The translations under genes were made by a program, and so were the position numbers. DNA of 64,000 bases, taken from NCBI GenBank assembly GCA_034440575.1, contig JAOTOL010001647.1, positions 2,354,001 through 2,418,000 of the forward strand, given 5' to 3'. The stretch comes from Imbricaverruca yamaguchii (lineage: Eukaryota > Arthropoda > Thecostraca > Neoverrucidae). Below are positions 1-64,000 of the stretch, in pieces. The notes beneath the pieces are model-generated. The model searched no databases and was not told the DNA's origin. It saw nothing but the letters and a program-made list of their open reading frames with translations. How positions within the stretch are numbered: the first letter of the stretch is position 1; each line of letters starts with the position of its first letter.

Positions 1-310
1 GAACGCCCACCGGTGTGCCACACGGTAAGAACGCCCACCGGTGTGCCACACGGTGAGAGCGCCCACCAATGTGTCACGTGGTAAGAACGCCCACCGGTGT
101 GTCACACGGTGAGACGCCCACCGGTGTGGCCACCGGTGAGAGCGCCCACCGGTGTGTCACACGGTGGAACGCCCACCGGTGTGTCACGTGGTAAGAACGC
201 CCACCGGTGTGCCACACGGTGAGAGACGCCCACCGGTGTGTCACGTGGTAAGAACGCTCACCGGTGTGTCACGCGGTGAGAGCGCCCGGCGGTGTGTCAC
301 GTGGTGAGAG
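1..310. repeat. Minisatellite, ~28-bp unit, ~11 copies
   Basis: Head-to-tail units built on CCCACCGGTGTGYCACACGG with GT(A/G)AGA-type joins; it runs off the left edge. Each unit holds an imperfect inverted repeat, CACCGGTGT against ACACGGTG, with one bulged G. It lies inside the intron that follows the aristaless exon. No coding is inferred. Confidence 0.92.
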
Positions 311-1069
311 CGGGTGCAGGTGGTGCACCTCCCGTCTGACTCTGACCTACCCCTGCGGCTGATGTGCGCTCAGAACCACATGTGTGAAGCGAAGGGCTCT
401 GAAGGCCGCATTGTTCTGATTGTAGCCGAACCCAGGCGCGGGTTTGTTTCGATGAAGCGTGAATTAATTCCAGCAGAATGAATGGCATTGCAGGGCATGA
501 CTGCAGGAATGATGACGTTAATTATCTCGCCTGAAATACTTGACACCTTTCATAAGATGTGACCTCTGACATTACGAGGTCATCTGTGGGCTCGCTATGA
601 TCAAGACAAGAGAGCATTCATTTACGGATGATTTTGTGCACGAGATACATCAATAGGACTGATCATTTCAAGCGTCCACGTCCCACGTCCCATTATGTCC
701 TTCGCTGACCGCCTTGAACACTGCCCATTTATCCCACCATCTGACCTGGCCCAGTTCTCAGCTGTAACCTATGTGATGCATTGATCCGGTGCGGGATAGG
801 TAGGTGACCGTGAGCTATACTTATCAGACGTTGATTTGAGACCTCTAGACTGTCCGCTGCTTTAACGAGAGGCGTCCTGGGAGTCACGAAGTATGAAGGT
901 CGCTTCAGAACGTCGCTTCCCGTGCATGCTATATGTTAATGTCACATTTAGTGAAGTTATTGGCGTATGGCCTGTTCTCCGTAGCACCTAATGCTGCACA
1001 TTGGCCTGACCTGGCAATTTTCACCGCCAGTGGAAACAAAAAACATCCGCTGGGGTCACCACCGCTCAC
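311..1069 (-). other. Intron 1 sequence of the aristaless-like gene, no other feature
   Basis: Non-repetitive sequence downstream, on the minus strand, of the splice donor at 1069-1068 (GTGAGC on the minus strand). No second homeobox exon (the WFQNRR part) is visible, so the next exon lies beyond the left edge. I see no RNA gene or transposon here. Confidence 0.6.
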
Positions 1070-1473
1070 CTGGTAAACACGTCTGGGTAGTGTGTCCGGG
1101 AGAAGGCCTTCTCCAGCTCCTCCAGCTGGAAGCTCGTGAAGGTGGTGCGGTAGCGGCGTTGTTTCCGCTTGGGCGGGAACTCGGCGTCCATCTCGACGTC
1201 GCCGGCGCCGGTGGCGCCCTCGGCGCCCTCGGCGCTCGCCGCCGTCTCCTCCTCCTCGTCGCCCTCGCCCTCCACGTCGATCGGCCTGTCCTCGTCGCTG
1301 GCGGCCGACTCGCGCAGGTCGCCGCGCAGGTCGCCGCGCAGGTCACGCTCGGCGTCGGTCGCCTCGGCCGCCGGGGTCATGTCGGCGCGCACGCGCATCG
1401 GCTGCGACGCGTCCTTGGGCGGCGGCGATGCGTCGAGGGCCTGGGGCGCGGCCGGCCGCTCTGACACGCCCAT
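1070..1473 (-). CDS. al: Aristaless/Arx-type paired-like homeobox protein, first coding exon (partial)
   Basis: This exon encodes the N-terminus and first half of a paired-like homeodomain transcription factor, a nuclear DNA-binding protein that patterns appendages and head in insects. The 134 complete codons begin MGVSE, close to the MGISE start I recall for Drosophila Aristaless, which is why I chose the ATG at 1473. Residues 43-54 hold three DLR repeats encoded by a 12-bp tandem repeat. Residues 60-76 are acidic. The homeodomain starts at about residue 105 in [11 protein letters not shown] and runs through helix 1 ([10 protein letters not shown]) to THYPDVFTR. It shows core F8, L16 and F20 and minor-groove R5. 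The reading ends inside the Arg-31 codon at AG|GTGAGC, a good splice donor at the position where this family is interrupted. Helices 2 and 3 are therefore outside the window. Arx, Alx or another paired-like paralogue is the alternative, but the stretch before and through helix 1 favours al/Arx. Confidence 0.92.
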
Positions 1474-1680
1474 CGGGGAGCGGGGGGCCGGTCGGCTGGG
1501 TGGACGGCCGGCGAAGTCCGGACTGGCGGCAGTCCGCGCCGCCGAGTAATCTGCCGGAGAGCGCGGCGAGGTCAGGTCACCGTGCCGTCACGGAACCACA
1601 CACTGCGGAGGGAAGGGGCGTGGCGTTAGTGAGGCGATGTCGTGTGCCACGCAACGCGACGGGCTGCTAAGCTATGCACA
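1474..1680 (-). promoter_or_regulatory. CpG-rich upstream flank / probable 5' UTR and promoter of the aristaless-like gene
   Basis: The CpG-dense composition of the exon continues for about 100-200 bp upstream of the chosen ATG, then the base composition turns AT-rich after about 1,680. No convincing TATA box is visible, so a CpG-type promoter is inferred and not shown. The transcription start cannot be placed from sequence alone. Confidence 0.4.
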
Positions 1681-2190
1681 ACAATGTTGAGCAGTTGAAT
1701 TAATTTGGGAGGGCCATAAAATCTCCGAAACTAACGTGAAAAGCATAGTGCAACGTGCAATCAAAACAAGTGAAGATAAAGGAAACTACTGCTCACCAAA
1801 ATCGCACGGTTTTGCCATCAAATTCTGATTGGAAAAGGCTAAAGCTTTCATTTTGATGGAGCGACCCAGCATTTTAAGAGAGTCATGCTCTCCGCCTCCC
1901 ATACCATTCATTCATGGCACGGTTGGTAGTCATCTGGGCGCTGGTGGAGAGTGAGCCCGGTGAAGAAGTCACATGAGATCACATGAGGTCACATGAGATC
2001 GTATGAAATCACCTGAGCTCGCGCGAGATCACATGTACCACAGGTGTGCCGTAGACTGTGGCCGGGGTAGCCATGAAGTCAGGCTAGGTCAGGTCATTGG
2101 TTCTTGAGTATGTACGGCTCCAGCCCATTTGCACCGATTCGATTATGTGACGAAACATTGACCTGCATAACAGCATGCACCATGCGAAAG
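1681..2190. other. Upstream non-coding sequence; short 10-bp AGATCACATG repeat at ~1,972-2,036
   Basis: AT-rich non-coding DNA upstream of the homeobox exon. About six degenerate copies of a decamer related to GAGATCACAT lie at 1,972-2,036. Nothing else is recognised. Confidence 0.55.
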
Positions 2191-2456
2191 GAATACTGCA
2201 TCAGCTACTGTGATCGAGTCTAGCACTTGACCTCATTAATATGAAAAGGTCTTGACCATGTGCTTACCTGGTAACCACTGAGAAGTAATGCGAACAAGAT
2301 AATTTGACCAATATTTAAAAAAGGAATCCTGCATCAGCTACTGTGATCGAGTCTAGTACTTGACCTCATTAATATGAAAAGGTCTTGACCATGTGCTTAC
2401 CTGGTAACCACTGATAAGTGATGCGAACAAGATAATTTGACCAATATTTAAAAAAG
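2191..2456. repeat. Recent 133-bp tandem duplication (2 copies)
   Basis: The block starting GAATACTGCATCAGCTACTG at 2,191 recurs nearly identically from 2,324 (GGAATCCTGCATCAGC), through CCAATATTTAAAAAA. The two copies differ at only a few positions, so the duplication is young. The unit is not coding. Confidence 0.9.
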
Positions 2457-3465
2457 ACTGCTATGCAAGGTACCGCAAATAACGGGTGATACTTTGTATG
2501 CGCTAAGGGGTGAAACTGTCCCCATTCATTAATCTTCACCCCTTCCCCCAAAATCAGTGATTTTACTCCCCAAACTTAGACCGAAGCTTAATCATTGAGC
2601 CCATATAGGCGTCCTTCCAGAACGCTCTAGTTTATACTTCGCCCACTTCACGAACTGTTTTTCAGCCGATGGCGTCCCTCCGCAGAAAAATGACACCAAG
2701 ACCACCAATTTTCCCCCCCAATGAATTTCACAAAGTGACATCCATGCCGCAAAGTTAAGATAACCTGCAGTTAATGAAATAAGCTAAAACGGTGCTCGTA
2801 ATATGGTGATGTAAGACACCCATGCAGTCGTACACACGTACGCACGTGCAATCGTGCACTCGACTACATCAGCCGCTCGCACGTGTTGTCCCATTGTCGT
2901 CAGACCGTGGGAAAGACTCGCATTTCTCCTTTCTCTTTATGCCCGTTCACATAATCTAGTTTCCAGTTACAGGAAGATGAGTTTACAGTTCATTATTGAG
3001 ACATGTATCGTTCGTGGTGCATGCCGGCAATTATTTCCACCCACTCTTAAAGCAGACCACCCATTTGCTTTCACTCTGCTTTTGTTGAGCTGGATGAGGT
3101 GTGATGATGATGATGATGATGGTGGTATATTTCCATACAGTGGCCGAGGCCAAGGCAGCCTGCTATCTCTGGGAACCGCCATCCCGCCTTCATGGCAGTT
3201 GGGCGATAGAATCTCAGATAGCGTGCGGGAATGAGTAATTTACTTCTGATTTGAAAACAAATGGAGCAAATAGCGTGCAATGGCTTCATTCGGAACTATT
3301 AGTCAGCCTAATTGTCTTTCGGCAGCCTCACTGGTAACTGCTAATCAGGTAATGTATTACTTGAAGGTGTGATGTTGCTGCGCGCATATAAAACTTTTAT
3401 CATTAACCGAGATGCCGAGATCGTCATAAAGAACGGTTGCCAGCATTTAGTGACATCTCCACGGT
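2457..3465. other. No gene recognised; (GAT)n microsatellite at ~3,101-3,123
   Basis: Mixed-composition unique sequence. The only simple structure is a GAT/ATG trinucleotide run of about seven units, which in another frame gives a spurious His-rich reading. No RNA gene, exon with splice signals or transposon fragment was recognised. Confidence 0.5.
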
Positions 3466-3716
3466 TTATCGACTCACACCCTTGTCGACTCTCTCATCCT
3501 TATCTCGACTCTCACCCCTACCGATTCTCTCATCCTTATCTCGACTCTCACCATTGTCGACTCTCTCATCCTTATCTCGACTCTCACCATTGTCGACTCT
3601 CTCATCCTTATCTCGGATCTCACCCGACTCTCCCATCCCTCATATCGACTCTCATCCTTATCGGACTCTCCCATTCATAATTTCGACTTTCATCTTTATC
3701 GACTCTCACCCTTAGG
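3466..3716. repeat. Degenerate tandem repeat, ~18/36-bp unit (TATCGACTCTCAYCCTTA)
   Basis: CT-rich units of the type CGACTCTCTCATCCTTATCT alternate with CGACTCTCACC, giving about seven imperfect 36-bp periods. It is open in several frames only because the repeat lacks stop codons. Confidence 0.85.
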
Positions 3717-3723
3717 TGCCATT

Positions 3724-3819
3724 GCATACGCTTAGGGAGGGGGGACACTGGTCCCCTGAATAATTGAGTTGTCCTATCCAATCAGATCAAAGCTGAACCA
3801 TTAGCCTAAGGGCGTATGC
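3724..3819. mobile_element. Possible small MITE-like inverted-repeat element
   Basis: GCATACGCTTAGG at 3,724-3,736 is matched by the inverted CCTAAGGGCGTATGC at 3,805-3,819 (one 2-bp difference), enclosing about 70 bp. A further palindrome, GGGGACACTGGTCCCC, lies inside. No clear target duplication is seen. It could be a non-autonomous DNA element or simply a fortuitous hairpin. Confidence 0.35.
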
Positions 3820-4115
3820 TAGATAAAATGGCTTTCGAGGCAGCTTTGACCATCAAGAAGGTCATGGCCACCGTGCCCAATCAATTCATCGAAGACACTC
3901 ATGCTCTCACCGATATTTCGGGAAACGGCTGAGCCCCTGCTGGGTTTGCCGTCTGTCTGCAGACGGACAGCACTCCACCAAAAGAGGCTGGCCTGTGTGT
4001 TCTGCGACTTCACAGGAAGCCCACAGGAAGTGTCAGGCTTCGCAATGCCATACAACTGCCCAGTCGACGCTTGTAGCGGTTCAAATTCATCTGATTCAGT
4101 TCCACTCATGCAACC

Positions 4116-5347
4116 GAGCATCACCACCACCCTGACCAACGTCTGGGCATCGCCATCACCTGCCAACGGCATCACCACCACCCTGACCAACGTCTGAGCA
4201 TCACCGCCATCCTGACCAACGTCTGGGCATCACCACCCCTGACCAACGTCTGAGCATCACCACCACCCGGACCAACGTCTGGGCATCACCACCACCCCTG
4301 ACTAACGTCTGAGCATCACCACCACCCTGACCAACGTCTGGGCATCACCACCCCTGACCAACGTCTGAGCATCGCCATCACCCTGACCAACGTCTGAGCA
4401 TCACCACCACCCTGACCAACGTCTGGGCATCACAACCACCCTGGCCAACGTCTGAGCATCACCACCACCCCGGACCAACGTCTGAGCATCGCCATCACCC
4501 TGACCAACGTCTGAGCATCACCACCACCCTGACCAACGTCTGAGCATCACCATCACCCTGACCAACGTCTGAGCATCACCACCACCCTGACCAACGTCTG
4601 AGCATCGCCATCACCCTGACCAACGTCTGAGCATCACCACCACCCTGACCAACGTCTGAGCATCACCACCACCCTGACCAACGTCTGAGCATCATCACCA
4701 CCCTGACCAACGTCTGAGCATCACCACCACCCGGACCAACGTCTGAGCATCATCACCACCCGGACCAACGTCTGAGCATCACCACCACCCGGACCAACGT
4801 CTGAGCATCACCACCACCCTGACCAACGTCTGAGCATCACCACCACCCGGACCAACGTCTGAGCATCACCACCACCCTGACCAACGTCTGAGCATCACCA
4901 CCACCCGGACCAACGTCTGAGCATCACCACCACCCTGACCAATCCCCACCCGACCAACGTCTGAGTATCACCACCACCCTGACCAACGTCTGAGCATCAC
5001 CACCACCCTGACCAACGTCTGAGCATCACCACCACCCTGACCAACGTCTGAGCATCACCACCACCCTGACCAACGTCTGAGCATCACCACCACCCTGACC
5101 AACGTCTGGGCATCACCACCCCTGACCAACGTCTGAGCATCGCCATCACCCTGACCAACGTCTGAGCATCGCCACCACCCGGACCAATGTCTGAGCATCA
5201 TCACCACCCCTGACTAACGTCTGAGCATTACCACCACCCGGACCAACGTCTGAGCATCATCACCACCCGGACCAACGTCTGAGCATCACCACCACCCTGA
5301 CCAACGTCTGAGCATCACCACCACCCGGACCAACGTCTGAGCATCAC
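4116..5347. repeat. Large minisatellite, 29-bp unit, ~42 copies
   Basis: Units run CATCACCACCACCCTGACCA followed by ACGTCTGAG. Common variants are ACCCGGACC for ACCCTGACC and GCCATC for ACCACC. Unit length wobbles between 27 and 30 bp by loss of CAC triplets. One strand is strongly C-rich (strand asymmetry). No intervening spacers are present. Confidence 0.95.
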
Positions 5348-5640
5348 TACTATTGTGAAAAGCAGCCAGGTATCACCACCTGTGTAACAGGTGACTGGGT
5401 GCCGTCAATATTTTCACAGACAGCTGACCATCATCACTGGTTTGGAAAACATCTGTCGTCGGCGCGTGACAGCCCTCTAAACAGCTTAGTGTCGCCATCA
5501 GCCGGGCAATGCTCTAAAACAATTACAACAATTACAACAATTGCGTTTTCTCCTGGCGGAACCGATGGTTTTATTTCCCAGGCGCCGCTAGCGGCGAATG
5601 GCTTCCGGCCGGTCGAGCCGTCAGCAGGTTATAAGAGTGG
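5348..5640. other. Unique sequence between repeats, nothing recognised
   Basis: Short non-repetitive stretch between a minisatellite and a CpG-rich block. It holds a small ACAATT tandem at 5,518-5,542. The reading frame running through it continues into GGC repeats and shows no domain. Confidence 0.5.
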
Positions 5641-6080
5641 GGAGGGGGTGGCAACATGGCGGCTTCATGAGCTGGCAGCGGGCCGCCGCGCCGCCGCCGC
5701 CACCTGTGGCGGTGTCAGCCGCCAGCCGTGCGACCTCGCCGCATCAACAGCCCGAACGGCTCGCGCCGGGGTGTCGCGGGGCGGAGCTTGCGCCAGTCAT
5801 CCCGCGATTGGCGAGGTTGGCGCGAGCTGGCGCGCCTCTGTCGTCAACACGGGCGGCGGCGGCGACGGCGGCGGCGGCGGCGGCGACGGCGGCGGCGGCG
5901 GCGGCGGCGCGACGACAGGTGGGCGCGCCGCCGATCACCGCTCGAAGGGCGCGGGCGGCGGCGACGATATCATCAGCGGCGGCGGCGGCGGCGGCGGCGG
6001 CCGTGCGCGCGACGCCGCCGCCGCCGCTCTGAAGTGGCCCGTATCGCCGCCATCGCAGGCGGCACCGGCCGCAATTTGTA
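5641..6080. repeat. CpG-rich block with (GGC)n tracts at ~5,850-5,912 and ~5,976-6,030
   Basis: Two GGC/GCC trinucleotide tracts with interruptions sit in very CpG-dense DNA. Frames give poly-Ala, poly-Arg or poly-Gly on either strand, so none is convincing as protein. Such tracts often mark a CpG island or an unstable trinucleotide site. Confidence 0.8.
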
Positions 6081-6195
6081 CTGTTTACAAATACGCCGTA
6101 TCGCGTGTCGGCTCCACCCGCGCTATCTGTCGTCAGCGCACGAGACGCGACGGCACACTCACGCGCCGGCGGCCGCTGGGCCGGCGTGTGCCCTC

Positions 6196-6352
6196 ACCGC
6201 GCCGACGTCGACTCCCCGAGGCGGTCAGCCCGCCGACGTCGACTCCCCGAGGCGGTCAGCCCACCGACGTCGACTCCCCGAGGCGGTCAGCCCGCCGACG
6301 TCAACTCCCCGAGGCGGTCAGCCCACCGACGCCGACTCCCCGAGGCGGTGGT
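6196..6352. repeat. Minisatellite, 31-bp unit, 5 copies
   Basis: Units of GACGTCGACTCCCCGAGGCG followed by GTCAGCCCGCC, with period 31 measured between successive ACTCCCCGAG words (6,211, 6,242, 6,273). Each unit contains the palindrome GTCGAC. Confidence 0.9.
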
Positions 6353-6936
6353 CGAGCACGGGTTGCCCCGGATGGTGTCGGCCTGTCGGCGACACGGGCT
6401 GCAGGCTCGGCCGCGCCGTCTGCCGCGCCGCGCCGCCGATGACGCGATATCATCGGCCACTAAATTCGCCGATCGGCTGCCTAGTCTGGGCGCGTGCACC
6501 CATTGTCCTGCCAGCGGCGTCCCTCGCGTCACCCGCCGGCCGCCGCGCGCCGGCCACTACAAAGCTGCCGTGCAGGCGTTCGCACTTTAAAAGTTCACCC
6601 CTTATCACCTGGTCGGGCAAATCTGTATTCGGTCGCAACGTAAATTTCGCCTGTCAATCTGCGGGCGGCGACAGGCAGGTTTGTCGGGCGGCCACTTTGT
6701 CAAAACTCGCCGCGCCCGCCTGCATTCTAAGGAGGCGACGGCCGGCCAGCGAGATCGTATCGCGGTCATGTGAGAAAACAGCGCGTCAGTCGACGTGATC
6801 CATCGGCGCGGCGCCGCGGCACGGTGACGCGTGACGCGGTGACGCGTGACGCGGTGACGCGCCGACTGCGGCGGCCGCGTGGTGGCGGCTCGCCGGCGCG
6901 CGCTTCTGGCGGCGGGCGGCGCGTCAGAGGCACGAC
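6353..6936. other. CpG-rich unique sequence; 15-bp GTGACGCG repeat at ~6,820-6,862
   Basis: GC-rich, mostly non-repetitive sequence. At 6,820-6,862 GGTGACGCGTGACGC occurs nearly three times. Around 6,430-6,660 a more AT-containing stretch (GATATCATCGGCC, TTTAAAAGTTCACC) is unique and could be regulatory, without specific evidence. Confidence 0.45.
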
Positions 6937-7345
6937 ACGCTCGCGTCACACCTGGAGCGGTGACGCTCGCGTCACACCTGGAGCGGTGACGCTCGCGTCA
7001 CACCTGGAGCGGTGACGCTCGCGTCACACCTGGAGCGGTGACGCTCGCGTCACACCTGGAGCGGTGGCGCTCGCGTCACACCTGGAGCGGTGACGCTTGC
7101 GTCACACCTGGAGCGGTGACGCTCGCGTCACATCTGGAGCGGTGACGCTCGCGTCACACCTGGAGCGGTGACGCTCGTGTCACACCTGGAGCGGTGACGC
7201 TCGCGTCACATCTGGAGCGGTGACGCTCGCGTCACACCTGGAGCGGTGACGCTCGCGTCACACCTGGAGCGGTAACGCTCGCGTCACACCTGGAGCGGTG
7301 GCGCTCGCGTCACACCTGGGCGGTGACGCCCGGCACACCTGGGCG
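6937..7345. repeat. Minisatellite, 26-bp unit, ~15 copies, each with a perfect 6-bp hairpin
   Basis: Units contain GTGACGCTCGCGTCAC followed by ACCTGGAGCG. GTGACG and CGTCAC are perfect inverted repeats around a CTCG loop in most units. Copies are nearly identical except for scattered C/T changes at CpG sites (GCTTGC, GCTCGT, ACATCT), as expected of methylated CpG decay. Confidence 0.95.
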
Positions 7346-7424
7346 GTGGTGGCGGCCGTGGCGTCGCCCGCCTCGTGCTCCAGTGCGCACGGCCCGAGCA
7401 CGCCGACTCGCGGCGGAATCCGCA

Positions 7425-7936
7425 CGACCGTAGCACGGCCGGAAACACGGCCCGGAACACGGCCAGCGAACACGGCGGCCGGCGGAACACGGCCGGGAAC
7501 CAGCCGGAACACGGCCGGAACACGGCCGGAACACGGCCGAAACGGCCGGAACACGGCCGGGACACGGCCGGGAACACGGCCCGGAACACGGCCCGGAACA
7601 CGGCCGGGAACACGGCCGGGAACACGGCCCGGAACACGGCCCGGAACACGGCCGGGAACACGGCCGGAACACAGCCAGGAACACGGCCGGGAACACGGCC
7701 GGAACACGGCCCGGAACACGGCCGTAGCACGGCCCGGAGCACGGCCGTAGCACGGCCCGGAACACGGCCCGGAACACAGCCAGGAACACGGCCGGAACAC
7801 GGCCGGGAACACGGCCAGGAACACGGCCCGGAACACGGCCCGGAACACAGCCAGGAACACGGCCGGAACACGGCCGGGAACACGGCCAGGAACACAGCCA
7901 GGAACACGGCCGGGAACACGGACAGGAACACGGCGC
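7425..7936. repeat. Minisatellite, 11-12-bp unit (GGAACACGGCC), >40 copies
   Basis: Short units GGAACACGGCC and GGGAACACGGCC are interspersed with variants AGGAACACAGCC and GTAGCACGGCC. Variant units recur in blocks, indicating local block duplication. Frames on both strands remain open only because of repeat periodicity. Confidence 0.95.
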
Positions 7937-7975
7937 GCCGGTGGCCACACACTACCACCCTTCCCCACCGCCAGG

Positions 7976-8215
7976 CTCAGGGGGTAGAACTACACTGTCC
8001 ACCATTCTCCACCGCCAGGCCCGCAGGTAGAACTACACTGTCCACCATTCTCCACCGCCAGGCCCGCAGGTAGAACTACACTGTCCACCATTTCCCACTG
8101 CCAGGCCCTCGGGTGGAACTACACTGTCCACCATTCTCCACCGCCAGGCCCGCAGGTAGAACTACACTGTCCACCATTTCCCACTGCCAGGCCCTCGGGT
8201 GGAACCGCACCGTCC
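7976..8215. repeat. Minisatellite, 43-bp unit, ~5.5 copies
   Basis: GGTAGAACTACACTGTCCAC starts at 7,983, 8,026 and 8,069 and continues at the same spacing. Two unit types alternate (ATTCTCCACCGCCAGGCCCG and ATTTCCCACTGCCAGGCCCT), which suggests duplication in blocks. Confidence 0.93.
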
Positions 8216-8510
8216 GCTGTCCCGCACTCGCTCGGACTCTTGTGCCCAGTGATGCTGTGAGGCGAGACGAGCTCGGCGCTGCGCGGCGCTTTATCGGCGA
8301 TAAACTGGTGCGGCCACGGCCGCAGACGACACCGCCTGCGTGGTCAGCGTGCCACCACGTCACCGGCCGGTCTTCATTTGTGACTTCAGCGGACATGGGT
8401 CTGCCGAGCACGCGGCGGTCCAGCCACAGATCCACTGTGGACTGCCCCCGACCGTCGGTGTGGTGTGGACTGGCCCGGCCGACCGGTGTCGTGTGGAATG
8501 CCACAAGCAC
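8216..8510. other. Unique GC-rich spacer, nothing recognised
   Basis: Non-repetitive sequence between two minisatellites. There are no splice-flanked coding exon signals and no RNA motif. Confidence 0.45.
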
Positions 8511-8514
8511 TCTG

Positions 8515-8775
8515 TGATGGATGGAATGGCCAGAGTAAATAGTGACGGGCGGAATGGTTCGGGAAATTGGTGGCGGGTGGAATGGTCCGGGTTTTTGGCG
8601 ACGGGTGGAATGGTCCGGGTAATTGGTGACGGGTGGAATGGTCCGGATATTTGGTGACGGTGGAATGATCCGGGACTTTAGTGCTGGATGGAATGTCCCG
8701 GGTGAATAGTGACGGGTGGAATGGTCCTGGTAATTCGTGACGGGTGGAATAGTCCGGACAATCGGTAAGGTGGTT
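8515..8775. repeat. Degenerate minisatellite, ~28-bp unit, ~9 copies
   Basis: Units of the type GTGACGGGTGGAATGGTCCG followed by GGTAATTG, increasingly diverged at both ends. A CTGTCT hexamer run follows at about 8,793-8,812. Confidence 0.88.
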
Positions 8776-9189
8776 GAAATGGCCCAGAGTGTCTGTCTCT
8801 GTCTCTGTCTGTGGTGCAGAATGCTTGCAATTGCCTATTGGATGTTAAAAGACCACGAGAAAGGCACTGCGCACACCATAAATCGAGATTACCGTGTTTG
8901 AAATGACCGGGTAGACAGTCAGGGTTGTGTTCTCATGCGCTACATATGAAGCAACAGTCAGCTGGATGGTCGGAAGTTGGCTATTTTGATGAATCATGTT
9001 AGACACAGATGATACGAAGGCATCACACCTGCTGTCTGCATGCACGCTAACATATAACATATAGCCCTGGCGGCAGCAGCAGAGACCGACCATAAAGGCC
9101 AACAGCCCTGAGGGTAGCAGAAGGGACCATACAGCCCGACAGCGCTAACAGCAGCAGGTTCCATAAAACCCGTTTCTGGTCACTCGAGG
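8776..9189. other. No gene recognised
   Basis: Non-repetitive AT-rich sequence. The 85-codon minus-strand frame here shows no domain or splice context. Confidence 0.45.
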
Positions 9190-9400
9190 TCAGGGGCGAT
9201 AATTTCTGGAAATTACTGGGTGTGGGGTAAGGGGATACAATATATCAAGGCAATGGGCAAGCCCAAATGGATTGAGGGGGCACACTCCACAGGGTGCCAT
9301 GTTAAAAGCCGAAATTATTGGAGGATGGGAGCCACAAATCAAACATTCAGTGGGCACTTGCCGCCTCAGAAGTATATAAAAGAACACCCATACTCTAAAT
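9190..9400 (+). repeat. Dispersed repeat family copy (related copy at ~47,150-47,340)
   Basis: About 200 bp aligns with 47,150-47,340. Shared words include ATTTCTG(G/A)AAAT, CAATGGGC, TGGATTG, GGCACACTCC, AGGGT(G/C)CCA, AAATCA, GGGCACTT and AAGTATATA. Orientation is the same in both. Boundaries and class are unknown; no terminal repeats or tail were identified. Confidence 0.65.
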
Positions 9401-9761
9401 TTACCTTAATGACTGCACACAGTGTACAGCGCACCAGGAAATTCTGTCTCCATGTGCTGTGTGTCACAGCCTGTGTGCAAGGAAAAAACAACTATTTACG
9501 GTCTTTAGTGCCGATGCGGTATTCCCTAAGACTCGATGAACCCGGCACATGAAATATCACACATAGCCAAACTGGGCACCGGCGAACAAAACGGGCCAGC
9601 CACAAAAGGGTCCTGCGTGACGACTTTAGTGACGCCGAACCTGACCGAACAGACCGCGAATAGCGGTGTGCGTCCTGAATAGCTGGCTCGTGCATGCTGC
9701 ATCATGCTGGCCAACAAAACGCGGTCGAGGCATTAAATTGATTACCAATTGCCGAACTCAA
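9401..9761. other. No gene recognised
   Basis: Unique sequence between the dispersed repeat and a TA tract. No features were found on either strand. Confidence 0.4.
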
Positions 9762-9764
9762 TCG

Positions 9765-9765
<1 letters not shown>

Positions 9766-9847
<82 letters not shown>
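9766..9847. repeat. (TA)n microsatellite, ~82 bp
   Basis: Uninterrupted TA dinucleotides. The Ile-Tyr-rich frames crossing it are artefacts. Confidence 0.98.
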
Positions 9848-9852
<5 letters not shown>

Positions 9853-9944
9853 TGTATGCAGCCTGTAATGAATCGAGAATGCTGGTAAAGAGACGAGAGA
9901 GGAAGCATAGCAACCTGATTTCCCTCGCAGTATTTCGGGCCTGA

Positions 9945-10150
9945 CTCATGTTGTGATAGACACAGATGACGTCGTGGCAAACATGTGATATCGCAGCAAA
10001 CATGTGATGTCGTGACGTACAGGTGATGTGACACACAGGTGATGTCGTGACACACATGGGACCTCCTCAGTACTAGCCAACGTGCCGACTCTCCCATCTG
10101 TCCCACATGGGACTTCCTCGGGACTAACCAATGTGCCGACTCCCACCTGT
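9945..10150. repeat. Degenerate tandem repeat based on ACATGTGATGTCGTG
   Basis: Related words ACATGTGATATCGCAGCAA, ACATGTGATGTCGTGACG and ACACAGGTGATGTCGTGAC recur to 10,045. Two copies of a longer ACATGGGACNTCCTC unit follow at about 10,053 and 10,105. Confidence 0.7.
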
Positions 10151-11160
10151 TCCACGTCCGACTGCACTGCATTTTCACCCTGGTTATTTTCCAATTCAAC
10201 TGCTGCTTTGTCTGCTGCTGTTGCTGCTAATCGGTATACACACCAATCTGCACCAGTGCAGTTGCAGAATGAGTTGACTGTTTATGACACAATTAGCACT
10301 CACTAGATGCCGTAATTAGTTTGGTCGAGAACACTTCGGTTGAGTTGGCAATGAGCGGGATTATTGTGTGTGCGATTTGCAAGCTAAGATAGGATGAATG
10401 CAGTGTAGACTGAATGCACGAATGCAGGCTACCAGTTATGGAATAGCACCAGTTCTGGAATGTATAGATAACTGGACATAGTTGGTGACAGGCAAGAACA
10501 GCCCGATGTCACGCTGTAACGAGAACCACTGTGAAGCAACGATCACAACCTTGGGTTGCTACCAACTAATGCGCCCCCAATTACGAGTGAGGAAATCGCA
10601 GACCTGCTGATTTGTAGACGTCAGTCGAACCCGAATTTAGAGCTATGATGGACATTTCACGGTAAGAAAATCGTGGGAACGTGCGATTTATGCCGGCGAT
10701 GTTTTGCGATGACAAATAGCATGACCAGTTGGCTACTGCTGCCAGGCTAATTATTAACTCCAAGCACGCATGTTGACGACATTCGGAGAAATCAGATGAC
10801 ATTTGATTGAGTTAGCATCACATCGACCTGCCCGTTCCCAACAAATTGCAGTGTAAACAATCACACGCAGACCATTCGATGTAACACGTGAAATACGCGC
10901 TGTCAGCCTTTCTGCTGGGATTTGGCTAACAACAGTGGCGTGGGGAGTCAGTCATCGACACTGAACATACGCGATAACCTCCTTTTATTTCGGTTTTCAG
11001 CGGAACGCCTCGGTGGCGCTGCGCTAAATTGCTTGTTACAAACAAAGGATAATCAGAGTGCAATTTGGACGTGTTGTGAGGAGGAAGCCGAGGAAAAACG
11101 CGCATTTCACCGTTGAGGCACGCAACCCAGTCCACTTTGTCGGCATGGCTGGCGTCACGT
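10151..11160. other. No gene recognised
   Basis: AT-rich unique sequence with a short GCTGTTGCTGCT run at 10,215-10,230. Open frames are short and without recognisable domains. Confidence 0.45.
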
Positions 11161-11164
11161 GACC

Positions 11165-11398
11165 TCTATTTAGCCCAGCCACCGTGGCCAGCGAACAGCA
11201 CCCCATAGGCCATCGTGGCCGGCGGACAGTGCCGCACAGGCCACCGTGGCCAGCGAACAGCACCCCATAGGCCATCGTGGCCGGCGGACAGTACCGCACA
11301 GGCCACCGTGGCCAGTGGACAGCCCCAGAGAGCCTGGCCGCACAGGCCACCGTGGCCAGTGGACAGCCCCAGAGAGCCTGGCCGCACAGGCGCCCGCG
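11165..11398. repeat. Minisatellite with higher-order structure: 31-bp subunits paired as 62-bp dimers
   Basis: A subunit beginning GGCCACCGTGGCCAGCGAAC alternates with a diverged one beginning GGCCATCGTGGCCGGCGGAC, so like matches like every 62 bp. The last units carry an insert GAGAGCCTGGCCGCACAG, making 44-bp periods. Each subunit holds the dyad GGCCACCGTGGCC. Confidence 0.88.
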
Positions 11399-11659
11399 TG
11401 GCCAGTCTGGCCACAACACGCCGACCGGAGCTCTGGTGCGGCGTCCGACTGGCAGGCGGAGGCGCACGGCAGCCCACGTTCCAGACACGCTGCGCCGTGC
11501 ATCCGCCGTCCGACTGGGCTCTGAAAACCGCCGCCGGCACGGCGCCGAGATCGCGTCAGTCCTGACCGCACCGCCCGTCTTCACCAACCAACCACGAATC
11601 CCCCGGTTCAAACCTTGTCCAGCACAGCGTCCACCGACAGAAAACCCCCGCCCGCGGGT
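11399..11659. other. Unique GC-rich spacer, nothing recognised
   Basis: Non-repetitive sequence after the 31/62-bp array. No coding exon or RNA gene could be supported. Confidence 0.4.
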
Positions 11660-11840
11660 CCTCGCTACGCTTATGCACGGTTTATCGTGAAATTGCATGG
11701 GCGGCGTGGACTAATTAAGATAAGAATGCAGCTGAAGGATTTAACTTTGCGCTTTTATGATGACCGGCCGCCACTATCTCGGCGGCTCGCCGCTATTGGA
11801 CGGTCTAAGCCGCCACCACACAGGAGGCCGCTGATAGCGG
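11660..11840. promoter_or_regulatory. Candidate cis-regulatory segment (TAATTA and GATAAG motifs)
   Basis: A non-repetitive segment between two GC-rich minisatellites contains ACTAATTAAGATAAG, a homeodomain-type core fused to a GATA-type core. CGGTTTATCGTG, GATTTAACTTTGCG and CGCTATTGG also occur. Regulatory function is inferred only from motif clustering near a developmental regulator; conservation is not testable here. Confidence 0.3.
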
Positions 11841-11874
11841 TCCACCGCCAGGTACCCCAGTCAGAGGAAGCGGG

Positions 11875-12893
11875 GCGTCAGGCTGGCTCCGGCCACCACC
11901 TGATACCCTGGCCGACCCTCAGACCCCGGCCGAGGGTCGGGCGGCTCCGGCCACCACCTGACACCCTGGCCGACCCTCAGACCCCGGCCGAGGGTCGCAC
12001 GGCACAAGCCACCACCTGATACCCTGGCCGACCCTGAGACCCCGGCCGAGGGTCGCACGGCTCCGGCCACCACCTGATACCCTGGCCGACCCTCAGACCC
12101 TGGCCGAGGGTCGCACGGCTCCGGCCACCACCTGATACCCTGGCCGACCCTCAGACCCCGGCCGAGGGTCGCACGGCTCCGGCCACCACCTGATACCCTG
12201 GCCGACCCTGAGACCACGGCCGAGGGTCGGGCGGCTCCGGCCACCACCTGATACCCTGGCCGACCCTCAGACCACGGCCGAGGGTCGCACGGCTCCGGCC
12301 ACCACCTGATACCCTGGCCGACCCTCAGACCCCGGCCGAGGGTCGGACGGCTCCGGCCACCACCTGATACCCTGGCCGACCCTCAGACCCTGGCCGAGGG
12401 TCGCACGGCTCCGGCCACCACCTGATACCCTGGCCGACCCTCAGACCCCGCCCGAGGGTCGGACGGCTCAGGCCACCACCTGATACCCTGGCCGACCCTC
12501 AGACCCCGGCCGGGGGCGGCTCGGCCACCACCTGATACCCTGGCCGACCCTCAGACCCCGGCCGAGGGTCGGGCGGCTCCGGCCACCACCTGATACCCTG
12601 GCCGACCCTCAGACCCTGGCCGAGGGTCGGGCGGCTCCGGCCACCACCTGATACCCTGGCCGACCCTCAGACCCCGGCCGAGGGTCGCACGGCTCCGGCC
12701 ACCACCTGATACCCTGGCCGACCCTCAGACCCCGGCCGAGGGTCGGACGGCTCAGGCCACCACCTGATACCCTGGCCGACCCTCAGACCCCGGCCGAGGG
12801 TCGGGCGGCTCCGGCCACCACCTGATACCCTGGCCGACCCTCAGACCCCGGCCGAGGGTCGGACGGCTCAGGCCACCACCTGATACCATGACC
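11875..12893. repeat. Minisatellite, 58-bp unit, ~17 copies, with an internal 8-bp dyad
   Basis: Units contain CCACCTGATACCCTGGC, CGACCCTC, an 11-nt loop and GAGGGTCG. CGACCCTC and GAGGGTCG are perfect inverted complements in nearly every unit. Unit variants (GGTCGCAC, GGTCGGGC, GGTCGGAC; CCGGCC or CTGGCC) recur in mosaic order. Confidence 0.95.
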
Positions 12894-13729
12894 CAAGCTA
12901 CCAGATCAGACCCTAGTCGATTCCCCGTTCTTCGAACAGACCCAACCTGACCATGAGACCACCCCGTGGTTCACTCTCCGAAGCTTGGTATACTATCAGA
13001 CCCTGGCATAGACCCTACCTGGCCATCAGATCATCACGTGGTTCACGCTGGAAACAGGGCTGACCCTCATGTCCCTGCTGCCTTCATAACCTGTATATTA
13101 TCCCCCCTCCTCCTCCTCCCTCCCCTCCTCTTTCCCATCCGCCTCCGCCTCTGCCTCCGACACCGCCTCCATCTTCGCCACCGCCTCTGCTTCCTCCTCT
13201 TCCTACTTCTCCTCCACTCCTCCCCTCCTCAGACGCCTTCAGGAGCGAATGACAGACAGTCCCAGGTGACTGGAAAACATAATCATGTCCTGACCAATAT
13301 CTTTCAGGGTTTCGTGAGGGGACTCGTTCTGGTCCCATTGCTCACCCAAGCTACTTCCGCAATGCCAGTGTCAGCAAGAGCAGCGATGATGGCCATGAAC
13401 TGAACTGCTCCCGCAGCGTCAGCAGGAGCAGCGATGATGACCACGAACTGATGTTCACGGATGCGTCGTCAGCGAGGTCGTTTTGCGCCCCTAATTATGT
13501 TTGCAGATAATCTAAAGTGATGTTCCTACAGTTAGATATTGGTTGAAGTTGAATATCTGTTCCCAAAGAGAATGATATACGACATCGGGGTTTTCTTGTC
13601 GAAGGAATGTAAAGCTACCGGACTGCACGACGTCCAAGTCGTCGTCGAGCAGCATACGCAAGGAGCAGCCAGTGTTCGCTCGTCGAAATTCTCACGATGC
13701 AGAGATCCCAGCGGCGAAGACACTACTGA
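12894..13729. other. No gene recognised; CT-rich tract at ~13,098-13,228
   Basis: Contains a polypyrimidine (CCTCCT/CTCC) tract and an imperfect local duplication of AGCAGCGATGATG around 13,379-13,441. No coding exon was recognised. Confidence 0.5.
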
Positions 13730-13920
13730 CATAGAATGGTGCACAGTACCAGGGCAGAACGGCGTGAATGTGAAGGTCTGATGCGGCTTCCGTGCCGATC
13801 TTCGGTCGCCACCTACGGCGGCTACCATAGAATGGTGCACAGTACCAGGGCAGAACGGCGTGAATGTGGAGGCCGGATGCGACTTCCTTGCCGATCTTCG
13901 GTCGCCACCTACGGCGGCAC
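13730..13920. repeat. 96-bp tandem duplication (2 copies)
   Basis: The block from CATAGAATGGTGCACAGTAC at 13,730 recurs at 13,826 with few changes, ending in GATCTTCGGTCGCCACCTAC. It looks like a recent segmental duplication with no coding evidence. Confidence 0.92.
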
Positions 13921-14606
13921 CTGTCTGACGTGGCGCCCAAGCCGGACGGATTTCTTGCTCGCCCTGATGTATTTTATTAGGACATGCATGGCTATCTGTT
14001 TAGCTGTTCTGTGAATTTGACCTTTTCTGCTCCGCTGTTTTATCACATTAGCGAGAGGTTGCAACAGCCACAAGTTCATTGCGGATTACCTCAATACAAG
14101 TCTGTATCTGTATCTGTGTCTGGATGCGTCACCTCCAGTTCGTATGTAGCCGCTTGTGGCCAGGGCATGGTCCATCCTCAAATGGCGCAGTGTAGCTCTC
14201 TCCTGTCGCATGACTCAGTGGGAGGACCGTCATGGGCCTAGTGCTAACTTCAGGACTCATAGCTTACCACGTTTCGTGCCGCAGACTCGTTCTCATTCTA
14301 ATCGTATAAATGACGATATGGAGTGAGATAAACAAGCTGAAGGGAGTGATAAAGGGCAGACGCGACCACCGTTCATCGTTCATACGGTTCTAGCATCTAT
14401 GTCAGCAGCGTCATTCCCAGTCAGTTCGGCGTGACTGGGAATCCAGCATACGGTAATAGTCTTGCCCGTTCCACTGAATGGTTTTACAACTCATATAATC
14501 TTGCGAACAAGTCGATTAGCCGGGTTGAGCGATTGCGTTTCCCAAAGACTACTCAGGGTGTCAGTGAAAACAGTGCGGTTCATCGTATGATTGCCCTGGA
14601 TAAAAC
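13921..14606. other. No gene recognised
   Basis: Unique sequence upstream of a SINE insertion. Only short open frames without domains are present. Confidence 0.4.
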
Positions 14607-14621
14607 GAACAGCTTCCGAAG

Positions 14622-14799
14622 AAGAGAGGAAGAACCTTGGGTTCTTTTACGACGCATTCAACCGCTAGGTTATATAGCGTCGCCAACCTCTCACACCGAT
14701 TGGTCGCGGGTGGACTTGCCGTCGGTTGTGAGATTCGAACTCACAATCTTGCGATCAAGAGTCCGACGCTCTTCAAACTGAACTAACGCGGCCACAAAT
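14622..14799 (-). mobile_element. Lys-like tRNA-derived SINE, full-length, with target-site duplication
   Basis: On the minus strand a tRNA-like head (anticodon loop CTCTTGA, CTT = Lys; box B GAGTTCGAATCTC) is followed by the core CGCGACCAATCGGTGTGAGA. The 3' hairpin has outer arms CGACGC/GCGTCG and inner arms AACC/GGTT. It is flanked by GAACAGCTTCC(G/A)AAG at 14,607-14,621 and 14,800-14,814. Box A is degraded (GTTAGTTCAGTTTG), so this copy is probably inactive. Confidence 0.88.
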
Positions 14800-14814
14800 G
14801 AACAGCTTCCAAAG

Positions 14815-15534
14815 CGGCATGGAGTTCAGCAATAAGGATGGATCTCTGCTGGGTAAAACATTGTCGGCTCACGGGGCAAAGGAGGGGATGCCATTTTGAA
14901 GCTGAATTACACTGCGGAGGTCAGCTGCCTCACGTGGATCCAAACCGCGAGCCCTATATCTGAGCACAGTGGAGAGTGCGCAGAACTACCCCAACGGTAT
15001 CTGGACATTATCGCGGCTCTCATTAGGTATGTTTCCGTTCTTGTGCTCATGTCCCTGGGATAGCACACACCGGCGGCACGCCGGTGTGAACAGATAATTA
15101 CCCTCGCCAGGCCAGATAATTGAAAAGAAAACGAATTTATAGCACAGCCAGGAGATATCGTGATGAACGTAATGACTATATAACTTAGAGTGGGCTCTCA
15201 CGGGTCTGGAGTTTTTGCTGGGCCCGGGCGCCCTTGAATTGGCCTCATGATTGCGCAGACGCTCCACCGAAAGGTCGACACAGTCGGCGTGTGCTCGGGG
15301 GACAGGCGAACCGGCCGTACAAGGGGTGTACCGGCCGGGAGAATCAGACGGCCAGCGGGGTGGTGCGCTCTTCCAGGGCACCAGTGGTGCCGTGCGCCAG
15401 TCCCAGTCACCAGTCACGTGGACGGAGCCGCGTTCACTCGGCGGGCCCGCATGCGGCGCTGTCAATCCGGCACAGCAAACCGGACGACGCACAGGACATC
15501 GATGTCGACCGGTAACGGGGCGAACAGCGACTAC
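14815..15534. other. No gene recognised
   Basis: Unique sequence that grows GC-richer toward the next minisatellite. No RNA or exon signals were found. Confidence 0.4.
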
Positions 15535-16062
15535 GATGGTCGACCTGCCGACGGTGGCCGACCTGCCGACAATGGCCGACAGTGGCCGACCTGCCGACCT
15601 GCCGACCTGCCGACGGTGGCCGACCTGCCGACCTGCCGACGGTGGCCGACCTGCCGACAGTGGCTGACCTGCCGACCTGCCGACGGTGGCCGACCTGCCG
15701 ACAGTGGCTGACCTGCCGACCTGCCGACAGTGGCCGACCTGCCGACAACGGCCGACCTGCCGACGGTGGCCGACCTGCCGACGGTGGCTGACCTGCCGAC
15801 GGTGGCTGACCTGCGACAGTGGCTGACCTGCCGACGGTGGCTAACCTGCCGACCTGCCGACGGTGGCCGACCTGCCGACGGTGGCTGACCTGCCGACGGT
15901 GGCTGACCTGCCGACCTGCCGACGGTGGCCCTGCCGACCTGCCGACGGTGGCCGACCTGCCGACGACGGCTGACCTGCCGACGACGGCCGACCTGCCGAC
16001 CTACCGACGACGGCCGACCTGCCGACGACGGCCGACCTGCCGACGACGGCCGACCTGGCGCC
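15535..16062. repeat. Minisatellite of mixed 8- and 18-bp units (GACCTGCC / GACGGTGGCC)
   Basis: Built from GACCTGCC and GACGGTGGCC modules in variable order, giving 8-, 18- and 26-bp steps. The last third shifts to GACGACGGCC modules, so the array has a gradient of variants from left to right. Confidence 0.95.
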
Positions 16063-16099
16063 ACAGGTAGTAGCCGCTGTGTGCAGCAGTAGCCGCGCC

Positions 16100-16285
16100 C
16101 GGCTGTGTCCAGGCGAACATGCGCCAATTATCCGGCCACAGTAGTCACTGCACGCAGTTGCGCCCACTCACGCCGCTGATTGTTATTAAATCAGACTTTA
16201 ATTACGGTCGCAGCGTGGGCATTAATCGGTGCCCGCCGGCGCGGCCGCCGCATCTCCCTTTACGGTCGCCCGCGGCCATGGCCGG
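16100..16285. promoter_or_regulatory. Candidate cis-regulatory segment, TAAT-rich in GC-rich surroundings
   Basis: Non-repetitive sequence with GCCAATTATCC, GATTGTTATTAAATC, CTTTAATTACGG and GGGCATTAATCGG within 110 bp, next to a minisatellite. The spacing and density of homeodomain-type cores suggest an enhancer, but this is inference from motifs only. Confidence 0.35.
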
Positions 16286-16928
16286 GCTGAGACACGCGCT
16301 GGCCGGCCGGTGACCGACACGGCCAGACACGCCGCACCCTCCCCCCCCCCAGTGCCGTGGTGCGTGCGGGGCGCTGCGTGCACACCGTTCTGCGCGCGAC
16401 TCTGGACGGGTGTGCGGGGACTTGGTGGTCGAGTTTGGCGAATCGTGATGGGCTCAACAGCTCGGGTAGATTCGTTTTCCTCGAGAGACGCGAGATTCCG
16501 AACCACCATGCTGAATCCAGCGAGCACATGTCGCAATTCTGTCGGCACCCCTTCACGTTCTCTTGGCTGCACCGGCTGATTGCGTGTGGTGCGCAGTACC
16601 GGAAGGTTTGGGGTTTGTAGCCACAGCGGAAGCGACAACGCTCGAAGATGTTTAGCGAACGTGGCGATGAGCACACTCCGACAACGGCTACCGCAACTGC
16701 TGGCAGAAGTTGCCACGTTCAAAACGAATTCCCTGAGGTTTAAAGCTTTGCGTAGTTTCTGAGCCTCGAAGTCTCCATTTGCAATGGCATCATCAGGCTG
16801 GACGTTTTAATTTTACCAAAATAAGCTTGGTGTGCACCACGAAGTTGGACTGCACACTTCCGAAATGGATATGCACGCGCATCCCAAAAGAATGCAACGT
16901 TTTACCCATAGTGGGGCCATTTAACCTT
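16286..16928. other. No gene recognised
   Basis: Unique sequence. Several overlapping frames of about 100 codons exist on both strands, but none has a recognisable domain or consistent codon use. Confidence 0.4.
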
Positions 16929-16943
16929 CAGATCATGAAAGTT

Positions 16944-17006
16944 ATGGGCGCCAAATGACCCTGCAGTCGGCGCGCCTTTAAACTCCCCAAAAATAAATAA
17001 ATAAAT
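16944..17006 (+). mobile_element. Micro-insert 1 of the 52-63-bp hairpin family, with TSD
   Basis: The insert begins ATGGGCGCC, contains AATGACCCTGCAGTCGGC, then GCGCGCC, then AAACTCCCC and an (AAAT)n-like tail. The flanks are CAGATCATGAA(A/C)GTT at 16,929-16,943 and 17,007-17,021, a 15-bp direct repeat with one difference. No tRNA-like head or Pol III box B is present. This is a complete insertion event of only 63 bp. Confidence 0.85.
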
Positions 17007-17021
17007 CAGATCATGAACGTT

Positions 17022-17792
17022 GAAAGTCTAGATTAGGTAGATCCGCCTTTCAAACAAGGGATGGCGACCGCCCAGATGATGAGTAATCGTCCTGACCAGG
17101 CACTATTGTACTAATCAGGGATAACATAGCAAGCGACCAAACGCGTTCGAAATGCTACTTCATGCTCAGCTCCGTTTGCGTCAACTCAGCTGTGTCCGCA
17201 ATGCTATTGGTGAATCTGTGTAAAACAATTCGGGATTCGTAGCATTTCCCGTTCATTATGTTCAAGTACCTTCTAGTCACTGTGGTATTGTACATAATTG
17301 CTGGAGCATGTTTGCTGCATTAATGCTTGAAGTGCATTTGGAGAGCCTGAGATGTTGGAGAGGGTGGACTTGTTTCAGGTTCAGGTGCTGACAGATGGCA
17401 GCTACACACTCTGCATATTGAAATGTCGAGCATTGCATCCAAAACGTATTGGCATAAACATGAACATGGCGTTAAGGGATGCTTGAACTCCATAACCGTG
17501 GCCACACCTTGAGTAATATTTCCGCTTTCCTGCTCTCCAGATATACTTGGAGCACCAATCTGGCTTATATTTAGATGCCATTTTTGCAAACGTGTAGACA
17601 CGCACATGCCGCTTGCATCGCCAACGTACAAAGTCAAGCTGCTGGTGTCGGTGCATGAAGTTAAATCAGGATCCTGGGCATTGAAGAAGCCGAGTCAGCT
17701 GAACAACGTGTCACAAAACACGTGTTTCACTTGATTGGCTTCTTCATCCAGCCGTGATGGATGTCGGAGCTCAGTGCACAGACGCTGAATGG
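17022..17792. other. No gene recognised
   Basis: AT-rich unique sequence. Two overlapping minus-strand frames of 84-105 codons have no recognisable domain. Confidence 0.4.
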
Positions 17793-17806
17793 CAGGCATA
17801 TATGTG

Positions 17807-17977
17807 GCGGTTGTTGGTTTTAGGACGTTGGTTGTTGTTGGTTGTTGTTGGTTGGATTGGCGTCGCCAATCTCTCACGCCGGTTGGTCGCGGGCGAAGAA
17901 TAGCCACATGTAAGACTCGAACCTACAACCTTTCGATTATGAGACGGGCAACTTACCCCTAGACTACTCGTTCTCCT
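17807..17977 (-). mobile_element. Val-like tRNA-derived SINE with TSD
   Basis: On the minus strand it begins near GAACGAGTAGTCTAGGGGTA (box A TAGTCTAGGGG) and carries box B GGTTCGAGTC. The core is CCCGCGACCAACCGGCGTGA. The 3' hairpin is largely lost and is replaced by a (CAAC)n-type tail. The flanks CAGGCA(T/A)ATATGTG at 17,793-17,806 and 17,978-17,991 form the target duplication. Confidence 0.88.
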
Positions 17978-17991
17978 CAGGCAAATATGTG

Positions 17992-18900
17992 CTGTCACAG
18001 CTTCACCTGGCGACTGTGGTCCACCCGCAGGGAAGCGCCCCGACCTGGTCGTGCCCGGGACTGCCCCGCGGCTGTCCCGGGGCACGACCTCTCGCCGGCT
18101 CCCGTGCCGACCTCTGCTCGACAGTTGTTCGGACCCAGCCGCCGGCTGCTCGTGACTGCTCAACACTCCCTCAGGACTGCCGGGGCCCCCTGTTCGCGAG
18201 CCCCGCTGGCGGCAATGCCTGGCGCAGTGTCGCGCCGGCGGCGATGTCTGGCGCAGTGTCGCGCCGGCGCCAGCGCCGACGCCGCAGACGCGACGGTGAC
18301 GGCGCGCCGGCGATAGGCGGCGTTTTTGGCGCGGTTGTCGGCCCGGCCGACCGGTGTATTCAATTAGGTATATCGGTGCATCGGCGTGTCGGCGGGTTTT
18401 TGTCGGCCGAGTTTTTGTCGGGGTCGCGTCGGGGGAGGGGCGTGCCGCGGCCGGGCCGCCTGCCGGCGCCGCGGCAGTGGCCGGATATGCCGGCACACGG
18501 GCCGCGCGACAGGTGACCGCCGACCGGGCGGCCAGAACCCACAGTCTCGCGTCAGCTGGCGCGTCCGAGAGGCGGCCCGGCACGGCAGCGGCGGCCTGAG
18601 GGAGCGTTGTGGGTCCGGTGCCCGGCTGGGGCTGGGTGTTTTCGCGACTTGTGACGCCGGGCGAAAGCAAATGTTCCGCTCTCACGACGATCGTTGACTG
18701 GAGTAGTGTAGTGCATGACGGTATTAACTTACCTTCACTCAAGCCGTACATAGTCAAGCGAGCAAATACTTTCGCTATGCATGAAATGATAAGTTGGGAA
18801 GTCTGCTCCAAGCAGCGTAAGGCCGGCTTTGAGACAAAACGCATGGGTACGTACCACACCCCTGTTAGCAAGTACGAGGTACCGTCTCCACACTAACAGA
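17992..18900. other. GC-rich non-coding block (densest ~18,000-18,660), no gene recognised
   Basis: CpG-dense sequence with imperfect short repeats such as CTGGCGCAGTGTCGCGCCGG (two copies at about 18,220-18,266) and TTTTTGTCGGCCGAG. Long frames exist on both strands but have only compositional features. A CpG island of an unseen gene is possible. Confidence 0.4.
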
Positions 18901-20100
18901 ACTCCCCTCGTGAAGTGACATGTGAATATCCACGGGGCTGGACAAGGCCCGCAGCAGCATTCTCCCTCTCCTCTTTCTCTCTCTCCCTCTCTCGCTCTGG
19001 TTTGTTATCAAGGAGCGAGGAGGGCCGTTCCATATATCACATCTTTTGCTTGCACCGCCGCCGACGGGTTTTCAGGGTGTTGGACCCCAATTGTGCGTAT
19101 GGAAACTTTCGTCATGATCAGTGCGACCTGCGGCCCCCACTGTAGCCGGAGGGCTGGGGAGTCAGATTCGGAGTGAGCGATCGGAATGGAACAACTCTGG
19201 TGGACTCATTAACATATGTATTTGCATGGCTGTGACAGTCCATGCACGGTGCCTTCAGCTGCTGTTTCTTCAAGTCAGGAGGTATTTAGAGTGTTCTTCT
19301 CCCCCTGCAGTACTAAACAAACAGCGCACAGTTACATCGAAGGTGTCTATGGTCTCCGATGTCCACAATATGCAGATAACTAGCGACCTAGAGTACATAA
19401 CGAAATGAATTAGTGCACACACATGGTCTTGAAAAATGCTTTACATTCGCTAGAACAGATGGAACGCCCCCCTACAGCATACGCCATCAGGAAGGGCCCC
19501 AGGTGGACCTTCGTCTGTTTGATCGACACACAAGTCGCGACAATCGCCTCTTGCACCTCTTGGGCAGGAGTTCCCACCAGCCACTTCTGATACGGTCTGC
19601 TGTGTGTGCGCATCCGTCATAACAAATGGGGAGAGTAAGCCCAGAGCCCAAGAGATATGCATGAAGTAGTGGTCCGTAAGTCATCCTGTGCAAGATTTCT
19701 CGCGGATGCAGAAGCGCTGTGGAGTTTCTTGCTTTTTATCAGAGAACTTTTGGACGCTGGCGAAGCCCTTACTATTTCCCCGGAAGCGGTAGATGTCACC
19801 TCATACTCGATACATTTAATATAATTCATCCGATGCAAACCGCTAAATCGAGCAGGCCGAGTCCTACTGATGCAACATGAAACGTTTGCGAGGATCCACA
19901 ATTCACACATATCTATGTTCGCTGGCGTCAGTTTGTGTACCGTGTACCGTTGGCACCAGTGTTTGCGTGTCCAGCACGGGCTGGCTCGGGGAGGGTGGGT
20001 CGGACGGGGCGGGGGGTGGAGGGCGAGGGGGAGGGGACACAGGTGCGGGCGAGAGCGCGACACGGGAGCGACATCGTCCTGATACAAGATCTGATGAGTG
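18901..20100. other. No gene recognised; CT-rich run at ~18,962-19,002
   Basis: Unique sequence with a TCTCTCTCCCTC run. No exon, RNA gene or transposon fragment could be supported. Confidence 0.4.
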
Positions 20101-20104
20101 CGGC

Positions 20105-20164
20105 ACGGACCGATAACGCCGGGCAGCTAATTGTCGTCGCCAGTTACCGGCTGATTAATGTGCG
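20105..20164. promoter_or_regulatory. Short TAAT-bearing unique segment abutting the 60-bp array
   Basis: GCAGCTAATTGTCG and GGCTGATTAATGTGCG are the only AT-core words here and lie immediately before the minisatellite. This is weak evidence for a homeodomain-responsive element. Confidence 0.2.
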
Positions 20165-20876
20165 CGCCCGATGGTGAGTCCATCAGCCACGCAGGGGCGC
20201 GCTCAGCGCAGGCTGCCGAGGGGGCGCCCGATGGTGAGTCCATCAGCCACGCAGGGGCGCGCTCAGCGCAGGCCGTCGAGGCGCCCGATGGTGAGTCCAT
20301 CAGGCAGGCGCGCTCAGCGCAGGCCGTCGAGGGGGCGCCCGATGGTGAGTCCATCAGCCACGCAGGGGCGCGCTCAGCGCAGGCCGTCGAGGGGCGCCCG
20401 ATGGTGAGTCCATCAGCCACGCAGGGCGCGCTCAGCGCAGGCCGTCGAGGGGCGCCCGATGGTGAGTCCATCAGCCAGCAGGGGCGCGCTCAGCGCAGGC
20501 CGCCGAGGGGCGCCCGATGGTGAGTCCATCAGCCACGCAGGGGCGCGCTCAGCGCAGGCCGTCGAGGGGGCGCCCGATGGTGAGTCCATCAGCCAGGCAG
20601 GGGCGCGCTCAGCGCAGGCCGCCGAGGGGGCGCCCGATGGTGAGTCCATCAGCCACGCAGGGGCGCGCTCAGCGCAGGCCGTCGAGGGGGCGCCCGATGG
20701 TGAGTCCATCAGCCACGCAGGGGCGCGCTCAGCGCAGGCCGTCGAGGGGGCGCCCGATGGTGAGTCCATCAGCCACGCAGGGGCGCGCTCAGCGCAGGCC
20801 GCCGAGGGGGCGCCCGATGGTGAGTCCATCAGCCACGCAGGGGCGCGCTCAGCGCAGGCTGCCGAGGGGGCGCCTA
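20165..20876. repeat. Minisatellite, 60-bp unit, ~12 copies
   Basis: Units contain CCGATGGTGAGTCCATCAGC, ACGCAGGGGCGCGCTCAGCG and CAGGCCGTCGAGGGGGCG. From about 20,500 the period is exactly 60. GATGG/CCATC and GCGC/GCGC give two small hairpins per unit. Because 60 is divisible by 3, stop-free frames of 20-residue repeats appear on both strands. Without a flanking gene structure they are not taken as coding. Confidence 0.95.
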
Positions 20877-21016
20877 GTGACGACACCAGGCGTATGGCAG
20901 GAAACACCGGTCGACCAGGAAGCAGGGAGTAGTCACACAAAAAAGAATATGGTAGTGTTGGCTTATTTCTGTAAAGCCACTATCATATCATGGAATCTCA
21001 ACTTATTTATATGTTG

Positions 21017-21177
21017 AGGACAAGTAGTGTAGGGGTAAGCTGCCCGTCTCACAATCGAAAGATTGTGGGTTCGAGTCTCACCTGTCGCTACTCTTCTCCC
21101 GCGGCCAATCGGCGTGAGAGATTGACGACGCTACATGACTCAACGGTCGACGTGTCGTAAAACCCGATGGCCAACTA
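21017..21177 (+). mobile_element. Val-like tRNA-derived SINE with short TSD
   Basis: The head carries GTAGTGTAGGGGTAAGC and GTGGGTTCGAGTCTCAC (anticodon loop CTCACAA, CAC = Val), then the core CCGCGGCCAATCGGCGTGAG. The 3' hairpin arms ACGAC/GTCGT differ from the GCGAC/GTCGC of the copy at 32,555, with both sides changed together. TATATGTTG flanks it at 21,008-21,016 and 21,178-21,186. Confidence 0.85.
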
Positions 21178-21186
21178 TATATGTTG

Positions 21187-22187
21187 GATGCCACGATACA
21201 GGATCGAAGTACTGACTTGTCAATGGAATTTACTCTGTCGGCGGTGCCATTCCAGGAGGTGGACGTGCAAGACCGGAGGAGAAGGAAGAACATACCTCGG
21301 CGCACCTGACAGCGGGGTGAGACAGATTAGAAGAGACAAAGTTGAAGTGAAAAAGCAGGCACGTGCCGTGCAGACAAGAGTCGGTCAGGGGATGGACTCA
21401 GGGGCAGTCCAGAGGCCAGAGAGTCGTGTTGAGAAGCGCACCGGGTAGTAAGGTGGAGAAAATACTGGCGCCCGGTGGGGCTAAGTCCAAGCGAGGAGAA
21501 CACGGACGGTCACGTGGTCTCGCAGCAGTGTAATTAAATAATGGTGTGCCTAACACCGCTCTATGAGTAGTTATCCATTTCCTTGGTTTTTCTTCTGGTG
21601 CTGTTTTGTTACTGACAAATTTATTCGCGTTCTTGGCATTTTATAATACATTGCATGTGCATCATATCTAGAGTAAGTGCTATTTTAATTTTGACTCTTA
21701 AACGTTATTGTTCATACACAACCGTGCCTCTCAAACGTTGCTGTTCATGCACAACCGTGACGCTTAAGCGTTGCTGCTCAAACGCGACTTGAGCCTGCGA
21801 CACTGCGAGCGAGATCGTTCGCAGTTGTTGACATCTTTTTCTTTGTGTCATCACCGTAATCTACGTAATTTTAGTGACGGCCATGTCGTAGTATGCTAAT
21901 TTTTAGAACTATATTTTGCAACCATGCATACAAATCCTGGCAGCCACATTGCGATGTTTTGCTAGCGAAGGAACTTTTATATACATACATATATATATAT
22001 ATGTATTTTACCTAGCATTAACCCCTCCTGTGTTGCAAGGCGTCAGACGATCATATAGTCTCAAATATTCGTTCCTGAGACAGAGGTGGATGTTGGTGCT
22101 GTTCACTTATGTACGAGGCGAAACTTAAATGAATTAATAAATAAAGACTGCACATGGGTACGTGCTGGTCGTCACCTTTGAACCCAA
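21187..22187. other. No gene recognised; short (TA)n at ~21,982-22,000
   Basis: AT-rich unique sequence with a twice-repeated motif around CTTAAACGTTGCTG-like words at 21,698-21,785. No coding exon was recognised. Confidence 0.45.
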
Positions 22188-22217
22188 GTGAAATATAAAC
22201 AGTCACGTCACATGCCT

Positions 22218-22285
22218 CTCATTCTCTCCCTTCTATTTTTTGTAGCTCTCTCTCTCCCTTCCTTTTCTCTCTCTCTCTCTATTTC

Positions 22286-22316
<31 letters not shown>

Positions 22317-22335
22317 CTCTTTCTCTTTCTCCGTT
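22218..22335. repeat. Polypyrimidine tract, (CTTT)n/(TCTC)n
   Basis: CT-only runs including five tandem TTTC units. The adjacent frame into the LINE fragment therefore starts with low-complexity residues. Confidence 0.9.
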
Positions 22336-22339
22336 TCGG

Positions 22340-23470
22340 CTTCAGTGTCCCCCTCCTGTCATGGGACGTCCAACCTGACCCATTTTCTAGCGATCATTTC
22401 CCAATTCACATCTCACTTAAACACACCTCCCACGCTACTGATTATTCATTTATGTCCCGCTGGAACGTCCGCAATGAAAAAGATAGACTTTCACCCGGAA
22501 AATTGATGCTGCCATCCCTCTCCAGTCTCACTTCCCACCCCCACCCGAATTTCGGCATTTCTCGATACAATGTCACTCGCGTGAGAAAAACACGTCCACC
22601 ATACTCGTCTCCCCCGCCGGCAATAGACATGTGCCGTGGTGGAACGACAAATGTCAGCGTGCCGTCGCCCTACGGCGGCACGCTGTAGGGCGACGGCACG
22701 CTGTAGGGCGACGGCACGCTGTAGGGCGACGGCATACGAAAATTTCGGAAATAGCTCGCAATACAAAACATATTCGATTGCTAATATAAGCTGTGCTGGC
22801 AACAATATTCCAATTCTTTCAACCAATTCACCCCCATCGGCCAAGTTTGGACACAAATTCGATTCATCTCCAATGGCTCCATTCTCCATGTTTTCCACCG
22901 CGCATTCCACTAAGTCACCAGTAACCAACGCCACATCACAGAGCCCGCAGCCGTTGTGGAACACTTCACCACTTATTACTGTGACATCTCCTCCAACACC
23001 CAGTACTCACAGGAAGCCGCCACATTTCTTCGCAACACTCTTACCTACCCCTTCTTAAACCCACAACTGTGACTGGCTCCGCCAACTCTGAACCCTACAA
23101 CGCCTCCTTTACCCCCTATGAACTGAACTTACCCCTCTCAAAGGTAACCAACACTGCTGTTGGCCCTAATCAATTTGCATGCCCCTTCTTTCAAAATCCC
23201 TCTGACTCCGGTAAAGATAGCCTCCTTTCGGCGCTAAATCAAATATGGACTGACGGTACTTTCAGCCCCATCTCTCTCACTAGTTGTGCTTGAAAAATCT
23301 TTGAGCGCATGGTCAATGGACGAATCTGAGTCTATCTTGAAAATAACAAAATGTTCTCCCTTTCAGAGTGGCTTTTCTCGCCCAGGAAAAGCACCGCGCT
23401 GGTAATCTGATCGAAATTATCGACTCAATCCATGGCCGATTCGCGAAAAATCGAAACTATCGCCCTTTTC
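22340..23470 (+). pseudogene. Degenerate Jockey-like non-LTR retrotransposon fragment (endonuclease end to early reverse transcriptase)
   Basis: Reading the plus strand across several frames gives pieces in the expected order. The endonuclease C-terminal motif SSDHFPIHISL is at about 22,395-22,425. A linker segment with VEHFTTYYCDISSNTQYSQE follows at about 22,956. Then come LSKVTNTAVGPNQF and SALNQIWTDGTFSPISLTSC at about 23,125-23,290, KIFERMVNGR near 23,300 and NLIEIIDSIHGRFAKN near 23,400. These are landmarks of Jockey-clade ORF2 between the endonuclease and the first reverse-transcriptase blocks. Stops, frame changes and an internal 18-bp tandem repeat show that it is dead, and the catalytic YxDD block is not present. 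Family assignment is from memory of conserved blocks. Confidence 0.75.
22672..22735. repeat. 18-bp tandem repeat (GTAGGGCGACGGCACGCT), ~3.5 copies
   Basis: Perfect 18-bp units lie inside the LINE remnant, and the preceding GTCGCCCTACGGCGGCACGC forms an inverted counterpart. It arose after the LINE decayed. Confidence 0.9.
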
Positions 23471-23570
23471 CTCAGCTTCTTTTAATGATGACAATTTTCG
23501 CACTAGCTTTCGTCTCACCGTTCCAGCGTCCCATCAAACAAGTGCTTAAATATAAATATTATTTAATATC

Positions 23571-24349
23571 CCCTGCCGATGTGTGGATGCGAACGCGGAA
23601 GCTATGGTTATCTGCGGATCTATTCTTAAAATACACAATTTTAGCCTACAACGCCATGTTCCAGGGCTTGCCATCTCTTCGTCAAGCTAATGATGAGTTG
23701 AATCTTCAGGCCGAGGTGTGGCTCCGCCGAGGTGCGCTACGGTGTGACATCAAAACATCGGGCAGAAAACGACCATGCGATGGAGCCACACCACCTAGGA
23801 ATCATAAAGTGTCACAGCCCGGGGCCTGACAAGCATGTGCCAGCGCGGCTGCCATACTGGAGCCGGAACTTGGGGCACCAGAAACCGACAGAACCGCCTG
23901 AGGCGGCAAACTCGACGCGCGGCTTCTCAGCCAATCAGAGCCGTGCACCGGTGATGACGTCACACCCAAACCGCAGTCATTAGGCTAGGTGTAGAGCGCT
24001 GTTGCTGTATCGCTGACAAAATCAATCACGATGAAAGCGGCAGATGACTCCGCCTTGTGGACTTAGGCCCGCCCCGCGCCGCTCAGCGCTGCGCCAGTCA
24101 TCCATCATCGGTGCCACAATCGCCGCGATCACTTGTTCTCTCTTTATCTGGCGCGCTCTTGTTTACGATCAACGAGCCATTCTCTATAGGGGCTAGTTGG
24201 TGATTGAGGACGTGCAGGTCCAAATGAGGAAGTCTGAGGAGTTGAGAGTCTCCAGCTGTGACACGTCGAGAGGGGAGACGTCGGTGGACCGCCAGCCGGT
24301 CTGTCACGTGACATGCATATGCAATGGTGAGACTTCTCGTTCGTCAGCT
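23571..24349. other. No gene recognised
   Basis: Unique sequence. The plus-strand frame through 23,368-23,829 continues beyond the LINE similarity but shows no reverse-transcriptase blocks there. Confidence 0.4.
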
Positions 24350-24361
24350 AGAGCCAGCCGA

Positions 24362-24419
24362 TTGGTTGGTTATTGGAGTTTATGGGCGCATCGACTACGT
24401 CGGTCATGTGGCGCCCACC
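24362..24419 (-). mobile_element. Micro-insert 2 of the hairpin family, minus orientation, with TSD
   Basis: Read on the minus strand, the insert starts GGTGGGCGCCACATGACC, then GTAGTCGATGCGCCC, then ATAAACTCCAATAACCAACC. Target duplication AGAGCCAGCCGA occurs at 24,350-24,361 and 24,420-24,431 (12 bp, perfect). Length is 58 bp. Confidence 0.88.
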
Positions 24420-24467
24420 AGAGCCAGCCGAAGCTGGTACGCCAAGTGGCATCCCCGCGCGAGCACA

Positions 24468-25168
24468 ATCATCACACTTCTGCTGCCCACAATCATCACA
24501 CATCTGCCGAGCACAATCATCACACCTCTGCCGAGCACAATCATCACACCTCTGCCGAGCACAATCGTCACACATCTGCCGAGCACAATCATCACACCCC
24601 TGCCGAGCACAATCATCACACCCCTGCCGAGCACAATCATCACACCCCTGCCGAGCACAATCATCACACCCCTGCCGAGCACAATCATCACACATCTGCC
24701 GAGCACAATCATCACACCTCTGCCGAGCACAATCATCACACATCTGCCGAGCACAATCATCACACCCCTGCCGAGCACAATCATCACACCTCTGCCGAGC
24801 ACAATCATCACACATCTGCCGAGCACAATCATCACACCCCTGCCGAGCACAGTCGTCACACATCTGCCGAGCACAATCATCACACCCCTGCCGAGCACAA
24901 TAATCACACCTCTGCCGAACACAATCATCACACCCCTGCCGAGCACAATCATCACACCCCTGCCGAGCACAATCATCACACCCCTGCCGAGCACAATCAT
25001 CACACATCTGCCGAGCACAATCGTCACACCTCTGCCTCGCACAATCATCACACATCTGCCGAGCACAAATCATCACACCCCTGCTGCCCACAATCATCAC
25101 ACCTCTGCTGCCCACAATCATCACACCTCTGCTGCCCACAATCATCACACCTCTGCCGAGCACGGTAG
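24468..25168. repeat. Minisatellite, 24-bp unit, ~29 copies
   Basis: CACAATCATCACACCTCTGC plus CGAG, with ACCTCT, ACATCT and ACCCCT variants. The last four units switch to a TGCTGCCCACAATCAT type. Because 24 is divisible by 3 the array is open in most frames (His-rich and Cys-rich readings), with no support as a gene. Confidence 0.96.
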
Positions 25169-25630
25169 CACTCGCCGTAGGCCGTGAGCCATCAACGTCC
25201 CTGTTGCCCATGGCTCTGGGACAGAAAATACCATAAACGGGTACGCGTATTTCATTATCCGTGTATTTTCAATATAAAATTCGAACCGAATAGCTACAAA
25301 TCACACTTCATGTGCCCCACAAAAAGGGTGCTTTAGTGTTGCAAGAGAAAAGAACAACCGTCCTCCAATATTGTATAGCTTGTGCGTTTTGCTGACGCCG
25401 AAATCTATTTGCAGCCATGTTGGTGCATAGGAGTTGGCGAGAGATCAGTGCAGCGCAACATCGGCTGGAGTTGGAATGAAATGACAGGTGTACTGGCGCG
25501 AAAAGCCATACAGTTCAGTACAAATTACGGCATAGTCTACATTTCAGAAGGTTCAATATTTTCCTTGATGTTATTTTTGCCCTCATCGTTTTCAGTTCAG
25601 CATGTGTAGCTGGCTGCACAACAATAGCTG
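25169..25630. other. No gene recognised
   Basis: AT-rich unique sequence between the 24-bp array and a possible tRNA-like segment. Confidence 0.4.
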
Positions 25631-25663
25631 GGTTCCTGCTGGAAGCAGTATGAACGTCGGTTT

Positions 25664-25745
25664 CTTTGGTGCCTCGATGGCGCGGTCGGCTAATGCGTTC
25701 CTTTTGAGCGTCGGAGGCCATTGATTGAGGTCTGACCACGGGCAT
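25664..25745 (+). mobile_element. Possible degraded tRNA-like (SINE head) segment
   Basis: CCTCGATGGCGCGGTCGGCT resembles a tRNA acceptor/D-arm with a box A, followed by GCGTTCCTTTTGAGCGTCGG, an anticodon-arm-like hairpin. The expected box B is degraded (GATTGAGGTCT). No core or tail matching the other SINEs is visible. Confidence 0.3.
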
Positions 25746-25996
25746 ACTGTTTCTAATCGGCTCTTACCCAGGACATTGCAGCATCTGGGGAGTGTTGGCC
25801 TGTGCCATTATGTGAACGCTGACCGACCAGTGCCCGCGGCATCGTCTTCACATACATGACCTGCCATGACCTGCCATGACCCGAACACATTACCGGGTCC
25901 GGTGGCGCGCCCCGAGGGCACGACCTCGCCTCGTGTCACCATGTCACCGGAACAGCTCCCTGTTCACTGAGTCTATAACCCGGGACAGCCGCGTAG

Positions 25997-26190
25997 TGTG
26001 CACAGCCTACCACGGCGGGGAACTCCGAGACAGAACGGGATGATAATGCTGTGCACAACCTACTACGGCGGGGAACTCCGAGACAGAACGGGATTTTAAT
26101 GCTGTGCACAACCTACCACGGCGGGGAACTCCGAGACAGAACGGGATGATAATGCTGTGCACAACCTACTACGGTGGGAAGCTCCAGACC
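25997..26190. repeat. 53-bp tandem repeat, ~3.5 copies
   Basis: CCTACYACGGCGGGGAACTC starts at 26,006, 26,059, 26,112 and 26,165 (exact 53-bp period). Units differ at a few sites such as GATGATAATG versus GATTTTAATG. Confidence 0.94.
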
Positions 26191-26359
26191 AAGCCAGTGA
26201 ACAGGCCGTTTTGAAAGGGTGTTGGAAAATGGAACCTCTGCCGCATACATAGCGGGTGCATGACTAGGTGAGTGTGGTCGCAACATAAATCATTAAGTAG
26301 GGAAATACAAAATAATATAAAAGCAACAAAATGGGTGTAAAAGAGGTATTAAGAGCCCA

Positions 26360-26720
26360 AGCCCAAGATGATGAGCCAGAACAGGAGCTGGAGTCGGACT
26401 CAGAGACGGCTATAGTCAAAGCAGAGGCTAGAGCTGCAACTGAAGCGAGGAGCCGGAACCGGAGCCAGAACCAGAGCTAGAGTCTCAGAGCCGCGGCTGA
26501 AGCGGGGAGCTTAAATGGGAACTAAGGCCGGGCGGAGTGCCGGGAGCTTGAGTGAGAGTTAGAGCGGGAGCGAGGAGCTAGAGCGGGAATAAGAGCCGGA
26601 TCTGGGGACTTGGAGTGGGACCCCGTGTCGGAGCCGGGGGCTTGGAGTGGGAACTAGAGCCGGAGCTGGGGGCTTGGAGTGGGACCCGGGGTCAGAGCCG
26701 GGGCCCGGATGGGGACGCCG
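26360..26720. repeat. Purine-rich degenerate repeat (GAGCCGGAGC / TTGGAGTGGGA)
   Basis: Irregular 6-12-bp units such as GAGCCGGAAC, GAGCGGGAGC and GGGGGCTTGGAGTGGGAC over about 350 bp, nearly all purine on the plus strand. Confidence 0.8.
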
Positions 26721-26817
26721 GTGGGATCTGACGCCGCGCCGCCGCAGATCACAGACGCCGCTTTATGACCCGGCCGAGCGTCGCACAGATCCCAGTGTTC
26801 CCTGAGAAACGTGCGCA

Positions 26818-26868
26818 GCACAGCCACGTACATAGCCACGTACATAGCCACGTACACAGCCACGTATG
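26818..26868. repeat. 12-bp tandem repeat (CACGTACATAGC), 4 copies
   Basis: Four units with ATA/ACA variation, each containing the palindrome-like ACGT core. Confidence 0.9.
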
Positions 26869-27119
26869 GGCAACAGCCGGACGGTGGTCACGCGCCCAGG
26901 TAGGGCGTGGCGGGGGCGTCGTGGTAAATCAGTCGTCGGACGGCAATATTTCGGCTAAATTTGAGCATCCGGTACCCGCAGACGTTACGTTAATCTCTTT
27001 CAATATTTGGGGCTTTCCCCCTCGTCCTGCTTTTGTGGTGTAGTATCTATGTCAACGAATGGGCTCTTTCCGAGAGGGAATACAGAAGGTAGCATATACA
27101 TACATACAAACATACATAT

Positions 27120-27237
<118 letters not shown>

Positions 27238-27437
27238 CGTACAGGGTGCCAGCCGCGGGCCGCCGGCACCAGGTCCCCTGCTCGGCTGGTGCGGGCTGGT
27301 GCGGAACCGACTGGACGTGCGTGATTGTACACTCAGCTGTACATCAGGGCGAGTTGATGAATGTGTGAGGTGGTCACCGAACCGGCTCCGAGGAACCGCC
27401 AGCAGCCACGAGAAGATAGCCGGTCTGCTTCGTGTTA

Positions 27438-27712
27438 GGCGGTCATGTCATGACCTGGACTTGGTAATAGCGGAGGTCATATCACGACCTGGACTTGGTC
27501 ACAGGGGTCGGTCATATCACGACCTGAACTTGGTCACAGGGGTCGGTCAGGTCACGACCAGAACTTCGTCACAGCGCAGGTCATATAGCGACCTGGACTT
27601 GGTCACAGCGGAGGTCGTCACGATCTGGACTTGGTCACAGGGGTCGGTCATGTCACGACCTGAACTTGACCACAGCGCAGGTCATATCACCGCCTGGACT
27701 TGGTCACCGTGG
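27438..27712. repeat. Minisatellite, ~35-bp unit, ~8 copies
   Basis: GGTCATATCACGACCTGGAC plus TTGGTCACAGGGGTC, starts at 27,441, 27,475 and 27,510 and onward. GGTC and GACC give a short dyad per unit. Confidence 0.92.
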
Positions 27713-28130
27713 GCGCGCTGAGATCGGCCAGCGGGTGGCGTGGTGGCGACTCTCGCCACGGCGGCTCGGCACATCTCCGACACAATGCGGCGAATGATTT
27801 GAACCACTGTCTAGTGGCTGTCGACTATTGTGACGCCGCTTCCGCGTAATGCGCCATTGTTGGGCGCAGCGCGGCGGTGGGTCGTTAGCTGCATTGTGTT
27901 GTATCACACACCGACTGCGGTGGCCACCGACCGAACAGCCCCTGTCCACGGACGGGGGGGGGGAGGGGGCGGATCGGACCCACCTGCCGGGCGCGGCTGA
28001 CGGCAGTGGCCAGCACGGCGGATCACATTCAGTCGGCTGGCGACGACACGGTGTCCTGTGGCCGCGGGCAGGGACGGTGGAGTGAGCGGAAAGACGGCGG
28101 AAACACACCAGGCGTGTCAGTGGCTGTTAG
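27713..28130. other. Unique GC-rich spacer with a G run at ~27,953-27,970
   Basis: Non-repetitive apart from a homopolymer-like G tract. No exon or RNA signal was found. Confidence 0.4.
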
Positions 28131-28132
28131 CG

Positions 28133-28458
28133 GCGGCGACCGGGTCCGTACCGGCGACCGGGCCGTACCGGCGACCGGGTCGTACCGAGCGACCGGGCCG
28201 TACCGGGGACCGGGCCGTACCGGCGACCGGACCGTACCGAGGACCGGGTCGTACCGAGGACCGGGCCGTACCGGCGACCGGGCCGTACCGAGGACCGGGC
28301 CGTACCGGCGACCGGGCCGTACCGAGGACCGGGCCGTACCGAGGACCGGGCCGTACCGAGGACCGGGCCGTACCGGCGACCGGGCCGTACCGAGGACCGG
28401 GCCGTACCGGCGACCGGGCCGTACCGGCGACCGGGCCGTACCGGCGACCGGGCAGGTA
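28133..28458. repeat. Minisatellite, 17-bp unit, ~19 copies
   Basis: CGTACCGGCGACCGGGC alternates with CGTACCGAGGACCGGGC. The two unit types (CGGCG and CGAGG) are arranged in a mosaic, suggesting unequal exchange or slippage in blocks. Confidence 0.95.
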
Positions 28459-29487
28459 GCACGGCGTCCGCGGCGGTCTGGAGGGTGGAGTCGTATTTAT
28501 AAAAAAAAATTTTTTTTTTTATTCCGCGCGGTAGACTAGCAGGAGCTCATCTGGTCTATGGATAGATGTAGTCATATATATATATATATGTACATATACT
28601 AGCTCCACATGCCACGTATATAATCAACTGAGCTCAATGTATCAAAACCTGACTAGCCCAAGTTCATCATAAAATTGTGCGGCAGGACATCAAAATGTTT
28701 TCAAGTGCTATCCGGGATAAAAACACCTGTCTGTGTCTTCCCTTGTATTAGCCCCTCAATTCAGTCACCTGACCAGCCAAGTCCCACTAATGTGCTTATA
28801 ATTCAAGATTACATTGTCATTCTCTTTGTATACTCGATCGTGCGCGAAACCAGGGCGACTTTTTAAAGAAAATTATATACAGTTTCTCGAAGTTGTTTGT
28901 TTAACTATTGATCGTCTTAAATTGCGTGTCTGTTGAGTTAGCTTTTCTGGGTATTCGTACTACGTGATGTCGGTATCATTCTTTCACAGTACACCTTGAC
29001 TTTTTCTCCAGGCTGGCTTTGTCTGCGCGTACCTCTGGTAGCGCGGAGACAGTGATCGTGGCGCCACGACGTGTGAAGCAGCGCTAGTTCAGCTGCAGAT
29101 CTCCGCACAACACAACTGCCAATTGCTGGTGGCGCGTGACTGTGTACACCAGGCATGGATTCTGCGACAGACATGCCAAGCGGCAGGTCGTCACATCGTC
29201 ACGTTGTTCCGCAATCATTCGCAATTATTTCACAAATAAGTGAAATACCCCTGCCTGGCTAAGGTAATGTCGTTTGTAGTTACCCGCAAGTTCCACTTTC
29301 GTTTGTAGATGTGTTTTGCAGTGGCTACACCCTTGTCTTTGAATGCATTGTTTTTGCTACGCCAACCACAGCACATGGCCGTAGCTGGTGTGCTGCTGTT
29401 GCTGTTGCGATGTTGCTGCTGTTGCTGCTGCCGTGTGCTGAAAGCTTACGCTCGCTACCGGTGAGCACTGAAATTTCAGCAAATTAA
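28459..29487. other. No gene recognised; A9T11 run at ~28,501-28,520, (TA)n at ~28,575
   Basis: Unique AT-rich sequence with small simple repeats (also a GCTGTTGCTGTTGC run at about 29,392-29,432). No other feature was found. Confidence 0.45.
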
Positions 29488-29612
29488 GTCAGGACGTCAA
29501 AGTTAGGGAGTCGAGTCTAGGACGTCACAGTTATGGAGTCAAGTCTGGACGTCAAGTTTAGGGAGTCAAGTCAAGGCGTCAAGTTAGGGAGTCAAATCTG
29601 GACGTCAAGGTG
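29488..29612. repeat. Degenerate ~28-bp tandem repeat (GGACGTCAAGTTAGGGAGTC), ~4 copies
   Basis: Words GGACGTCA, AGTTAGGGAGTC and AAGTCTGG recur with small indels. Confidence 0.82.
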
Positions 29613-29825
29613 CCAGACGCCACAGCTTAGCGTGGAAGCTTGCATTTGCCAAACAAGCAACATGTTGATCTTCATGTTCGGGTTGACATTGGATTCTCAG
29701 AGAGTCATGAGGTCGGACGTCCTATATTTGCCTGAATGTCATAGAAGACCGTTTTTGACAAAGTGGTCATCGGTAGGCCCACGTTGAGCAGAACGTTCAT
29801 ATGCAGATGATGGTTGGAGATGCAG

Positions 29826-30372
29826 TGTCTGTCATGCCGCCTGTACACATGAAGAGCCTCCAATATCGACCTGTCATGCCGCCTGTGCGCATGAAGAGCC
29901 TCCAATATCGACCTGTCATGCCGCCTGTACACATGAAGAGCCTCCAATATCGACCTGTCATGCCGCCTGTACACATGAAGAGCCTCCAATATCGACCTGT
30001 CATGCCGCCTGTACACATGAAGAGCCTCCAATATCGACCTGTCATGCCGCCTGTGCGCACGGAAAGCCTCCAATATCGACCTGTCATGCCGCCTGTTCAT
30101 GAAGAGCCAATATCGACCTGTCATGCCGCCTGTACCGGAAAGCCTCAATATCGACCTGTCATGCCGCCTTCACGGAAAGCCTCCAATATCGACCTGTCAT
30201 CGCCTGTACCACGGAAAGCCTCCAATTGACCTGTCATGCCGCCTGTACACATGAAGAGCCTCCAATATCGACCTGTCATGCCGCCTGTACACATGGAGGG
30301 GGCGGGGGAGTGGCGCATCGACTGCCGTGGTCATGCAGCTGCCTGTACACATGAAGAGCCTCCAATATCGAC
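29826..30372. repeat. Minisatellite, 42-bp unit, ~12 copies, degenerate toward the right
   Basis: CCTCCAATATCGACCTGTCA then TGCCGCCTGTACACATGAAG. The first six units are near-identical, later ones carry deletions. TCATG and CATGA flank an 11-nt loop in each unit. Because 42 is divisible by 3, long repetitive frames occur on both strands without other coding evidence. Confidence 0.95.
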
Positions 30373-30756
30373 CAGAGTGCCAAATCGGATTGGCATGCGA
30401 TATTTTCGTGGAAATGAATTTGGATCCGATCGCTGGTGTACTGCGACCGGGTCAGCATGACGGCAGAACCTGGGACGTCATCATTCATGCCCCGAGGTCG
30501 AGCTGCTCAAGCTGACCAAAACACTGGCGTAGAGGTAGTCCTTAGCCTCTTGTTCATCATGGCGAACGCTTCCCATCTTTTGTGCTGATAAAAATTAGCA
30601 CATCAGCAATTGGCTGTGGCCTAGATTCCCGGTAACTTTGAGTAATCTGACCAGAACGGAAATGTATTTATTCCTCGATTAACTTATACACGGCTTGTGG
30701 CTTCTGTGTCCATAGTGGATAACTATGCCGTGGTAGAGATATGTGTCCTTGCAGCT
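30373..30756. other. No gene recognised
   Basis: Unique sequence between the 42-bp array and a LINE 3' fragment. Confidence 0.4.
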
Positions 30757-30759
30757 ACC

Positions 30760-31620
30760 ATGGAATTAGCCGTGGACCAACCGAAGAATGGCAAATGAAG
30801 TTTAATTTTGATAAGTGCAAAATCATGCATGTAGGTAAGCAGCATATCAAGGCTCTATACTTGATGGGTGGCCAAGTGCTATCAGTGACTCAACAGGAGA
30901 AGAATTTAGGTGTTATTCTAAACACAAAATTGGGGGCATCAGAACAGACCAAAGAAGCCAGGAAGAAGGCACTGAGAATGCTTGGGGCAATAAATAGGAA
31001 TGTATCATACAGAAGTGAGGAGGTCATCAGGAAGCTTTACTGTGCATATGTCAGGCCACATTTGGAATACTGCATGCAAGCTTGGTCTCCTAGCTATGAA
31101 AAAGATTGTTGGCTTTTAGAGAGAGTACAAAAGCGGGCTACAAAAAATGGTTAATGGCATAAGCAACTTGGCATATGAGGAAGATCGAAGAAATTGACTA
31201 TGTTTTCACTTAGATATAGAAGGCTGAGAGGAGATCTCATCGAGGTCCTTAAATGTGTCCATGGTCTGGAGAGGGGATATCTTGGGGAAATGTTTGAATT
31301 TAACAGAAATGATGCAATTAGAGGTCATCAATTCAAAATTAAAGTTAACCACAACAGAACAAGGTTAAGACAGACTTTCTTCACCGACAGGGTAGTAGAA
31401 CACTTGAACCAGCTGCCAGAAACCATTGTCAGTAGCAGCACATTGAACATCTTTAAAAACAGCATAGACAATCATTATAAGAATAGAGGGCTTGCTTTTA
31501 AGTATTACAGGGAGTGCTGATTGACAGATTTGGTGGGCAACTGGTTGAGTGCACAGATTGCAACCAAGAAGGGCCCTTGTGGCTCATAGTCGCGCTAATC
31601 TTTTATGTCTTTATGTCTTC
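30760..31620 (+). pseudogene. 5'-truncated CR1-like non-LTR retrotransposon (end of reverse transcriptase and C-terminal domain)
   Basis: The plus-strand frame from about 30,780 gives EEWQMKFNFDKCKIMHVGK, then VTQQEKNLGVILNTKL and LYCAYVRPHLEYCMQAWSP, the thumb region that follows the catalytic core in LINE reverse transcriptases. After frame breaks near 31,140-31,190 it resumes with RRLRGDLIEVLKCVHGLERG, then IRGHQFKIKVNHNRTRLRQT, then FFTDRVVEHLNQLPETIV and a terminal FKNSID motif with a stop near 31,520. These blocks match what I know of the CR1/L2-type C-terminus. The 3' end has a short TTATGTCT duplication (about 31,600-31,615). The catalytic YxDD lies upstream and is absent, so the copy is dead and 5'-truncated. 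Confidence 0.85.
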
Positions 31621-32539
31621 AGGTTGATCTGAATATTTGAACTCAGTGAGCTTTATAGCCCTTGGTAGGTCAGCTCATTGTGGGGTTGCGCCTTAGCCGG
31701 TGACCTCATGGCGACCAGGAGGTTGGAGTTTAGAAGAGTGCCTGTTTCAAGTCGATATTTCTGGACACACCGAATACAACTTTGCCGTCATATAATTCAG
31801 GCCACTTAAGACACATCATGATTGCCATAGGTCACAAATTCCACAATTTGAAGGGAAATCTAAATAGTATGCCTGACCTACGGAAGGAAGAAGTAGGACC
31901 AGTGCCACTTTTAACAAAGTCGGCTGAGTATGATCATTGAACTAGTTCCTTAGCCCTTTTAGGTTGCAAGTGTAAACGGAAAATATATACAAAGCGCAAC
32001 GTCCTGCCAAACGAATGGAGAAGACTAAATAGGAGAGCATGGATGGAAATATGTCAGCCGCTGATAATGACCACGCATTTTGGACACTCCAATAGGCCAT
32101 ACACACAATTGTAAAGGAAAAAATGTACTGCCTGGTTGAGCGTATAGAGAAGTACGATGTGTGCGAAAATCAGTCAAATCGGGCGAGTTTGACAGTTGAT
32201 CACTAAGTTGGACGACTCTATGGCTCATCGAGGGATATGCAAAACTGTACTAGGGAGACAGGCCTGTAAGCCACCTACAGACCATGTCGCTAAAATTATG
32301 ATTGTTTACTGGCTGACCTTTTTGTACACCAATGAACGTCCTGCTGCGCAGCATGAAGACATGTGAAGCGATTTTTCCAGAGTTGATTAGTTACGTTGTG
32401 AAGAGGAATGAAGGTGATTTGAGAAATGCCAACTCGTGTTAAAAAATGCGCAACTTTACATGGATAATGTCTATTGATGAGTTACTTTCTATGACCTATG
32501 TTGGTTGTTTGGTGAGATGGTGTCAGTGCAGCATTTGCT
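31621..32539. other. No gene recognised
   Basis: Unique AT-rich sequence between the LINE fragment and a SINE. Only short frames are present. Confidence 0.4.
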
Positions 32540-32554
32540 CCCTTTACCAGTCGG

Positions 32555-32711
32555 GGGACGAGTAGTCTAGGGGTAAGTTGCTCGTCTCACAGTCGAAAGG
32601 TTGTAGGTTCGAGTCTCACCTGTCGCTACTCTTCGCCCGCGACCAATCGGCGTGAGAGATTGGCGACGCTACATGACTCGATGGTCGCTGTGTCGCAAAA
32701 CCAATAGCCAA
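32555..32711 (+). mobile_element. Val-like tRNA-derived SINE, full-length, perfect 15-bp TSD
   Basis: Starts GGGACGAGTAGTCTAGGGGT (box A), with box B GGTTCGAGTCT. The core stem is CCAATC (32,643-32,648) with GATTGG (32,658-32,663). The 3' hairpin arms are GCGAC (32,663-32,667) and GTCGC (32,92 of the following line, about 32,692-32,696), then AAAACCAATAGCCAA. CCCTTTACCAGTCGG occurs at 32,540-32,554 and 32,712-32,726. This is the best intact copy in the window. Confidence 0.93.
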
Positions 32712-32972
32712 CCCTTTACCAGTCGGCAGTGGTGCTGCCAGAAACAATATACTCTTTCAAAGACTCAAAGCTCGCTTATATCCTGTGAAAAAAGCATTTA
32801 ATGATGTCAAAAGGAAGTGCTCTAAAAACAATTGTCATTAAGTGTTGGGCTCGACTCAAATTTTAACATTTCAGTGCACTATGTCAAGCACATTGGGTGC
32901 CATAATTGAGGATAATTTTGGAATGAGCCGTCATAGACCTGGCATTTTTAGCCCTTTAAGTGATGAATACCG

Positions 32973-33002
32973 TTTCTATCTAATCTAATCTAATCTAATC
33001 GG
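32973..33002. repeat. (TCTAA)n microsatellite, 5 copies
   Basis: Short pentanucleotide run. It is not the arthropod telomere repeat (CCTAA). Confidence 0.9.
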
Positions 33003-33378
33003 TGCGTAAAGAAAGCAATGTGAGCTATTTTGAAAAGAATGGTTGATGCCCGTTTCTTGACCCGAAAGTTTGATGATTTGTTTCGCAAAGATACTTTTTT
33101 GGCGGTACCGTAGCAGCTGGCGTTGGCGACTATTTGCTATTACTCAGGCGAGAAGCTTAGTGTTCTCAGGGAATTGTTATCTGGGAACTGTGGCGTCCGG
33201 TGGAGAAGCGACGCCACCGGGTTTTGGTCCGGAGGCCAGAGGGTTTAGGTTCTTTTTCCTCGTCCAAGCCTACAGGGGTGCTATGCACCTCTGTGGACAT
33301 GCCTGTCCCAAATCGTAATTCCTGAATCCGACCACCTCCCGGTTTGAAGGAAACCACATTTCCCCTCCTCGTATTCGT
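33003..33378. other. No gene recognised
   Basis: Unique sequence. An inverted pair GGCGTCCGGTGGAG and CGACGCCACCGG lies near 33,192-33,220. Confidence 0.4.
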
Positions 33379-34055
33379 TTATGAGGAAAAATTATCCCCA
33401 TCATTTTTCATGAGCGACGAATCCCAGCATTGGTTGACCAGTGCCGTGCCGTGAGCTATGAAGGTCAATGCAAAGCTGCCTGATATACACATACCTATCG
33501 AGAACATCGAGAAGTAAAATCGAAGATATGAGGGTGAAATCGTTGCTTCAGTTAGTAAAAACACAAAATGAGACATCAATATGAGCAAAAGACGAAAATC
33601 TGTTGTTCTTTTCAAACACCTTTGAAATTCTGACCATGTTTCTGAGTTACCCGTGAAGGACGAATGCTGCCGGTGCCTTTTTCCAAGTTTGAAAAAAGCA
33701 TAGACAATTGACATTCAGGGGAATATTTATCACCTTGGATTTGTCACGTAGCCAAACTTTACCTTGATGGTGATGTGAACATCGAAAACACCATGAAAAA
33801 TATAAGAAACCAGCACTAAAAATGACATTTAATGACAAAAAATGATCAGATGACAGAAAACAATCGATTTTCCAATGCAGTGATTTGCAATTGCAATGGG
33901 ACAGGACATATACCGCCGTTGTGAAGAGGTGCCAGCATCTTCTTATAAAACATCCCAAATATAGTGAAACAACGCAGCGCAAGTTCAGCTAAGAACGATA
34001 TAAAAAACACAAGCCAGGAAACCTCGACAGCGAAGCACAAAGCAACCCCAAACAA
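33379..34055 (-). pseudogene. Possible broken multi-pass membrane protein (three frames), unidentified
   Basis: Three overlapping minus-strand frames (34,055-33,846, 33,982-33,647 and 33,714-33,379) each carry hydrophobic segments: FAVEVSWLVFFISFLAEL, then FSAGFLYFSW, then RLLLILMSHFVFLLTEA and FYFSMFSIGMCISGSFAL. The order and spacing are compatible with the end of a multi-pass protein such as an arthropod chemoreceptor, but no diagnostic motif was seen and AT-rich DNA can mimic this. It could be joined by introns or be a decayed gene. I do not claim a family. Confidence 0.25.
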
Positions 34056-34590
34056 TCACATCAGCATTCATCACTGCGTGTGCTCTATTGTGTAGTTTAC
34101 GCTGTCAAACGCCATTAACTTCTCCTCGATTTCCAGTTACCGAATTACCAGTAATCCCGTACCACCTTGCTGCGAGCTTTCCTTATAGCGATGCCCTTGC
34201 TGCAGCCCATGGAGCGCGCACCGACCGGCTGCCATGCCTTGGAGTGAAACATTCTAGGTCCGAAGTCCGTGCTGTTCGGGCGATCAATTTCTTCATGTCC
34301 GTCTGTATAATACGGAGTGCCTACGGGAAACGTGGGTGCGTTTAGAAGCAGGCATATATTACACCACATCATATCATCTGACATCTACCCTTACGTGTAA
34401 ACTTCCAGGTAAGCTGACAGTTGCGTGAGCTTCGCAAACAAAAATGCCAGAGATTCGGCTTCACGACGCCTATAACTGCGAAAAGCACTTGCAGCTGTCT
34501 GTCCTTGGGCTGCGTCGAGTCATCACAAACGGCGAGAAGCCTCCTGGGACCAATTTTCTAGTCGAGGGAGGTTTCGGAGGCTGGTATGCA
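34056..34590. other. No gene recognised
   Basis: Unique sequence upstream of a Lys-like SINE. No supported feature. Confidence 0.4.
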
Positions 34591-34595
34591 ACCCG

Positions 34596-34744
34596 GCTTT
34601 AGGAGAAAATTGGGTTATTTTACGACGCCAACCTTTCACGCCGATTGGTCACGGGTGGACTCGGCAAAGCCGCCGGTTGTGAGATTCGAACCCACAATCT
34701 TGCGATCAAGAGTCAGACGATCTACCAGCTGAGCTACCGCGGCC
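34596..34744 (-). mobile_element. Lys-like tRNA-derived SINE, 3' hairpin deleted
   Basis: On the minus strand the head GCCGCGGTAGCTCAGCTGGT (intact box A) is followed by an anticodon loop CTCTTGA (CTT = Lys) and box B GGTTCGAATC. The core is GACCAATCGGCGTGAAAGG. The sequence then passes directly from TTGGCG to TCGTAAAATAACCC, so most of the 3' hairpin seen in the copy at 14,622 is missing. No clear target duplication was found. Confidence 0.85.
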
Positions 34745-35914
34745 CATTCGATAGACTGGGAGAATGCTATTGTGGACATATTTCTGATGTGAAGTAATTG
34801 CTCCTTAATACTGTCGTGGAAGCTTCCCGTTGGTTTGCCTGGAAGTACAGGTAGTAAGACGACACCTACAATCAAAATGACTGAAATATCATCCATCCTC
34901 AATGTACCAGTAGCCAGGCAACGCAATCTTTTGCTTCCATGCGACCAGTTTTAGGGGTTTTGCGGCGAAAGCCGAGATTTTCCAGAAGTGTCTAAGCCTG
35001 CCTAACCCATGAAGAAGATTTGAGAAGAACTTAACGGACCTTTTACGCCTCTTCACGATAAAACAAAGGAAAGCAAACACGATAACGGAGGAATGCTTCT
35101 AGATTAATTATTGCTTCAGTACATTTTCCAGCCTAAATATCTCAAGGCCAAGTCTGCGAAAACGAAACGGCATTTCGCTGGCTACGTCCAGGCCCATATT
35201 GGTCGTAGATCAATAATAACATATGAAACGGACACAATTTTTCCGCTAAGAGAGGGCATCAAAAGTGATTGTGTCCATCAATGGAAATCCTTTGATGCTT
35301 CATTGTGCCTGCATTGCGATTCACTATGCATTTGATGCTTCACCCAGTCATGCTTCGGGAGAAGGCACCACATATTTCGGCCACAGGATGTTGCTGCCAG
35401 CTTTGGCTACTTCATCTCTTTCATGAACTCTATGAAATAGAAATAGAAGCGCACCACTGGTGTTGCACCAGAAGCGCTCACTGCTGCGCGCACCAGTATA
35501 GCACAAACGAACACCCTGGTCACGTGTACAGACAACTTAAGCGGGCGACGATCTGTGTTTGGGCGTTCTTGACATGGACGAAACCCACCAGAAAAGCAAG
35601 TGCGGATTAGCACGTCAACAGCCGGGGCGGCAGCTGATTCACCCAGCGGCCAATCAGCTGCCGCCAAGAGTAGCGTCCGTCTCACACTTTTCTGATGGAC
35701 GCTGGCCCTCTTCATCTGCAGCAGTGTAAGCCGGCGGCCAGCGGTTGTCAGCGGCGCCGATACGATCCTGCGACAGCCGCCGCACAGCACGCGGCGCCAC
35801 TCGAGCGACGCTCTCCCGCCGCGCGCCGTGTCGCGGGTCGGTCACACGTCGGCGGCCGGGCGCGCGCTCCGTGCCGGCCGCCGGCCTGGCCGCCGACGCG
35901 ACGGTGGGCGCCGA
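34745..35914. other. No gene recognised
   Basis: AT-rich to about 35,600, then abruptly CpG-rich before the 29-bp array. A 101-codon plus frame at 35,305 has no recognisable domain. Confidence 0.4.
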
Positions 35915-35917
35915 GCG

Positions 35918-36392
35918 GGCCCGGGCGGAGGGGGCAGGCGACAACCGGCCCGGGCGGAGGGGGCAGACGACAACCGGCCCGGGCGGAGGGGGCAGGCGAC
36001 AACCGGCCCGGGCGGAGGGGGCAGACGACAACCGGCCCGGGCGGAGGGGGCAGACGACAACCGGCCCGGGCGGAGGGGGCAGACGACAACCGGCCCGGGC
36101 GGAGGGGGCAGGCGACAACCGGCCCGGGCGGAGGGGGCAGGCGACAACCGGCCCGGGCGGAGAGGGCAGGCGACAACCGGCCCGGGCGGAGGGGGCAGGC
36201 GACAACCGGCCCGGACGGAGGGGGCAGACGACAACCGGCCCGGGCGGAGGGGGCAGGCGACAACCGGCCCGGGCGGAGGGGGCAGGCGACAACCGGCCCG
36301 GGCGGAGGGGGCAGACGACAACCGGCCCGGGCGGAGGGGGCAGGCGACAACCGGCCCGGACGGAGGGGGCAGACGACAACCGGCCGCAGCCT
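35918..36392. repeat. Minisatellite, 29-bp unit, ~16 copies
   Basis: ACAACCGGCCCGGGCGGAGG plus GGGCAGGCG, with a G/A alternation (GCAGGCG or GCAGACG) that gives two unit types in mosaic order. Six long frames, up to 354 codons, cross it on both strands because the units lack stops. Confidence 0.96.
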
Positions 36393-36882
36393 CTGTCGCG
36401 GCCGGCGCCACCATCGCTGACCGGTAATCGGCTCAGCGCCGGTTTTGTCTCGCTGCTCGCCGGGCCAGATGTAGGAGCCGCGCTGCGGTCGGCGGCGGTG
36501 TGGAACTTGCACTGGGCAGTCGTCCACGCGCCGGCAGCCGGCCGTACGGTGCAGCCGCGCTGTCGCTCCGAGGCGGGACTGGCTCTCGGCTGTGTCTGAC
36601 CGGCTGGTGGATGTAGGGGGAGTGGGGATGGGGTGGTGGTGGTGGGAGGGGGGTGCGAGGTTAGATGGGCGGAGGTTGTGAAGAGGGTGGATGGATGCGT
36701 TGCATTGCATCCTGCCACACCAATGCATTAGAGTGGCTATGTGGACGCAGAGGTGCGTTGGATGGACACAGTAGGCCCATCGTTCTCCCAAAGATGAGGT
36801 GCTAATTGGGAGAAAGGGATTTCAGTGGATACTGGCCGGACAATGCGCAAAAAAGAATATCTATTATCCATAATTAAATCAC
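36393..36882. other. GC-rich to AT-rich transition, G-rich tract at ~36,617-36,655
   Basis: Includes a GGGGTGGTGGTGGTGGGAGG tract. No gene is recognised. Confidence 0.45.
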
Positions 36883-36893
36883 CAATCGAAGGA

Positions 36894-36949
36894 GTTGGTT
36901 ATTTGGCTTTAGGGGCGTATCGACTGCTTCGGTAGAACAGCGTTCATAT
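36894..36949 (-). mobile_element. Micro-insert 3 of the hairpin family, minus orientation, with TSD
   Basis: On the minus strand it reads ATATGAACGCTGTTCTACCG, then AAGCAGTCGATACGCCCC, then TAAAGCCAAATAACCAAC. Target duplication CAATCGAAGGA occurs at 36,883-36,893 and 36,950-36,960 (11 bp, perfect). It aligns end to end with micro-insert 4. The left arm has changed to GAACGC. Confidence 0.85.
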
Positions 36950-36960
36950 CAATCGAAGGA

Positions 36961-37760
36961 AGTAGTTATCTAATTCAATTAGTAATTCAAGTACTTCAGT
37001 TATCCAAATGCATCCCACCAGGCAACTCGCATTTACTGCATTTGGAAGCAACAACTGAAACCCGTATGTCTCGAACCGTACTCACATTGATGCTGTCATA
37101 AGGATAGCACCTCTGTGCTTCAAAATTCCAAGTACGGAGTAATCTTTGTTTAATGAATGAAACTACCACACTCTCAGATCGGCGCGAAGTTCGCCGCTTC
37201 TTGGAGTTGATAAAATCAGCCTTTCGCAGAACCTACTCCGATTGAAGCTTTTCAAAATAGCACCATGAAAGGCAATATATAGCGTCTTTTCGTAAGGTTT
37301 TATCATTATTGAGATGTTTTGCACCAACCACAATAAAAGAAAATGTTCGGTTTGGCATGGTTGACGAAAGTAAAGCAACACAAGTAAAATATGGGAGACA
37401 AAATGTACGCATGAACGCTGGCTTCATTACTCCAAAATATTCACTGGTTCCTTCATATGGAGTTCGCAACACGAATTAAATCCCATATCAACGAAACTCA
37501 TTGCATTTAATTTTATCCCGTGACGTATATTGTTTCAGAATCATTGGCACCAACAGTCATGTGCCAATATAACAGGAAAAATGCATACAATGCCTTTATC
37601 AAACCATGTGATTGTGGGGAGGGAAGCGCTTCATGGAAGCCAGTCAGCGCGACCCACCGGGTTGCTGCACATTGCACACCGAGATACACTGATCAAACTT
37701 TGGGCGCAAGTTTGGTCAAGTCCTAATCAATCTTTTGAAGGAAGATATACACTTCTGTAA
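36961..37760. other. No gene recognised
   Basis: AT-rich unique sequence. No domain was seen in the short frames. Confidence 0.4.
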
Positions 37761-37774
37761 CGCATGTAGAAGGT

Positions 37775-37959
37775 TTGTTTTTGTTTGTTTATTGGTTGGT
37801 TGACGACACACTTTATGCACATCCACGGATAATGGCGTCGCCCACACTGTTTCGCCGGTGGGTCGCGGGATTTGGAAATGTCCTGAGTGGCGTCAGAGTC
37901 GAACCCGGGACTTTTGGTACCCATAGCCCGACACCTTAACCACTCGACCATCCCCGCCC
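37775..37959 (-). mobile_element. Third SINE type (class-II-tRNA-like head) with perfect 14-bp TSD
   Basis: On the minus strand the head GGGGATGGTCGAGTGGTTAA (box A TGGTCGAGTGG) leads to box B GGGTTCGACTCTGAC. The core is CCCGCGACCCACCGGCG with stem CCCAC/GTGGG. The 3' hairpin has outer arms GCGAC/GTCGT and inner arms ATCC/GGAT, then AACCAACCAATAAACAAAC. CGCATGTAGAAGGT flanks it at 37,761-37,774 and 37,960-37,973. The head resembles a Ser/Leu-type tRNA only in its 5' half. Confidence 0.9.
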
Positions 37960-37973
37960 CGCATGTAGAAGGT

Positions 37974-39530
37974 ACACCTCTTACAAAAGAGTAGTCATGC
38001 AAAAATGTACCCACTCATTGCCTATGCCTACCAGATATTACGCCTGCCGTGATGTTGCAAGTCCACGTATTATGCACTCCAACTTCAATACTGAATAGTT
38101 AAACCAACACTGCGCTTATGAGGTCTTAGGCCAAATTGTTGGGCCAACATGAACCCTCTCTGAGCGGCTACAAACCGTCGCATTACCCCCTGACCAGATC
38201 GAGCAGAGGCGTTCCAAAGTTCGAGCCGCCATCGTTCGGGTACATGCCGTGTTTGCCACCCATGCCCACCAAATTGGCTCCTTGTTTATGTCTGAATCAA
38301 CTTAGTTCATTAATTTGAGCCGAAACTGACACGAAAATAGTCCCTCCTCGTCGACGAGTGCATTGACGACACAATTTTCACGAGAAAAGTTATTGCAAAC
38401 GACCGAGCTGAATCCGCTTCCTCGTATCACCAGTCGAACCGATTTTGTACTCAGAGCGCCTTCAAAAGGTCTTATGCACGTGCACGGAGCCCCGCCCCTT
38501 CCCCACCCCGAAAACGACGCGAGACACCGTTGGACCAGAATCCAGGTGATCCAACCCGGATGGAGACAACTCATCAAGAAGTGCTCAATGTGGGTAGGAT
38601 TCGGCCACTGGGGGATATCAGTCTGGGCTGAGAATAATTGTCTCTTCTGAAACAGGAGGCAGACATTTTGATTCTTGCTATGCTCGTATTTACATAAGAG
38701 CAGCGGTGCCGCTGGTGCTGTTGTGTTCAAAAGTGCTCCCGGAGCCTCACTTCGCCCCCCCCCCCTACTGGAGCTCCGGGGAATTCCTTCAGAGGATCGC
38801 ATATGATTGAAGATTCACATGAAAATCCCTCCTCGAACGCATTTCCCATGTCTTCCAGACTCCGGACCCATCCCTGCAGAGGAGAGGGGGTGCGCAGATG
38901 GTAAGCTTCTTCCTTCAAACTTTTGACAACCGGTCATTTGATTGGATATTGGGTGGGGGTGCATATTTAGCATAAACAAGGGATAAGGTTTTTGTTGTCT
39001 TTGAAGTGGATCCTACAAGTCATATCTGAAGAACGAGGCCGAAGGTCAGGCAGCAGTACCATCTTTAACTCAAAACCTCTAATATAAATGTTCACTGCAC
39101 CAATTTAACACAGGACGTGGCCCCTGTTTCCAAATTTGTTAATCGACAACTGTCCATCTGTCTCCGCCCCTGCTCTTATGCCCATGCTTTATCCCTAATG
39201 TGCTATCCATTGGAGTCGAGTAGTGCATAGTGCATGAAACCCACCACGCAATGACCTCTACAAACTACCTACGGCTGGACCTCTGGCCACGGTGAAGCTG
39301 TAGATCTGCCGGTGCACGAGTGACCCGGATTCTAAGCGCATGTCAACGCAGCAGTCACCAGACGACCGGACTTGACCCGTACGTGGGGTCCAGGGCAGTC
39401 CTCCCTGGATGGGTACGACCATACATGATCTGGTCTGGCATACTGGAACGGAGGCACAGTACGACGAACAATCGTCCACTGGGAAGTTCTTCTGAGGGAC
39501 TCGGCAGAACTCAGCCGGATCGTCCCACTT
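37974..39530. other. No gene recognised
   Basis: Unique sequence with a C homopolymer at about 38,756-38,764. Frames on both strands around 38,300-38,800 show no domain. Confidence 0.4.
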
Positions 39531-39534
39531 CTGA

Positions 39535-39682
39535 ACATCTTAACAACGTCTCACTTATGAACACCTTAATAACGTACCACTTCTGAACACCCTAATAACG
39601 TCCCACTCTGAACGTCTTAATAACGTCCCACTTCTGAACACCTCAACAACGTCGCACTTCTGATCACCTTAACAACGTCGTG
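39535..39682. repeat. Degenerate ~26-29-bp tandem repeat, ~5-6 copies
   Basis: Words CACTTCTGAACACC, TTAATAACGT and CAACAACGTC recur at about 26-29-bp spacing. Confidence 0.85.
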
Positions 39683-39690
39683 TGGCAGAG

Positions 39691-41955
39691 TTTCCAGTTC
39701 TTGTTCTTTCACTCAGAATTAGACCCGATCTCTGAACTATGGTTTTAGCAGTTTTTACTACACCGTCAGCTCTGAAGTGCGTGAAGTTTTGTTCAAAGAG
39801 CACGTTCTCTGGCGGCAGCTGCCCGGAGTCAGCTGACTGTCGCCTACTGAGCGCTCGCCGGCCACGTGGTTACGTCGTCATGCCGCATGCCCGAGGCCGG
39901 GCGACCGCATTGCTGCTGTCAGTCCGACGGAGTGTGCCGCGCTGAACGGCTGTACGTGTCGTAAGCTGAGCGAGAAGTCAGCTGGATAAAAGGACAGCAA
40001 TACAGTCCGGCACCTATGCTAATTCAAAAAATTCGACATAGTGCGTTCACGTTTAAGATACCATATTTGGCTGATAGGCTGACTTTTGGCAAGATTGCAA
40101 CCAATTTTGGCCGAAGTAGATTGGCGTTTTCCTCAACGTCCGTATGCTGAACATGAATTACTTATTTTCCGCAGTTGGCCCCTCTCCCAAACATCGAGCG
40201 CGCATCCAGAATATGAGTACGCCTCGCCGGATGGGTCAAAATGGCGGAAGTTACTTAATTCTGAAATTGCTGCATGGCTCAACATTTCACTGGAAATGAC
40301 ATTACGACTCAACATTTTTTTTTCGGGAGATAGGTCTATCGATAAACCCATAGGTTCATCCTCATCAATAAGTTTATCTTCGTATCCCTTTGGAGAGTCA
40401 CGAGCTCGCCCACGAACAATTTCTTTACATACATTTCCGCTTCCGTTCTAGGGATGCCATATTATATTCATGCTAGGAGGCCATTTCCATCGCATTGTTA
40501 TTTGTTCCAAGACACATTGATTTGATATGGAATCCAATTGAGTTTCTCCTTCTCGCAATGCGTAGGAAGCCCACAACTAACATGTGCTTCTCCACCCCTC
40601 TAGTCGATTTCTTAGCACATCACCCGTGCCACTATCATCATGCTCGCCATGGAAATGCAATGATCGCGCTATTTATTTATTAGGGCTTTAGGGAATGATC
40701 GCGCTATCAAAGCGTACTAGCATAGGCGTACTCGCGACCGTTCTCTGCCGCACCTAAGTACAATGAGACAATAAACATGTGGACCTCTTTTGATTAAGCA
40801 GCATCAGGATGGCTTCTTCACACATGGGGACTGGAAGGTAGCATTCGGTACTGCAAAGTACTCGGGAGTGATTTGATCTTGGATGATGCTTTGATCGAAT
40901 ATCCTCACGGTGGTGGGGTCTTCAGGCAGTGGTGCAGGGAGGTTGGCGACGAATGTCTCCCCACATTCCGACTGAGTTTCAGGTAATTAACACGGACGAA
41001 GCATTTCCTTTATCCTTGGAAATTGGAGGAATGTTCAATTATTGAATATGATGGCGGCAGGCTCCGGCGCTTCGGCTTAGTCACTAACTCTGTGCCAATT
41101 ACTTCATCGATGCGATGATCAATGCCAGCTCTTCTATTGCAACGGGTTCGCGCGGTCCCACACACAAGGCGTGCCGTACAGAAACCCTCTGCATAAGAGC
41201 ACGCTTCCTCGCAGCTCGTAGGCCGTATTTGTCGCAAAGAGAACGGCAGACAGGTCGTTCATGTGTATGTGTACTAAATACTGTCATACGGGCCGCATAC
41301 ACTAAGATGTTCTAGTGTCACGTAATTAGGTGCGGGGTTTCAATGTGCAGCACCGATGGAGTCTACTACATAACACAGTGTACCTGATGATCACAGTATC
41401 CACAGTAACACAGTATCCTGATGATCAGTTTTATGTCGGCTAAGTTTTACGTTCTGAGGGATGGGGTGTAAGTAAGTAATTGACCAAACCCTCGTTGAAG
41501 GTTATTGTGTTTACCTGCAGTTGCTACTGGTTTATCTGCCCATCGGCTAACACAGAAACTGTCGGCACACGGGGATAACACTGCAGATGTGTCTGTCAAG
41601 TTCATGGATTTCTCGGACATTCAAGGGACCTCGTGATTGTTTGATCCCGTTGACATTGTTTGTCCTCCTAAACCCATAGACACGCCCACGACAGGTGCCG
41701 TTAGCCTGTGCTTGCTGGTACGGGACGAAGGACCGATGAACTGGCTACGTTTCGCGACAGACATAGTGGTCGTGCATCACGAGCTACCGCTGGCTGGGCC
41801 GGCTCGATCGGCCACGGATGTGCCAAGTATAGCTCAAAGTTGCTATGTTTCTGCACTGGAACGATCCGACTCGGCTTTTCCCCGAGGTATTTTCTACATT
41901 CAGTGCAACGAGCCTGAGGTGGGGCAACGTTTTCATTTGCACATCGTGAAGTTGT
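39691..41955. other. No gene recognised
   Basis: About 2.3 kb of unique sequence. The 121-codon plus frame at 40,086 and 141-codon plus frame at 41,637 have no recognised domains or splice context. Confidence 0.4.
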
Positions 41956-41969
41956 TGACACTACAAAAC

Positions 41970-42042
41970 AACCGTCACCGAAAACAACCGACCAACCAAC
42001 CGAACCAACCAACCGAACACCCAACTGAACCGCAACCGAAAG
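41970..42042. repeat. (AACCG/AACC)n microsatellite-like tract
   Basis: ACCGACCAACCAACCGAACC and related units. It resembles the AACC tails of the SINEs, but no SINE body is recognisable immediately upstream. Confidence 0.75.
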
Positions 42043-44126
42043 CAATGCGAATCGTGCGCTGAGCAGACAACGAGGCTCATCATGCATGCAGGCAGAATGC
42101 TCGTCTATAGAGGGCTTTTGGCTCCGTAGAAATTCGCACGGATGTGATTGACAGATCTTGGGTCTCGGATCTCGCCCGACAAAACGAGTCGGCAGAGTTA
42201 GGCTGTTCTGAACGGGCCGAACAAGAACCGGACCGCTCCGAGTACGGCCGAAACGAACCCCTACCAACATTTACGAGATTTAACATTAGACCTATGATAG
42301 ATACGCCATGGAATGAAACCATCTAAGTTAACTTTTGGTTTCGGCAAATTTAAACTGCTCAAATCAGCCCGGGAAATAATGGATACACGTTTCAGAGCCA
42401 TAGGTAACGCCAGCATTTAAATCTGGCAAATATTGCGAGATGCCTTTGAGTAGTTCTTTACGCTACACCATCGATGGAGCATAGGGTGCAGGAATTAATG
42501 CTTGAAGCCAGACTTTCACACTCCATAATGGAAACTTCAATGTGACATTTTACATGATCTTACCACCTTCTACCTGAATTTCACATGATTAGTCTTCGTT
42601 CTCCATGACGAATGGGAACACATAAGATTGCAAATAACAAACTAGGTGAACAAGAAATGTGTAGATGAGATGCCAGTGATCCTCGCGTTGTACCATCGCA
42701 AGAACCACCTTCGAGAGCAAGTAAGCCACACTCACAATGCCACCCGAACAAAGCACCACCAACTTGCTGCCCTGCGAAACCAAAACCATGCGAAATATGC
42801 GAAAAACTGTAGCCATACGCACCAATTGTTGCGATTTTCGGCTGATTTTAGCACCGTCACTGACACAGCGGACGCTCGTCCCGACACCCAAGCACCGACT
42901 GAAGGCCCCTCGCCTCCACACACGTCTCACAGATGGCAGCACCACGCTCGGCGCGTTCGGAGGCGGAGCTAGCAGTCAGACGCCAATCGTTGAGGGCAAG
43001 GCGGAGCTACTCCACGCCAACGAACAGTAAGCCCCGCCCCCTGCGATGCGCGAGCTGCTCAGATGCAGACGATATCCAGGAGCGAAGAATGGCTGGTTGT
43101 CCAGAAGGCTTCCCGTGTTGATGACAAGGTACAGCCGTCAACCTGCTTCCCGTTAATTCACGACTATTTAAATGTCAGGGTGGATGGTCGACGCAGGGGG
43201 CGTCGTCACCTCGTGTGACGAAAGCTTGCAACGATGCGAGGTGCGAAGTGGTGAGCTTCTTCCCGAGTGGTGATTTAAATACAGCAGAGGCGCAATTCGG
43301 GCGGCTGTGTCCTGTCAGCCAAAGCGCAGTTCCTCGAACAACACAGAACCAAAGGTCTGCGTTGTTTGTATTGTGCCTTCAACTCTGACGTGGGACCGTC
43401 ATTATTGCATCATCTTGTATGAGCGTCTCGGGTTTATCGGCCAATGAAATCACTTGCAATATATCCATTGAGATAAGCCAGGACACGCAGTGACGATCAC
43501 AATTTACCAACAACAGCAAAAGGGTGAGAACAAATTGAGTCCATTTTTAACGGCACTAGTCCTGATGGCGAAACGATTGTTTATTTGACGTGCCATATGA
43601 GACACTAATCAAGCAAGGGTACTGGTAGCGAGCAGACTAAACGGAGCAATGGTAATTAAACACTGAGGTACTTCAGTGGCTTGGAGTTCAGCGACTAACA
43701 CACGCAAGCTAACATAGGGCCACTTGCGCTGGCTGCTTATTTAATGTCTTGAAAAATTGGAACATGATGCGTTTGCTTGTGCTTTTTCGGCCGATGGTTT
43801 TCTGCTCGCTTGTTCTACTTTCGCTAGTGGTGCTTTTCAGTCGGTGCTTTCCCCATAGACTACCACAAATAGGAAAACAGAATGGACTGGCTGTTGGTAG
43901 AGGGAAAAGTGTTTGAAATTGAATCTCTGTATTTTTCTGACACCAAATGATTTACTTTTGTTCGCACACTTTTTAGATATTCAGGAGGCCCTGCAGCCGG
44001 CGCCGCTGGGCCGCTGCTAAAGGCGGCGACCGCGCTGGCCATCGCAGTGATGACGTTACGTGCTTATTGCTCGCATTGGTGCCGACACGGATACTATCGG
44101 AATGCCGAGGGATATGCCGCCGACTG
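42043..44126. other. No gene recognised
   Basis: Unique sequence, GC-richer at about 42,890-43,050 and 43,980-44,050. No supported exon or RNA gene. Confidence 0.4.
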
Positions 44127-44139
44127 GCACTGCCTCTCA

Positions 44140-44192
44140 ATGGGCGCTGTATGACCGAAGCAGTCGAAGCGCCCCTAAGCCCAAATAACTAA
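44140..44192 (+). mobile_element. Micro-insert 4 of the hairpin family, with TSD
   Basis: ATGGGCGCTGTATGACCGAA, then GCAGTCGAAGCGCCCC, then TAAGCCCAAATAACTAA. Perfect 6-bp outer arms GGGCGC/GCGCCC, and inner TGAC/GTCG with one wobble. Target duplication GCACTG(C/T)CTCTCA occurs at 44,127-44,139 and 44,193-44,205. Length is 53 bp. Confidence 0.88.
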
Positions 44193-44329
44193 GCACTGTC
44201 TCTCAGCAGGTCAAGGTGGTTTGGCCTGTGGATGTTTACATTCGTTAGATATTTCTGTGTAAAGTAGAGGTAACTGAAGACACGGAAACGAGATGGATGA
44301 TCACGTTGGCGCGGTAAGGTATCAAATGT

Positions 44330-44381
44330 ATGGGCGCAAAATGACCCTTGATGTCGACGCGCCCCTAAACTCCAATGCACC
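44330..44381 (+). mobile_element. Micro-insert 5 of the hairpin family, with perfect 14-bp TSD
   Basis: ATGGGCGCAAAATGACCC, then TTGATGTCGACGCGCCCC, then TAAACTCCAATGCACC. Target duplication AAGGTATCAAATGT occurs at 44,316-44,329 and 44,382-44,395. Length is 52 bp. It lies 137 bp from micro-insert 4 in the same orientation but in a different target, so it is an independent event. Confidence 0.9.
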
Positions 44382-44395
44382 AAGGTATCAAATGT

Positions 44396-46997
<2,602 letters not shown>

Positions 46998-47000
<3 letters not shown>

Positions 47001-47021
47001 ACCGTCACCGTCACCGTCATT
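46998..47021. repeat. (CACCGT)n, 4 copies
   Basis: Short hexanucleotide run. Confidence 0.85.
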
Positions 47022-47149
47022 TAAAATGGCCAACAACTTCTTTTTGTAGCATTGTTTGAAGACTTGCCTTCCTCATTCAAAAATAAATATTGAAATTGAC
47101 AATCCAACCCTTTGCGCTGGTGAATGCTCGTGTTACGTTTGTAATACAT

Positions 47150-47340
47150 CACGGGCGTTGATTTCTGAAAATCATTGGGGGAAATGCATGAAAACAATGG
47201 GCGGGCCAAATTGGATTGGATGGAGGCACACTCCGTAGGGTCCCACGTGAAAAGTTGACTTATTGTGTAGGGAAAGGAAAAAATCAGCATTGAGGGGCAC
47301 TTTGAACTTTACCCTCTGAAAAGTATATACAATACCCCTG
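47150..47340 (+). repeat. Second copy of the dispersed ~200-bp repeat (see 9,190-9,400)
   Basis: Aligns with 9,190-9,400 from GGGCGTTGATTTCTGAAAAT to GAAAAGTATATACAATACCC with substitutions and a few indels; by eye it is clearly related in its middle part. The element type is unknown. Confidence 0.65.
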
Positions 47341-47394
47341 CCTACAATATTACCTTCTCTACTCCTCAATGCACTTTGAATTAATTATCTTCCA

Positions 47395-49115
47395 CTTGTC
47401 TGGCTTTCCGTATAATTTCCCTGAAGCTCCAACCTTGCTTCTGCAAGAAGACTAGACACCTATGGAACTAGACAATTTATTTGAATACCCAGGTCCTGGA
47501 TAATGATGGCAATGGGTAACGTACATCAATAAGTCGTTTGTGGCAAGGCTAGCTGAGCACCGCCCTGGGGGCGTTGATGAAGTTCTTCATCTCTGAGTTG
47601 GTTGGGGAGCAAATGATGGGCGGCTCTGACGCACAATCTGACCAGCTGATCAAGTCCACAATGCTGGAAGCATCACGATTGATGTCAGGTCCCCTTCCGG
47701 TTCTGACACAGAGGTCCATCAGTTGAGTGTTCCTTTCCCCCGATGGCGACTCTCTGCACGCCCTTAATCCTCTCCTTTCGATCCTCAGAGCAGTGTTTGG
47801 ATTATGGCTTCACTGTGGACATGCCAAGCAGATACTCTCACAGTCGGCATCATAAGGCCCAGCACCTTCTTCCCTTGGGACTTGAGGCAGTCCGGCTGAA
47901 ACAGGATGTGTCCAAACCCTTCGATCCAGTAGTGCTTGAACTTCATAATGAACGAACATGGATTGTGCAGCCCAATGATGAATTGCACGAGAAATTGCAG
48001 ATTCTTGAAGTTCCTTCCATTAAGTCCGTGGTTTGTCACCCAGAGCCGGAGAAGTCTGCTCGTTGTAACGAACCAACTGCTGTGGTTCACTGGTCAAATC
48101 TTTAACAGGGCCAACTGTACAGGAAGCACTCTATTCCTGACTGCACAGACAATTTTAGAGCCATGGTGTTGATCAGTTGAGAGATCTTGAACCTTGTTAG
48201 GCAGCTTGATCAGTGAAGGGCCAGCAGAGATCCGGGGAAGTTTGGATTGATATCCAAGTATGTAGCAGACTCAAGAAAGAAACTTTCCTATTTATTGGCT
48301 AGGAAAATGTGTTGTTTCACAGAGCATGGTCGTCAAGGTCAACAACGAGGCGGTGCAAGGGAAGTTCAACACTGTGCAGGCTGCACACCAACCAGATCAG
48401 CTTTTTCACCAGGTTCAGCTCCAGCTTCCGCATTACCTCAGCACTCACACCAGTGTTCACCTTTGTTGGGTCTCCTCCAATGGCCCACAAGGTCTTATAA
48501 AAATATGTCTTTCAGGCAGGAAAACAGGACCTTGGCAATCTACTCAGCATGTGCCTCCTCTTTAGTTCCTTTCTCCGAGATAAAGTGGAACAGATAGTAG
48601 CTGCCAGGTTCACTAGCAACACCATAGTGTTCTCCTCTGATCTATGCAGGAAAAGATTGGTCACTGCCTTCACCTTCCATCAAATCCATCACCACACTTG
48701 TCAGATCAATTCGCCCATTAATGAGGATGCAGGGTTGGAATCTCATCACGGTTGTTCTGTACCTTCGCTGCAGGCTCACGGACAATTTCAAGGAAGAGCC
48801 CAACTTCAGGGATAAAGCCATCCTCAACACCAATTCTCTCCAAACACAAACCCCAGCCTTAACAGATCAGGGCGTCCAATTTGGTGGGATCCTTTACCTC
48901 CAACCTTCTCCTTTTGCCCCTTGATGAAGGCAAGATATCGCACAGGAAACTTTTCTCTCCGCTACAGGAGCAGTTAATGTCGACTTGTATGACACAACTG
49001 ATAGGTAGACACTTGCAAGTCAAAATATAAAATACCATGCTCAACTTGACCACGGACCTCTCTTTGGCATCAAGTTTGCCCTTCCCATGAGAACACTACA
49101 CTGCCGAATTCCAGA
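47395..49115 (-). pseudogene. Degenerate copy of an arthropod hypothetical protein family (transposon-like)
   Basis: On the minus strand, successive pieces in order are: KLDAKERSVVKLSMVFYIL (about 49,080); SRGKRRRLEVKDPTKLDALI (about 48,920); QPCILINGRIDLTSVVMDL (about 48,730); GGDPTKVNTGVSAEVMRKLE then LVCSLHSVELPLHRLV (48,480-48,320); SRLLRLWVTNHGLNGRNFKN, FKHYWIEGFGHILFQPDCL and VRVSAWHVHSEAIIQTLL (48,060-47,785); and INRDASSIVDLISWSDC (about 47,660). I recall this block order from multi-copy predicted arthropod proteins that have no assigned function. Multi-copy occurrence and a D-G-T-N-VNTG-type block suggest, but do not prove, a transposon origin. Stops and frame changes show that the copy is dead. 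The identification rests on memory and needs a database search. Confidence 0.6.
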
Positions 49116-49870
49116 CCTGAGTGAACCTGGACATGACGATCACATTTGCATTGAAAACAGGTGGCCTGAAAAGAGCATTAGCTTTGCCCCACTGACAAAT
49201 CAGACCAGGCACATGTCACTCACATCCTGGTCTACTGGGTGGTTCTCCTGTCATCTTCACCTTCAAGTGCCTCCCTCAAGAAGACGCCATACCAGAGGAT
49301 ATCCCTCCCAGTTGGCGGTTCAGATACGAACAGCATCCACCCAATGCCAAAACGATTACTCAAATGAGAACTTGATATCTTCTACAGGCGAAATCATATA
49401 AACTTCGATGTTCACTCGATAAACCTCCTTAAAAGACCCATACCATGATTGTTGCTTAGCTATATGGGACAAGAAATCAAATTGAACCCATTTTGGAAAA
49501 ATAATAAGATAATTCCAAATTGTACAGTATTGAACTGCAAATTGAGGTAGGTTAGGGTTATCAAAATTGTGAATTAAAGTAAGATTTCTGTTCTACACAC
49601 TAAACTACATTCTTTTAGCACCCCTCGCAAATGATTTACAAAAAACAAAAAGTATGAGCCGCCATAATGGGCCAGTGTCCATGGATGGGAATCTGCCTCT
49701 TCGATAATCCCGTGACCATTTGCTCTGGAGCCTTTAAAAGGACAGGCAGGCCAGTGATGTTGCTGCATTTGCGCCTCAGTCGCACCGACAGCATTGGATT
49801 GTTCATAACGCAGTCATGGGCTACCACTTAAGATATTTTGAGAAGGGAAAACTAGTAAACTTCAAGGAGT
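49116..49870. other. No gene recognised
   Basis: Unique sequence beyond the decayed gene. The minus frames at about 49,574-49,827 are unrecognised. Confidence 0.4.
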
Positions 49871-49885
49871 TATGATTCAGTAACA

Positions 49886-50060
49886 GTGAATGCGACAGAA
49901 GAATTGGAAGGAGCGCACAGACTGCTGGTGGCGATGTGGTGGAACTGCCATCAGGCCGAAGGCGAGTTACGTACGAGGACAAGGGACGGGTCTGGCCGCA
50001 AGGGGAAAACCACTCCAGAGGAAGATGCTGCAATTGTTGAAGAGAGTATATATTTTAGCC
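49886..50060 (+). pseudogene. Possible Tc1/mariner-type transposase N-terminal fragment
   Basis: The plus frame reads VAMWWNCHQAEGELRTRTR and then SGRKGKTTPEEDAAIVEES. This resembles the linker between the two helix-turn-helix domains of Tc1/mariner transposases (a GRxRKTTxxED-type motif). No DDE core or terminal inverted repeats were found, so this is a fragment at most. Confidence 0.35.
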
Positions 50061-50392
50061 GGTATCACTTTGCAAGCATAATTGCATGACATTTAAATGC
50101 ATGCAATATGCTTAGAAATTTTACTGGCTCTTCGTAGCTTGGACATCTTCCGGATTTCAATGCTTATTTGCACATTATTGTACATTGTTGTGCAGTCTGA
50201 GCCTTTCCAACGAACCGTGACGTGTGATGATGCTGCGTAGAATTCCGTCTAGGATGAGTATCCCATGGAAGCCTCAGATATTTACTTCCAATTACAAAGG
50301 TGGCGTCCTATGCATGGGTGGAGATGATGACAAATGTTGGACGTGAGCGATTGGTTCAAAGGCTTTTTGACGTAATTCTTACCAGACAATGC
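50061..50392. other. No gene recognised
   Basis: Short unique interval before a SINE. Confidence 0.4.
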
Positions 50393-50407
50393 CCAAAGGC
50401 TCCATGC

Positions 50408-50579
50408 AGGGACGAGTAGCCCAGGGGTAAGTTGTTCGTCTCACAATCGAACGGTTGTGGGTTCGAGTCTCACCTGTCGCTACTCTTCGCCCGCGACTAA
50501 TCGGCGTGAGAGATTGGCGACGCTACATGACTCAACGGTCTATGTGTCGTAAAGCCAATAACCAACCATAACCAACCAA
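50408..50579 (+). mobile_element. Val-like tRNA-derived SINE, full-length, perfect 15-bp TSD
   Basis: The head GGGACGAGTAGCCCAGGGGT carries an anticodon stem GTTCG/CGAAC around a CTCACAA-type loop (CAC = Val) and T-arm GTGGGTTCGAGTCTCAC. The core is CCGCGACTAATCGGCGTGAG. The 3' hairpin arms are GCGAC/GTCGT (one G-U pair), then AAAGCCAATAACCAACC and a longer AACC tail. CCAAAGGCTCCATGC occurs at 50,393-50,407 and 50,580-50,594. Confidence 0.93.
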
Positions 50580-50594
50580 CCAAAGGCTCCATGC

Positions 50595-51940
50595 GAAAGC
50601 TCGGCAGATTTGTGGTGGGTCTCAAACCATTCTTGAATGGATAGATCCACTGATTTTACGCGATAAATTTAGGCCATGCAAGTACGCATGGCGAGAATTG
50701 CCGCCCTGGATTGATTCGGCACCTGCAAGCCACATCGCTTTTCATAGGCTAACAATTCGTAACTATTATACACAGAACAATGCACCTTTCTCAACATCAT
50801 CACCATGGAATTGAACAGGTCACGGGAAAGAGTGTTCGGTTTCTCACACGCATCCGGCGCTTATCATGTGACCCGGCGAGGGTGGGCCGGTAACAGGCCA
50901 AGGAGGTCCATGGTTAGTCGGACCACCATGTCGGGGCATTGATGACACGCTAAATTCGGGACACGAGTAACATGTTAACCTGGATTGGCACGATTTGTCT
51001 TATGCTTTCAGAGCCTACGCTATACAACCTCGGTTTGGCGCCGACGCGGATCACAAAATACGTGCCTTAAAAGCGTTGAACTGAGAAAAACGTGTTTTCC
51101 CAGTGTGCAATATTTGACTGAGGGATGATTTCCTGTCGTATTGCAGAATACTTACAGAAATTAGCATTCTTCATTGAATCAAAGGTCAAGTTTGTTGAAT
51201 GTCGAAGTAGTATTCCATCGCTATTAGCATTGATCAATATCATGCTATATGCAGCACAGAAAGCATGGCATAGAAAGCATAGAAAGCATAGAAAACATAT
51301 AAAGTGGTTCAATACACAAACACACGCACGCAGTCTTGTGAGCCGTGAAAAGTGAGCCACATGACCGTACGGTCACAATCGAGGACCACCATTTCTAAGC
51401 GTGATGGAACGCTATGACGAAAGCACATCGTTGCCGCATGGTGCTCGACCGTTACCAAGTGTTTAACACGATAAATTAGAAAGTATGTGTTTTATGAAGG
51501 GTTGTACTTCGAGGTCCAAGTGACAACAGGGGTCCAGCTGTGTGAAATGCACAGATTATCCTGTATTTCGAGGACCAAGTGTGTGCTGTATCTATAAAAC
51601 CGAGGCCCATATTTAATTTTTGCATCGGCATTAATTTGGACATCTCCAATGTCTAAACTGGTATTATTTATCTTAATATGTGACCTGCCATCAAGGCACC
51701 TTTGCTTTGTGGTCAAGGATTGCGGTCACGGTGTACCCTACACTTGAATGCTAATTTGTGACGTAACCATGCTGCGTTGTCATGGCACCATCTGGCTACT
51801 GTTGCTCTTCCTCCCGATGAGACCACTCGATTGTATATAAAAAAGAGCTGGGTTCATTAGTCTAGCAGGATGCACCCCTGGACAAGAGATCAGTAATGTG
51901 GCATTGGCGAGTGGTTCACCAGGCAGGCAAGAGGTATATT
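50595..51940. other. No gene recognised; 9-bp AGAAAGCAT repeat at ~51,257-51,296
   Basis: AT-rich unique sequence with one short tandem repeat. No exon or RNA gene was recognised. Confidence 0.4.
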
Positions 51941-51949
51941 TGAGGGGCC

Positions 51950-52040
51950 CAGTGCATAAAGGCAATGTGTGCTGTCAATTTGGAAGGCGGGGCCCACCCC
52001 ATAGTGTCCTATGTTAACTCGCCAGGTCGTCCCGGTACAG
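51950..52040 (+). repeat. Possible third, diverged copy of the dispersed repeat at 9,190 and 47,150
   Basis: AAAGGCAATG, GGGGCCCACCCCATAG and TGTCCTATGTTAA parallel AAGGCAATGG, GGGGCACACTCCACAG and GGTGCCATGTTAA. The similarity is short and the flanks do not obviously align. Confidence 0.35.
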
Positions 52041-54530
52041 TTTTCACACCCCGTCTCGGGGGTCATTCAAGCCCCCCTACGAAATGTAGGTGTAGACTCC
52101 CGTCCCAATTTCGTCAATTGCATGTACGGACACGTGGCGCATCTCCTCTATTCCAAGGGGTTCAAAAATACACTACGATCTGAGAAAGGGCGAATTAACT
52201 ACCCGGAGAGAGAATGGCTTTAATCGTCTTTTCTTGTTTGCCCCTCTCACATTCATATGTATCACTTATATTTTTCCGCTGGTGAGTTAGCGGCTCCGTA
52301 AGGGCGCACAAAGAGAATTCGTTCCTACAATTTACAGGCTGAGAACGGTTTGACAGGATTTAAGAAGTGGTGAAGTCAGTCATAAGGGTATGGGATCCCC
52401 TTCTCTGTATTTTGTTCGGGGGGGGGGGGCACTCAAACACCCACTAGGGGCGTTCGCAATTTGCTTCCCAGTGAGTTTCACTCAGATGCTGGAAGACAGC
52501 ATGAAATATCAAACGTCATTGTCACACCGCTTAATCGACATCATTCAACATCTGAAGCGTTCCCGCTTCCTGCCCTCACTCGACACTTTGCTGACACCGT
52601 ATTGGCACCTCGGTGCCGTCCCGGACATCGCACCAGACTTACTGAACGACCATTCATTTACCGATGCCTGTACACTATTAGCACAGGCGAGATCGACTAC
52701 CTTCAGGCCTGGCAAACCACGACCTTGAATACCGCCATTGGTCTGCCCCACTGAGGTCACTACTCAGCGAAACTCGCTGCCCTGCGAGTGCACGAAACAT
52801 ACAATTCACGGAACGTTACCTGCTTCCGCCCTGGGTGCTTTTAGCGGGGCATTCTGCAGCGAGCATAGACTGTGTCCGGTGGTTGTCAGCGCCTGAACCA
52901 CACACTTCAATCCTCAGCCATTTTACACGAGGTATTCCATCAATAACTCAATCAGAGACGGAGCGCGAATGAATGAACGGCCGCCCGACCGCTTCGATCC
53001 AGTCATTGACCTCGTGTCAAAAAACGGAGCACCTGTGCCGGTCGTGTTGGGCTCGGGGCGCCGGGATGGCGCCCGGACCGTTACCGCATTGACCAGCCCA
53101 GCATGTGGTCAGCTTTTTGTCGGACATGAGCTTCGCCTCGCACACCGGGAAGCGCAGGAGTATTGCAGTCGGTTGTGAATGAACCCGCAGACCAGGGCAT
53201 CAATGGAGAGGTCACATTGGCCTTTTCCGTGTGTGAGCACGTTTTCGATCCTACAGTCGCTGTTTCCTGCATCCGGTATGCTGTTGCCGGACTGAAGTAC
53301 CGAATGAACATTAAGCAAGTCGAAGATTTGAACTTGTGCTCAGGAACAGTCGTATGGTACCTTTGCTCAGTAGTTAATGAACGTTTGCTCAGAAGTAGCG
53401 GCGGGGTTACTTTTCGGAGATACGTTAACTTTTGACAATATATGGTGTGTACCTGGATGATCGACATTAGTTGAACTTCTTTTAATGCAGACTGCTACTG
53501 AAAACTGTTACTTTAGGCATTGAAGACCGTATTGGGAAACGCTGATTGATTGCATGTTCTCCTGATAAAGTACGCAATTTTTAACTGCTGGATAATGCTT
53601 ATGCTTCTGTTAATGCGTAGCAATTCATGAGGTTGTCGGTTACTTGAAGCATCACAGTTATACGAGGTGTTATCCTGCATACCGTTGTGCTTTGTAATGC
53701 TCACAGGAACATGAACATGGTAACGATTGCGGAGGGACTACTTTCCCTGTTATTGGCTCATCACCAAGCAATGGCCATATGGAACGATGGCCTATGGGTA
53801 CAATAGGCACTGCGATGACCCATTCTTCGCTTACGGCTGGATTGGTCACCTGAGCCACTGAAGGAGCGTAGCTGACGTCGCAATGGAACTTTGTACCATA
53901 GTCAGTTGTGCATAAGCACGCGAGCTGGTGTTCCTTCCACTGCCAATCACTTCGGACTCTGCAGGCGGCAATCCGATGTCCTTTTGTCAGAACAAGAGAT
54001 AATTGGGGTCGGGCAGCAACTGGCTCCAAGAAACCATGGGCCGATGGCTATTTATAAGCGTATTTCTGATTATGTCTAGATCAGTGCTGATCGGTGTCGG
54101 AAGTAATTTTGTCTACACACCATTTTGTATGGGCATTGTTCCTGTGTTGTATTGCCCGTTCCCCGCATAGCTCATCTGCACAGTAATGGGGCGATAAGCC
54201 ATCAAAACGGGGCCGCTCAAACGCCCGGTCTGTCGACTGTGTTACCACGGCGGCTCCACAGTTTCCGCACACCTCTCGGGGAGGGGCAGAAGCTCGTGGC
54301 TAAAACGCCGTGCCGGCATTACCTGCACTTGGGTTGAAAGGGTCCAAGAACCGTTCGCGGAGAACAGGAGACGGTTGGCCCGGGCGAATGAAGAGAAGAA
54401 TCAATTGGCTTGGATATGGAACAACATGGCATATTTTAGTCAGCTCAGTCCATGTAGTGCATTCAAACAAATGTTCGTCACCGATGTGTTCGCCTCTCGA
54501 AAGGCACCGATTGCGCTCAACTTGACCACG
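52041..54530. other. No gene recognised; G homopolymer at ~52,420-52,429
   Basis: Two and a half kilobases of unique sequence. Overlapping frames of 97-128 codons (52,390-52,760, 53,081-53,467 and 53,670-54,029) have no recognised domains. Confidence 0.4.
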
Positions 54531-54945
54531 AAGGAAGGAAGGGCTGGGGCACGGCCGGATGCGGCCACAATTCGTCAGCGACCGCCGCCGGCCATCGGCG
54601 CGTTCCGGAGACGGGAGGCGCTGGCAGCTGTCGCTGCCGGCGCCGCCGCGGCAGCCGCACCGCTCCAGATGAAGACATTAGCGGCCGGTGAGGCATGAAA
54701 ACCGAATAAACCGGAGCGAGCGGCCGGCATGCGACGCCACAGGCCGGCCGCCCTGCTAACCAGCTCCCACTTACGGCTCGTAAAGGTGGCCGTCGCCGGC
54801 CGCCGGCGTCTGCGTGCGGCCGGCGGCGGCCGCGCCGGCGCCACGGCCTCTCCGATGGGGTGTTGCGTCGGCCCGGCGGCCGCGCCAGGCCCCCGGGCCG
54901 GTCTGCTGGTGGCCGTGCACGCGGCCACCTCTGTCCTCGCCGGCA
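54531..54945. other. CpG-rich block, no gene recognised
   Basis: Dense CpG with frequent GCCGCCGGC and CGGCCGGC words, mostly non-repetitive. It could be a CpG island of an unseen promoter. Frames on both strands are open for compositional reasons. Confidence 0.45.
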
Positions 54946-55160
54946 ATCAATACCACCATCGTGTACATCCGTCTTGTTAATAATCCATAATTCTGATCTA
55001 ATTACCCCCGGCTGCAGCTCTTTGTCGAGGCGATTCCATTACAGTTTCGGCGCGTATTTGCGCGCGGCACGAACCCCGTGCAGTGGGCTGCAATTTGGCG
55101 CGCCATTTTATGTTGCAAGTGTGGACGGGCACGTTAGCGGGCCGTTATTTATTAGCGGGG
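54946..55160. promoter_or_regulatory. Candidate cis-regulatory segment, TAAT-rich beside a CpG block
   Basis: CTTGTTAATAATCCATAATT, GATCTAATTACCCCC, GATTCCATTACAG and GCGCGCCATTTTATG occur within 140 bp of non-repetitive DNA. This motif density resembles homeodomain-bound enhancers. No direct evidence of activity. Confidence 0.35.
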
Positions 55161-55830
55161 GTCGGTGTGGTGGTGGTCGTGTCGCGGCACCGGCTCATTA
55201 CTCGGCTGACGCGGCTGGACGCTGATTGGTGACAGGCTGGTGACATCAGAGCGCGTCACGCGCGCCGCTGCAGAGGTGTCACGTCGGCGCCGATCACCCT
55301 GCCGTCGGACGGCAGGCGCTGCGTCGTGCGTGGCCAGTCGGACGCGACGCCAGCGGCTGCCGACCGACAGACCAGCTGACCATCCGACTCGTCTTCGGAC
55401 GGACGGTGAACGATTCCTGCGGTAGGAGTAGGCACAGGCAGGATGCGACGGCGAGGCGCAACAGCACAGGCTGTGGTTCACCTTCGCGCAATGTCCTACA
55501 CCTGGTGCGGGCACGCGGCTGGATGTTTCGCGATCAGACCAGGCGTCCAGCTGGGCTCGAAGATGACGTCACTCTGCGGACAGACGACAGCGCCGAGCCA
55601 CTTCGACAACAGCTCGTGCCGACGCAGCGATGCCGTGCGACCAAGCTTCGCAGAATACCACGTCGGCCGGACACTCAGCACACCTTGCCCCATCTGGCGC
55701 CAAATGCCACTCGGCAGTTGCCAGTGACGGCTGTGATTGGCTGATTGGCTCCGATCGATTCCACGGGCTGGGGGCGATGCGCATACCTATGCGTGTCGCT
55801 TTCAATCCGTGGAGTCGGCAGCTCTGTTGC
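55161..55830. other. No gene recognised
   Basis: GC-rich unique sequence. Several overlapping frames but no domain. Confidence 0.4.
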
Positions 55831-55835
55831 TAGGC

Positions 55836-55990
55836 AACTGCCGATGGACAACTGTCGACAGGCAACTGCCGATGGACAATTGCTGATGGACAACTGCTGA
55901 TGGACAACTGCCGATGGCAACTGCCGATGGGCAGCTGCCGATGGGCAGCTGCCGATGGGCAGCTGCCGATGGGCAACTGGCGACAGGCGT
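55836..55990. repeat. 15-bp tandem repeat (CAACTGCCGATGGGC), ~10 copies
   Basis: Left units read CAACTGCTGATGGA and right units CAGCTGCCGATGGG. The central four GCAGCTGCCGATGG units are identical, marking the most recent expansion. Confidence 0.93.
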
Positions 55991-56730
55991 TTGCCGGCTA
56001 ACTTCGGCCATTATCGATCGGGCAAAATCAGGCAAAATTGCTCCACCACAAAGCAAAGGTGAACAGGACAGGCGAAGTGCAAAGCGGCTCCATTCGACAG
56101 CATCTGTCCCACGCAGAGTTCCGGTGGATCGTCCAGTAGCTGCCATCCGACCATGTAGTACACTCGACGGCCGTGCCAAGTCGTGCACCAGTGCACTCAG
56201 GGCGTGCACAGAGTGCGATGCACATCTCACTGCAGCCTGCAGCCCGGCAGATGGCGGCAGTGGCTGGCCCCGGTCCAGGCCCAGGGGTGCGGCCACAGGA
56301 ACAGCGGCCACCTGGTTTAGGCGTGCGCTTGTGAACACATACAATACTGTAGCATGTTCCCACACACTAGGGACGGATCCATCTAGTCGCTGGGAAGCTC
56401 GTTCGTGATAATGCGACGGTGCTCTTCTCCGTCTCGGCGACCACGATCAGTTACAAGGCGATCCGATGGACAATGCCATCCCATCTGGCGAACAGGGGAA
56501 TCCACTCAGCGGACTGCGGTGTGACGCCGGCAGAGCGCGTCCTCTTCACAGCCATCGGGCCACGTACTCTGCACCTGACACCCCTGCACTGACCAAACAC
56601 AGCCGGCCAATACCACTGCGCACGAACCGCTGCCGCACCATCCTCGCGAGAGATGGGTCTGCAATGTAGCGACTGTATTCTGCATTACCTTTTATCAATG
56701 AAGCTCATTGTGGTGGGCTCAACGCAGCGT
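55991..56730. other. No gene recognised
   Basis: Unique sequence between two tandem arrays. Confidence 0.4.
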
Positions 56731-56735
56731 ATGTG

Positions 56736-57012
56736 CATGCTGTTCGTGCGTGGCACCATATTGTTCGTGCGTGGCGCCATATTGTTCGTGCGTGGCGCCA
56801 TATTGTTCGTGCGTGGCGCCATATTGTTCGTGCGTGGCACCATATTGTTCGTGCGTGGCACCATATTGTTCGTGCGTGGCGCCATATTGTTCGTGCGTGG
56901 CGCCATATTGTTCGTGCGTGGCGCCATGCTGTTCGTGCGTGGCGCCATATTGTTCGTGCGTGGCACCATATTGTTCGTGCGTGGTGCCATGTTGTTCGTG
57001 TGTGGCGTCCAA
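56736..57012. repeat. Minisatellite, 21-bp unit, ~13 copies
   Basis: TTCGTGCGTGGCGCCATATT plus G. Each unit contains the palindrome TGGCGCCA, with GCACCA as a recurrent variant. Because 21 is divisible by 3 all six frames read as 7-residue repeats. No gene context supports coding. Confidence 0.95.
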
Positions 57013-57824
57013 TACGACTGCACTATGGCGCGATTCAGGAGGACACGGGGAAGTGCCTGGCTTCTAGAAAACGACCGTGAGTCGCTAGTCAATTCCTCGC
57101 CGATGAGTCGCATGCACCACAGCAATGTCTGTTCTATCAAGGCTTTCGTCAAAACGCATTTGTTAAGAGCATGAAGTTGACATAGCTATGTAATATAGTT
57201 GCAGACTTCAGTGCTACGATGCAATGTAGTAATAGGTTAGTAAATGATTGTACGCCATGCCGGCTATAGCTAGAAATGGCAAGAGCATTCGCGAACAAGG
57301 TAGCATACTATCTCAGAAAGTTCAGAAAGCAAAACGTTACATTCAGGTTACACGTTGTGATAATATTGGTTTCTTGCTAGTAAACATTCCAAAAAAGGTG
57401 AGACAATACAACAATTTTAAGCCCGGGCGGGAAATGTTGATGCAAACCGCACTCATGGTCACACATTTCACAAACGTTTTCATATGAACCAAGCACACTA
57501 AATATTATGTGGTCACCTGCAATGAAACACTGAAAATTATGCTGAATGGCAGGGATATGGCTTTGTATACTTTTGGAAGGGCACTTGCCCGTCCCCGATG
57601 TTACCTGTGCCCCGCGATAACTGGGAAAGTACATTGCCTTCACGCATAGTGCCCCCTCCAATAAAATAATTTTCAGAATCCTAGGTCAATCGGAGTCGAT
57701 TGGTTGAATGGTGTATTTCTGATAAATTCCCCGGCCATCGTCCCCGTTCACACTGTTGGTCATCGTCTGTGGGCTGCGTTTTCCTCCCCACCCGAACCGT
57801 TAGTAGCACCGCAGGTCGACCTCA
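57013..57824. other. No gene recognised
   Basis: AT-rich unique sequence before the large 29-bp array. Confidence 0.4.
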
Positions 57825-57827
57825 CCG

Positions 57828-59612
57828 TCAGCAGCGTCACAGGTCCACCTCACCGTCAGCAGCGTTACACGGTCCACCTCACCGTCAGCAGCGTTATACG
57901 GTCCACCTCACCGTCAGCAGCGTTATACGGTCCACCTCACCGTCAGCAGCGTTACACGGTCCACCTCACCGTCAGCAGCGTTATACGGTCCACCTCACCG
58001 TCAGCAGCGTTATACGGTCCACCTCACCGTCAGCAGCGTTACACGCTCCACATCACCGTCAGTAGCGTCACAGGTCCACCTCACCGTCAGCAGCGTCACA
58101 GGTCCACCTCACCATCAGCAGCGTTATACGGTCCACCTCACCGTCAGCAGCGTTACACGGTCCACCTCACCATCAGCAGCGTTACACGGTCCACCTCACC
58201 ATCAGCAGCGTTACACGGTCCACCTCACCGTCAGCAGCCTCACACGCTCTACATCACCGTCAGCAGCGTTACACGGTCCACCTCACCGTCAGCAGCGTTA
58301 CACGGTCCACCTCACCGTCAGCAGCGTTATACGGTCCACCTCACCGTCAGCAGCGTTACACGGTCCACCTCACCGTCAGCAGCGTCACAGGTCCACCTCA
58401 CCGTCAGCAGCGTTACACGGTCCACCTCACCGTCAGCAGCCTCACACGCTCCACATCACCGTCAGCAGCGTTACACGCTCCACCTCACCGTCAGCAGCGT
58501 TACACGGTCCACCTCACCGTCAGCAGCGTTACACGCTCCACCTCACCGTCAGCAGCGTTACACGGTCCACCTCACCGTCAGCAGCGTTATACGGTCCACC
58601 TCACCGTCAGCAGTGTTACAGGTCCACCTCACCATCAGCAGCGTACAGGTCCACCTCACCGTCAGCAGCGTTACAGGCCCACCTCACGTCGCAGCTTACG
58701 CCCACTCACCGTGCAGCGTCACGGTCCACCTCACCGTCAGCAGCGTTACACGGCCCACCTCACCGTCAGCAGCGTCACAGGCCCACCTCACCGTCAGCAG
58801 CGTTACACGGTCCACCTCACCGTCAGCAGCGTCACAGGCCCACCTCACCGTCAGCAGCGTTATACGGTCCACCTCACCATCAGCAGCGTTACACGCTCCA
58901 CCTCACCGTCAGCAGCCTCACACGCTCCACATCACCGTCAGCAGCGTTACACGCTCCACATCACCGTCAGCAGCGTCACACGCTCCACATCACCATCAGC
59001 AGCCTCACACGCTCCACATCACCGTCAGCAGCCTCACACGCTCCACCTCACCATCAGCAGCCTCACACGCTCCACATCACCGTCAGCAGCGTCACACGCT
59101 CCACATCACCGTCAGCAGCGTTACACGCTCCACATCACCGTCAGCAGCCTCACACGCTCCACATCACCATCAGCAGCCTCACACGCTCCACATCACCGTC
59201 AGCAGCCTCACACGCTCCACATACACCCATCACAGCCTCACACGCTCACATCACCATCAGCAGCTCACGCCCACATCACCGTCAGCAGCCCTCACTCACG
59301 TCCTCCACATCACCGTCAGCAGCCGTCACACGCTCCACATCACCGTCAGCAGCCTCACACGGTCCACATCACCGTCAGCAGCGTTCTCAGCACGCTCCAC
59401 ATCACCGTCAGCAGCGTTACACGGTCCACATCACCGTCAGCAGCGTCACACGTCCACCTCACCGTACCTCACCATCAGCAGCCTCACACGTCCACATCAC
59501 CGTCAGCAGCCTCACACGTCACCATCAGCAGCCTCACCCACCTCACCGTCAGCAGCCTCAAGCTCCAACAACGCTCCACATCACCATCAGCAGCCTCACA
59601 CGCTCCACATCA
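57828..59612. repeat. Largest minisatellite, 29-bp unit, ~60 copies
   Basis: GTCCACCTCACCGTCAGCAG plus CGTTACACG, with ACATCACC, CCTCACACG and GTCACAGG variants. Left units are mostly the TTACACGGTCCACC type and right units the CTCACACGCTCCACA type, with the right end ragged (58,660-58,720 and 59,220-59,570). ACGGT and ACCGT form a 5-bp dyad around CCACCTC. A 684-codon frame cycles through three readings and is a repeat artefact. Confidence 0.97.
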
Positions 59613-59895
59613 CGCGCCGTCTTGGTGGCGGCTATCTCCGTTTCATCTGGATGATAATCGGCGCACAAAAAGGCCGATACAGTGTGCGGCGAGCGACGGG
59701 GTGCGGCGGCGGCCGACCCGGCGGCCGGCCCGCACCGCATCATTGCCGTCATTTATAAACAATAATGGTGCATTGTGACCCGGCGTGCGGGGCGCCACCG
59801 CGAACAAACAGAATTATGCCGCACGGCGCCAGTAAATGTATTGGAGTGTGGCGAGCGGCGGCCGGGCCGCGGCGCTGCCGCCGCGCCCGCCACAC
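59613..59895. promoter_or_regulatory. Unique GC-rich segment between two arrays, candidate regulatory element
   Basis: Non-repetitive sequence with GTCATTTATAAACAATAATG, CAGAATTATGCC and CCAGTAAATGTATTGG in a GC-rich frame of CpG-dense DNA. TTTATAA-type words suggest Hox- or forkhead-like sites. Inference only. Confidence 0.3.
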
Positions 59896-59899
59896 TCTG

Positions 59900-60812
59900 C
59901 CCGGCCGGGCCGCTCTGTCCGACCGCCCCGCTCTGTCCGACCTGACCCTCCCGCGCTCTGTCCGACCACCCCCTGCCTACCCCGCTCTGTCCGACCTGAC
60001 CCTCCGCTCTGTCCACCGGACCCTCCCCGCTCTGTCCGACCCTCCCGCTCTGTCCGACCGGACCCCTCCCCGCTCTGTCCGACCGGACCCCTCCCCGCTC
60101 TGTCCGACCGGACCCCTCCCCCGCTCTGTCCGACCGGACCCTCCCCCGCTCTGTCCGACCGGACCCCCTCCCCCGCTCTGTCCGACCGGACCCTCCCCCG
60201 CTCTGTCCGACCTGACCCCCCCGCTCTGTCCGACCGGACCATCCCCCGCTCTGTCCGACCGGACCCCCTCCCCCGCTCTGTCCGACCGGACCCTCCCCGC
60301 TCTGTCCGACCTGACCCCCCCGCTCTGTCGCCGGACCTCCCCGCTCTGTCCGACCGGACCCCCTCCCCCGCCCTGTCCGACCGGACCCCCTCCCCCGCTC
60401 TGTCCGACCGGAGCCCCTCCCCGCTCTGTCCGACCGGACCCTCCCCCGCTCTGTCCGATCTGACCCCCTCCCCCGCTCTGTCCGACCGGACCACTCCCCT
60501 GCTCTGTCCGACCTGACCCCCCCCCGCTCTGTCCGACCGGACCTCCCCCGCTCTGTCCGACCGGACCCTCCCCGCTCTGTCCGACCGGACCCTCCCCGCT
60601 CTGTCCGACCGGACCCTCCCCCGCTCTGTCCGACCGGACCCTCCCCGCTCTGTCCGACCGGACCCTCCCCCGCTCTGTCCGACCGGACCATCCCCCGTTC
60701 TGTGCGACCGGACCCCCCCGCTCTCCGACCGGACCCTCCCCCGCTCTGTCCGACCGAACCCCTCCCCCGCTCTGTCCGACCGGACCCCCTCCCCCGCTCT
60801 GTCTGGCCGGGC
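59900..60812. repeat. Minisatellite, ~25-bp unit, ~36 copies
   Basis: CTCTGTCCGACCGGACCCTC plus CCCCG, with unit length varying (24-30 bp) through the C run. GTCCG and CGGAC form a 5-bp dyad. The plus strand is strongly C-rich. Frames of 226-398 codons on both strands are artefacts. Confidence 0.96.
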
Positions 60813-61920
60813 GCCGAGGCGGAGGCGATCATGCCAGTCAACCGGCTGTTGTAGATCACTCACAAGACGGTCAGCTCGGCACGGGTCTGTGTAAGGGGGC
60901 GAGGTTGGGTGGGCGTGGGTGGGGGGGGGGGTGGGGGTGGGGGTTGTCGCAGATTCTGACATAGTAATCTGGCTATGTACAACGCTAATTGGCATGAAGA
61001 TGGCATGCACTCTTAGCTTTCCGATGATCCAATGCTGAGTTTTTAATGAGGAGTGGAATTAAAATACTCTTCTAAGCGTGCAATATCCGCCGTCTTCGAC
61101 TCCTGCTAAAAGTTTAGTTCGTAAGGTTTGGGGAGCATTATTCACGTGGCAACACGCTATTTTATTGTGAGCTGTCGTAAGCAAAACTCATTTATGGCTT
61201 CCTGTCACCACAGCGCGTTTAATGAATATTTTGTTTAATTTTTCACCAGGAATGGATTCAGATCTGTCCTTTTACTGGATGGAAAACACGTCAAGTGATA
61301 GCTGAAAGATCACCAGTAAAGTTCACACCGCGAATTTCCAAATATATATTGCCCGACATAATGAGGGAACACTTAGGAACGCAAAGTGGACAACAATGCT
61401 AATTTCGAGAAAGTTGGTGCTACATCTGTAAAAGCTGATGCCGTTTGCACACCTGCAACGCAATATTCTTCGCAAATCATGCCTTATAACATGACTCCTA
61501 CACACAACGCATCGTCGTGCTTGTTGTTTTCTTTGCAAAAAGTCACCGCTCTTGTATACGCCTAAGCTCAGAGCGCTCATCAGCATCTTAGGCTGTGCTT
61601 TATGGACGAAATATATAACTAAACTATATGTATAGTTGCTGCGGTAGGTATGGCGGTGTCAGCCGACGGCAATGAACACGATCGCACGATACCGCAACAA
61701 GGCCGTGCAAGTGCAATTACCAGACCAGCTGGCTGTGCCACACGGCCGGCGAACACGACACTGCCGCCGGACAGCCTGTGCACATCCGCTGCCGCCTTCA
61801 TCTCGATCTGCTCTTCCTTCTTCCGGTCCGCAAACAACGACTCAGTCGACACACTGCGACGAGAGGTGCCGGGACGCGGGTCGTGGCCGACGTGTGGGCG
61901 GTTCGCGGGCGCAATCTGAA
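60813..61920. other. No gene recognised; G-rich tract at ~60,909-60,951
   Basis: Begins GC-rich with GTGGGGGGGGGGGTGGGGGT, a possible G-quadruplex tract, then becomes AT-rich. No exon was recognised. Confidence 0.45.
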
Positions 61921-61923
61921 TCG

Positions 61924-62150
61924 GCACCTGTCGGAGTCAGGTCACTGTCGGAGCCAGGTCACTGTCGGAGTCAGGTCACTGTCGGAGTCAGGTCACTGTC
62001 GGAGCCAGGTCACTGTCGGAGTCAGGTCACTGTCGGAGCCAGGTCACTGTCGGAGCCAGGTCACTGTCGGAGTCAGGTCACTGTCGGAGTCAGGTCACTG
62101 TCGGAGTCAGGTCACTGTCGGAGTCAGGTCACTGTCGGAGCCAGGTCACG
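61924..62150. repeat. Minisatellite, 17-bp unit (GTCGGAGTCAGGTCACT), ~13 copies
   Basis: Two unit types, GAGTC and GAGCC, alternate irregularly. Confidence 0.96.
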
Positions 62151-62204
62151 CGGCGTGCTGCTCGTCCCTACCGACGGACGCGACGCGCTGCCAGCAGGGC
62201 GGCT

Positions 62205-62550
62205 CGCCACTGGCGCGCAATCCTGCCGGACTGGCGCGCAATCCTGCCAGACTGGCGCGCAATCCTGCCGGACTGGCGCGCAATCCTCCCGGACTGGAGC
62301 GCAATCCTGCCAGACTGGCGCACAATCCTCCCAGACTGGCGCGCAATCCTGCCGGACTGGCGCGCAATCCTGCCGGACTGGCGCGCAATCCTGCCGGACT
62401 GGCGCGCAATCCTGCCGGACTGGCGCGCAATCCTGCCGGACTGGCGCGCAATCCTGCCGGACTGGCGCGCAATCCTGCCGGACTGGCGCGCAATCCTGCC
62501 AGACTGGCGCGCAATCCTGCCGGACTGGCGCGCAATCCTGCCGGACTGGC
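62205..62550. repeat. Minisatellite, 21-bp unit, ~16 copies
   Basis: ACTGGCGCGCAATCCTGCCG plus G, nearly identical units with a few CTCCC and TGCCA variants. It starts only about 55 bp after the 17-bp array and is unrelated in sequence. Confidence 0.96.
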
Positions 62551-63630
62551 CACTGGCCGGCGGCGACCGCCGGCGGCGGCCATCCTGCCGCGGCAAACCG
62601 GCGCCGAGTGGCGCGAACGTGCACCAGCGGAGCGGTTCGTCTGCGTGGCGGCGGGGATGGCGGGAGTGACGGCGGACCAGGCCGGTGTGTGCATCGCCAG
62701 ACAACTGGCGGCGGGTGTGGCGAGGGTGCTCGCTATGGTGCGGCTACTGTGCGACTGGAGCCCCAGTCACACACCCTCCCCCGGGGGTGCCGAGTACGGT
62801 GTGGTGGAATGGGTGCCGCCAGCTACCAATCCTGGCGGAGGTGCAGGCTAGGTTTAATTGTTCCGGTTGCTTCTTACCAGGTCAGATGCATGATGAGAAC
62901 GACCAAGCGTATCAAGAATGAACATCCGGACCTGTAGGACTACCGAACGGTTGAATAAGACTGGATGCTTTGTTTGTTAAAGCAAGCGTTTGATAAATGA
63001 ACGAATTATAAGTTGGTGTTCCCTGCGTTCATTCCGATTCAAGCAGTGCCTGCAAGGTACTGCCATTGTGTCCAAGCGTATCGATAATCATTATTGTCAT
63101 AATTTTCTGGAGGGAAGGGCTGACGATTATAATATTCATACCGTGGAAGGGGAAGTCAACACTCACTGGTACATGTAAATCAGCTCCACTCAAATAACGC
63201 TGCTGTGAATGGGTGATGGTGCGTGCTTAGGAATGTTGGAGCTCAAATTGTCTGCATGAGGTCACAGCTTCCGCTGAAATCCGGAATTATTTACGACATT
63301 CGAACTAAGTCGGCGATAATGCAGTCAAAATTTAGCACCACGCATCACCGATAAATAACTCGCCCATTATAACAATAATGGTTGTGGATGGGCTTTCAGG
63401 CCACCACAAAAGCCCATCATCGGCATCGTAGGTCAGCGGTGAACATGAGCGAGTTCCGGCAGCTGGCGGTTGGCGCAAGGCTCCCACTCTCACCCCTCCC
63501 CACTCACTGCTCCCCCACTTCCACTTGGAACACGCACGGGAAGCCAGACGTTGCCCGGCCGCGATACACTGGGTGCCATCCTCACCAAACGGCCGTTTGG
63601 AGCGTACACGAACGGTAATAATAGCTCCCA
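62551..63630. other. No gene recognised
   Basis: GC-rich to about 62,850, then AT-rich unique sequence. Confidence 0.4.
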
Positions 63631-63639
63631 ACAGCTTAA

Positions 63640-63740
63640 GGAGAGCGGACGTTGCCCACTTTCAATTTGGTAACACCATCCAAACAAAAAGCCCGGTAAT
63701 TACGACGTCAAACGGATAATTACAGGTGTGCGCGCGCATA
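63640..63740. promoter_or_regulatory. Short candidate regulatory segment
   Basis: CCCGGTAATTACGACGTCAA and CGGATAATTACAGGTGTG lie 16 bp apart, two TAATTA homeodomain cores in a unique segment. Inference only. Confidence 0.25.
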
Positions 63741-63849
63741 GGAAAGAGAGGGCGCTCTAACCGGGCCGAGTCGGTACCAGATGGGGTATCGGTGACCCGA
63801 TCTGGCAGCGGGGCTGGCGGTCGGCGCCGGCTCCACCACGCACATCGAC
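63741..63849. other. Unique spacer
   Basis: Non-repetitive sequence before the terminal array. Nothing recognised. Confidence 0.4.
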
Positions 63850-64000
63850 AGTCTGATCTCACCTCCACGGAGACCGCAGTCTGAACTCTACGGAGACCAC
63901 AGTCTGGTCTCCACGGAGACCGCAGTCTGATCTCCGTGGAGATCGACAGTCTGATATCCACGGAGCCGGAGTCAGATCTCCGTGGAGACCAATAGTCTGG
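63850..64000. repeat. Degenerate ~22-24-bp tandem repeat with palindromic cores, runs off the right edge
   Basis: CAGTCTGATCTCC, ACGGAGACCG and TCTCCGTGGAGA recur about every 22-24 bp. TCTCCACGGAGA and TCTCCGTGGAGA are inverse forms of a near-palindrome, so the unit reads similarly on both strands. Confidence 0.88.

What the first reader, a model, noticed from the sequence alone, without database searches (positions are those of the whole stretch)
16944..44381. A family of 52-63-bp retroposed micro-inserts with target-site duplications
Five inserts (16,944-17,006; 24,362-24,419 minus; 36,894-36,949 minus; 44,140-44,192; 44,330-44,381) are each bounded by an 11-15-bp direct repeat, and all begin at or within a few bases of the same point, (A/G)TGGGCGC or its decayed form ATGAACGC. 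The shared body is a GGGCGC arm, ATGACC, AGTCGA, a GCGCCC arm, TAAACYCCAA and an AATAACCAACC-type tail. There is no tRNA-like head and no box B. Random 5' truncation would give varied starts; here the starts agree. I know of no described retroposon family this short with a fixed 5' end, although I could not search. Either a 55-nt RNA is itself mobilised or a longer parent is copied only as far as its terminal hairpin.
Basis: partly seen in the sequence, partly recalled or inferred. Interest (0 to 1): 0.88.

Follow-up and report, generated by a model that had tools for sequence, protein, structure and literature searches.

The report
LINE copies cut short at hairpin
Short inserts of about 55 bases, probably thousands of them in this animal genome (perhaps a barnacle), are the last scraps of a much longer jumping gene, most of them starting at nearly the same base, the edge of the RNA hairpin that its copying enzyme is thought to grip, which makes the old question of why such copies come out truncated unusually easy to test.

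Summary
In detail: all five inserts lie between 11-16-bp duplications (0 of 3,622 random flank pairs reach the weakest score). They are not an orphan family. The hairpin has 22,643 genome matches (up to 3 mismatches, 0 in the reversed control). Of 99 complete hairpins examined, 54 are stubs, 40 run on upstream through ...GTTA|TGGGCGC into a LINE 3' end, 5 are unclear. Hairpin plus (TAAC/CCAA)n tail is that LINE's 3' end, and a tRNA-derived SINE in the window shares it, as in stringent-type LINE/SINE pairs. In two samples chosen by tail and last hairpin bases, 70 of 103 independent insertions start at the hairpin's 5' edge, 21 inside it, 12 further up the LINE. So the fixed start is real but not absolute. 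SINE copies with an intact hairpin do not stop there (0 of 20). I think most stubs were copied from LINE RNA already trimmed back to the hairpin (inferred). Termination of the reverse transcriptase there is the main rival, and an independently mobile 55-nt RNA is not excluded. New variant of a known kind.

The parts
16944..17006 (+). LINE 3' stub, hairpin variant with (AAAT)n tail; duplications 16928-16943 and about 17006-17021
   Evidence: (E 1.1e-11)
24362..24419 (-). LINE 3' stub; 12-bp duplications at 24420-24431 and 24350-24361
   Evidence: (E 9.6e-20)
36894..36949 (-). LINE 3' stub with decayed 5' arm (ATGAACGC); 11-bp duplications at 36950-36960 and 36883-36893
   Evidence: (E 6.4e-13)
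44140..44192 (+). LINE 3' stub, TGT/GAAGC/A subtype; duplications 44127-44139 and 44193-44205
   Evidence: (E 7e-20)
44330..44381 (+). LINE 3' stub, AAA subtype; 14-bp duplications 44316-44329 and 44382-44395
   Evidence: (E 5.7e-15)
40672..40693 (-). 22-bp insert (CCC plus TAAAGCCCTAATAAATAAA), start inside the 3' arm of the hairpin; 14-bp duplication ATAGCGCGATCATT
   Evidence: (E 0.017)
21018..21176 (+). tRNA-derived SINE whose 3' end (21125-21176) matches the LINE hairpin and tail model
   Evidence: E 6.9e-5
32555..32713 (+). tRNA-derived SINE; 3' end 32663-32713 matches the model
   Evidence: E 7.3e-5
50409..50567 (+). tRNA-derived SINE; 3' end 50517-50567 matches the model
   Evidence: E 1.4e-5
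14645..14792 (-). tRNA-derived SINE of a second subtype; Rfam tRNA head 14720-14792, hairpin 14645-14682 (weak match); paralogous empty site for the stub in L026
   Evidence: (E 0.019)
34671..34743 (-). tRNA-like head of another SINE copy
17860..17975 (-). SINE copy with altered 3' end

Best explanation
The inserts are 3'-end stubs of a LINE whose 3' terminus is a stem-loop (GGGCGC...GCGCCC with an inner GAC:GTC stem) followed by a short-repeat tail, which by analogy with stringent-type LINEs is the site its reverse transcriptase recognises. Each stub is a separate target-primed insertion (shown: duplications, an empty site, parent sequence). cDNA synthesis starts in the tail and in most events ends at the first unpaired base before the hairpin or one base further (shown from the copies). 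Inferred: most of these events used LINE RNA whose 5' part was already gone, trimmed back to the hairpin, probably because the hairpin or the enzyme sitting on it blocks 5'-to-3' decay; the enzyme ran off the end, sometimes adding a few extra bases. The starts inside the hairpin are then cuts in its loops or stops of the enzyme in structured RNA.
For: Parent: 40 of 99 complete hairpins continue upstream, mostly as ...GTTA|TGGGCGC, and the ones read run into ORFs with an RNase H domain; 54 are stubs by my reading, 5 unclear. Fixed edge: 48 of 64 and 22 of 39 independent insertions in two tail-selected samples. Made repeatedly from LINE RNA: 8 of 34 hairpin variants occur in both forms, among them all six seen four or more times. 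Insertion: modal duplication 14 bp; empty site of the L026 stub in SINE paralogs. Template-end reading: SINE copies with an intact hairpin do not stop there (20 of 20 carry the body; 17 of 18; Fisher p 6e-10 for hairpin-selected copies of both kinds). In one search all six two-base extras before TGGGCGC are CA, CA, CA, GA, CT or AA; none is the LINE's own TA (one three-base extra is ATA).
Against: Starts inside the hairpin (9 of 64; 12 of 39), with a cluster near AGTCGAT, can equally be read as enzyme stops. The SINE hairpin differs in sequence and has a weaker stem, and that the SINE uses this same enzyme is inferred. Duplicate SINE loci were not removed from the Fisher test, and the other test (70 of 103 against 0 of 20, p 4e-9) compares samples chosen differently. 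The single base before TGGGCGC is mostly A (10 of 13), which is also the LINE's own base. The LINE-extended share differs between two sister subtypes: 53 of 660 versus 94 of 236, which no single production rate explains without differences in retention, segmental duplication or age. There are no RNA data here.
Confidence: 0.55

Rival explanations
1. Enzyme-stop model: the template is intact LINE RNA, and the reverse transcriptase, tightly bound to the hairpin, usually lets go when it has copied just past it (an abortive start, like failed promoter escape).
For: Starts also occur inside the hairpin, near AGTCGAT and at the outer 3' arm (window 40672-40693). The edge is where the presumed bound element ends. 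LINE-extended copies with a clear duplication start at scattered points (8, 49, about 491, 1,139 nt upstream; another at 8).
Against: SINE copies sharing the 3' end show no such stops (0 of 20). Stopping just after the hairpin has been unwound is not where a structural block is expected. Two-base extras at the junction do not match the LINE template.
Confidence: 0.28
2. A 55-nt hairpin RNA is a discrete, independently made transcript or processing product that is itself mobilised, a minimal SINE without a promoter inside it.
For: The fixed 5' end; in one subtype 607 of 660 exact copies lack the LINE's upstream GTTA (some of these may be LINE copies with a mutated GTTA); SINE RNAs do not give stubs.
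Against: No Rfam tRNA-like match in the window's stubs, so no recognised internal promoter. The commoner LINE subtypes each have their own stubs, which a single stub lineage would not give. Starts inside the hairpin.
Confidence: 0.12
3. Ordinary random 5' truncation, with the stubs looking uniform only because they are short.
For: 5'-truncated copies are common in LINEs such as recent human and chimpanzee L1 (52.9% in PMC2912911, passages read).
Against: 70 of 103 independent starts fall at one edge, nearly all of these within about two bases, while other starts are scattered.
Confidence: 0.02
4. Small DNA transposons (MITE-like) rather than retroposed copies.
For: The hairpin is an inverted repeat.
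Against: Duplications vary in length (9 to 21 as scored), the 3' end is a variable short-repeat tail, and many copies continue into a LINE.
Confidence: 0.01

Closest known systems
Stringent-type LINE/SINE pairs: eel UnaL2/UnaSINE1, zebrafish ZfL2 (PMC5135761, passages read)
   Same: 3' stem-loop plus, in UnaL2, a short tandem-repeat tail, shared with a SINE; recognition of the stem-loop by the LINE protein is reported there.
   Different: Here the hairpin is also the point where most insertions end; hairpin sequence, tail repeat and the RNase H-bearing LINE differ. The passages read mention no such truncation point for UnaL2 or ZfL2.
5'-truncated LINE copies (human L1, PMC2912911, passages read)
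   Same: 3'-anchored copies of a LINE flanked by target-site duplications.
   Different: L1 truncation points are spread (recalled); here one edge takes about two thirds of sampled events and lies about 55 bp from the end.
RNase H-bearing LINEs; best named protein hits are Amphibalanus amphitrite, a barnacle
   Same: 56% identity to the best (unnamed) hit, 52-53% to the two named barnacle proteins, over the RNase H region and C-terminus; weaker named hits in a psyllid, a beetle and a spider.
   Different: Clade not determined here; I saw no report of stubs in the paper listings.
Tailless retropseudogenes and template-jump chimeras (PMC5322556 and PMC2104539, seen in search listings only)
   Same: Short or composite products of LINE machinery.
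   Different: Those are copies of cellular RNAs or chimeras; these are the LINE's own 3' end with a preferred start.

Membership tests
Stringent-type LINE 3' end | stem-loop at the 3' terminus | tested here: met
   98.3% of cells paired; fold -16 kcal/mol, z -2.62. Copies were chosen by a pattern that includes both stems, so the pairing is not independent evidence
Stringent-type LINE 3' end | short tandem-repeat tail | tested here: met
   TAAC, CCAA, ATC or AAAT repeats by copy
Stringent-type LINE 3' end | 3' end shared with a SINE | tested here: met
   a model built without SINEs finds three SINE 3' ends in the window at E 1.4e-5 to 7.3e-5 and a fourth at 0.019
Stringent-type LINE 3' end | reverse transcriptase requires the hairpin | not testable with these tools
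   needs biochemistry
5'-truncated LINE copy | sequence colinear with the LINE 3' end | tested here: met
5'-truncated LINE copy | target-site duplication and empty site | tested here: met
   empty site shown by paralogy for L026
5'-truncated LINE copy | 5' ends spread along the element | tested here: not met
   70 of 103 at one edge; so a variant, not a typical case
SINE | internal RNA polymerase III promoter or RNA-derived head | tested here: not met
   Rfam matches in the window only at 14720-14792 and 34671-34743, none in the stubs; the whole insert is hairpin plus tail
SINE | family history independent of the LINE | tested here: inconclusive
   one search shows shared variants; searches show unequal LINE-extended shares
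MITE | terminal inverted repeats with fixed-length duplication | tested here: not met

The most novel reading that the evidence does not exclude
A discrete hairpin RNA of about 55 nt, cut out of or protected from LINE messages, is itself a regular retrotransposition template, in effect the smallest SINE-like parasite: no head, no promoter, only the recognition hairpin and tail, with more than ten thousand copies (extrapolated from 54 of 99 and 22,643).
Probability: 0.2. Interest if true: 0.85.

Novelty: new variant of a known kind. Interest (0 to 1): 0.57.

Why it matters
Why LINE copies are truncated (enzyme falling off, or template already broken) is a long-standing question. Here truncation is focused on one edge of the presumed recognition hairpin, in very many natural insertions, with a SINE sharing the 3' end as an internal contrast. 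Whichever model holds, the stub starts give a near base-resolution read-out of the start of target-primed reverse transcription. The stubs also matter for repeat annotation: inserts of 22-63 bp probably escape most repeat libraries (my expectation), are found inside other repeats and appear to have seeded a tandem array.

Tried and rejected
Rejected: random truncation, MITE, tRNA or other known small-RNA head (Rfam on the window), chance duplications. A first pattern without the correct spacing found little above background (445 matches against 349 in the control) and was dropped. Covariation: one double change in the inner stem; the alternative pairing of columns 8-10 with 20-22 pairs in only 67% of cells and is left open; neither is used as evidence. 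I looked at whether starts inside the hairpin fall in loops or stems; by eye this did not decide between models. Ten window ORFs had no Pfam hit. The organism was not settled: the LINE's best named hits are from a barnacle; Pollicipes pollicipes (770 Mb, GC 52.3%, over 92% of it in 17 large scaffolds, PMC8917513, passages read) seems to have a different scaffold layout; a COX1 search did not complete. Ten literature searches showed no report of such stubs in their listings; most subscription papers are not held. One search was a misframed translation without use.
Full report
The finding. All five inserts are present with the reported boundaries and duplications. A control using both flanks from one place failed because the window is full of minisatellites (93 to 373 of 4,000 random places reach the observed scores). 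Pairing flanks from places at least 3 kb apart gives 0 of 3,622 at the weakest observed score.

The genome. The window lies in a 767-Mb assembly of 1,430 contigs. The corrected hairpin pattern has 22,643 matches at up to three mismatches and none in the reversed control. I fetched 90 of the roughly 100 places listed, all exact matches. After removing hits with identical neighbourhoods and adding bystanders in the longer loci there were 99 complete hairpins (89 exact, 10 with one to three mismatches). A scripted duplication search gave 56 stubs, 38 LINE-extended and 5 unclear. I moved L040 and L046 (position 4505) to LINE-extended, because their duplication or homology lies upstream: 54, 40 and 5 (L024, two halves of the double hairpin L037, L086, L098). 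A few of the 54 have 4 to 15 nt of filler between duplication and hairpin (for example L066, L085), and some duplications in tandem repeats are ambiguous.

The parent. LINE-extended copies mostly share ...GTTA|TGGGCGC and, where read, run into reading frames with an RNase H domain (Pfam E 2.1e-8 and 1.5e-10 for two of them) and a C-terminus with a CCHC-like motif (my reading). The best named protein hits are from the barnacle Amphibalanus amphitrite, 52-53% identical, so the source is perhaps a barnacle; species and LINE clade were not settled. LINE-extended copies with a clear duplication start 8, 49, about 491 and 1,139 nt upstream of the hairpin; for most others no clear duplication was found within the fetched stretch, which was only 300 nt for half of the 40.

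Subtypes. The hairpin has three variable stretches, giving 34 combinations among the 99 (under an earlier classification of 40 LINE, 43 stub, 16 unclear). Eight combinations occur both as stubs and as LINE-extended copies, among them all six seen four or more times: 7 and 6, 6 and 2, 8 and 3, 3 and 5, 4 and 3, 1 and 3 (stub first). The other 26 were seen at most three times and in one form or unclear. Stubs are therefore made from several LINE lineages.

Start points without presupposing the whole hairpin. I searched only the last six hairpin bases plus tail. Tail 1 has 1,114 exact copies. The first 80 were fetched and collapse to 65 groups by flank similarity, 64 after I merged L129 with L148. 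Of these 48 start at the edge, 9 inside the hairpin and 7 are LINE-extended (scripted as 49, 9, 7; by hand I moved L176 to the edge and L126 inside, and dropped L129). Of the 48, three have long filler by the script (L134, L162, L186), and L154 and L191 have no clear duplication. Tail 2 has 930 exact copies. From the first 46 listed I fetched 39 (a 40th stretch was a tandem array), skipping 7 seen before (five stubs, two LINE-extended). The 39 are independent by flank: 22 edge, 12 inside, 5 LINE-extended, one of the latter starting only 8 nt upstream (hand classification; L219, L226 and L209 lack a clear duplication). Inside starts cluster near AGTCGAT but also fall in the 5' arm. The window has an extreme case, a 22-bp insert at 40672-40693.

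The edge in numbers. In one search, of 45 edge events with a duplication, 20 begin at or after the T, 13 have one extra base (A in 10, T in 3), 6 have two (CA three times, GA, CT, AA) and 6 have three or more (one of them ATA). The LINE would supply A, then TA, then TTA. So one further base may be templated, but the second is not, with ATA as a possible exception. In the 99-set the two-base extras are AG, CC, a CA that an ungapped reading removes (L039), and a TA in the LINE copy L040.

The SINE contrast. The window's tRNA-derived SINEs have a 3' end that the LINE-only covariance model recognises (three at E 1.4e-5 to 7.3e-5, one at 0.019). The SINE hairpin has 16,315 genome matches. The first 20 listed were fetched: 20 of 20 carry the SINE body at least 50 nt upstream; some are duplicates of each other (L103, L104, L109; L106, L107). 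In DNA fetched for other reasons 17 of 18 carry it; the exception, L025, has no clear duplication. Against the hairpin-selected LINE set (54 of 94) the difference is p 6e-10 (duplicates not removed). If both use the same enzyme, stopping at a hairpin edge is not intrinsic to the enzyme; this favours a difference in template, such as LINE messages being trimmed while SINE RNAs are not. The sequence difference between the two hairpins is a real weakness of this argument, and SINE copies truncated inside the hairpin were not looked for.

A result against a simple reading. For two sister subtypes differing at one base, exact copies carrying the LINE's GTTA are 53 of 660 and 94 of 236. Part of the second figure seems to be duplicated LINE arrays (contigs C452, C665). 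Either retention or age differs, or stubs of the first subtype were amplified on their own. This keeps the independent-RNA reading alive.

Empty site. The stub in L026 sits in a SINE. With one duplication copy removed and flanks joined, the sequence aligns across the junction to the window SINE at 14705-14628, 88% over 82 bp with one gap.

Known systems. A stem-loop plus short-repeat tail shared with a SINE is described for stringent-type LINEs such as UnaL2 (PMC5135761, passages). 5'-truncated copies make up 52.9% of the human- and chimpanzee-specific L1 insertions counted in PMC2912911, while 80.5% of Alu insertions are full length (passages). What is new here, as far as ten literature searches could show, is the concentration of truncation at the hairpin edge.

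The second pass changed counts and wording (variants in both forms, RNase H E-values, sampling of tail 2, the extra-base list, the list of unanswered calls).

Noticed in passing
L199 (G000 contig C754, 143090-143520): Tandem array with 51-bp units made of a stub whose 5' arm has become the complement of its 3' arm, next to a stub-like sequence in the opposite orientation; looks like a head-to-head double insertion that was then tandemly amplified.
   Followed up: partly
window 29829-30343: The 42-bp minisatellite unit and the sequence beside it (30312-30343, minus) resemble the hairpin (ATGACC/AGTCGA motifs, E 3e-5); a stub may have seeded the array.
   Followed up: no
L120, L157, L159, L171, L172, L177, L181, L182, L189: One stub insertion shared by nine loci with the same flanks, carried along in a repeated unit.
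   Followed up: partly
L037 and L162: Double or partial hairpins at the 5' end of stubs (hairpin without tail joined to a second hairpin; filler made of hairpin 5' pieces), suggesting template switching.
   Followed up: no
L066, L085, L134: Stubs with 12 to 22 nt of filler between the duplication and the hairpin; the filler in L085 contains a tail-like TAACCAA.
   Followed up: no
G000 contig C665, 14860-23449: Five LINE 3' ends of one subtype spaced about 2.14 kb, apparently a tandem LINE array.
   Followed up: no
window, whole: About 28 minisatellite arrays (units of 12-60 bp, many GC-rich) in 64 kb by my count; no Pfam hit among the ten low-redundancy reading frames tried.
   Followed up: no
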